A stretch of 47,365 bases of DNA from Boothiomyces macroporosus (taxonomy: Eukaryota > Chytridiomycota > Chytridiomycetes > Rhizophydiales > Terramycetaceae): assembly GCA_027604185.1 (NCBI GenBank), contig JADGKB010000107.1, positions 1 through 47,365 of the forward strand, given 5' to 3'. The translations under genes were made by a program, and so were the position numbers. The notes under the pieces are model-generated. The model made no database searches and was not told the DNA's origin. It worked only from the letters and a program-made list of their open reading frames with translations. Shown here piece after piece: positions 1 to 47,365 of this stretch. Numbering within the stretch: position 1 is the stretch's first letter; each line of letters starts with the position of its first letter.

Positions 1-255
1 GATATTGCTCGATCAATCTTTATCTGGAACCTAATTAAACCCGTTGAAATTTAAAGTCAATGTATCTGGGCTGGTAACATTTTTTACTGTACATTTTTAA
101 ATTTGTTCAACTTTGAAACCCCCCATTATTCTTGGCCGCATTTCCCATTAATTCCGAATTGAGAATGTACACATTCCTCGCCATCATATTTTTCTCTAAT
201 CCGCCAGACTTCTTGAGCCAAAATATTACTGAAGTACTTTATTGAAAAATAGCAA
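1..255. other. 3' flank of the first regulator gene, no gene seen
   Basis: This is AT-rich sequence downstream of the first Zn2Cys6 gene, which ends at 256. I see no convincing open frame, RNA gene or repeat. It probably holds the 3' UTR and polyadenylation region of that gene. Confidence 0.4.
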
Positions 256-2064
256 TTATTCAGACCATCCAGTGACGTTACTTACCGTATCATCCATAGG
301 AGATATAACGTCCATTGGTTGTTGATCATCACTTGTGCTAACAGAAGAGCAAAACTGGCTAAAGATTTCTCCAATATTCTGAGCTGGTGCTTCTGGATAT
401 GTTGGATATTCACCTTGCGACTTGATTTGTGCGTAGCAAATAGCTATTTGCGATAAATCAGTCAAGTTCAATAGATTTTCCAGCACCTCTGCCAAGAACG
501 GAACTCTTTCGCTAGCTAAAGAGTACATTTTAATACACTGAACACTAATGTTGAAATTCTCTTGAGCCAACTTTGTATCCACATCGAAAAAGTCAATCTT
601 CAAGGCACAGAGGAACAAGAACGCAAAATCAAAGACCAGAGCACTGAAAAGACTGTCGCACATGTAGAACTGAGGATTCTTTGCCAGAATACTCTTCAAC
701 ACTTCTACGCCTTCGTTAGCAGTTTCTAGAGCATCATGGAAGTATGGAGTATCTTGTAAAGTTTCATTTGATACTACAAGCAATTCGAGGACAGTTGGCA
801 TATAGATCAGCACTTTGGTGTGAATTGATCTGAAAATGATGTTCACCGAGTACCAAGTGTTTTCAACGTCTAAAATTTCATCATTTCCTTGGATTGTAAA
901 GATACTAGAGCTAATACCTTCTGGAAGACACCTCCTCCACTCTGAGATTGACCCTTCCAAGCACCCCATGACGTACAAAGAAACGCCTTGCAGAGTTTTG
1001 TTTCTCGATTGGTAATGGAAGCTTAGTACTTTGCCATGAATACGCAAGAGCAAAATGTGATATGCATGTGCAGAAAGTCCTCTAATACCTGGCGTGTACC
1101 ATCCTTTGGACGAAAGGATCTCTTTGCCAAAGAGATTCAAGGAATTTTCCATTTCACTAGTGCCAGGTAATGAAATTTGGTTCGAGTCTTCCTTGATCAA
1201 CTGCAAATTCTTTTCGTAAAACTTGCTATCAATTTGATACAAAAACCACCAAATGTTTCGGATTATTTCTCGCTCTTGGTCATGAGCTGCTAAGGTTTTA
1301 ATTGCCTCTTCGTTATTGATACCGACTTCCTTTGCAATGGTCAAAGCCAAAGAGTAATACAAATAACCTTCTCCCTCTCTACGTAATCCTGATGGTCAAC
1401 AAAAACTTACTGTTGGCAGTGATTGAAATGAAAATCAGCGCTAAAACCCCATAAATAGACGGTCTGGTCATTATGGAGGTGATAAAAGAAGTGGTTTTGT
1501 CCATGTACGCCTTGGCCATTTCCAAACGGCTGGGAAAGTAGTCTGGTACCATTCCAGGCTGCGCATACAAAGACCCGGCGCAATACAAGGCATACTTCAA
1601 TATAGGGTTCTCTTTTGCGCATTCTCGGATGTAAGTGTCGGGAATGTTCAAGTCTTTCAAGAGACGAGGAGTAAAAGCAAGAGTGATCAAATAGTCTCTA
1701 TCTTGCTCGAAAAGCATATACTGTAACTCCTTTGATAGTTGTAACACTGGCTGAACAGTCACAATCCTATGTGGGTATAATTCTGAAATCCCATGATAGA
1801 TCCTATCCATAGAATTAAATGGGTTTTTATATCCGGATGAAAGAACTGACTCCAGCTTTTGTAAACGCTCCTCCAAGTCATTCTTCTTTTCTTGCAGACG
1901 AAATTTGTTATCACTGTACACACATTCTTGGCCTGATTGAACGCAGCTAGGGTTAAACAAACATCGTACTTTGAGCACGGCCGGCCTCGGTCGCACTTTC
2001 GTTTCTATCGTTAGTGAGGAAATACTCTTTTGACGCAGTAATCGCAAGTATTATTTTTTCGCAT
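256..2064 (-). CDS. Zn2Cys6 fungal transcription factor, tandem paralogue 1
   Basis: This is a nuclear DNA-binding regulator, first of three tandem paralogues. The ATG at 2064 opens a short leader followed at once by a Zn(II)2Cys6 cluster (C-X2-C-X6-C-X5-C-X2-C-X6-C, starting CDYC and ending CVYS). A leucine-rich linker (LEERLQKLESVL) and a fungal-specific middle region with IWWFLYQIDS and WYTPGI motifs follow. Three introns are needed: 2005-2025 (21 nt), 1947-1969 (23 nt) and 1389-1410 (22 nt). The first two fall inside the zinc cluster, and only their removal restores the six cysteines in spacing. The spliced frame gives 580 aa. The C-terminus after the GT at about 287 is less certain, because a further 3' intron cannot be excluded. 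The target genes cannot be told from sequence. Confidence 0.88.
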
Positions 2065-2175
2065 TTCGTTGCGATTAGAATTTTGCCACAAATAAATTCG
2101 AAAAAATGTTCCAAAATTGGAATGATCGTTCGGCCTCCTATCCCGGGAGAATGCCCTTAGTTACAAATACTATTT

Positions 2176-4346
2176 TTATTCCTTTTCAAAAATAAACGGG
2201 GTATCAGAGACGGCGTCAAAGTAATCATTTTCATTTTGATGGGGCTCTGTGGGGATTACCGATCCCGGTTTCGAGTAGATGGTATTGGGGGTAGCGGATC
2301 GTTCTAATATTTGGGGAGATAGGATGCCGGTAATGTTGGCATTCATTTCAAGAGATATGTCCAATGAATTGAGCGACGATACGGAATTGGAGGCAGATGA
2401 CAAAAGATTGGAATCGGATTGGTTCATGTTTGCCATTATCCTAGGCTTACGGCTGAAACTAATCTTTTTTTCAAGAATGGGTGATATCGATACGCTGCCC
2501 TCCCTCGATCGTTCCAAATTAATGTCCGAAGACCTATGTATTTCAACATGAAACCTAGAAACATCTTGCAAGGAGGATGTAGAGTTGGAGCCAGATGAAT
2601 AGTTGGAATGTGCCATAAGCTCTGGTGTTGTGGCAGAATGATTGCTACTTGGGCTGGGCAAGTTGGGGAACTTGCCTTGGTATCTATAATTGGCATAATC
2701 AGCGGCCATTTGCGAAATGCTGGGCTTCCCCATCAATTGAAACGCCATTTCGGCAATGGAGTTTGATTTTCCGAATGCGATGCAGTGATTTTGAATGCAT
2801 TTGATGTGGATATCAATTGACTCACGAATGTTGTGGGCGTGCTGTGGCGGAAGGTCTAATTTCGAGGCACAAAGTAGGGGGCTAGGTTAACGACTGATTA
2901 CAATAGAATGTGGAAATTCCATGCTGGGAATACCGAGTTTGTATACAAGAATTTGTTGTTTCTAGCGAGATATAAGCTTAATAGCTTTGCATTGTCATGT
3001 CCAATTTTGATAGAGTCATTAAACAACTTGATTTTCGTCAAATTGTCAGTTTCTCTAATCAGTCTTCTTAACAAGAAAGGTGTATTCAACAGGTTTCTGA
3101 TTTCATTTTGATGCACTAGTAACTGGGCAACAAACCACGTTGTTTTTGGATCTTTGATTGGTAGATTATTCTGGAGTATTTGAATATGATTGTCGACGTA
3201 ATCTGGCAGAGATGCTTTCCATTCGTTCAAAGACGCCTGCAGTGTCGCGACGATATAGTTGCAGTCTTTGATTGCATTCTTTTGAGTTAACGCAAATAGT
3301 TTGAGGACTTTTCTGTATATTCGATACAGCAGGATTTTGTAGGTGGTTAGTGATTGGTTTGGTATGCCTGGTGTATACCAATCTTCAGACCCAATAACTT
3401 GTCTTCCCAGCAATGCAAATTTTTTGTCTTTAGGCTGCAGTAATACTTCATTGTTTAATGGCAAGTAGATTTGATTATCAGCATCATGTATCAAATTTTT
3501 GGCTTTTTCGATCAGATAAGAGTCCAATTGATACATTACCCACCAAATTGACCTAATGTTTTCACGTTCATAGTCAAACGGAGATAAGTTTGCCAATGTT
3601 TCCTCGTTATTGATCCCAAGTTCTTTGGCAGTATCCAACGCAGAAGAAAAATATATCTGACATTCATGATCTTTTTTCAATCCTATGATTAACGCTATCT
3701 TACGAGCAGCAGTGTGAAAAATATAGACCATAGCTAGTACACCAGTCACTGTAGGGTTTGAAATTAGTAGGGGGAAATATGAAACTGCTTTTTCATAATA
3801 AACGTGCGACATTTCAATTCTATTATTGAGCCCTTCTGGAATCATATCCGGTCTCGCTATTAGAGAGCCGAACGAGTACAGGATATATTTCAATGGTGGA
3901 AGTGATTTTGCAGATGTTCGAACATATTCTTCATGCAAACAAGAGTACGGTGAATTCTGATATAACAGCGCCAAGTCCAATAAATTCTCGTGGTCTTTTT
4001 CAAACAAGTATTTTCTCATTTCTTCTGTCAAATCTCTCTCCGTTTTGATTGTTGGTTTGTTTACGTCAATATGCTCAAATTGATATTGTACGGGAAGTAT
4101 TGAATTTTCAGACGAATACGGACTGGTATTGCTGTAAGCATCCGATAATAAACTCTCCAACCGTTTTAACCTCTCCTCCAATTCCCTCTGTGTATCTCCT
4201 GCTCGGGGTTTGCTTTCGGAGTATATCTAGAGTAAGTAGAGAATTACGCATTCGATTTTGGCGGCTATGCAGTTCGAACAGGGCTTTCCTCTATCGCATT
4301 TTCTTTTCCGCTTTACGCAATGATCACAAGTATTGTTTTTTCGCAT
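2176..4346 (-). CDS. Zn2Cys6 fungal transcription factor, tandem paralogue 2
   Basis: This is a paralogue of its two neighbours with the same plan: ATG, an N-terminal Zn2Cys6 cluster (CDHC to ECIYS), a LEERLKRLESLL linker and a middle homology region with SIWWVMYQLDS and DWYTPGIPNQ. A serine/asparagine-rich tail follows that is longer than in paralogue 1. Introns lie at 4227-4247 (21 nt), 3683-3703 (21 nt) and 2882-2901 (20 nt). The first one sits right after the last zinc-cluster cysteine. The second has a length divisible by three and no stop, so unspliced reading would add seven residues (KIALIIG). It lies at the site where both paralogues have an intron. The intron near the first cysteines of paralogues 1 and 3 is absent here. 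Spliced length is 702 aa. The gene ends 111 bp upstream of paralogue 1. Confidence 0.88.
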
Positions 4347-4771
4347 GTTTTGTAAAGTTGCTAAAAAATCAGTTGTGACAGGTCGTTAAAAAAATCACAA
4401 TGGGAATCACAATCACTTTCAAACATACAATGGAATAGATTTCATAATCATGAATTAATTTCCCGCAGGCAAATGGGAAGGATGGATTTCCAGTGGTTGG
4501 TAACTATGAATGTCACCTGTCAATTTTAGCAGGGTTATACTCGAATAATTTTCACTCATACTGATTGAGTGTAGATTGCTTTGAAAAAAATGTAAACAAT
4601 TTCCAAAACCGTTCCTTTTGTTGGATATAGACAATTACCTTGGAGTGGCCATACATAATAACCAAGTTTTCTTTGAATGACCTATTTCCACTCAAATGTA
4701 TAATTTTCACAAGACAATAGTGTTTCAAACCAACAAATATTATACCACGACCCAATAAAAGTATAAATATA
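4347..4771. promoter_or_regulatory. Intergenic gap, promoter region of paralogue 2
   Basis: These 425 bases lie between the start of the paralogue 2 gene at 4346 and the end of paralogue 3. They must contain the paralogue 2 promoter and the paralogue 3 terminator. An open frame on the minus strand runs into the downstream gene but has no coding look. I see no repeat or defined motif. Confidence 0.4.
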
Positions 4772-6767
4772 TTAATTTGGATGGAAAAATGGATCTGAGG
4801 ATAGCAACAGATCAATGTAATTGGAATCCTGTTTGTTTGGCTGCATAGCTTGGATTCCTTCCATTTGAGTGCCGCCCATAAAAGCTCCCCCAAACATCGG
4901 GGTTTGCATATCGTTATTATTCCAATTCATTGGTTGGGAGTTGAATTGTTCAGATGGCATTTCCGATTTAGAAGATATCCATGGGGATTGCGTTTCTGAT
5001 TGGTCTGATCGATCACTAGAGTTTTTGTAGTATGGACTGTTCACTGAGCCCGGATTTGCAAGTGTCTTGATAACACTAGGGTTCTTGCCAGATGATTTGA
5101 AATTCAAGTAATCTTTTGCGACTTGGATAGGGTCGGATAGAGAAATCAGGTAATCCAAAGTTTCAGACAAGATTGGTTCTGCTTCGTAAGCCAAAGTATG
5201 CTCCCTCAAACAATGAACATGGACTTCTAATGATTCAGCGACCTTGGCAGCCTCCAAAGATGGCAACTCCATCCGGAAAGCGCAAACAAGAGGAACAGCG
5301 ATGTGGAAAATGTACCGGCCCAGTGTAGCAGTGCAAAAATCGAAATTTGGGTTTCTTCTTAAAAAGCATTGTAATATTACAGCATTTTCATGGCAAATAT
5401 TTATCGATTCCAAGAACGCATGAGAAGAAACTGCAGAGCTTGGATTTTCAATAATGTTCTTCAACATGCATGGATTGTAAACCAGTGATTTTACATGGTT
5501 GAATTGTACTATGGTGTGCAACACCACCCAAGTAGTTTCTGGATCAACAATGATTGCATTGGACTGTACAAGTGGGAAGTGAGCAAGTATATGATTTGGT
5601 AATGACCTCCACCATTCTCTGAGCGAGCTGCTGAATGCTTGCATGACGTACAATGGTTGCATTTTTACATCTTTCTGTTGGGTGAGGTGATTAAACAGAA
5701 GCACTTTGCCGAAAATTCTAAACAAAAGAATACGATAGGCTTCTAGGCTCTGATTAGGCAATCCAGGAGTGAACCATTCTAAATTAGTGATTGTTAACCT
5801 GGGGATGAAAGCATTTGCATTCCAACCATAGGCAGCTTGTCTTGAGCATGATCGAAATTCACTTTGTTTGTGGTAGGCAAGAATAATTGATTATCTTCAT
5901 CCTGTATGTAGTGTGCATTCTTTTCCATCAAGAACCTGTCTAGTTGATACATACTCCACCACACCCCACGATAATTCTCTCTTTCATAATCGCCTTCCGC
6001 TAAAGCAGCCAGTTTCTCTTCAACATTCATTCCTATATCCTTTGCCATGGATACAGCCAAAGAGAAATAGGTCATTCCTTCTTTTACTGAAATTAGTTAA
6101 ATATACCTCTATCATTTCGGATTGCCGATAAAGCAATAGTAAACAACGCTAGAGTTCCAATTAAACTTGGATTTGCAATTACTGCTGGAAAGTAAGACAT
6201 GGCTTTGTCCAAATATATACTTCCCATTTCAATTCTGTTGCTAACATCGTTCGGAACCATTTCTTGGCTCGCTTTTGTTGATCCGATAGAGTATAGAGTA
6301 AAGTTGACCATAGGAGATTTCGCAGCTGCTTTTCTAAGAAAATCTGCAGTGAGAAAGACAAAGGGACACTGAATCGAGAGAAAGGAAAGATTAATCAAAT
6401 CATCTCTTTTTGTTTCGAATAGAAATTGCTTTGTTTGACTGGATAATTCCTTGGTGACGACATTGGTAAACATTTCCCCTTCCATTTTTGAATTCATATT
6501 ATTAGTCATAAAGAATGTTCTGTCAGGCATATATCCGAACGAATTCCCTTGCGATTGTGCGAGCAATGCTTCCAGCTTGTGCAATCTGTCCTCCAAATAC
6601 TTTTGATTTTCAGCGTTAGGTTTCTGTCTGGTTTCTGCATAGAAGCAGTCTAGTTTGGAGGCAATGCAATTTGAACATTTAGGACGGCCGCGGTCACACT
6701 TGCGTTTCTATATTAAGCGAATTCATACTTTTTTAATGCAATTATCGCATGTATTGTTTCTTCTCAT
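4772..6767 (-). CDS. Zn2Cys6 fungal transcription factor, tandem paralogue 3
   Basis: This is the third member of the regulator array. The ATG at 6767 opens a Zn2Cys6 cluster (CDNC-X6-C-X6-C-X2-C-X6-C, ending DCFYAE), then LEDRLHKLEALL, then the fungal middle homology region (GVWWSMYQLDRF, WFTPGLPNQS) and a glutamine/asparagine-rich tail. Introns are 6708-6728 (21 nt), 6087-6106 (20 nt) and 5779-5798 (20 nt). With them removed the frame is continuous for 644 aa. The first intron is at the same place as in paralogue 1. The second is at the same place as in both others. The third, just before WFTPG, is private to this copy. Same-strand order, shared architecture and partly shared introns point to tandem duplication. 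The regulon is unknown. Confidence 0.88.
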
Positions 6768-7311
6768 TTGATATTTTGCAAGATTTTAGGTGGCTATCAG
6801 CCGCACTCCATGTTACTCCCCGCGCGCATGCATTTCTGGAAGCTATTTATCCGAAGCCCATTATAAAATATGGGCAAACGGCCCGATTAGTCAAAGATAG
6901 AGTCTCAAGTGGTGAATTGGAGAAATGGATTCGTTAATCAAAGTCGTCTGGTGTTTCATTGTGTTTCTGATACTCAGCCTCCCTCCCCATTTTGCTAGAA
7001 AATCCATCGCCAACCTGAATTGTGACTCACCAACTTAATGCAATATTAAAAAAATTGCAAGATTCGAATTTAAGCTGAAGGGTTTGAAATGAATACAATG
7101 TCGCTGCTATGAGGCACTGAGAATCCAAGAAGCACTCTTGCGTCATGAGCGAAATCAATTGAGACCGTAACAGAAACTAACTGGCAGGGTCTGGAACCAC
7201 CAGACGATCTATATAAATCAACCAATTTCCGGTTTATAAATACTGAAAAGCCTTGTGTATGGCTGTGAAAAATGTCTCCTAGAAGCGTTGTCAAGTACAC
7301 CAATCTTGCGT
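6768..7311. promoter_or_regulatory. Intergenic gap upstream of the regulator array
   Basis: These 544 bases separate the start of paralogue 3 from the 3' end of the acetyltransferase gene. A minus-strand open frame (7070-7303) lacks an ATG and resembles no family, so I do not call it. The left part should hold the promoter of paralogue 3. Confidence 0.4.
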
Positions 7312-7983
7312 TTATTTTATGGACAATGGCATCCTTTTCATGTATGTAAAAGTGTAGCTTCCGTAAACACGGGAATCATCGTCATCTCGGTATTCGTCCA
7401 ACTCAAACGTTGTCGTCCCGATTGGTTCAAATCCGGCACTTTGATAGAATTTCGTGGCAGCCATACTTGAATGAACCCATGTAAAAACACCAGCTTGATC
7501 TGCATCTTGCGTTCCCCACTGTAGTAACTTTTGGCCGGTTCCAGAAGATTGGAATTGAGGATCTACAGATAATGTAACTACGAAGCGACAATTTGCACCC
7601 TCAGGCATGAGCTTTTCCATCCAATTAGTCATGTCTTTGTTGCTTGCTTCCAGCAACTTCTTTATCCGATCAGAATGCACAGCAACTGGCTGTGTGTATT
7701 CAAATAGATCCTGTCTATTCTTTTCTTTCACGTCTTTTGGAGCGTCCATTCCTCTGTATCCCCAGGCAAGCCAACCTTTGACTGTAGTATCTTCTGTAGC
7801 TTTCAGTACTGCAACTCTTGGGCTCTTTAGCCAATGCAGCAATGCTCCAGCCATTTCCTTTTCAAATTGTCCTGGTTGATTCCTGTATTTCAACTCTGTA
7901 TTTGCATCACCGATAAATGCATTTGAGACGATTCTGGCCATTGCCCATACGTCCTTCCCACTTGCTGGGGAAATTTCAATCAT
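7312..7983 (-). CDS. GNAT-family N-acetyltransferase
   Basis: This is a probable acetyl-CoA-dependent N-acetyltransferase of 223 aa, uninterrupted by introns. The N-terminal stretch (IEISPASGKDVWAMARI) is the usual first strand and helix of GNAT enzymes. The core shows RFVVTLSVDPQFQSSGTGQK, matching the strand 4 and pyrophosphate-binding loop (Q/R-x-x-G-x-G/A type). It is followed by AATKFYQSAGFEPIG, the typical helix-strand of the acceptor side. Fungal proteins of this shape are often annotated only as GNAT domain proteins, so the substrate is unknown. The start at 7983 faces the divergent 5'-nucleotidase gene, leaving about 80 bp for a shared promoter. Confidence 0.8.
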   Translation of the reverse strand: MIEISPASGKDVWAMARIVSNAFIGDANTELKYRNQPGQFEKEMAGALLHWLKSPRVAVLKATEDTTVKGWLAWGYRGMDAPKDVKEKNRQDLFEYTQPVAVHSDRIKKLLEASNKDMTNWMEKLMPEGANCRFVVTLSVDPQFQSSGTGQKLLQWGTQDADQAGVFTWVHSSMAATKFYQSAGFEPIGTTTFELDEYRDDDDSRVYGSYTFTYMKRMPLSIK

Positions 7984-8062
7984 TTTCAGAATGCTTTTTC
8001 AAGTAAAGAATTTCCAAGCGGGTTTGCCCTTTGAAACCCGCAATTATTCAAACTTTTTCCAA

Positions 8063-9041
8063 ATGAATCAGAAAATTGAAAACTTGATGGCATGGACAAA
8101 GCAGCCTGAAAACAATGTTCGCATCAAAGATCTTGAAACATTCATTGCGAAATTATTACAGATAAAAAAGCAGAAATTCGAGCATTTACATATAATTGCG
8201 GATTTCGACATGACCTTGACCAAATACTGGCATAACGGGAAAAGGTCTCTATCATCGCATGGTGTCCTAGAAGAATCGTCAGTGTTGGATGAGACAGTAT
8301 ATGTGATTAACACAGGTGAAAAGGAAAATGCGGGAGACTTACCACAAATACTATCCCATGGAAATTTCCCATTCAATTACATTTGAAGAAAAGACTAGGG
8401 CAATGGTAGAATGGTTACCAGGTATTAATATAGGTGGACTACCACCCACACGTTACTACAGAATGCCCGTTTGACAAGGCAGGATATCAAAAACATGATT
8501 ATTGAGAAGCCAGTTACTTTCCGGCCACTATTAAAAGAATTCATTGAACTTGTATCAGATAGGAAAATCCCGCTGCTAGTATTCTCTGCTGGATTAGCTG
8601 GTAAATTTATTTGATACAGATGTAATTGAAACTATCCTCGTGGATAATGGTTTGTGGACAGATGATATGGCAATAGTTAGTAACAGAATGGTATTTGAAA
8701 ACGATGTATGCGTTGGGTTCCAAGATCCACTAATACATTCTCTCAACAAGAATGAAGCTGGAATGTCAGAGAGTGTGCATGCACAGAAAGTAAGCAACAG
8801 AGATAACGTGGTACTATAAATTTGATTTAGGTATTGATGGGAGATAGCATTAGTGATTTACAAATGGCGGATGGTATTCGTCACGATACGAAATTAACTA
8901 TTGGTATTTTTGTGTTAACCAGGCTTCTTGAACCATGATGTCGAGTTGTTGCTGGAAAGGTATGAGCAAAGCTTTGATGTGGTGCTGGTGAATGATACAT
9001 CCTTGGAATTCCTTCTTAGGATGATATCTGCAATTGAATAA
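8063..9041 (+). CDS. Pyrimidine/cytosolic 5'-nucleotidase III (UMPH-1 family, HAD)
   Basis: This cytosolic HAD-type phosphatase dephosphorylates pyrimidine nucleoside monophosphates in this family. The nucleophile motif DFDMTLTKYW, the HGVLEE segment, the VFSAGL motif II region and VLMGDSISDLQMADG (motif III) are all visible. The end FDVVLVNDTSLEFLLRMI is typical of the family. Five introns restore the frame: 8297-8315 (19), 8414-8433 (20), 8601-8619 (19), 8811-8830 (20) and 8904-8922 (19). The result is 293 aa, close to the family's usual length. The ATG at 8063 is chosen over an in-frame ATG at 7991, because the latter would leave only a few bases to the divergent acetyltransferase start. 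The extra residues from 7991 could also be a targeting extension. Confidence 0.9.
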
Positions 9042-9071
9042 ACGTATCATTGGAATATTTTATTAGCTGTA

Positions 9072-9478
9072 ATGGGCAAGTCGGTACAATGTGACGGAAC
9101 AGGTCAAAGAAGTTATCAATAACCCAAATTTTGTCTATCAAAATGATCAGCATCACCCATTTCTTGAAGCAATGTATAACAGTAACATTGAAATTACACA
9201 ATTCATGTTGAACAAGCTAGACTATAAGATTACAGCAAAAAAGGAACTTGATTTTCAGACTGGCGTGCAAGCATTCCACCAAGAAGTATATTGAATATCT
9301 TTTGACATTGGATACCGACCCAGCTGATCTCAGACATGAAGCAGCGATGAATCTAGTTTGTCGCAATGATCCAGAGTTGACTGAGCTATTGGATCATCCC
9401 AAGTTTGTCCTTGCAAAACAAAAGAAATGCCTGTGCAAGGAAATAATTGCAACTGGAATCCATGAAACGACTGTATAA
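9072..9478 (+). CDS. Small ankyrin-like protein, frame partly unresolved
   Basis: This small gene begins 30 bases after the nucleotidase stop. ATG GGC AAG TCG is followed by a 19-nt intron (9084-9102), then by ankyrin-like text (HHPFLEAMYNSNIEITQFML and RLACKHSTKKYIEYLLTL). Between these two parts the frame changes by one. A 22-nt intron at 9207-9228 would join them, but it would disrupt the end of the first helix pair. A one-base indel is the other explanation. The product would be about 120 aa, possibly degenerate. It probably acts in protein binding, if it is functional. The final stop at 9478 overlaps a possible donor site, so the 3' end is also tentative. Confidence 0.5.
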
Positions 9479-9738
9479 AGATATCAGCAAGAATATTTTC
9501 AAGCGGTGGATACACATAGAAAAGTTACTAATATAATCTGCGTCTAAAGGCATTTAAATTGATTTATCAGTTTATAATTACATTTTATATACAGCAGCCT
9601 CATTGTATCGTCTTTCTTTGTGTGTTCGTCAGTGTGATCAATTCTACCATTTTCAGAAACTTCAAATGCGTCTACACAAAGCACAATCAACTCACATTTG
9701 TATCGCAAGTCATTTTAATTTTCGGTTATTTTTATTGA

Positions 9739-11992
9739 TTACCACTCAAGACCAGAGTAATCAGGACAACCCAATACAACTTCTCTTTGCTTGGTCCTAA
9801 TTGCCGCGCAGGAATCTTCTTCGTATTCAATATGGTCTGGATTGACACCAGATTCTTGGCGACTACTTTCGGAATAGAATTGCTTGTACCATCTTCTGAA
9901 TTCTTTGATTTGCTTATCATCACGAATCAAAATTGGAGTTCCTACCGTCAAAACGACTTACTTGGATATTCCTTGTGGTTCCAAATTTCAATATCTTCTG
10001 CAAATGCAAATTTAGCTTCTCGAAGGATATACCATACCAACAGCCTTGGTACGGAATTTTCAGCAAAGAATGTATCGTGCATGGTGCATTCTAGCGCTTT
10101 TGAAGGAGTAAAGGTTTTTACCATCAAGATAACTATATGAGAAAAATGTTACATCCAAATGGCGTGTTGAATTGGAAATACATTACAGAGGAAGGGCCAC
10201 ACATTGTGACTGTGGTATGAACTCTGTCAGGGAGGAAGGGCTTGGTATCGTCAAATACAGAATAAACCCTAGCCCAATTGGTGAACTTTAGAACATGTGG
10301 TTTATCTTCAAACTTTACCGATTCGATAGTGTGCTTGATATAGGTGAACAATGAGAGAATTGGAAAGTGCAATTTGCCATGAACGACATCAAAATGGGTC
10401 CAATCAGCACTGTTTTCAGCAACGTCCTGCATATGCAAGTGTACCTTACGTTCTGATTCTCCATAACAAGTCATTTTGTTATCGTCAAATTGAGGGAATC
10501 TAAACAATTCATATTGCGGTGGGCGGTTTTCAGCGTCATACCAGACATAAATGTTACCCATGTATTCAAATGCGGTCCAGCTCTTTACACGGGCATTGTC
10601 AGGAACTTTGGCGCCAGGAATATGCACACACTTTCCATCTTGTCCAAACCGCCATTCATGGAATGGACATTCCAATGTGTCTCCAACTACCCTGCCTACG
10701 TTAGGAAAAATTACCTCCTAGTGCCATATTTGCACCCAAATGAGGACAAATTGCATCTGTAACGGATATTTTTTCATTATCTTCACCTCGGAATACTGCA
10801 AACTTTCTTCCAAGGCAAATCTTTTGATATACTTCTCCAGGTTGAACTTCCTTGCTAGAAAACAATCTATACCAACCGTTTGGATAAGGTGGAGGATATT
10901 TCCATGCACGGTGCTTTCTAGACCCGTTCATTTCACTAACATCCTTTTCAACAGCCGGAGAATTCATCTTTGCGATTACATAACCAACTGCCATTCCGCC
11001 AGCCAAAGTCATTACATTTCCAAAAGCACCCAATCTGATATTTTCCCATTGGGAAGCAATTGCAGAGAAAGAAAAGATTGCCAATGAAGGAACAACGTAG
11101 CCAAACAATTGATGGGATGGGAAACAAGCAAACAAAGAGAGCGAAATCAAAGAGATCACAAGAATCTCATTTGGCGGCATAATCCCCAAATGTTCAGAAA
11201 GCATTTGCCAGAACACTCTGATACCTAGAATGCCAATAGCACAAATAGAATACAAGGAACGCAGTCTGCTTTCTTGATTCCTTCGTACTTGTAACCTTCT
11301 GATAAAATCTTTAGTAGCAAACATGCCGATGGAAAATGCCAAAACGTGAGAAATCGTAAGGTTCCATGCATCGCTAAACGACATCCCTGTTTCCGCTGGA
11401 ATGATAAAGATGTGGAAACAGTACTTGAACCACAATAGACAACCTAATATTAGAAAATCCCACCAGTCAAGAATTCAATGTGGAAAATGAAATCAAACAG
11501 CACATGTAAAAAGTCCTTTCCATCTTTACCCAGCTTTGGAGCTCTATTTGAAATTCTTTCCACTGATCTATGAATACCAAAGTAAGCGGTTATTCCAAAC
11601 AGCAAACAAAGCGTGTGTGAAAATCGAGTGTTGAAAAAGAATCCTTTGAGACCAGTAGCAACATCTTCAGGAACAACAATAGATCCAAATGTAAAAGTCT
11701 CTGGATATCTGAATAGATTTGGTTGTCCAGACTTTACTTCGATATTAAAGTACTTTAGTACTTGTTGAAGGTACTGATAAGCAAGTGCTTGGTAATACGC
11801 GGTTGTTGAAGCAGAGATACATGTGTGATAACAAAACAACAAGAACTGAGACCAAATCAAGTAGGATAGAACTTGTGATCTGGTTTTTTGTTGAAGCGTT
11901 TGTTTCAGTTGGATCAATCCCATGATCGCATTGTAAACAAAAGTGGCAGTGAATAGTCCAATTGGAATGTATACCAGAACGGTAGACAGCAT
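9739..11992 (-). CDS. Rieske sterol 7-desaturase (Neverland/DAF-36 type) with polytopic N-terminal extension
   Basis: This is a membrane Rieske oxygenase of the cholesterol 7-desaturase type. The YPPPYPNGWYRLFSS entry motif is followed by the Rieske cluster C-P-H-X17-C-P-F-H and the mononuclear iron motif (NSADWTHFDVVH). The end shows EIWNHKEY and FRRWYKQFYSE, as in the family. Introns are 11444-11463 (20), 10696-10714 (19), 10133-10152 (20) and 9942-9961 (20). The second intron lies inside the Rieske motif and must be removed to form it. The spliced product is about 724 aa, far above the roughly 420-460 aa expected. The extra 300-plus residues before the catalytic part contain several hydrophobic segments. 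The first in-frame ATG is at 11992. An ATG at 12104 with a weaker 25-nt intron is an alternative start. Substrate and sterol specificity are inferred from the family only. Confidence 0.85.
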
Positions 11993-12282
11993 TTCTTTTG
12001 TAAAAGAATCTAGAATCTGTTTAGCCTCTTTATGCGGATGTCTGTGCGGCGGCTCTGTCGTTTGATTCAAAATGACAACTGCACTCTGATTGAAACGCGA
12101 GCATGATTATAACTGTGCACCAGCATTACTTGGATTTTATCTACTACGGACGGTGAGATTCCGACTATCAAAATTCAAAAATATTGATCGCCTATACACA
12201 AGTATCGCTCTCAATTTCAATGCAGTTCCGTTTCCCACCTTGACCAGTTCAGCACCACCATTTTTTTATTTTTTTGTTTCAA

Positions 12283-13716
12283 ATGAACAGCGTGAACAGC
12301 GTGAACAGAATTCTTTCCAGCCTGCGCATTACCTCCTCCAGGAGCTTTGCAACTAAAATAAACATCAAAAAGGAACCAAAAAAAGCTGGCGACATACCCT
12401 CAAATTTTCAGTACTCTAGAATGGACGGTCCAAGAGTAAACTTTAATCTAAAGAAAATCAGACAGCTCAATGGAGAGGAAAAGATTGAATTATTACGGGA
12501 TTATATCAAAACCAAGTCGTACAATGAAGCAGTGTTTGTTTATCAACTTGTAGTCAAAAATGGAATAGCAAATCGCCTGAACTACAGCCATCATCACACA
12601 CTTTTCCATTTGCTACTTAAAAGAGCGGAAGAATTCAAATCGACTATTCAGTTAATTTACGAGCAATTAATCCTGTACAAGTTTGAACCAACAGAAAACT
12701 TTTTAAACGATTACTTGATTTGTTTGGTAAAGTGGGGAGATGTTAATCAAGCCAGGCAGTTGATGGATCAAATGCAAAAAGATAACCTCCAAATACAGAT
12801 CCCTGTTTGGTCATACTTGTTCAAGTACTACAATAGGCAAGTTGGCCTTGCAGTGTGGAAAGAAGGGATTGAATTGTACGAACAGTTTGAAAAGATTATT
12901 CCAAAACAGCGGCCAGACAGAGCTACTTATATTTCAGTCATGGACCTGTATAAAAAGTTGGGTAATCTGGAAAACGTTTACAATGTATATTTGAAAGCTG
13001 ATGAGAATGTGCCCCGCCTGTATTCTATGCAAGTCAAACGAACTGGAGAAAAGAATCCTTATTGGGCCGAAGAAACAAAGCTGCAGTTCTTCAACTGTTA
13101 TCTCGCAGCAGTAAATAACCTCAAACCAGATAATGTGCTAGAGGTGTTTGATGATATGTACCAGACAGGAATATTCAACTTTCCTATCCCTTCTAGACAG
13201 GCTTCCTTTCACATTATCTTTAGGTACTTGAGTGAACTGCCAGCCACTACACCAGAAGAGCAACTGAGCATTATCAACTCTACAAAAAAGTACTATGGAT
13301 ATCACAAGGATTGCAAGCTACCTCTGGACTATATTTTATATGGCAGATTGATTTCACTCCAAAAAGAAGAGAAAAACATCTTTGAATGGTACCGACTGGC
13401 AATCACACTACTGGATTTACGACCTGGAACATTGAAAAGACAAACTGTTGATTCTGCTCTAGTCCAAACACTGTTTAACATTGGGAGTATCGAAAAAGCG
13501 TTGGAGGCATTCCAGGCACAGCGAGAGTATACTAGAAAGCCAGTAAAGAAAGTGTACTTTGATTTCATCACGTATTATACAGAAAAAAGGGACAAAGAAG
13601 GACTATATATGATGGCAGAATATGTTAAACAAGATTTTGAAGGTGATTTATCAATGAAAAAGTATAATTCCAAGGATAAAATGAACCTGCACCTTTCAAC
13701 AGTAGGCTTACAATAA
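12283..13716 (+). CDS. PPR-like mitochondrial protein
   Basis: This is a 477-aa intronless protein with an N-terminal presequence rich in Arg and Ser and lacking acids (RILSSLRITSSRSFATK), typical of mitochondrial import. The body is helical repeats resembling pentatricopeptide units, for example NDYLICLVKWGDVNQARQL, TYISVMDLYKKLGNLENVYN and VQTLFNIGSIEKALEAF. Such proteins usually bind organellar RNA and act in its processing or translation, but the particular role cannot be told here. The ATG at 12283 lies in a short tandem repeat (AACAGCGTG) that adds the residues NSVNSVN. A non-ATG extension upstream was ignored. Confidence 0.75.
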   Translation: MNSVNSVNRILSSLRITSSRSFATKINIKKEPKKAGDIPSNFQYSRMDGPRVNFNLKKIRQLNGEEKIELLRDYIKTKSYNEAVFVYQLVVKNGIANRLNYSHHHTLFHLLLKRAEEFKSTIQLIYEQLILYKFEPTENFLNDYLICLVKWGDVNQARQLMDQMQKDNLQIQIPVWSYLFKYYNRQVGLAVWKEGIELYEQFEKIIPKQRPDRATYISVMDLYKKLGNLENVYNVYLKADENVPRLYSMQVKRTGEKNPYWAEETKLQFFNCYLAAVNNLKPDNVLEVFDDMYQTGIFNFPIPSRQASFHIIFRYLSELPATTPEEQLSIINSTKKYYGYHKDCKLPLDYILYGRLISLQKEEKNIFEWYRLAITLLDLRPGTLKRQTVDSALVQTLFNIGSIEKALEAFQAQREYTRKPVKKVYFDFITYYTEKRDKEGLYMMAEYVKQDFEGDLSMKKYNSKDKMNLHLSTVGLQ

Positions 13717-13742
13717 ACGATTCATAAACCGCAATTTCATGT

Positions 13743-14748
13743 TTATTTTCCATCGCTCACATCAAAGTTGTTTGTAACTTTGGACAGCAAATGGTCGCCA
13801 TACATGATTGGTTCGTATTTTGGCTTTCCGCCAGTTTGCTCCACACAAATAGGTAAGGGCTCAATCACAGCATCGAAATTTGGTTCAAAAAAGAATGGAA
13901 CCGACACACGATAATTAGTCTTTGTGTGAATAACCCTATGTAGAGTAGATTTATACAAATCGTTTGTCCAGTTGTTGACCATATCACCGATATTGATGAC
14001 AAAGTGGCCAGGAATGGGGTCAGCAGTTATCCACTCACCGCTTTTTGACAACACTTGCAAGGCACCAGTGGTCTCATCGGTATTCAAGATTGTTAAACAT
14101 CCGTAATCAGTATGTTCACCACAACTGATACCAACATTATCAACTTTTTTCAATGGTGGATATCCAATCAATCTTAATTAGTGAACAATAACCTCATCAC
14201 CCAAAAAGAGTTTTCCATGTACTTGTCGAAATAACGCTCATCCAGCCCCAATCCCATTGCCATTGCGGACATTGTTGCCATTCCAATCTTGCGCATTTTT
14301 AATACATACTCGTCAACGATTTTGGAAAAGTTTGGAGGTCTTGGTGGTTGTGGATTCTTTCCTGCAAGGGTTTTCAGCCCTCTCTTCTTAATTATATGAT
14401 CGTCATCTACCGGAGCATACAAGTCAACTCCTTCGTGCCAGTCCTGAGCATATAGAGTGATATTTTGACCCAATTTTTGATAACCTCTTGCCAAATCGTT
14501 CTTTGAAATTGAAATTGCTTGTTTTTCTGTAATTAAAAGAAAGTACCTTCTTCAGGTAAATCAAAAAATTCCTTTGAAAGAGTACGAATTTCTGCCATTT
14601 CTTCGATTGATAATCCATGTCCTTTAAGGTACAAGAATCCGAATTGAACGCAAGCGTCGTGGAGTGACTTTGCGGTCTTGCGTTTCTCTTCCAGCGAGCC
14701 GTTGTTTAGGAATGCTGAAATGTCGACAATTGGGAGTGCGTTGGTCAT
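13743..14748 (-). CDS. 2-oxoglutarate/Fe(II) dioxygenase, isopenicillin-N-synthase-like
   Basis: This soluble oxidoreductase has a DIOX_N-type start (LPIVDISAFLNNG, GFLYLKGHGLS) and the C-terminal double-stranded beta-helix. The iron facial triad is visible as H and D in GEHTDYG and the distal H in STLHRVIH. The 2-oxoglutarate contact RxS is in YRVSVPFFFEP. Two 20-nt introns (14527-14546 and 14173-14192) restore a 321-aa frame, which is the family's usual length. Fungal members oxidise very diverse small molecules, so the substrate is not predictable. It is convergent with the PPR gene, with only 26 bases between the two stops. Confidence 0.87.
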
Positions 14749-14870
14749 TAAATTAAAAAATGGGAAAACATGATATTTAAGCGTGATTTGTTTAGCCTGA
14801 ACTTGAGTAAAAATTAATCACCGAAATCAATATTCTCTTTGCCAAACTATAGTTTATTGATCCTCTCTAT

Positions 14871-15776
14871 TTAATATGGACGAGTAATGAAATTTTCATA
14901 AGTAGATAATTGTGGAGCTGGTTGCGGTTTAACTTCTGCCTTCTTGTCTGCTTTGTAGACAAAGACATAGTTGATCAGACCCATGGCAACGGCTGCGGTG
15001 ACCAAAAACATGCATGGGAAGAATGCGAGTACATCTGCGTTACATCCAATCGGTGGAGCACCAGGTTGTGCATTTCTAATGTTTGGCAAAGCAAATAGAA
15101 TAGCGCCAACGGCAGCAATAGTTGGTGGTTCGACCTTTCTTCCTCTGGTCCAAATAGATAATGTGACCAAGAACGCTGCACCAGACAAGACCCACATAGT
15201 ACAATACAAGAAAATGCTAAACACGATTGTAATAGTTGTTCTTTGTAAAGAAATAGCAAAGAGCCTTTCAACAGTTGGACCATCTTCTGCAGTAAACTCT
15301 TGAACGTCAATAGTACTTCTCCACAAATCAATGCTGCCGTAAAAGTCAAAGCCGAATGGAATTGGCTCTTGGGTTTTGAAATCTTTCACCATAACAGAAA
15401 TGACAGTGTCATAAGTATCAAATGGATATGTTACAGTGTGTGCATCCAAAATCGGTATAGTAGATGTAACTTGTTGCAATGCATCTTTAGCGTCCTTGAA
15501 ATCATTGGACTTTCCATTAATTACTATTGAATAATTGACAGTTGACACTGCGCTGGAAACCAGCGTAAGTTGAAGATTCGCTGGGGTAAATGCTTGAATT
15601 TGATTGGTTACGTTGACTGATGCAGGAACACCAGCAGCCAAACCAGCTTGTTGTCTCTTGTTGAATGATTTGTTGTTTAACCAAGTACAAACACCAATCA
15701 TCCCTAGATATAGAACAAAGCACCCCAGTAGGATTAATTTCTGATGAATCTTTAGCCCGCCAACCTGAAAAGTCAT
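14871..15776 (-). CDS. DUF4436-like membrane protein, copy A (intronless)
   Basis: This is a 301-aa membrane protein with one N-terminal transmembrane segment, an extracytoplasmic beta-rich domain (VNYSIVINGKS, HTVTYPFDTYDT, PFGFDFYGSIDLWRS) and three C-terminal membrane segments. A strongly conserved loop (SIWTRGRKVEPPTIAAVGA, LPNIRNAQPGAPPIGCNAD) separates the membrane segments. The layout matches the DUF4436 family as I know it; function is unknown. Two further full copies (18068-19133 and 38192-39228) and one relic lie in this window. Unlike those copies it has no intron, although both intron sites are aligned. The ATG at 15776 is preferred because the upstream extension has no ATG. Confidence 0.72.
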   Translation of the reverse strand: MTFQVGGLKIHQKLILLGCFVLYLGMIGVCTWLNNKSFNKRQQAGLAAGVPASVNVTNQIQAFTPANLQLTLVSSAVSTVNYSIVINGKSNDFKDAKDALQQVTSTIPILDAHTVTYPFDTYDTVISVMVKDFKTQEPIPFGFDFYGSIDLWRSTIDVQEFTAEDGPTVERLFAISLQRTTITIVFSIFLYCTMWVLSGAAFLVTLSIWTRGRKVEPPTIAAVGAILFALPNIRNAQPGAPPIGCNADVLAFFPCMFLVTAAVAMGLINYVFVYKADKKAEVKPQPAPQLSTYENFITRPY

Positions 15777-15905
15777 TGTATATCGCCCAATCTTAAATTC
15801 TCTTTTTTTATACTTTTTCGGCGTTTCACACAATAGAGGTGTGGCGGATGTAGGCAGATATGGGAAAGATTTTAAAGAAATAACTTGAGCGGTAACTAGC
15901 GGTAA

Positions 15906-16094
15906 TTAATCTAATTCATGTGTTATTGCTGAAAGTTCCAGAGGTGACAGCTTTCCACCAATTGATTGTGCCTTTTGACCAATATCATTGACTGCTACAT
16001 CAAAGAGGGCGAAGCTAAGGCACTCGGTTTTTGCGTTTGATGGAAGCACTTTTAAATAACCAACCGAAATATGTTGATTATAGATATTCAACAA
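15906..16094 (-). other. Open minus-strand stretch without ATG, possible decayed exon
   Basis: A frame of about 60 codons ends in TAA at 15906 and reads as plausible protein (VGYLKVLPSNAKTECLSF), but there is no ATG and no clean splice partner. It weakly recalls the tail of reverse-transcriptase proteins. I treat it as a possible fragment only. The surrounding 15777-16267 holds no other gene that I can support. The right part of 15777-15905 must be the promoter of DUF4436 copy A. Confidence 0.2.
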
Positions 16095-16267
16095 ATTCTA
16101 TTTCTCTTTTTATGTTTTTCTTTATTTTCCTTGTACTTGGGTAGAATATTAACTGTTCGTTGGTGACATTTAATATTGTCTAGAATAGTTTGAATAAGGT
16201 ACTTTAGAGGTTGGCTGAGCTGATTCGCTTACATGAACCCATATCCTTACCAACAACGATTCATTTA

Positions 16268-16549
16268 ATGTCGCTACTGACTCAAATATTCTAATATTTC
16301 CAATTCCAAGGGTTAAAGATAGCCCAGATCTGTGAAATGGAAAAGAAAGTTGGGATAGAGATGCCTGTTGATAGGTTATTGAAGCAAAAGTTCTGGTTGA
16401 CAAATTTGATTGGAGTTTGTGGTTGTGGGAAAACCAGTACTAGCTACGACTTTTGTCGTAAAAATTAGGCACTGTATTTTGATTGCAAAGCTGATGTCTA
16501 CTTTCTTGCAAATATCTTCAAATGTTCCCAATCAAAAGACAGAATATAA
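16268..16549 (+). pseudogene. Relic of a P-loop NTPase gene (Crinkler-like), broken by a stop
   Basis: One plus-strand frame reads through a Walker A motif (GVCGCGKTST, 16412-16441), followed after the usual distance by ALYFDCKADV. In Crinkler-type and related NTPases the P-loop is followed by a very similar tyrosine-containing strand (Y-x-x-Y-F/V-x-C). Here the expected aromatic codon just before ALYFDC is TAG at 16466-16468, and a second stop occurs at 16547. No short intron removes the first stop. I therefore call it a pseudogene. Family assignment to Crinklers is by motif spacing only and is uncertain. Fragments further right, to about 16830, look similarly eroded. Confidence 0.4.
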
Positions 16550-16837
16550 CAATGTGGGATTTGAGAATCTCTCTAAAAATATGATCAAGTGTTTGCCTAT
16601 TTTTGATGGACCAAACAACAATACCCTTGTAACTTTGGATTCTGAATTTGGGAAGGTATTTTTCGGGGAAGTGTTCCTACAATCATACAAAGCTGGAACC
16701 GGGAGATTCTAAAATACAATATCCCTTCTTTAAGCTGTCTAATTGCCTTTGTGAGCTGTGTAAAGTGAATTTATTGAATTGCAGCATTAAGCTTTTGAGT
16801 CAGTCTAGGTGTAATACCTTATTGTGTTTATTTGAAA

Positions 16838-16905
16838 GAAGAGTTTATTGAAATTCCCACTTGGTGCTTTTCTTTACATTGCAATCAGTGTCATCCACAT
16901 AGACT
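16838..16905 (+). pseudogene. Truncated relic of a DUF4436 gene 5' end
   Basis: The stretch resembles the first codons of DUF4436 copy B at 18090-18165. Shared text includes CGGTGCTTTTC-like and TACATTGCAATCA-like words at the same spacing, coding in copy B for part of the first transmembrane segment. The 80 bases before it also resemble the sequence upstream of copy B near 17795-17860 (both have TTGTGTTTATTTGA). The match ends where the left arm of the inverted repeat begins. The frame is not open, so this is a dead partial duplicate. Confidence 0.55.
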
Positions 16906-17031
16906 AACCACCCATGTACTTTCTTCAATAACACTGCTGGTACGCAAAAGGACTGTTGAATTGAGATTTGAGTGGAATGTAATAATCTTACTGAAATTCA
17001 ATTATTTTTTGGTGTTTCACATTTCTCGGCT
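16906..17031. repeat. Inverted repeat, left arm (126 bp)
   Basis: This arm is the reverse complement of 17227-17352 with a single mismatch that I can find (within GCAAAAGGACTG). The arms are separated by a 195-bp spacer, so the transcript of the region could fold into a long, nearly perfect hairpin. I see no matching target-site duplication beside the arms and no coding content. Confidence 0.85.
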
Positions 17032-17226
17032 TTCTACTTGCAAGTTTCAATTGTATTTCTTTTTTGACAAATTCCCTTTTACCCTGCTCTGAATTAATCT
17101 CCAAAATAACTTTCAATTGTATCTCTTTCAATTAGATAGTAAGTATAACAAAGAATGTTTTAAGACCAGACTTGAGAAAATCTTTTTTGTTTCAAAATGT
17201 GTGGCACCAGGTGGCTCTTTGCAAAC

Positions 17227-17352
17227 AGCCGAGAAATGTGAAACACCAAAAAATAATTGAATTTCAGTAAGATTATTACATTCCACTCAAATCTCAATTC
17301 AACAGTCCTCTTGCGTACCAGCAGTGTTATTGAAGAAAGTACATGGGTGGTT
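17227..17352. repeat. Inverted repeat, right arm (126 bp)
   Basis: This arm pairs with 16906-17031, near-perfect over 126 bases. The pair may be a non-autonomous foldback or MITE-like element or a recent inverted duplication. The spacer 17032-17226 is AT-rich and shows no gene. Confidence 0.85.
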
Positions 17353-17436
17353 TTATAAAAGAACTAATTCTATTATCAATTATTTCGAAACTTAATTTGA
17401 GACCCAGGATTTGCCACTTTGCCTCCTTTCCAACTA

Positions 17437-17446
17437 TAAAAAATCC
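17437..17446 (+). promoter_or_regulatory. TATA-like box ahead of the small secreted ORF
   Basis: The sequence CTATAAAAAA lies about 25-30 bases before the ATG at 17468. It fits a TATA element in a promoter with a very short leader, but no experimental support is visible. Confidence 0.35.
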
Positions 17447-17467
17447 CCTTATTGTTGTCTTTCTAAA

Positions 17468-17563
17468 ATGTCATTCAACGTCAAAGCCCTCATTGTACTT
17501 GCTCTTTCTGCTTATGTTTCTGCATTCGGCCCAAACCCAACCACTACCGCAGCTTCAACTTGA
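17468..17563 (+). CDS. Tiny ORF with signal peptide, 31 aa, possibly truncated
   Basis: ATG opens a textbook signal peptide: a basic start (MSFNVK), a hydrophobic core (ALIVLALSAYV) and a small-residue cleavage site (SAFG). A Pro/Thr-rich tail then ends at TGA at 17563. The product after cleavage would be about 13 residues, so this is either a very small secreted peptide or the surviving first exon of a larger secreted protein. No 19-23 nt intron that would extend it was obvious. It lies in a stretch of decayed sequences (17353-18067), which otherwise holds no supported gene. Confidence 0.4.
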   Translation: MSFNVKALIVLALSAYVSAFGPNPTTTAAST

Positions 17564-18067
17564 TCTGTTAATAAATCATGCTAGCTCATTCATTATTTTC
17601 TTGGTGCATCAATTTAACTTTTATTCTTACGATGTATTTGTGTCAGGTTTGGCATGGACATTTTTGGGTTTGAAATGTCAACAAACTTTGGATTATGAAT
17701 TATGAAAGCCATTTTTCAGGTAAACATTTGTACAATCATGCAAGTCTATGGTACTTTGATCCCTACCCATTGTAAGGTGAATAAGTGAGTTGCAGCTTAA
17801 AGAAAGCTATTGTATCTGCCTGGGTGTGATGGCTAATTACCATTGTGTTTATTTGATATGATTATCTACAGTGTTACCAATAAACCAGGGATCTTTTTTA
17901 AAAACATCTCAACGAATACAAACAGTAACCACAATCAGCTTACCGTACATTGGTTCCATACTATCAATTCAGATATTATCTAGTTGTTTGGATCATAGTT
18001 TGTTTTCCACGCACGCATCCACGTCAAGCAGGGTATAAAAATGGATTGAAATCAAAAAGATATCAGA

Positions 18068-19133
18068 ATGGCTTTCACTATCGGAGGAAGAAGAGTCAGT
18101 CAACGGCTGCTTTTCGCAGTCGGTGCTTTTCTATACATTGCAATCATTGTCATCTGCACAGTCTTCAACGGCATGTCATACAACCACCGTCAAGGATCTG
18201 GGGTTGGCGAAAACACGAATGCTAATGTAAATGTTTCCAACCAGATAATTGCGTTCAATCCAGCCACATTGCAATTAACTGTAATTACTACTAATATAGC
18301 TGATTTCATCAGTGGGATCTGCTGTAAATTACTCTATCGTTATCAATGGTAAAGCTAATGATTTCAAAGTACTTGCAGAATTAAATTAGGATGCAAAAGA
18401 TTCTCTTCAACAGGTATCGAGCAGTATTCCAATCCTCAATGCACATACTGTTACTTATCCTTTTGATACGTACGACACTGTGGTATCGGTTTTGGTCAAA
18501 GATTTCTCTTCCCAAAAACCAATCCCATTTAGCTATGATTTCTCTGGTGCAATTGACTTGTGGAGGAGCGATATCGAAACTTACAGTGGCGATATCTTTG
18601 ACGGTCCACCAGAAGAAAGATTGTTTAGCGTTACATTGTCAAGAACCTATATCACCATCGTATTCAGCATTTTCTTGTATGCAATCATGTGGGTACTCTC
18701 TGGCTCTGCGTTTTTGGTAATTCTATCCATCTGGACTAGAGGAAGAAAAGTTGAACCACCAACTATTGCTGCTGTCGGCGCTATTTTGTTTGCTTTGCCA
18801 AACATTAGAAATGCACAACCTGGTGCTCCAGCAGTTGGGTGTAACGCAGATATTGCTGCCTTCTTTCCTTGCTTAATTCTAGTTACTGCCTCTGTAGCAT
18901 TAGGGCTTATCAATTACTTTACAGTATACAAAGCAGAATCTAAACCAGTACGAGCAGATGCTAATCAAGCACCGCTGTTCAAAAATGATACTATTGTCGA
19001 TATCGAATCAATCAAAGAGAGACCACCATCCGTCAGATCAGTCCAAAAGCAAGAAAAGACCAGTTCAGTAAAATCGGTAAAGAAGGAAGTTGAAATCGCA
19101 ACTCAACCAAAGCCTGACATTCAATATGAATAA
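18068..19133 (+). CDS. DUF4436-like membrane protein, copy B
   Basis: This is a paralogue of copies A and C: an N-terminal transmembrane segment (LLFAVGAFLYIAIIVICTVF), a luminal or extracellular domain with VTYPFDTYDTVVSVLVKDF and DLWRSDIE, three membrane segments and the invariant loop TRGRKVEPPTIAAVGA. A basic, serine-rich tail (PPSVRSVQKQEKTSSVKS) follows that copy A lacks. Introns at 18281-18299 (19 nt) and 18369-18389 (21 nt) restore 341 aa and sit at the same codons as in copy C. The ATG at 18068 directly precedes the conserved GGRRVSQRL start. Function is unknown. Confidence 0.75.
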
Positions 19134-19209
19134 ATATATTCGGTACACCAAACTTAAATATTATCACTGCGTTTCCGCTTCATTTCGCTATTTAAAGTGA
19201 AATCTAGTT

Positions 19210-19496
19210 TTAACCAAGAGTACCAGTGTTTTGATAATTCCGCAGTTCAAGCAGGGATTCCGCAACCTCGAGTTCCTTTTTTGCGGTATCGTTCGGATTC
19301 ACAACCACTTGGAAAGTATTCGGTTTCGACTGGTTTTTACGCTTGTAAATCGGCTTTACTTTCCTTTGTGTAGATGATTGCTTGCCAAGCCCGTTGGTCA
19401 AAACATCAATCGCATCGTTTTCTAATTAAACCGATAATTACCAAGCTCATCGATGGTCAAGTTGGATATCAAGATGCTGAGATCCTCGATAGTCAT
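19210..19496 (-). CDS. Small hypothetical protein, 88 aa
   Basis: ATG at 19496 opens a helical leader (MTIEDLSILISNLTIDEL). A 20-nt intron (19422-19441) and a basic middle (KPIYKRKNQSK) follow, with an acidic leucine-rich end (ELEVAESLLELRNYQN). I recognise no family. The intron has the same shape as those in conserved genes, which supports a real gene. It is convergent with DUF4436 copy B. Confidence 0.55.
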
Positions 19497-19561
19497 GCCA
19501 CCTAAAGAAAGCTAAATTTTTAAAATGAAAAAAATAGACTTGTGACTACACAAACATTTAT

Positions 19562-19996
19562 TCAGTCCTCTATATATACAGTTTCTAATTCTACATAATC
19601 CACCGCAGGTCGCTGTCTTTGCTTGTACAGATAGTCGCAAATCAGAGCGATGAATATCCCACTACAGCTGCCTTTCAAATTCGCCTAAGATCAAAGTTCA
19701 TGTACCACGATATCCTGAAAATCAAACTGACGATATGGAAGGAATCCTTGAACAATTTCGCTACCAAAGCACACCAACAGCATTATTATCAGAGTTATTA
19801 GTGTATTTTTGAATGTATTCCGCTGCCATACAAAGAATAGGGTGAATGATAGAATGAAAAATCCTACAAAATGAAGAGTCTTGTCGTTCTTTAGAAATGC
19901 AGGTAGAAGCGGTATTATGATTGAGTTCGGCAGGAATCCCAGTAGCGCCAGTAATACAAGGATAATTCCTACTAGTAAAACAACTTGAAGACGCAT
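19562..19996 (-). CDS. VanZ-like small membrane protein, 137 aa
   Basis: The protein has an N-terminal hydrophobic anchor (VVLLVGIILVLLALLGFL) and the VanZ-like signature [43 protein letters not shown] continues the family pattern, where the D-x-x-A-N-x-x-G part is formed only after removing a 21-nt intron at 19685-19705. The family's molecular function is poorly known, especially outside bacteria. The ATG is at 19996, just before the hydrophobic segment. The stop is TGA at 19562. Confidence 0.78.
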
Positions 19997-20032
19997 CAAT
20001 TAAAAGAAAAAATATTTCACGCACTAATGAAT

Positions 20033-20665
20033 TTATTCACTCTTCAACTTCTTTTTCGAATCCGCCTCATCTTCTACTCCTCTCTTTTTACTATCCTTTT
20101 CAACTGCTTTCGAATCTCGTGGTTCTTTTTTCTTTTCTTCCTTCTTTTCGATTTTTGGAAGCTGTAAGGAATCAACCCTAAGATTAATTAAAGAACACCA
20201 TTTTGTATGCAGTTGCTTTAGCGCTTTTGCAAATTTCTTTCCGTCTCCTCTGACTGAAAAGGCAACAAACCTGTTTGCTTTAACTTTCTGTGCCCATTCG
20301 TCATCAGCATCTTTCCATTCACAGACAGATCGTTGCTTTTTCTGTTTATCCCACGGTTGGATCCCTGAAAAACATTCAAATGGATACTTCAGTTCCATTG
20401 TGATACGAGATTCATGTACCCCGCTCTGCAGCCATATTTTAAGGATATCCCTTTCATGTATTGATAGTTTGACTCTATGAGTCACCATGGTTTTCGTGCT
20501 GACTATGCAATAATATTCAATAACTAGAGTTTGTTTAATTACTTTTAATACTGTTTGGATGCGCTCTTTTGGATCTGGTTCTAGACCGAAATCTGTTTCA
20601 AAGAGGGAAGCTCCTTCAAATACTAGGGCTTCTACTATGGTAAATGGTGGGTCTTTGCTCGACAT
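20033..20665 (-). CDS. Hypothetical protein with lysine/glutamate-rich tail, 210 aa
   Basis: This is an intronless frame from ATG 20665. The first 160 residues look globular (IQTVLKVIKQTLVIEYYCIV, HERDILKIWLQSG, NRFVAFSVRGDGKKFAKAL). The last 45 are highly charged (KKEEKKKEPRDSK, KKRGVEDEADSKKKLK) and could serve as a nuclear localisation or nucleic-acid-binding tail. I do not recognise the family. It is divergent from the MYND gene across a 246-bp gap that contains a tandem repeat. Confidence 0.6.
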   Translation of the reverse strand: MSSKDPPFTIVEALVFEGASLFETDFGLEPDPKERIQTVLKVIKQTLVIEYYCIVSTKTMVTHRVKLSIHERDILKIWLQSGVHESRITMELKYPFECFSGIQPWDKQKKQRSVCEWKDADDEWAQKVKANRFVAFSVRGDGKKFAKALKQLHTKWCSLINLRVDSLQLPKIEKKEEKKKEPRDSKAVEKDSKKRGVEDEADSKKKLKSE

Positions 20666-20780
20666 TTTATTGAAATTTTAGATTTGGAAAAAAGAAATTC
20701 AAAAAGATGGCTGAATATCTGGAAGGCCATAGTTTATCCTGCTGGCATTCGTGATGCTGTAGATTTGGGATTTGGCGAGA

Positions 20781-20850
20781 TGGATCTGATATATAGAAGC
20801 CACTCGAACCTTGGATCTGATCTATAGAAGCCGCTCGGATCTTGGATCTG
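20781..20850. repeat. 31-bp tandem repeat, about 2.3 copies
   Basis: The unit starts TGGATCTGAT and recurs at 20781, 20812 and 20843, the last copy being partial. It includes TATAGAAGCC and a CTCG core. It lies in the divergent promoter gap between two genes, so it could carry repeated binding sites, although a simple slippage duplication is equally likely. Confidence 0.75.
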
Positions 20851-20911
20851 TTGACTTTTAAAAGAGAATCATATCCGCATTGCATCAGTGTAAAGCTAAC
20901 GAGGTCATTTG

Positions 20912-22213
20912 ATGCATTTATCTCGATCTTTTGATTACGTGATTTTTGTCTCGACTCGCGATATGCTAAATTCCCCTCCTGTAGATAGAGATATTTACGC
21001 TCCAGCTAAACTTTTGTCAACCAATATATACACAAGCTTGGATGAGATGCGTACTTATCAAGACAACCATTGGTGTTTGATTGCTCAAATCACCAATTAC
21101 TCCCTCACACAGGACACGATTGTTCTCGTCTTGCAAGTTGGTACAGTCACTGTAGAGGCAATATCAACTCAAGATCTAGTTCAAAATGTCAATTCTTTTT
21201 CCAATTTAGCTGTTGGAAATACCATTTTGATAATGTATCCTGCCATAGCAGATGGTCGTATACAATTAAATCTGGACGAAATGTTTATTTTCAATTCTAG
21301 TATGGAACATCTATTGCAGGACATGATCAGCTTAAAGTCGCGTGTTTGTTTTGCAAAAGACTGCAACCAAACCAAAGTCTTTGCATGCAACAACTGCAAA
21401 ATTGCATTGTACTGCGGTAAAGAACATCAGAAGCAAGAATGGAAGGTACACAAAAAGATGTGTGGCGAAATGGCCATTCTAAAAGATGTCGTTTTGTTGT
21501 TTGGAAAGAAACAAGATGAATTTAAAAGACACAGTTTCAAACAGCAAACACAAGAATTACTGCACCATCCAAATGAATGTGCTTCAGAAAAGAGTTTGGA
21601 TCTGCTTAGCCAAGCAAAAGTCTTACTCGACATGATTGAAATTAATAGAAGCTTGGAGGTATCATCCGCCAATGATATCGATGAAGATTATGAGATTGTG
21701 GACTATGAAAGAGAAAAATCCAATGAAGATTTAGCCTTGTGTAAGTCGGCCAATGAAACCATTCTGGCTGAATTACATTCAAGACTATCACTTGGCAAAT
21801 CAGATGCAGTTATCAATCAGCCACTGACTGATGATATATTGGCCAGTCTTCCATTGGTATCACCAAAAGAAGCAAAGATATTTTGGTTAATTCACGTAGT
21901 CCAACCTCTATCTTACAAAACAAAATACGAAAGTTTGGGTTGGGAAATACCGCCGGATTGTAATGAAGAATTGGTATACTGTAAAAAAGACAATACCGTT
22001 GCAGTACTTACATGTGTTGCTGGAATTAACCCAACGTTTGTGGGCTCTGAAATGATTATCAGAGTTTTGCAATCTGATCAAATGGGCAAGTTTGAATTAA
22101 AGCAAGCCCTTTACGAAGGTAAAAATGGAATGGCGACCATCTGGGTAAAAGAAGGCCCGTTTGATGGATACGATGATGATACACTTCAGTTCTACCAAAA
22201 CTTGATGAACTAA
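20912..22213 (+). CDS. MYND zinc-finger protein, about 433 aa
   Basis: This is an intronless gene with a MYND-type zinc finger in its middle (CFAKDC, CNNCKIALYCGKEHQ, WKVHKKMCG, around residues 144-182), a protein-interaction module. The N-terminal 130 residues form a strand-rich region (WCLIAQITNYSLTQDTIVLV, VGNTILIMYPAIADGRI) that could be an OB-like fold. The C-terminal 250 residues are acidic then globular, and I do not recognise them. There is no SET signature that I can see. The start could be the ATG at 20912 or the one at 20963. Confidence 0.65.
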   Translation: MHLSRSFDYVIFVSTRDMLNSPPVDRDIYAPAKLLSTNIYTSLDEMRTYQDNHWCLIAQITNYSLTQDTIVLVLQVGTVTVEAISTQDLVQNVNSFSNLAVGNTILIMYPAIADGRIQLNLDEMFIFNSSMEHLLQDMISLKSRVCFAKDCNQTKVFACNNCKIALYCGKEHQKQEWKVHKKMCGEMAILKDVVLLFGKKQDEFKRHSFKQQTQELLHHPNECASEKSLDLLSQAKVLLDMIEINRSLEVSSANDIDEDYEIVDYEREKSNEDLALCKSANETILAELHSRLSLGKSDAVINQPLTDDILASLPLVSPKEAKIFWLIHVVQPLSYKTKYESLGWEIPPDCNEELVYCKKDNTVAVLTCVAGINPTFVGSEMIIRVLQSDQMGKFELKQALYEGKNGMATIWVKEGPFDGYDDDTLQFYQNLMN

Positions 22214-22238
22214 AAATAATATATTAAAAATCTAAATA

Positions 22239-23871
22239 TTAAAAAGAGTGTAGTGCTTCATTTGGGTTTGCAATCCACTTTTTTAGAGTTTCAGCGTACT
22301 TTTCGGCTGTTGAAGAGAACATGGAAACTAAACCAAACGCATTCAACATCATGTCGAGCGTTTTTGTCAAGCCTGGGGATTGTCCATTTATCAATGTACT
22401 TATAACTTGTACACCAGCAGCTTCAAAGATACAGCTAGCAATGTTATCGGGAATACCGGTAAAGGTAGGGTTGTGTGTCAGGATGATCTTGAGGATCTTT
22501 GATATTACTGAAGCAGATTCAAAGCAAGTAGCGGTGTATGGATTATTGCCGTTTGCGAGTGGGTCCGAAAGCGACATGATAAATTGGCCCTTGCGTATTT
22601 GGATAAATAAGTAGTGGCAAAAGCAGTGCAGATACGCAATGCGCCATGAAGGAACTGTGGTGGAGGTATCGTCAGTGGAATAAACCTGTGGAATAACTTG
22701 CAGCCATCTAGGAAGTTCCGTAACCCATCTGGTCAAGTCATTGTGCAGTTGATCTTGCTGATAAATGTCCCCCATACTAGTTTTCAAGTGATGCTCAACT
22801 CTTTTTGCAATGCGGATCAAGGAATAGTAATAGGAATGGTAGGTATCTTGCATCAAGTTTTGCACACTTCCTGTTGGATATCCAATAAGAATGTCGGATT
22901 CGTCAACTATAATGCATGGGAGTTTTGCGAGTTTGGAAGAATAATAGTCGTACTCGTATGCATGCCACCAGAGATGGTCACAAAAGAGCTTTGCAGGCAT
23001 GCTCTCGTTACTCATTAAAGTGCCATTCTGAGAGAACCAGAGGACTTCCCCACCTCTATGGATACCTAGTCTTTGAGTCATCCTAATTGCAAGTCCATAG
23101 TAAGAAACGCTAGTAATGCTTCTTGAAGAGTTGTCTGCATATATTCCCATCAACAGAAAAGCAGCGGCTGTAAATGGGTTGGGTATATCAAGTACTTGGG
23201 GAAGTAACTTTTTGGCTTGAGAATGATTTGCATCACCAGCTTTCCAAGAACCGCCCATAGCTATCGGTGCTGTACATGTTAATGCATACATGGAATGCAA
23301 GAGGATTACTGGAATTTCCTTGATGTTTTCCATGAACCAAGACTCTGTAAACAAAGGCAACTTTGTATTTACCCATGCAAAGTACACCTTGGTCCACAAA
23401 GTCAGATTTCCGTCCGTTGTGCGTATGCTAGGAAACGAATAAAAGTTCCAGCTGTCCATATCCTCGACTGGGGATATCATTGGAGTTGGTAAGTAAGAGT
23501 TATCAAAAGTAATATCGTACTTTAACACAGGTGTCTCTTTCATAAACTTTTCTGGACTCTGTGTAGGTGTTGGGTTGGTTGGAAATGTGAAGCTGTAATT
23601 AGTAGAAGCAGGAGATTTTTCTTCATTTGATTCTGAATCATAGTCAGCTTTAGCGTCAGAGTGATGTGATGCATTCGCTCTCTTTCTTTTCGGACGTTGA
23701 GAGTAGGTACAGCTTGCTCCTAGTTTGATACATCGCTCACAAGGATTTTCTCCATCGCACTTTGTTTTCTGCTGTTAGTATTTAAAGAACCTATTGTTAG
23801 TATGGTTCTACCTTTGCTGCACAAAAATCGCATGCCTTGTTTGATCGCTTTCGTCTCTGCGGTGCTTGCAT
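22239..23871 (-). CDS. Zn2Cys6 fungal transcription factor, unrelated to the 5' array
   Basis: This nuclear regulator of 529 aa has an N-terminal Zn2Cys6 cluster (CDFC-X6-C-X5-C-X2-C-X6-C, ending CTYS), a basic linker (RPKRKRAN), a long serine-rich spacer and a fungal middle homology region (LLMGIYADNSSRSITSVSYYGLAIRMTQRLG has the classical pattern). The cluster forms only if 23769-23811 (43 nt) is removed. That interval consists of two intron-like units end to end (23791-23811, 21 nt, and 23769-23790, 22 nt), each with GT, a TACTAAC branch motif and AG. Sequence similarity to the three tandem regulators is low, so this is a separate subfamily. Targets are unknown. Confidence 0.83.
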
Positions 23872-24880
23872 GCTTACGATTAATCACTAATGAATCCTTT
23901 TAAATAAGTTGGATGTGGCATACGTCCCAAATTGGTAAACGTTGGCCTGGAGCCTTGGCTCTCAGATTGCAGAGGGCAAAACTAGAAATGAGGGAGCAGT
24001 AATAGCTGGTGGCTTTCAACTTGTTCAATGAGCTTTGCTTAATGGAGATCTGGCTGCAGTGCTATGGAGTACTTTTGTCCACAATCTATCTCTACGGCCT
24101 ACGCATGGAAAAATTTTGCACAGTCATTTCTGGTACCTGTCACTTCTATTTTTGGATGATGCAGGTAACTGGCTGACAAACATTTTTCAGGGGAACCATG
24201 CAACTCATTCACACAAATGATTAGTAAGTCCATTACTAGTTCTACATATTCCGGAAAAGTTGGCTGTCCTTTACCTTGTCATTTCCTTTTCTATTTACCA
24301 AGAATTCGCTAGATGGGTGCGCAAGAAGTTTGACTTTGAAACTATGTGGCAATCCACGCATGCACCCTCCGAAATTCACAAAACAATCCATGAAACACTT
24401 TCTCCGATACGCTATTCACAATCATGCGGGATTCCGATTCAAAAAGTCAGTAAGCTGAAAATGGATAGGTTCATCAGCTTATGGATAGTGAATATCAGTG
24501 AGATGGAGAGCAACGTTTTTTAACAATTACAAACAGACCCTTATAAGCAACGCAAATCGTGGCCACGATTCACAAGTCCAATTCTGCCGTAAATAAAATC
24601 TCTGCTAATCCATCTTCAATTGCTGTGGTAAAGGTTCGTGTGATGCTTTATCGATCCCTTAAGTGTGATATCGGCGTTCAAAAATCTTGTGCTACGGGGA
24701 TTTAGGATGAATTGTCTTTTGTGTTTCTTAGAATAGAAACTTCGAACCTGGACATATACCCTATAAAGAAAAGCGAGCTAGTTTTGTCTAATAATAGAAT
24801 TATTCTACACTCGTCTGACTATATACGTTCCATGTATATCATTGGTTCGAGGTTACAAAAAATTACTTTTTTTATTGGAG
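23872..24880. other. About 1 kb without a supported gene
   Basis: The left end must contain the promoter of the Zn2Cys6 gene that starts at 23871. Several overlapping frames at 24035-24523 lack family resemblance and splice partners, so they may be decayed coding sequence. A 16-bp perfect palindrome (AATCGTGGCCACGATT, 24555-24570) is the only compact structure seen. The right end is the 3' flank of the PP6 gene. Confidence 0.4.
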
Positions 24881-25951
24881 TTACAAGAAATAGTGAGGAC
24901 CAGTACGGGCGGGAATGACCCTCTTCTCATCTGGAACGGCATTAAAGATTTTAAATGATTCTTCAGTAACATTAAGATTTTGATTGATTTGTAAAATAGA
25001 GGCAACGTTCCCACTGCGATAGCAGTAGTTTGGCGCAGACCAAACGGTTACTAGGTTATCGTCTGGGAACATGAATTTGTATCCCTCTTGAACTAATTGA
25101 TGCGCTCTAGCGATAAGAGTCAAGTTATTCACTTGGCAAAACTAATTCAGTTTCCATATACCTCCAGTGTAACTTTACGACCAAATAGCCAGCCAGCACC
25201 TCTGGGACTCACCGCCCACGTATCAATATCTTCTGGATCTGACCACATTAAATCTAATGGTTAATACAGAATACCACAAAATGCGCCTTCGTGTGGAATC
25301 TCTTGGCAGCGCTGAATAGTTCTAATTTGATCTAGAGTACGAATATCCGGCGATAAACCACCATGTACACAAAGAACTCTTCCATCGACAATCTACATGA
25401 GCTAAATGTACTGCAGCAAGGGTAATAAAGTCAAACACATTGCAGCAAGCTTTCCAAACATTCGCATTTCCGTATTTAGTTTGACATTCATCTGTAATTA
25501 GCATTCACATACCAAAAAACCCATAAATTTGAGTGATTTGCCTGCTCTCATGATTCCCCCTCAACAATGTTATTTTGTCAGGGTATCTCGCTTTAAGAAC
25601 TAGTAATAGTGTAAATGTTTCCAAACTATAGTATCCTCTGTCCACAAAATCCCCCTTTGGTTATGGAAATGTACCATGAAAATGTAGGAGGTGTTTGGAA
25701 CCTCTCCTCCCACTCTAAACAGCTCCAGCAAATCATAAAACTGTCCATGAATATCTCCGCAAATTGTAACTGGTGAGCTGACTGGCTGAACGTTGGATTC
25801 CTCGACCAACAATTCCTTGACCTGTAATTAACCATAACAAACGATTTCACACAGCTTTTTCATATCTGCTTCAGGCAGATATTGTCCCTTTTTAACTGTC
25901 TCTAGCCATTCGTCTGGTCCTATTTGTGAGGTTGGGATTACCTGATCCCAT
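24881..25951 (-). CDS. PP6-type serine/threonine phosphatase catalytic subunit (Sit4/PPP6C family)
   Basis: This is a PPP-family metallophosphatase with all catalytic motifs: [22 protein letters not shown], the H in CVHGGLSPD and [10 protein letters not shown]. The [12 protein letters not shown] tail ends in the YFL of the PP2A/PP4/PP6 group, and the RVIP-x-R form fits PP6. Seven introns are required: 25920-25941 (22), 25822-25842 (21), 25655-25674 (20), 25492-25512 (21), 25393-25411 (19), 25254-25274 (21) and 25142-25161 (20). Removal gives 308 aa, about the length of PP6, without a single gap in the conserved core. This is the best single proof of the tiny introns. PP6 enzymes act in cell-cycle and nutrient signalling with SAPS regulatory subunits, none of which is encoded here. 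Confidence 0.94.
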
Positions 25952-26085
25952 TTTAAAATTGTAAAGGTTTTTTCAGTGCACTACAGAGAATCAACAGAAA
26001 TTCAAACTAATTATGGATACCAATCAAACAGGAATAATAGGATTTCATATTGAGACAGGTCTTTGATTTTTTTTCTTTTTTTAAA

Positions 26086-27230
26086 ATGTCAGTTCAACTT
26101 GGGTATATCATACCAAAGGAAGACCAAGCTCCACTCCCAAAATATTATTGCAGCATTAATGATTTGCCAAATAAAATCGGGGGATTACCAATATGGTTAG
26201 ACCCTCGCAATCCAGCTGGAAGGGTTGAATGTGGAAACTGTTCCAAGCAAATGCCATTACTGCTACAATTATATGCACCGCAAGACTATCCAAGCAACGC
26301 ATTCCACCGAGTGGTTTATGTATTCTGTTGCAAAAGCGGTTCGTGTGTCATATCCAACAAAGGAATTAAAGTGCTTCGGTTACAGCTGGAAAGGGAAAAT
26401 GAAATATATAATGAAGAAGGGGATTTGCTGATTGAATTTCAAGTTCAAGATGGAGCATTATCTAATTCAAAAGGTAAATATCGCTAAGGTAGGTGTGAAT
26501 TATTGTTATATCTGTGGTAAATCTGCCCCAAGTAGATGTGGAAAGTGCCATGTAAACAAATATTGCTCAAGAGAACATCAGGAATTAGATTGGACCCATG
26601 GGCATCATAAGCATCTATGTGGAACTGGAAATGAAGCAAGAAATGAGATTAAGAGTTGGCTGTCAACGTTCAACTTCCCAGAGTTGGAGATGGAAGAGGA
26701 AGAAGAACCAGAAAAAAAAGTAGAGCAAGTGGAACCGGAAATAATGGAAAAGTTAAACGTAAAGGAAGAGGGTGACAATGTCCTAGAGGATGAAGATGAA
26801 ACTGAAGCGGAGGTGGACAGAACATTTTTAAAGTTCCAAAAAAGAATATCTTTATCTCCTGATCAGGTTCTAAGGTAGGTTTTATTAACCTAGGTATGGC
26901 CGCCAACCAGAAGGAGATAATCCATTGTGGGCATCAGACATAGGTAGAAACAACACAATCCCTAATTGTCCAAAGTGCTCTTCACCGAGAACATTTGAAT
27001 TTCAACTTACCCCGCAGCTCTTATCTCATTTAGAATTAAACAACAAAGATCCAAATAGCATCGACTGGGGAACTGTTATTGTATACACATGCAAATCTGA
27101 CTGCGATGCAGCAAATGGCCAATATGCTGAAGAGTATGCGTTTGTTCAAGAATTTGCCTCTGCTGGTTTAGGCGATAGTCACAGAAAGATTCTTGCTGAA
27201 CGAGCAGAAAAAGAAGAAACCCAAGACTAA
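26086..27230 (+). CDS. PDCD2/Tsr4-like protein with MYND finger
   Basis: The homologues act as dedicated chaperones for ribosomal protein uS5 in 40S assembly. The N-terminal half has GGLPIWLDP and paired cysteines (ECGNCSKQMPLLLQLYAP, FHRVVYVFCC), both typical of PDCD2. The MYND finger follows (YCYICGKSAPSRCGKC, KYCSREHQ, HKHLCG), then an acidic linker. The PDCD2_C domain (QVLRYGRQPEGDNPLW, IPNCPKCSSPRTFEFQ, TCKSDC) ends the protein. Two 19-nt introns (26474-26492 and 26875-26893) restore 368 aa. The ATG at 26086 follows a pyrimidine-rich leader. The family assignment is firm; the role is taken from family knowledge. Confidence 0.92.
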
Positions 27231-27260
27231 TAAACACTATTCACTGATTCTATTTGTTTA

Positions 27261-28256
27261 TTATTGATTCTTTTTCTTTGCTTCATCTTTGAATATTGGA
27301 TCTGCATGGGTATTGACTTTACCCATTGATTCCCAAGCAATCGCAACAAACACTAAACCAACAGCTCCCCACTGTCCCAGAGATAGCTTATGCCCAAACC
27401 ACATTACTGATAATATAATTGAAAACATTTTCCTGGTAACAGTAACAGTTACAAGAACCAATGAGCCAAAGTGTTCAAGAGTCATGAAAATAAAGCATTG
27501 CCCTACAGCACCAGCTAGTCCAAACAAGAATATATCAAATACAATTTTGGGATGTTGGGAGCAAAATGCGATGGCATCCGAAAGTTCTGTACTAAATGGA
27601 TTCACTAAAAGGAAGGCAGCCATCATCAAACTGGAAAAAATGTTCATGTACATCATCATTGAAGATCCATTTACCTTGAATTTCTTGTATAGTTCGTCCT
27701 GAGTAGAGTTTATCGCTCCATCAAACATCAGGTTGATTGTTAGCAAAAGCAAACCAAACAGTGACGAAGTAGCTTCCCCAGACTTTTTCTTTTTAGGATG
27801 AAGCAACATGAATGCAGACACACCCACAGTAATCATCAGTACCACCAAATATTTTTTGAGCGGGAGGGTTTTACGATACAAAAAGAAATTCATGATCACT
27901 ACAGGGACTAATTTACAGGACTTGCCAAGTATCAAAGTAGGGTAATCAATATGTTTTAGAGATGCATATCCAAATGGTGACGCGAGAGAGCTGAAAAGAG
28001 ATAAGCGGACATACTGCATCAAAAGGGGTCTGTCCAGTTTATCCATTTTAATATTTCGCACTTTGATCATAATATACGCAACTGCTGACGCTACCAGTGA
28101 CTGAATGATATTCAAAAACACAAAATACTTGAACTTTCTTCCGTTGTATTCTGTGGTTGATACTCGTTCCTGTGTTATTCCCCAGGTTAAAAAGCAAGTG
28201 TATATTCCTATCACGCAAACGAATAGCAGTTGATAACTTTTCAGCTCAAGTCCCAT
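27261..28256 (-). CDS. HUT1/SLC35B1-type nucleotide-sugar transporter
   Basis: This is a multi-spanning ER/Golgi membrane transporter of 331 aa without introns. Family landmarks include GIYTCFLTWGITQERV near the start, YPTLILGKSCKLVPV in the middle and TVTVTRKMFSIILSV near the end, followed by a lysine-rich C-terminus (EAKKKNQ) that resembles the KKxx-type ER retrieval signal of the family, though shifted by one residue. Members carry UDP-galactose, UDP-glucose or ATP in exchange for ADP or UMP. The specificity here is not clear. Upstream in-frame extension lacks an ATG, so the ATG at 28256 is the start. Confidence 0.92.
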   Translation of the reverse strand: MGLELKSYQLLFVCVIGIYTCFLTWGITQERVSTTEYNGRKFKYFVFLNIIQSLVASAVAYIMIKVRNIKMDKLDRPLLMQYVRLSLFSSLASPFGYASLKHIDYPTLILGKSCKLVPVVIMNFFLYRKTLPLKKYLVVLMITVGVSAFMLLHPKKKKSGEATSSLFGLLLLTINLMFDGAINSTQDELYKKFKVNGSSMMMYMNIFSSLMMAAFLLVNPFSTELSDAIAFCSQHPKIVFDIFLFGLAGAVGQCFIFMTLEHFGSLVLVTVTVTRKMFSIILSVMWFGHKLSLGQWGAVGLVFVAIAWESMGKVNTHADPIFKDEAKKKNQ

Positions 28257-28945
28257 AGTTTGGCAAAGTTGTCGTTCCAGCAATTTTTGACATGGGCGAT
28301 GGTGATTGGCTGAAATTTCAGCATACAGTCTGTGATTGAAATCGACATCTACGGAAACATAACGTTAGATGTGGTGATTCTGTTTGGTTCAAGTTGTTTC
28401 TACAGAGCTAGTTCGACAGAATGCACCTGTATTGAACGCGAACCATCAGAGTTTTTAGTTAATATTGTGCATCATCACTACACAACCTACTTCAGGATGG
28501 CTATTGTTCAGCATTGGGAAAATACGGAAATCCTACAACGTTTGGGCAGTATACCAAGATGGTTTGATTGGGGTTCCCATATCAGAATATATGGATTGTC
28601 AATGATGTGGCAAAAGTTTTGATGAACGGGTAAATGATAGTCTAGTATCAGTCACAGCGCGAATTACTTTTGAACAAGAGCGCATTCTTCGAGAAAACGC
28701 AGCAATATCTGTTCGATTTATGAAAACACGTTCTGTGAATGCGGGTAAATTATGGTAAATCAAAAGATGAAATACATTAGGAGATCAAGCAAGCGCATTT
28801 CATTTAATTGGTTTTGTGTCATTTCGTATAATCTGTGTCCTTTTTCAAGGTTACTAATTACTTCAAAGAAGGAAAGTGCCGTCAGCCACACACGATTAAA
28901 AAACCAAAGCGATTTCCCACTGAAAACATTAATTTATTATACAAT
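28257..28945. other. Divergent promoter gap with doubtful open frames
   Basis: These 689 bases lie between the transporter start and the start of the CAP-Gly gene and should hold both promoters. Two plus-strand stretches (28332-28622 and 28622-28763) are open, and the second reads plausibly (FEQERILRENAAISVRF), but neither has an ATG in context or a recognisable domain. I see nothing else. Confidence 0.35.
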
Positions 28946-31900
28946 ATGAACACAATCAATTTAAAGATTGGCGATTACGTAGAAGCGCCCAGTTCAGAGG
29001 TACGAACCAATTCACCTAGCAACCCATAATATACAGAGGAAAGCTAAAATACCTTGGACCAGTTCACTTTTCCAGAGGAATATGGGCAGGTATGCTCTTG
29101 AATAACTGTAGGAATTGATTTGATAGAAAAGGGATCGGGGAAGAATAATGGCACTGTGAAAGGAGTGTACTACTTTAGTAGTCTGGAGAACAGCGGTAGG
29201 TTTCTTCTTATTCAGGTATATTCGTCCCAGTCGCTAGAGTAAAGCAACTAGAGGGCTCCCCAGAGCAATTCAAGAGAAATGCACGCCAACTCTCAGAGAG
29301 CTTTATTCCTACCGCACCGAGCGATTCGGTCCGGTTACATCAAAGAGGATTACCTGTTACTCCAGTACAAACAAAGTACGGCAGGATAAGGCGAAAGTCG
29401 ACAGAAACTCTTTCTTCGAAAAGCTCCTCCCAAAAAGATTACCTAGAGTCAAGAATTCCAAAGAAAATTGTGCACAAGAGAAACTCATCTCCTATCCCTG
29501 GTAAATTCCATCCTAGTAGAGTGCTAACGCCCGAAAGCATGTTTTCATCAAACATAGATTACAGCACAAAAGAAAATACCAATGTTCCCGCAGCAGTTCT
29601 GGAGGAAGCACCAAAATCGATGCCTAGTCCAACTGTAACCTCCATGTCCTTGGAAATGCCTGTGCCAAAAAAGCTTGTTTTGCCAGAAGTTTTTGCTAAT
29701 CTGGATACCGTGATACCTCGCAATAATACCACCAAAATGCTGACCGTTTTCAATGATGTAAAGTCGGTAGAAACGAGGGAGTTTCAACATAAACTGGAGC
29801 TGGCAAAGAAAGAAATTGCATCATTAAAAGCAATGAATGACGATTTAAAGTATGCTCAGAATAATGAAATTTCCAAGATCAAACTGACTCACTCTTCCGA
29901 AATCATGATATTCCAAAGAGAAATACAAAATTTGCATGCTACAATTGAAAGTCATGCTGCCTCCGATCGCAATTTCCTATTAAAAGAAAAGGCTTTGCTG
30001 AAACAGATCGAGAATTTGGAACAGATTCATCAAAAACAACGAGATTCTCACGAAGCTTCTTTAGCTCAGCTTAAAGAGGCATATCTAAAGGAAATCGGAG
30101 AAATCAACAATAATTACGAAAGTAAAATGTGCAAAGATCGATCTGATTTTGAATCAGAGAAACAAAGGTTGCAAGCTTCGTGGAATGAAATGGAAGAGCA
30201 CTATAGAAAAACAGTCATGTCTCTAACTGACCAAATTGAACAAGCTTCTTCTACTATCAATAGTCAAAACTCTCAGCTGACAGATTATATCTTGGAGCAC
30301 AACAAGGAATTGGAGCATTTCAAAGAGTGTCTCAAAGAAAATAACACCGTCCAATTGGATTTATCCAGGAATAGCTGCGTTTCATTCTTTAGCGAATTTG
30401 TGAATGCAAACAACTACCAATTGGAGCAGCTTGAAAAAGCTATATTTGAAAAAGAACACTCTTTCGAACTACTTTTGATTCAGTTGAACAATCTTCAAAA
30501 GCAACTGGAAACAGCAGAGCGTCTTAATCAGGATCTCAAAACTAGCTTGAAAATATCTCAAGACACCCAGAACCAACTTTATGAAGAGCATGAAATCACA
30601 TCAACCCAAAACTCTGAATTACAAAGAAATCTAAAGGAAAAGATAAATGAAGTCGACCACTTTGCTACTCGCTATGAAAATCTATTGAAAGAGAATAATC
30701 AGCTAATGTCCAATCTCAAATCAATTTATGAAGAAAAGGAAAGACAGGTGCAAAATCTAGAACAAATAATATCCGCCAAGGAACAAGAAGCAGACTTGCT
30801 GATTCTGAATCTGTCCAAAGTATCCCATGAGCTAGAGGACTCACAGCTTCTTGTGTCTCAACTGCGAGAACAACTTCACGAATCATTCGAAAGACAGGCT
30901 CATCTTCTGGAAGAAAATCAAGATATTTCTACCAGAAATGCACAGCTACACGAGCAGATGGCTCAAAAAGAGCATCTTCTCAAAGATTTGACAGATAAGC
31001 ACAAGGCAGTGTCTGATTTACATGAACAGATGAAGACTCAATTTCACAACTCTCAACTTGAACTTGAAAGTATTAAATCTCAGTCACTAGACGAAATTAA
31101 AAATAAGAATTCGGAATGCTCCGCACTCGCTACCCAATTAGCCACTCTCCATACCCACCTAGAACAGCTCGAATTGAAAGATGTCTATAACCAAAAAGAA
31201 ATTCTGGAATATCAAAAGTGTTTAGATGAAATGAAACTCAGTTTGGAGCTATCCCAGAAAGAACGAGATCAGTTACAATCCGTACTTGTTGAAAAGGAGG
31301 CTCATTTGAATAGAGTGACTGATGAACTGAAGATGCTAAATTCTGAAAAGGAGTCTGTCGCCTCAAAGATCTTGAAATACGAGCAGCAGATCAAGTCAAT
31401 TCAGGAGGCTCAAGCATCCTCTGTGACGAAAATAGAGACTTTGACAACCAAAAATCTGGAACTAACAAATTCTAATGAAAAATTGGAGAAAACATTGGTT
31501 TCAAAAGAAGCTGATATTCAAAATCTGACTTTGGAGCTTGAAGAAACCTCAAATCAACTATCTCTGGTTAAGAAAACAAGAAGACAGTCATTCCAAACCA
31601 TGGAAGCTGAAAATCAGGAACTTTCTCAAAGGGTAGCTAATTTAAAGCAAGAAAACGAAGAATTGCTGCACAAACTAGATGAAGTGGTTGACGAAAAATC
31701 CAGTACGGTGTACTTACTTCAAAACGAGCTGCAGTTATGTCAAAAGAAGCTTGATGAGGCCAACACCACCAGAAACACTTTAGAAAGCCAATTTAAAGCC
31801 AGCTTGCATGAATTTGAAGAGTTCCAACAGCAGAGTAAATCTGAAATCAAAAGTAAACAGGAAGAGATGGATATCGTAGCTCAGGAGTTGGAAAAATACA

Positions 31901-33216
31901 AGCAAAACTCCAGCAGAATGATAGAAACAATGAATGAATTGAAGATTAAACAAAAGTTGCAAGATGATCAGACTGCAACAATTTCATCGCTACAGGAGGA
32001 TCTCATACAATACAAGAAAGCATACGAAGAACACTTAAAAGAAAAGAAAACTCTTGAACAGCAGCTCTCGGACCTTAAAGCAGAAAAGAGCGAGCTTTCA
32101 GGGAAAATTGCAAAGCTCGAAGCAAAACTCACCATGTTTGAAAACTCTTCAAGCAACGGAAACATTTCCCCTGGCGCCAATCGTCCCAAGCAGCAGACTG
32201 AAACACCGCCAGCGTCTGAGGTTGGAACTTTTACAGTTAACTATGTTGACAAAAAGGCTATTGCCCCATCTGAGATTAGTTCTTTTGCTGTCCATACTAT
32301 TGACAGAGCTCCTCCTTCGGAAATCAGCTCATATGCAGTCCACACAGTGGATAAGAAACTTGCCACACCACTTTCTGAAGTTGGCTCATCTCACATATCC
32401 AACGGAATACCAATTCGTAAAGGATGGGATATTCCGAATAGTGCAGACTCAAGGTTGCCTCCATTGGTTCTGTTTAGACAGGGTTCTTTGGAAGCAGCGG
32501 AATCCGATCTAGGTTCATATGGGTCATGGTACTCGGAAGGAGATCCTAGATCGAATATTCTGAATGAAATAGTAATGTCGGAACGGCAGTTCTTGAATGA
32601 CTTGCAGCTGCTAGTATCTGTATTTGTTATTCCTTCTAAAGACTATATTCGTCCAAAAGATCATCAGCTGTTATTTGGGAACGTGTATCCAGTATGCTCG
32701 CTATCCGAAAAACTGCTTTCACAGATGGAATATTCTCTTGGCAATACTGAAAACATAGGAAATGTATTTGTTGATAATGTATTCGTTGATTAACTTTAGA
32801 TACCACTTATAGAATCTACTTATACTTCTTATTGTCAGAATTTTTCATCGGCACTAGAAGTTGCTGAAGGATTGACCTCATCAACCTCCTCAAAAATAAC
32901 AACATTCATAAAGCAAAGCAACAAGAAACTTCATGGGAAAACCACGTCATGGGATTTGAACAGCCTATTGATCAAACCAGTTCAAAGAGTTCTGAAATAT
33001 CCATTACTTTTGAAAAGGCTGCTTGAAGAAACGCCTACATCTCATCCAGATTACAAAAACATTCAGAAATCCCTCGCGCTTATTGGGCAAGTTGCAGAGT
33101 CCATCAACAAAGCGACTGATATCCAGCCTGAACTCAAAAAAAGAGGTTCCTTTACCATAATGCGTAGCTTGGGAAGACAGTTCAAGAAAAATGGACGAAG
33201 ACTGTCAAACATTTAG
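28946..33216 (+). CDS. CAP-Gly / long coiled coil / RhoGEF (DH) fusion protein, 1395 aa
   Basis: This is a likely cytoskeletal signalling protein. A CAP-Gly domain (about residues 1-75: GKLKYLGPVHF, GIWAGIDLIEKGSGKNNGTV, YYFSS, GIFVPVARV) should bind tubulin or EB-type tails. A basic, Ser-rich linker is followed by about 800 residues of continuous coiled coil. A DH domain (about residues 1160-1360: NILNEIVMSERQFLNDL, LFGNVYPV, LLIKPVQRVLKYPLLLKRL) should activate a Rho-family GTPase. The protein ends about 35 residues later, so there is no PH domain. Introns: 29000-29019 (20), 29090-29111 (22), 29196-29215 (20), 32779-32799 (21). Three fall in the CAP-Gly domain and one in the DH domain; both domains are complete only after splicing. 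No separate ends occur between the parts, so the fusion is read directly. Confidence 0.88.
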
Positions 33217-33270
33217 AACCTCATAATAAATTATTCTTATTTGTAATACAACTATACTCTATTTAAAACA

Positions 33271-33959
33271 TTAACCCAGCTTGGACAGTTTGCTAAATGG
33301 TTTCTTGAGCATTGTGAAAAAGTTTTTGAATCCAGTGTTCCTCTTTGGCAAATCTTTTGGAATCTTTTTCAGATGCTCTTTGTGATCGATAGGTTTCGTT
33401 TCTTTCGTATCAATGTATGTTACTAGGCCTTCCGAGAATGAAACTCTGCGATCTCGCTTGGGTATATTTTGCTTTTTATCAACAGCTGGTAATGGTTCTA
33501 CGGTATCTAATGCTTCTTCCAAGTCGTTCGTATTCAATAAGCCTGTAGATTTCGAAGAGGGGAATATTGACGTTTCCTCTGACCACGCAGAGTTTGCTAA
33601 TTGCACCTACGTCAAAATTAAAGTACTTGTATCCGCTTGTAATGCGAAGAGTGTCTTAGCATATTATACATTCTCCTCTGTCGTTCTTTTTCAAACTCTT
33701 CTTCCACATCGTTCATTGCAGGTCTGTTTTTGAGCAATTGCTGTATAATTACATCTTGAGCTAACTTGTGAGTTTCGCTTTGCGAATCCGGGGTTACGCT
33801 TGTTGTGTGAACGGATTCATTAGATACATTTACAGCATCTATAGTCTCTTCCGACTGTGCTTGTGGATCAAGGTGAGTTTGAGCGGGTTTATCATAAGCC
33901 GAATGCTGGGATTGCGATCTCTGTAAAGGCTGTTGGACTGGTATTGAAGAGACCAACAT
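33271..33959 (-). CDS. Disordered protein with PP1-docking RVSF motif, 222 aa
   Basis: ATG at 33959 begins a Gln/Ser/Thr-rich low-complexity region (QQPLQRSQSQHSAYD). An EEEFEKERQRRMYNML helix comes next. A 20-nt intron (33607-33626) leads to a basic end (FKNFFTMLKKPFSKLSKLG) that may be an amphipathic membrane or partner-binding helix. RRVSFSEG is a classical RVxF motif with a basic residue before it, suggesting binding to protein phosphatase 1. I recognise no domain family. It is convergent with the RhoGEF fusion, 54 bases apart. Confidence 0.6.
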
Positions 33960-34140
33960 TTGTAAAGATATTTTTTGTAATTCTTTATGTTTGGATTTGT
34001 ATTGTTCTCATATCCACGACATGACCCCTCAATATCCCATAACCATTCACGATGGATAATTGCGGAGTAACTTTGATTAGTCCACTGCTGAATTCATTGG
34101 ACAGATATTGAGTGGGTGTTGAATTTCTTTTCTGCCAAAA

Positions 34141-34960
34141 ATGTCGAATCTCAAAAGGAGTCGAGTGGAAGATAATCCGATACCGTCTTCCATGTTTAAT
34201 TATCGGCCAGTTTCAGAAATTACCCTCCAGGTTACCAGGTTTCTATCAGACAGTATACAGAGAGCTCAGCGGGATATTCTGCAACTAAACTCTCAAAAAC
34301 ATATCAAGTCGTCTCAGATTGAAGTGGAGGCCAAGCTGGGACAATTATTTGAAAAGAGAACTCAGATGCGATACCATTTACCAGTAAAGTCAGAGACTAT
34401 CTTGGAAACCCCGCATGAAACTTTTTTCAAATCGGATATGACCATGCAACAACACGCCCATTACAATCAGATCTTGAATGGACTGGTGGGAAGCAATAAG
34501 AATGTGCGGTACAAGCATACAAAGGAATGCGATCAATTTGCCAACTGTCAATATGGAAAAGTCAGGCAAACTCTGGTGGACAATAGGCTAAAAGAAATAA
34601 TAATCAAGACTAGAGTAGCCGACCTGAATGTTTTCATTCCTTCGATGGAATTTGATTATCGTATATCCGTGAATATTGAAAGTACCATTGATTTGGAGCA
34701 ACAGTCAAAAGTATTCATGTCTCGATACAAAGATAGATTGTCCTACCAACTCTACCCTTTTCAAATTGATCTGACACAAGTAAAGAGTGTAATTTTTATT
34801 AATTTAGAATGACTCTACTACCCATGAGCTAGAAATTGAATTTGATATTCATGAATTTATACCAGATCTAGTTGAACAGTCTCGACGAGGAATTGAATGT
34901 GTTGATAGTTTGTTGAATAATGTGCGGATATTAATTGCAAAGGTTAAACCAAAGAAATAA
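34141..34960 (+). CDS. mRNA 5'-triphosphatase, tunnel type (Cet1/Ctl1-like)
   Basis: This enzyme removes the gamma-phosphate from nascent pre-mRNA as the first step of capping, in the nucleus. The triphosphate tunnel fold is marked by the glutamate pairs in QIEVEAKLG and HELEIEFD, which bind the metal, and by the basic strands KTRVADLN, MEFDYRISVN and KDRLSYQ. A 19-nt intron (34789-34807) lies just before the second glutamate motif and must be removed. The protein is 266 aa, smaller than yeast Cet1, consistent with a nearly bare catalytic domain. The stop lies only 5 bases from the converging Far11-like gene. Confidence 0.88.
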
Positions 34961-34965
34961 ATTTA

Positions 34966-37667
34966 TTACAAGTTGCCATCTGTCCATGCTTCGGTGAATT
35001 CGTCAGTTGATAAACTGCTTACATCTTCAACAAAGGACTCTTCTTCCAACGTTATATCTTGTCCAATCCATTCATCATTATTAGCAGTTGAATCAGTATT
35101 CTGAGAAAGATTCAGTTGGTTGAAATCAATCGATGGTATAGACTCAAAGAATTGCCAATTAGGATCTTCTTCGACTTCTTCGACTTGTACTGTTTTATAA
35201 ACTTCGATATCCAGCCTAAATTAGTATGGCTTACCATTCCTGGTAGTTGTTTCTAAAGTTTTCATCCAGATCAGGCTGCTGCTTCTTAAAGTCAAGGAGG
35301 GTGGCATGGTTCGGATTCTTTGGATCAAATGTTTCAGACAAAGACATGTCCAGTGCGATATCAAGTCCATCAGGTTCATGTTCGCTCTTGGGTATATCTA
35401 ATTTTGGATCAGCGTTGTACTTTAGTCGATCGTTAAAATTTGCTACTAAATTTCGAAGATCCAAATCTTGTTTCTGTGTTAATAATGATTACAATTGCTT
35501 CATCGGCGTCTACCTCGTTCTCCCCAGACAAATATTCTTCTTTTAATTTATGAGACAACCGCTGATATATCATGGATATTATTGGCATGTTATTTGATCT
35601 CCACTTTTTTCCCAAGAGGGGGATTTGACTTTTCAACACTTTTAGTGCATATAAATCTAAATATGGGTTATTCACTTTGAGCATTCTCTTCAAAACAGCA
35701 GACGCTTTCCATTGAACAAGTGCTAATATTCGATGCATTTTGTTCTTTGTCAACTTTTGCAACACCCGCAACAAATTGATGGTAGTATGGAAATTACGTT
35801 CACTTGCTCTACATTGATCTTGTAGTTTTAGTGTGTCGGCAGAACCTCTGGCTTGATCCGCTATGTTTGGAGCAACAGGAGGCACTTGTTTCCCATGAGA
35901 TTTGCAAAATTCGAAAAAGGATAGCTCTGGTAGTAGAGGTCGATCTCTTAACCACCCAGCACCCATTAAAAAGTCAATTCCAGCTTCGCCATCATCTGGT
36001 ACGCTCTTTTTCCTTCCACTTTGATTACTTGAAAACCAAGAGCTGAGCATTTTTAGGATGAGGATTGGGCCATTGTTATCCACTAGAATTTGACATATGT
36101 TTTCAAAAGCAAGTATGTGGTACTTTTTTGCAGATTTCAGTAGTATTATTAATATGCTAGAAATGACAAATGTCACTATTTCTTTATGACGAAAGTTGTC
36201 TATTCTGTCCAACTCCAACATTCTTTCTTCTGGAGATAGTGCATTCAGTTTTTCGGATGAAATCTGTTCAATAGAAATATTTTCGACACCAGTAGCTACA
36301 TTCAAATAGAATAATAATCGAACAAGCATTGTGATATTTTGTGGCAAGTCTGGCAACAACGATTCCTAGTATTAAATATTGCTTACATATAGCTCTTTTG
36401 CTCTGGAGAGTTTAGGATACTTTCTAGGATTCAGTTGGAACAATTCAAGTGGTGCTTCAAGGGAGGCATGAAACTGCTCCTTAAATCTTCGTTCTCTGGC
36501 GATCTGAATCTGGCCAGGTGTAGTGTACAAGTATTTTTTGTGCAGTTCAATGCTTTCTACAATAAACGGTGGATTATCACAGGTTGATTCTAGTAATGGA
36601 TGGATAACGACACCGTTTCGTGCTGCTTCCAACTGTGCTGCTATGTTGTTTTCCAATGCAGGGTCAGCTAGTTGATAAATATTAGCAAGGCTTTTGTGCA
36701 GAGTGCTAGGTACATTATCCAGCATTCCTGGTTGATAATTCGGAACGTCTAGAGCAGGATCGGGGATATAATAAGATGGATATCTGTTCATTAATGTGAG
36801 ATAGTGATTGTAGTAATCCTGAGGTGTAGTTTTAATTGGATAATCTTTCCTAGGTAGCTTCTCAAAAGCCCAGGATTCGCTTTTTTGCAGCTCCTGCTCC
36901 ATGCTATTACCAGTTATTACAGAGATTACTTTCCACAATACCAAGAGTAACTAGATTATAAATTATATACCTTTTTAACTGGAAATCTCTGTCGATTCAC
37001 TTCCGCCAGCTTAACAAGGGTATGAAATAAAAATGTTGGAATGTAGGGCAATTCATTTGCTTAGTTAATAGTCGTTTACCAACTGCTACAGCAAACGCAG
37101 GGTCATTCTTGTTTGCAACAATCATCATGTACATCAAACTGAGGTATATCGTAGTCTCTAAAACTATTGCATCTATAATCACTTGTGTTTCTGCAGAGAT
37201 TTTAGTCTGTTGTTCCAATTGCTCAAAATGATGAACCATAATTTTAAGAGACTGGATCAGAATTCAAATACCTTGTACGCAGAATGAAATGCGTTCAATT
37301 GAAACAGTTTTTTGTTGTTTGAAATGATTGCAGATAGCTGATCATTTGCAAATAATCCCTGTGAATAGTGCAGGAGCTTTGAGGCAGACAATATCCTCAC
37401 AGAAGAAACACTGTGAGTTAAATGAGACACTAATTCTTCGATATTCACTGGTCCGGACTCGTACAAATCTTTAGATTTTAACAGCATTGGGAAATCATGG
37501 TGGTTGTAGAAATCGTTGATATCCAAAAAGTCGCTGTCTTCCCTGTAAACAAAATCCCATTGTCCAGTCGGTAATTCCTCTTTTAAATTTGACGGATGTT
37601 TAAGTCCCAGGTTTGGAATCAGTTTTGGTGGTGGTAGCAGAAGTGGTTTTGATTGCGGGGTTTGCAT
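34966..37667 (-). CDS. Far11/STRIP-like STRIPAK subunit, 860 aa
   Basis: This is a scaffold of the STRIPAK phosphatase-kinase complex. The N-terminal N1221-type region (GQWDFVYREDSDFLDINDFYNH, VSSVRILSASKLLHYSQG) is followed by a helical middle (LVKLAEVNRQRFPVKK) and a C-terminal DUF3402-type part (NMPIISMIYQRL, LDIEVYKTVQVEE). Six introns are needed: 37252-37271, 37060-37079 and 36951-36970 (20 each), 36366-36386 (21), 35474-35492 and 35216-35234 (19 each). The tail is acidic. The family is recognised from the order of conserved blocks and the overall length. In yeast the homologue acts in pheromone arrest and TORC2 signalling. Confidence 0.82.
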
Positions 37668-37750
37668 TAGTTAAAAAAAAGTGAATATAAGTATCAAGGG
37701 ATTAGAAAGGCAAGAGTTGAAAGTGAGAGTATTTTATTCACCAGAACAGA

Positions 37751-38152
37751 TTATTTTGGAACCACAGCGACGCATTCAATCTCTACTTGAACGTCTCTAG
37801 GTAACCTAGCGACTTCAACAGCGGATCTAGCTGGTCTAGCATCGCCCATCATTTCCGAGTAGGTTTCATTCATTTTAGCAAAATCATTCATATCCTTTAG
37901 AAACACTGTCGTTTTTACTATGTGCTCAAATCCAGATCCAGATGCTTCAAGAACAGCTTTAAGGTTGAGCAGACTCTGTCTGGTTTGTTCTTGAATTCCA
38001 CCTGGAATCACTTCCATTGTTTCTGGAACAAACGGGATTTGACCCGCGGTGTACACCATACCATTTGCAACAACTGCTTGTGAATATGGACCAATTGCTT
38101 TTGGTGCATTAGCTGTTGCAATGTGCTTTAAGGTGGATAGTCTGCGAATCAT
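37751..38152 (-). CDS. RidA/YjgF (Mmf1-like) imine deaminase
   Basis: This 133-aa protein hydrolyses reactive 2-aminoacrylate-type imines from amino-acid metabolism. The family's GPYSQAVVANGMVYTAGQIP, VFLKDMNDFAKMNETYSE and ARPARSAVEVARLP are present, the last including the active-site arginine. A basic N-terminus (MIRRLSTLKHIATANA) suggests mitochondrial import, as in fungal Mmf1. There is no intron. The ATG at 38152 is preferred over an upstream GTG extension. Confidence 0.93.
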   Translation of the reverse strand: MIRRLSTLKHIATANAPKAIGPYSQAVVANGMVYTAGQIPFVPETMEVIPGGIQEQTRQSLLNLKAVLEASGSGFEHIVKTTVFLKDMNDFAKMNETYSEMMGDARPARSAVEVARLPRDVQVEIECVAVVPK

Positions 38153-38191
38153 GTGTAAAGTCACGAATCAAAAAAATTTAATGAAAATATA

Positions 38192-39228
38192 TTAAACGAT
38201 TTGGGCAGGAGTTAAAGTATCCTCTGCCTTTGAATCAGTAACAATTGAATCAGGTCCAAAAGCGCCAGATGTTAGCGGGGTAGTTTCTTTTTCATTGATA
38301 GTAGTAACAGGTGAGTAAGTATTCAACTTTACATCATCTGCAGGAGCTACTTTCTTTTCCGATTTGTAAACAGTAACGTAATTAATCAGACCCATCGCAA
38401 CAGACGCAGTAACTAGAAGCATGCATGGGAAGAAGGCAAGAATGTCTGCGTTGCATCCAACAGCAGGTGCACCAGGTTGCGCATTTCTAATGTTTGGCAA
38501 AGCAAACAAAATAGCACCAACGGCAGCAATGGTCGGTGGTTCAACTTTTCTTCCTCTAGTCCAGATGGAAAGCGTGACAAAGAATGCAGCACTAGAGAGC
38601 ACCCACATGATCAAATAAAGGAAAATGCTGAAAAGAATTGTAATAGTAGTTCTTTTCAATGTAATAACGTAAACCTTTTCGTCGGCAATTGCCCCAACCT
38701 GGTCTCCGCTGAAAGGCTCGATGTCGCTTCTCCATAAATCGATATCACCAGTGAAATCATAGCTGAATGGGATTGGTTTTTGGGAAGCAAAGTCTTTGAT
38801 CAAAAGAGAGACTACAGCAGCGTAAGTATCAAACGGATAAGTAACTGTGTTTGAATCAGTGATTGGAATGGCACTAGAAATCTGTTGCAAAAAGTCTTTG
38901 GCATCCTACTATTAACCAATTGTACCTTAAAGTCTGTTCCTTTTCCGTTGATAACGATAGTGTAGTTTACATTGGAACTGACCGAGGTAGCAATCTATAG
39001 TTATGATGTAGTTACATTGAGGGTCAAGCTGGTCGGGCTGAACGAGATGATTTGGTTTGAAACGTTCACATTTGCATTCACGCCTTCACCTACACCAGAA
39101 AACTGGCGATTGTTGAACGATTGATTGTTGATTACGGTGCATACAATAATCAAACCAAAGTAAACTAAAGTGCCCAACAAGAAGACGAGTCTTTGTCTAA
39201 TTCTTCTTCCAAATAGAACAAATGCCAT
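38192..39228 (-). CDS. DUF4436-like membrane protein, copy C
   Basis: This is a third full paralogue, 331 aa, with the same layout as copies A and B: an N-terminal membrane segment (LVFLLGTLVYFGLIIVC), a luminal domain (NTVTYPFDTYAAVVSLL, DLWRSDIEP), three membrane segments, the invariant loop (TRGRKVEPPTIAAVGA, LPNIRNAQPGAPAVGCNAD) and a Thr-rich tail. Introns are 38995-39015 (21 nt) and 38906-38925 (20 nt), at the same codon positions as in copy B. The start is the ATG at 39228; the in-frame sequence upstream has only GTG. Function is unknown. Confidence 0.75.
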
Positions 39229-39817
39229 TGAGTGGGAAAAAAAGTCGAGGAATGCAAGTGGCACAGACCGACTGTTACCACCATGAAATTTCCAACATGA
39301 GCAAGATCAGGCAAATTAAAGTATCAAATTACTGTGCCCTTTTATATTATTGAAGAGTAAATTAGGAATACTGAGTTAACAAAGTATTGATCTGTAGTAG
39401 TTTTGATATTTTGCAATCAAAACTCCATGTATGTGGGGACTTGGATATCTTGGAAGCAAATGTGGCTACAGCAAAACCATTCTGGCAGAGAGCATTTGTG
39501 AGTGTAATAAATATTCAATCCATTTTCTAATGCTTTTACCCATGCTGAGACAGGTTATATTGCTCATACTGCAGGTTATGCCAACCAAACCAACACCTAT
39601 GATTAGCGAGCTGAGTGATTCTAGTGAATGCCTTGATGAACCTTTTGTGGTTAAGCTCATCTAATATTTTGGTAAAAATTATAGTGGCAAAGAGCAAATA
39701 ACTTGAAGGATTTACTTTAGCAAATGCCGACTGAAGAGAAACCAACCTGAAAAGAAAAGCGGAGGAGCAATGCGAATACTTAAGAATCGCTTGACCAACA
39801 GTTAGACCATTAAATTG
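39229..39817. other. Gap between DUF4436 copy C and the transposon
   Basis: The left part must hold the promoter of copy C. A plus-strand ATG frame at 39431-39664 (77 codons) ends in PMISELSDSSECLDEPFVV. A 21-nt intron-like stretch would fit inside it, but I know no relative, so I leave it uncalled. Nothing else is visible up to the transposon end at 39818. Confidence 0.35.
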
Positions 39818-39836
39818 TAGGGGTCGCAGTCGCCCT
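39818..39836. repeat. hAT terminal inverted repeat, left
   Basis: These 19 bases are exactly complementary to 42520-42538 in inverted order. The GC-rich subterminal array continues to about 39937. Confidence 0.9.
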
Positions 39837-40069
39837 GGGCGGGCTGGTCGCCCATCGCCCGCCCAAGGCGAGGCGGGCGAGGGCGAGGAAATTGGAAGAC
39901 TTGGCGGGCGAGTGGGCGAAAGAATCGCCCTCGCCCGTTTGTATGCAACTGTGAAATATATAATATATTTAATCTTGGAGTAGTACTACTTGAATTGGAA
40001 TGATAGCAAGTCATTTTTATTCATTTAGACATCATTTTAGGACTTCTTGCCTTTTTCAACTTTTTTAGA

Positions 40070-42349
40070 ATGTCTGATATTGAATCTACCAATTCAGAGC
40101 CTACGGTTATTTCGATAAATCCGTCTTCCAGTATATCACAAAAGAGACGCAATACATCTGATAAGGACAATGAAGAAATCTATTCGGAAAATTCAGTTCT
40201 AGTGGAAACAGAAGTGACTGAAAATGGAACAAAAAGAATAGTATATAAAAGAAAATGCTTGTTTTGCACCAAAGTCTACACTGTTCAGAAAGGAGACAAA
40301 AACACTTCAAACTTAACAAAACATCTAAAGTTAAAACACTTTTCTCTTTTGAATATTTCAGACCATAAAAAACAAAAATTAGAAAGCGGTAGATAATCCT
40401 AATCCTTAGGTCAAACTGTATGGGGAAAATCTGGGATAAATGTACCAGCTTTTACACAAGAAGAATACAAAAAGGCCCTCGCGTCAAATATCGTTGCAAA
40501 CAATTTACCATTTACATATGCAGAGTGGGGTGAGACAAAGTATTTGCACACCTTTTTGAATAATAAAGTCAAAACATATACAGCAAACACTGTCAGAAAT
40601 TATATTCTATCTTTAGTAGATTTGAAGATGCAAAAGGTTGTTGACTACTTTTCTCGTTTAGAATCCACTAGAATATCTCTCACAATTGATGGTTGGAAGA
40701 GCCGCAATAATATGGATTTTGCAGGAATAAGTGCACATTGGATTGATCCTAATTGGAAATACCACAGTACTTACATTGGATTCACATACTGCGACTTTAA
40801 AAAAACTGGGAAAAATATGGCACATTTACTCTCCAAATCAATTACAAATTTTGGATTAGAAAACAAAATAATGGGAATTACGTGTGATAATGCCTCGAAT
40901 AACGACGTAATGTTAACACATCTGGAAATAGCTAGTTCAGAATGGTTATATCCTTTTCAAACCACATGGGGTCATATACGCTGTCAAGCTCATGTCATAA
41001 ATTTGGTAGCTAAAGCATTTTTAAAATACTTTGACTCGCATATAAAAGGCAAAATAGATCCAGCAGACGATAAAGAATATTTTCAACCAGACTTGGATAC
41101 CCTCAATGAACAGGAGGTTTCAAGTGACTCGGAAACTTTGGAAGATTCAGATGACGATAGTGAAGTAGACGATGGGGAAGAACACTTTCAACCTAGGCTT
41201 TCAAAGGAAGAGCTCCAAGAATCAAAAATACCAATCACCAAATTACGAAATATCATAAAAAAAATCAGGAGAAGCACAGAAAAATTGAGTGAATTTAAAC
41301 TATATGCCCAAAATTCAAGTAAAATTGTAGGAACAAACAAAATGTTGTTACCAGTGTATGATGTGCAAACACGATGGAATTCAACATACTACATGATTCA
41401 GCGTGCTTTAATTTTAAAGGATGCAATAACTAAAATGGGGATTGTATTTTCTATTAAAATTACTGAAATTGATTGGGTCGTACTTGAAAGGTATTTTCTT
41501 GTTTAATTCCAGAATCAGCAAAATTTTGGTTATATTCGAAGCAGCATCAAAGGAGGTATGTGTATCAAACAGTCCCACGTTATCTTCATCATTATACACT
41601 TATGAAAAAGTTGAAGTTAAATTAAAGGAATCTAAAACTCCTCAATCGAGTAAATATCCATTCTCTAAATATTTGGATAATGCTATTGATGCTGCCATTT
41701 CAAAGCTGCAACTTTATAATGACAAAAGTGGAGTTATAGCTCAAATATGCACTTTACTTGATCCAAGGCGAAATCTGACATTCTTCCGAAAATATTGGTT
41801 AGATGACGACATTAAAAATTTAAAAGATAGGTTTGTCGAACTAGTGGCAGTATACAATTACGTTCTTGAATTACGCGGCGTACTTTCTCGCACTAATTTT
41901 GACTGGTCTAGCGTAATTACTGACCGTCCAATATATCAAAGTGACCAATTTCAAGACTACCCTCCCATTGCACCAACTACTAAACCAAACAATATAGTGT
42001 CTCTGTTGGATAGTGATGACGAATCGCCAACGAACGATAAGCCGTTGTACCAATACGAAGTAGAAAGGTAATTATTCTTAATCTTGGATATCAGAAAGAA
42101 TACTGCATAGGAAAGAGAGATATTGATCCTTTAGTTTTTTGGAAAAATATGGAGGAAAGTCAAACTTTTGTCCTTTTGCCTTTGATTGCTCGGGATATTT
42201 TTGCAGCACAACCATCGAGTGTTTGCGTAGAGAGATTTTTCAGCAATGCAGGTAATGTTGTTACTGCAAACAGAGCTAGTCTTGGGGCAAAATCAATATC
42301 TGCTTTGCTGTTAATGAAAGACTGGATGAATAATCCAATATTCAAATAA
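40070..42349 (+). CDS. hAT transposase with N-terminal BED finger, one defective acceptor
   Basis: The reading frame has an N-terminal BED-type zinc finger (CLFCTKVY, STSN-like NTSNLTKHLKLKH). A central RNase H-like catalytic core follows (SLTIDGWKSRNNMDFAGI, GITCDNASNNDVM, RCQAHVINLV). The C-terminal hAT dimerisation domain is present (PSSVCVERFFSNAGNVV, LLLMKDWM). Introns 40389-40409 (21) and 41491-41512 (22) are normal. A third, 42068-42087 (20), would give YEVERYQKEYCIGKR, but it ends in GG instead of AG. Using it gives a full 738-aa frame; otherwise the protein stops at 42071, just before the dimerisation domain. A longer canonical 35-nt removal (42060-42094) is the only alternative and drops codons. 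The copy may therefore be inactive. Confidence 0.85.
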
Positions 42350-42433
42350 AGCTGTTATACTAATAGTTGTTGATTATATGTTCTTTTTTAATGCAGAAAT
42401 AATAATACAAATCATTTTCCCTTACATTAAGAA

Positions 42434-42519
42434 ATGGGCGGGCGAGGGCGGGCGAAGAAATTCTTGGGCGGGCTGGGCGAGGGCGACAGTCTCTCTGGGC
42501 GGGCGAGATGGGCTGGGCG
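42434..42519. repeat. hAT subterminal GC-rich repeats, right end
   Basis: Multiple copies of GGGCGGGC and GGGCGAGGGCG follow one another, mirroring the array at 39831-39937 next to the left terminal repeat. They are the most GC-rich sequences in the window. Confidence 0.8.
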
Positions 42520-42538
42520 AGGGCGACTGCGACCCCTA
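42520..42538. repeat. hAT terminal inverted repeat, right
   Basis: These 19 bases mirror 39818-39836 exactly. On the minus strand its first three bases are TAG, which act as the stop codon of the interrupted gene. Confidence 0.9.
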
Positions 42539-42694
42539 GCCTTGACCACAGTATTGATCACCAGTACCACAGAGTCCAAATGATCCACAGCATTGAGTGC
42601 CTGGACACACTGTTCCAAAATTAGGACCACAAAATCCATTAGTAGAAACAGCTTGAGAGGCAACGAAAGAGATTAATGAATATTTTAGAAGCAT
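42536..42694 (-). pseudogene. Secreted CBM18 (hevein-like) protein cut off by the transposon
   Basis: ATG at 42694 begins a signal peptide (MLLKYSLISFVASQAVS) and then a chitin-binding type 1 module with six of its usual eight cysteines (FCGPNFGTVCPGTQCCG, FGLCGTGDQYCGQG). It ends at the TAG of the transposon end (42536-42538), directly after the glycine that normally precedes the seventh cysteine. The product would be 52 aa without the last disulphide partners. The rest of the gene is not recognisable on the far side of the transposon. Before the insertion it probably bound chitin at the cell surface, or shielded it. Confidence 0.72.
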
Positions 42695-43048
42695 AATTTT
42701 TTTCCCTAGAGTTCCTTTTTATACAGGTCATTCAGGAACCATTCCGTAATTTAATTACCTTTGTGTTTTGTACTTAGTTACACAAACTTTGAAGATATTC
42801 TTTTTTGGGTTACCTTCTCAAACTTTTCTGTAAAAAACCAAATATTAAAGTACTATTAAAGATCCGGTTTAAGCATTGGTGAAAAATAAAGTCCATCAAT
42901 TACCTTTCTGCTATTTTAAGGCATTTAATATAGTAAAGGGGAACCCAGAGTTCCTTAATAAAGAAATGATCGTTACCAAAAAGGGATTGACACAAAGCTG
43001 AAAGTCACAAAATATAACAATTTTTTTATTAATTTCGTCGGTAATTCA
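42695..43048. promoter_or_regulatory. Divergent promoter between chitin-related genes
   Basis: These 354 bases separate the start of the truncated CBM18 gene and the putative start of the chitinase gene, which point away from each other. I see no clear element apart from AT-rich stretches. Shared regulation is plausible but not shown. Confidence 0.35.
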
Positions 43049-46000
43049 ATGAATTATATTTCAATATTCTTCTTTACACTTCTAGTTCGAGCTTGCGATT
43101 ATGTAGGTTTAGCATGGTGTATGGTAAAACCATGGATAGTATTTGGTACATACCGTATTAACAAAATGATCCATTTCCTCACCCAGTTTTATTACCGCAA
43201 AGAGAATCCGCCTGTCTCGCTGAAAACAACTGTGTTCCCCAAATATGCAAAGACATTAAAGGCTTTGGAATCTGTTTTATAGACCCAAGGAAAGTATTCA
43301 TTTCTGGGTTGGACAAGTATAATCAATGCTATCAAGAAAGTTGTGCTGAACAGGCTCCCGTTCAGCCAACATGCAACCCTCAAGGTAAGTGAAAGCTTAT
43401 TCTAGATTGTACATCGAGTTCATGTCCTCCGAACCAAAAGTGTCTGGTGCAATTAGGTTCACTTCAGAATGGCGTCTGCTCCTTAAAACCAGTTTGTTTG
43501 AATTTTCCTTCATGCAAACCACTAGATTGCTCTAGTTGCCCTTCTAACAGTAATTGCGTTATTCATAATCACCATCCCCTCTTGGGTCTATGTGATGGTT
43601 ATGTAGAGTATTTAATACTAATATAGATGTCAGAAACCAGCATGTCCACCTCCTGATTGTAACTGTGCTTCAGGTCAGCGATGCCAAATTACTCAACAAG
43701 GAGATTGCTCAGTTGGAACCTGTCTTGATCCTTGTGCTTTCAAGACTAATGGTTTGGATGCTGACGGTTGTCTGGGTCTTTCTCAATCTATGGGTATCTC
43801 TCCAGTGGATCTTTTGGCTTTCAACCCAGGACTCAACTGCAATGCTTTAGTTTCTGGACAAAGACTATGCGCAAACAAAGGTTATCTTCCTGATCCATTA
43901 CCAAAGCCATCTATGAATCCAGATGGAAGTTGTTTTTCTATCAGCGCTAGTCCTAATTTTGGAACATGCATTGCTTTTGGTGAAAATTATGCCATGACAA
44001 GAGCTGAAATTGATTCTTATAATCAACATACTTGGCAATGGGGGTGGTTGTAATGGTCAGATATATTTAGGGCAGAAAGTTTGTCTTTCTCCTGGTACTC
44101 CGCCAAGACCAGATATAGACCCAAGAGCAGAATGTGGTTTGACTAATGTCAATAATGCCACCTGCCCATTAAATGCCTGTTGTTCTAGGTGGGGATTCTG
44201 TGGTAGTGGTCCTGATTTCTGCAATTTTAAACTTGGACCTCCAGGTTTAGGATGCCAGAGTAATTGTGATGGAGCTCCACCACCGGTTTGCACAAATACT
44301 ATGGCTTTCAACGTGGGATATTATGCAGCATGGTCCACTGAAAGACCGGCAGGGTGTCCTCGTAGTGGTAATTTCAAATTTATTGTAGGACCAGCAACTT
44401 TTGCAAATTCTCCATTCACACACCTTCATTTTGCATTTGGTGGAATCGATAGCAATGGGTTACTATCTGTACCCAGTCCTCAGTTTGCAGAATTTGCATC
44501 AATCAAGAATATTAATCCTTCCATGAAATTAATTATATCAATTGGTGGTTGGGCGTTCAATGATGTACCAGTCACTAATAATCAACCAGATACTTCTGGA
44601 TACTTTAGTCGCATGGTGTCTTCTTCTTCAACTAGAGCTGCATTCATAAACTCTGTAGCATCCTTCCTGTATCTAAACAAATTGGACGGCATAGATTTCG
44701 ATTGGGAATATCCAACTGCCTCAGACCGACATGGTAGTGCAGCTGACGCACAAAACTACGTTCTTCTTCTACAGGAATTGAGACAACTAGTGGGAAGCAG
44801 ATACTCAATTTCAGTTGCAGCTCCTGCATCGTATTGGTATCTCAAGGGATTTGATATTGCACAAATGGCAAATTATTTGGACTATATCGTTTATATGACA
44901 TATGATATGCACGGCAATTGGGATTATGCAAATCAATACACTGGCCCGTTCCTTAATGTACACAATAATTTCACAGAAATTGTTCAAGCTATCAGTATGA
45001 TTGAAAAGGCTGGTGTTCCAAGCAACAAGATATTGATAGGCTTTGGGTATTACGGAAGATCATTTAAACTTCAATCCTCGTCATGTACTTCTGCAGGTAT
45101 TGTTCAAATTAATGACTAGGGATATGTCTCTTTGATGACCCAGGATCGATGGTTGTTATCGGTAGCGAACTTCAATTTCCAAATACTGCGTTGGCGGGTA
45201 TGTGCACGAAAACTGGGGGATATCTGGCCGATTTTGAAATCAAGGACATAATTAATCGCCAAGGAGTAACACCTCGACTTGATGGTCCGTCGCTTTCCAA
45301 GATTTTAGTGTACAATAACGGAAGAGATTGGATTGGGTACGATGACGCTCAAACGATTGGTACAAAGGTAATTTTTCTTTAAGGAAAGACAAATGTTGCT
45401 TCAGGAATGTGTTTGGGGGGTACAGCCATCTGGTCAATCGACCAAAGTTGGGATTTTAATATTGTTTCCGTTCCAGTTTGTGGTAAACATTCAAAAATCA
45501 ATTTGAACAACCAATGTGAATGTGATGCAGATTTTGCACTTTTAAATGGAAATTGTTATTATACAAAATGCCAGCCTAATTCAAATTGGGACAGCAATCA
45601 AGATGCCTGTGTTTGCAACCCGGGATTCCAAGGACCAAATTGCACTGCAATTCCACCCCCAACATGTCCACCTCATGCATCAGTGAATATCTTTAATGTG
45701 TGCGTTTGTGATCAAGATTTTGAACTTCAAAATGGTGTATGTGTGTACACGAAATGTCAACCAAATTCCCATTGGGTTAATGAAAACTGTGTCTGTATGG
45801 ATGGTTTCGAAGGATCAGATTGTCATCCAGTATGTCAAAAGGGATATGCATGGAATGGAAATACATGCTCTCTAATCATGGTGCTGGATCCTGTTTGTAT
45901 TCCAGGTCAAAGCTGCGTTATGATTCCTCCTGGTCCACTACCTATCACATTTACATTTCCATTTAGCGTTCCTGGTCTTCCAATCCCATTGGTTATTTCG

Positions 46001-47162
46001 TCAATTCCTTTCAACATCAATTTACCTGGTCTGCCTCCAATTAGTGTAACTGGGGAATCTGAAAACGACAAGGACAATGAGAAACCTAGCAAATGGGACA
46101 AACCAGTGTTTGTAAAATGCTTGAATGATGATCCAGACGTTGGATTTGGGATGCAAATATCTGCTAATTTACTTTATCCTCCAAAAGACAAATCTAGATG
46201 GGATCCAACATGTAAATTACTGGGATTGACTATTGCTCAAACAGAAGTTTATGCAAATACTTGTTCTGATACTACTACCACGGTAGTGGGGACTTTTAGA
46301 CTTTTTGGATACTTTGGATTTTCCAGAGGCAATGGCATGCTACATGGCAGAAGAGGATCTGCATGATGTTGCACCAGCTTGTCCGTCACCACCCTCAAAT
46401 ATAGGAAAAGTATATCAATTTTGATTATAGACTAAAATACAAGCTTTAGAAAGGAAGCGATGCAAAATCCCACAAGAAACTCAAAATCAAATCACTCCAT
46501 TCTTTTGGACATATGAAAATGTTAGAAAAGAACTGAGCGCAATGCTTACTTACACATCTGTACCATCCCCAGAAAGGTATGCAGACGTACTTCATCGCAA
46601 CTATACATTTGACGTGGATGCTTATAATATGCAGTATCCGTCAACTCCGTATAAAGAAACAGGAAAGGAAGATGCAAAACCTGCACAAATCCCATTTATA
46701 TTGAGAAACTTTGCATTCAGAGCACTCAATATAGAAAATGATGGAATTGGGACAACAACCATCAAACCAAAAAAACCAAAAAAATCATATGTAGAGTTAG
46801 AACATGTTGCAAAAACAAACGGTTTTACACAATTTATTTCAGTCACATCAGATATGGATTTTGCAAGAAGAGCCGCAATGCGAAAAGTATTGGAAAGAAA
46901 ACGTAAGGGTATCATAACAATTCCTTTTGTAATGCTGTCTTTGGATGGCTTGTCTTATACAAATTTGAACGACTTTAAAAATATTTCTCAATGCAAATTG
47001 GATTATAGGACAGTTTTGCAGACTAGACAAAATGTAAACCCAGAAGAAAAGGACCAAATGGAAGTACAAAAGGTTTGGGATACATTCCATGGATGGGCAA
47101 CAAAGTCATCGGAAGCGCTGGTGAGAAATAATATTCCAGCAGTAAAAATTGTATTAAACTAG
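43049..47162 (+). CDS. Multidomain chitinase: Cys-rich, LysM, CBM18, GH18, EGF-like repeats
   Basis: This is a secreted chitin hydrolase. A signal peptide (MNYISIFFFTLL) leads to a Cys-rich region (to about 43740), two LysM-like modules (about 43770-43875 and 43930-44095), a CBM18 module (about 44140-44260) and the GH18 barrel (about 44310-45450) with SIGGWA and the catalytic DGIDFDWEYP. Three EGF-like Cys repeats (about 45480-45870), a Pro/Ile-rich stretch and a 300-residue tail follow. Clear introns: 43385-43405 (21), 43608-43626 (19), 45097-45119 (23), 45368-45388 (21), 46410-46430 (21). Splicing near 43100-43180 is unresolved. Two single extra G bases, in runs at 44040-44044 and 46288-46291, break the frame; removing one G in each continues clearly homologous or coding text. 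Either the assembly is wrong there or the gene is decaying. Confidence 0.82.
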
Positions 47163-47365
47163 GCGAATATCGTTTTAATGGTGAATGTAACGCAACTTAA
47201 CTTTAAAGAATTCAAGTTCACTGTTATAGTAAATAACGACCACCCTTGGAATGAGAACTGTAATGGTGTTTATTTCTGCAGAGCACCCACAGTTTGAATG
47301 TAATAAAATGCTGTATTCTATTCCAACTAAAAATTTTAGAGGAAAATAACAGATAATCCAACCCT
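47163..47365. other. 3' flank of the chitinase gene to the window end
   Basis: These 203 AT-rich bases hold no open frame or structure that I can support. Confidence 0.4.

Follow-up and report, generated by a model that had tools for sequence, protein, structure and literature searches.

The question raised by this locus is whether introns of about 20 nt can be the normal size in a free-living fungus, or whether the short segments that interrupt its reading frames have another origin. The window (the whole stretch of DNA that was analysed, 47,365 nt) is the complete contig JADGKB010000107.1 of Boothiomyces macroporosus, whose genome comprises 15,203,306 bases in 216 contigs, with a GC content of 37-39%. 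The original prediction had placed 55 introns of 19-23 nt in 19 genes of this window. The main survey covered 247 kb, namely the window and 20 stretches of 10 kb (contigs C1 to C20), and a total of 317,203 bases in 42 pieces (around 2% of the genome) was examined when the loci of the targeted searches were included, with L038, L041, L043 and L045 being dropped from this total as overlaps or copies of other loci.

Introns were placed with a self-trained, unbiased model, consisting of an order-4 three-periodic coding model trained on long open frames, with flat intron lengths from 10 to 150 nt and no splice-site weights, which was run with GT..AG ends and with the control ends TG..GA, AG..GT and CT..AC. 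In the main survey, 49 of the 126 GT..AG introns were 19-23 nt long, compared to 4 of 121, 10 of 112 and 6 of 106 for the three controls, respectively, while 77 GT..AG introns were found outside this range versus 117, 102 and 100. The AG..GT control was unclean and may have caught shifted real introns, as the branch motif appeared in 6 of its 10 short segments. With a looser intron cost, still unweighted, GT..AG gave 85 of 282 introns at 19-23 nt (controls: 11 of 276, 18 of 273 and 12 of 243), and no GT..AG surplus was observed at 24-150 nt (187 vs. 252, 231 and 212). Moreover, the peak appeared in 21 loci that had been held out from training (21 of 48 vs. 2 of 50, 2 of 38 and 1 of 26), where 113 of the 124 introns were 19-23 nt long under a length limit of 14-32 nt. 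On the other hand, the raw spacing count of GTA..[TCA]AG had its top at 21 nt (93), yet reached 87 at 49 nt, and proves nothing.

Once splice weights had been learned, 104 of 158 introns fell at 19-23 nt with lengths of 10-150 nt allowed. At the loosest intron cost, the weighted model placed only 232 of 450 introns in this range and added many longer ones, which we read as bridged gene gaps; the unweighted looser-cost run with its controls had revealed no excess at 24-150 nt. The final model combined the learned weights, which favour the branch motif, with intron lengths of 14-32 nt, so that its own distribution is blind to long introns. It yielded 142 genes in the 247 kb, 104 of them with introns, and a total of 313 introns, 289 of which were 19-23 nt long (69 of 19 nt, 119 of 20 nt, 68 of 21 nt, 26 of 22 nt and 7 of 23 nt). 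In the window, 52 introns were found in 18 of the 25 genes (11 of 19 nt, 19 of 20 nt, 14 of 21 nt, 5 of 22 nt, 2 of 23 nt and 1 of 24 nt), close to the number that had been predicted; together with the peak restricted to GT..AG ends, this bears out the earlier count. That all of them would measure 19-23 nt was true of most but not of all, given the intron of 24 nt and a sequence of 43 nt that is also removed and reads as two abutting introns. Retention would cause a frame shift or a stop for 51 of the 52 window introns.

The 49 introns placed without splice weights had the anticipated form, i.e. GTA starts, TAG, CAG or AAG ends and a branch motif near the acceptor. In particular, GTA was found at the donor in 44 of them, the third-last base was T in 31, C in 12 and A in 6, and G at position +5 was present in 7 (18% in the final set). 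A perfect YTRAY occurred in 42 of the 49, compared to 9.3 ± 2.8 after shuffling of the interiors, and a near-perfect or better motif in all of them. The distance from the first intron base to the branch A was 13-14 nt in 44 cases, and that from the branch A to the last base was 5-6 nt in 41. The weights of the final set favour the motif; there, a perfect YTRAY was present in 211 of the 293 introns of 18-24 nt (54 ± 7 when shuffled), and, of the 291 introns with a good motif, 247 had the first of these distances at 13-14 nt and 254 the second at 5-6 nt.

These features bear on the possibility that the segments reflect indel errors, i.e. frameshifts of a noisy assembly bridged by chance GT..AG segments, a view favoured by the fact that the length of most segments is not divisible by three, so that each removal also mends a frameshift. 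However, such errors would account neither for the lack of a comparable peak with the control ends nor for a branch motif mostly at a fixed place, and the artefact was ruled out on these two grounds. Furthermore, the introns whose length is a multiple of three mostly carry in-frame stops (46 of 56 in the final set, in genes with a start), and a protein on record fits mostly the same junctions (see below), so that indel errors are regarded as highly improbable.

The genes of a PP6-type phosphatase, UMPH-1 and Far11, with seven, five and six introns as previously proposed, were compared with known proteins (Table 1). The alignment of PP6 with PP2A-C from the PDB starts at residue 6 and is gap-free at the six junctions that it covers, the first junction lying before it, with two gaps further downstream, away from the junctions. 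For UMPH-1, the best PDB alignment (5′-nucleotidase III, residues 59-309) spans all five junctions with two one-residue gaps. The Far11 model was 99% identical to the recorded B. macroporosus protein P0001, which agrees with it at all introns but the one described next; introns of about 20 nt are therefore already in use in the public record, five of them in this gene. Beside the intron at 35474-35492, seven residues are missing from P0001, as if 40 nt had been cut instead of 19; they are retained as ADADEAI in P0002 and P0003, from two relatives. Among the genes assigned by eye, part of that at 256..2064 scored 21.6 bits for Fungal_trans, below the cut-off of 23.

Table 1. Genes, introns and abutting arrays. 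Positions are those of the window, or of the locus where one is named; lengths in nt are given in brackets.
Feature	Position	Strand	Introns or units	Basis
PP6-type phosphatase gene	24881..25951	-	25920-25941 (22), 25822-25842 (21), 25655-25674 (20), 25492-25512 (21), 25393-25411 (19), 25254-25274 (21), 25142-25161 (20)	reading frame and motifs
UMPH-1 / 5′-nucleotidase III gene	7991..9041	+	8297-8315 (19), 8414-8433 (20), 8601-8619 (19), 8811-8830 (20), 8904-8922 (19)	
Far11/STRIP gene	34966..37667	-	six introns (20, 20, 20, 21, 19, 19)	
Zn2Cys6 gene	22239-23871	-	43-nt intervening sequence	zinc cluster completed on removal
Zn2Cys6-like gene	256..2064	-	2005-2025 (21), 1947-1969 (23), 1389-1410 (22)	by eye
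Zn2Cys6-like gene	2176..4346	-	4227-4247 (21), 2882-2901 (20)	by eye
Zn2Cys6-like gene	4772..6767	-	6708-6728 (21), 6087-6106 (20), 5779-5798 (20)	by eye
Gene	9739..11992	-	11444-11463 (20), 10696-10714 (19), 10133-10152 (20), 9942-9961 (20)	gene model only
Long gene (model of ~1396 aa)	28946..33216	+	29000-29019 (20), 29090-29111 (22), 29196-29215 (20), 32779-32799 (21)	gene model only
Window array, inside Zn2Cys6 motif	23769-23811	-	43 nt: 23791-23811 (21), 23769-23790 (22)	
PP2A array	L003 1906-2015		110 nt: 22+21+24+21+22	five abutting units, branch-like motif in each
MCM7 array	L018 89-131		21+22	
METTL6-like gene array	L016 8632-8688		19+19+19	weaker: frame continuity and a motif

The genome was also searched for eleven parts of the splicing machinery. 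Two U2 genes were found, both with the GUAGUA element (GTAGTA in the DNA), and U6 presented ACAGAG, read as the reverse complement; U1, which starts with ATACTTACCTG, scored 68.8 bits, just below the gathering score of 69.5. Seven of the eight proteins were found (U2AF65, SF1, Slu7, Prp18, U2AF35, Isy1 and Cwc25), while the search for RED gave no match here nor in any control genome. Both Slu7 and Prp18 were above their cut-offs, whereas U2AF65 reached 230.7 bits against a cut-off of 310.3, a shortfall that may be expected when a gene is matched one exon at a time. U2AF35 reads through once introns of 21 (GC-AG, by protein fit), 19, 19 and 20 nt, chosen by eye, are removed, and the gene model of Cwc25 begins with MGGG. 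At the N-terminus of Isy1, ten sequences were aligned and compared with MARNEEKAQSMLYRF: four differ from it (B. macroporosus, where the gene start is uncertain, Boothiomyces sp. JEL0838, Globomyces and Kappamyces), it is fully or almost fully retained in four, and the remaining two begin with MLYRF. The changes in U2 snRNA, U2AF and SF1 that had been suspected did not appear as far as tested: the recognition sequences of U1, U2 and U6 were canonical and the models of U2AF65, U2AF35 and SF1 looked ordinary by eye. With these canonical elements, all three snRNAs and seven of the eight proteins present, no reduction of the mikrocytid or microsporidian kind was found in the parts tested, and our own hypothesis of a Stentor-like loss of Slu7 and Prp18 was ruled out by the presence of both.

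The peak specific to GT..AG, a branch motif complementary to the GUAGUA of U2 and the restoration of proteins are features of U2-type introns, and the view of a free-standing, gene-rich fungal genome with introns of spliceosomal form was supported. Judging from the sequences, these are in all likelihood genuine U2-type spliceosomal introns, with 19-23 nt as the normal size in B. macroporosus across the sampled 2% of the genome. A removal of another nature, either by ribosome bypass or by excision at the DNA level as in ciliates, might be invoked for segments of 20 nt, far below the usual sizes of fungal introns, but we consider it extremely unlikely in view of the GT-AG ends, the U2-complementary branch motif and the snRNAs and splicing factors encoded in the genome.

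Regarding the geometry, the expectation of branch point and acceptor almost touching calls for a shift of emphasis: the 5-6 nt between branch and acceptor are less the tight spot than the distance from donor to branch, mostly 13-14 nt. A distance of 15 nm separates the donor helix from the branch helix in the human B complex, for which reason around 52 nt from donor to branch are thought necessary to span it (PMC6692369, cited from part of its text). A typical intron has a GTA donor, an acceptor of the form YAG or AAG and a YTRAY branch site, the A of which is 13-14 nt away from the first base and 5-6 nt away from the last. The standard two-step reaction would then release lariats with a loop of 14-15 nt and a tail of 5-6 nt. 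With standard snRNA pairing, the donor helix (U1, then U6) and the branch helix (U2) would stand nearly side by side, which would call either for sequential recognition or for a pre-catalytic complex arranged unlike the human one.

Very short introns have been described elsewhere, in accounts that are cited here from parts of their text. Those of chlorarachniophyte nucleomorphs measure 18 to 21 bp (PMC10245619), nearly the same range as here and likewise with many introns per genome, but nucleomorphs are the relic nuclei of endosymbionts and their genomes are reduced, in contrast to a fungal genome of 15.2 Mb. The introns of mikrocytids (16-17 nt; PMC10245619) are also very short and uniform, although the spliceosome there is strongly reduced, with 17-19 proteins found according to the parts cited. 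Stentor, with introns of 15-16 nt (PMC9505925), shares the narrow length, the GT-AG ends, a branch A fixed around 5 nt before the end and canonical snRNA elements; the N-terminus of Isy1 is said to be non-conserved there and may be divergent here, where the gene start is uncertain. However, Stentor does not have the strong branch consensus seen here, and according to the cited parts of that source neither Slu7 nor Prp18 was found there and the GGG plug is missing from its Cwc25, while Slu7, Prp18 and MGGG are present here. Fungal introns are treated in PMC8476143. In Cryptococcus neoformans, also a fungus, a bin of 20-40 nt introns is given along with an average of 56 nt (PMC11913375), so its smallest introns are a minority, whereas they are the norm here. 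The literature search, with subscription papers mostly outside its scope, revealed no report of a free-living fungus, Boothiomyces included, whose introns are normally about 20 nt long.

Longer intervening sequences were also considered. The search for long introns gave at least 88 candidates of 25-130 nt, 15 of which passed the filter and were judged by eye; the filter missed the PP2A array, which was found by reading the gene. New here is that four introns longer than 30 nt can be divided without remainder into adjoining GT..AG units of 19-24 nt, all of which contain a branch-like motif. Four of the five protein-supported introns above 30 nt are divisible, the exception being an intron of 46 nt in Isy1, backed by three relatives, by which a strict quantisation of intron length was ruled out. 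Upon removal of the 110 nt in PP2A, 302 residues aligned to PP2A without gaps. Removal of the window array raised the Zn_clus match to 42 bits (profile 1-39), compared to 33.2 bits (profile 8-39) when only the open frame was used. P0011, the database protein for this contig, begins further downstream and gave no match to Zn_clus. Among the matches listed for L018, four MCM7 chains match from residue 11, upstream of the junction. The support was weaker for the METTL6-like gene in L016, consisting of frame continuity and a motif, since its PDB alignment begins further downstream than the array.

The frequency of abutting units was compared with that at other offsets. Exactly abutting scored pairs numbered 9, whereas offsets 1-60 gave 1.17 on average and at most 6; at higher thresholds, the numbers were 4 versus 0.35 and 3 versus 0.12. 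Six of the 9 pairs lay within the four arrays, and the other three (two overlapping in L025 and one in L040) were attributed to chance, as the protein fit places one member of each in an exon. With looser units, defined by the branch motif only, 9 chains of at least two units were found (mean of 2.88 and maximum of 10 at control offsets), comprising the four supported arrays, one chance case by protein fit and four unsupported ones; chains of at least three units numbered 2, the same as in all 60 control offsets together. Under this looser definition, pairs are inseparable from the controls and the two long chains are retained. Nested units showed no excess at any of three thresholds (5 vs. 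a control mean of 5.25, 1 vs. 1.67 and 0 vs. 0.67). The nested and chain tests were performed without L008, which was included in the held-out and pair tests.

Two readings of the arrays were weighed. They may be single ordinary introns of 43-110 nt removed in one step, the internal AG/GT being leftovers of their origin, to which we give about an even chance: the spliceosome evidently removes the Isy1 intron of 46 nt, which is not divisible, but exact division in four of five cases and the surplus of abutting scored pairs, six of them in the arrays, point the other way. Given the size preference of around 20 nt, removal unit by unit is the natural reading. As a possibility somewhat short of even, the spliceosome might work to a nearly constant length of about 20 nt, and longer sequences would mostly be head-to-tail introns of that size, cleared one unit at a time through AG/GT with no exon between, in a miniature recursive splicing of five steps in PP2A, with the Isy1 intron as a one-step exception. 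The juxtaposed AG/GT inside an intervening sequence, a feature of recursive splicing, was present in the four supported cases and is shared with the ratchet points of Drosophila (PMC8605326, in the part cited); however, the latter lie within long introns and depend on cryptic exons, while each step here would be of around 20 nt. Ascomycete stwintrons, as described in the cited part of PMC8469720, likewise have more than one canonical intron per intervening sequence, but those are nested, and an identity with stwintrons was rejected because the units here abut and nesting shows no excess.

In practical terms, the protein recorded for this contig lacks the zinc-cluster domain at the window array. 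The arrays also raise a second question, namely whether five abutting mini-introns are cleared stepwise by one splicing machine. More generally, 13-14 nt from donor to branch appear to be sufficient with unchanged snRNA elements and with most of the tested factors present, compared to around 52 nt thought necessary in human, which would separate the miniaturisation of introns from the loss of spliceosomal parts and make B. macroporosus a fungal system for testing minimal intron geometry.

The Zn_clus domain of the zinc-cluster gene at 22239-23871 (-) was found to be complete once the tandem 43-nt sequence (23769-23811), read as abutting introns of 21 and 22 nt, was taken out. No Zn_clus match was obtained in P0011 (434 aa), the protein that the database gives for the gene, or in a Terramyces relative (P0012, 487 aa). 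At the 35474-35492 junction of the Far11 gene (-), the B. macroporosus database record is consistent with excision of 40 nt, not 19, and the seven residues absent from the record at this point are retained in two relatives.

Regarding the splicing-factor genes found by targeted searches of the same genome, intron 1 of U2AF35 was fitted to the protein as a GC-AG intron of 21 nt (locus L040, 1378-1398). The start of Isy1 (locus L042, 1225-1320) can be read either as a 1-nt exon flanked by two 20-nt introns or, as the Boothiomyces sp. JEL0838 protein suggests, with a single 49-nt intron. The N-terminus of Isy1 was divergent in several Rhizophydiales.

Other genes of the window are listed in the table. 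In the presumed transposase, the gene model predicts introns that are 21 and 22 nt long. The chitinase-like part of the last gene was followed by cysteine-rich repeats, with an EGF_TEN match below its cut-off.

Other genes of the window, with the basis of each assignment
Feature	Position	Strand	Basis
Three adjacent Zn2Cys6-like paralogues in a row	256-6767	-	By eye
DUF4436 match, the only one among three kin genes	14871-15776	-	Domain search
Relative of the DUF4436 gene	18068-19133	+	Kinship by eye
Relative of the DUF4436 gene	38192-39228	-	Kinship by eye
Presumably hAT-type transposase-like	40070-42071	+	
Presumably family 18 chitinase-like	44301-46366	+	

Finally, this contig (C107) and C72 scored equally or nearly so for the same match in the PP6 search, as did C49 and C100 in the Cwc25 search, which suggests that both pairs are uncollapsed duplicate contigs, perhaps haplotypes.
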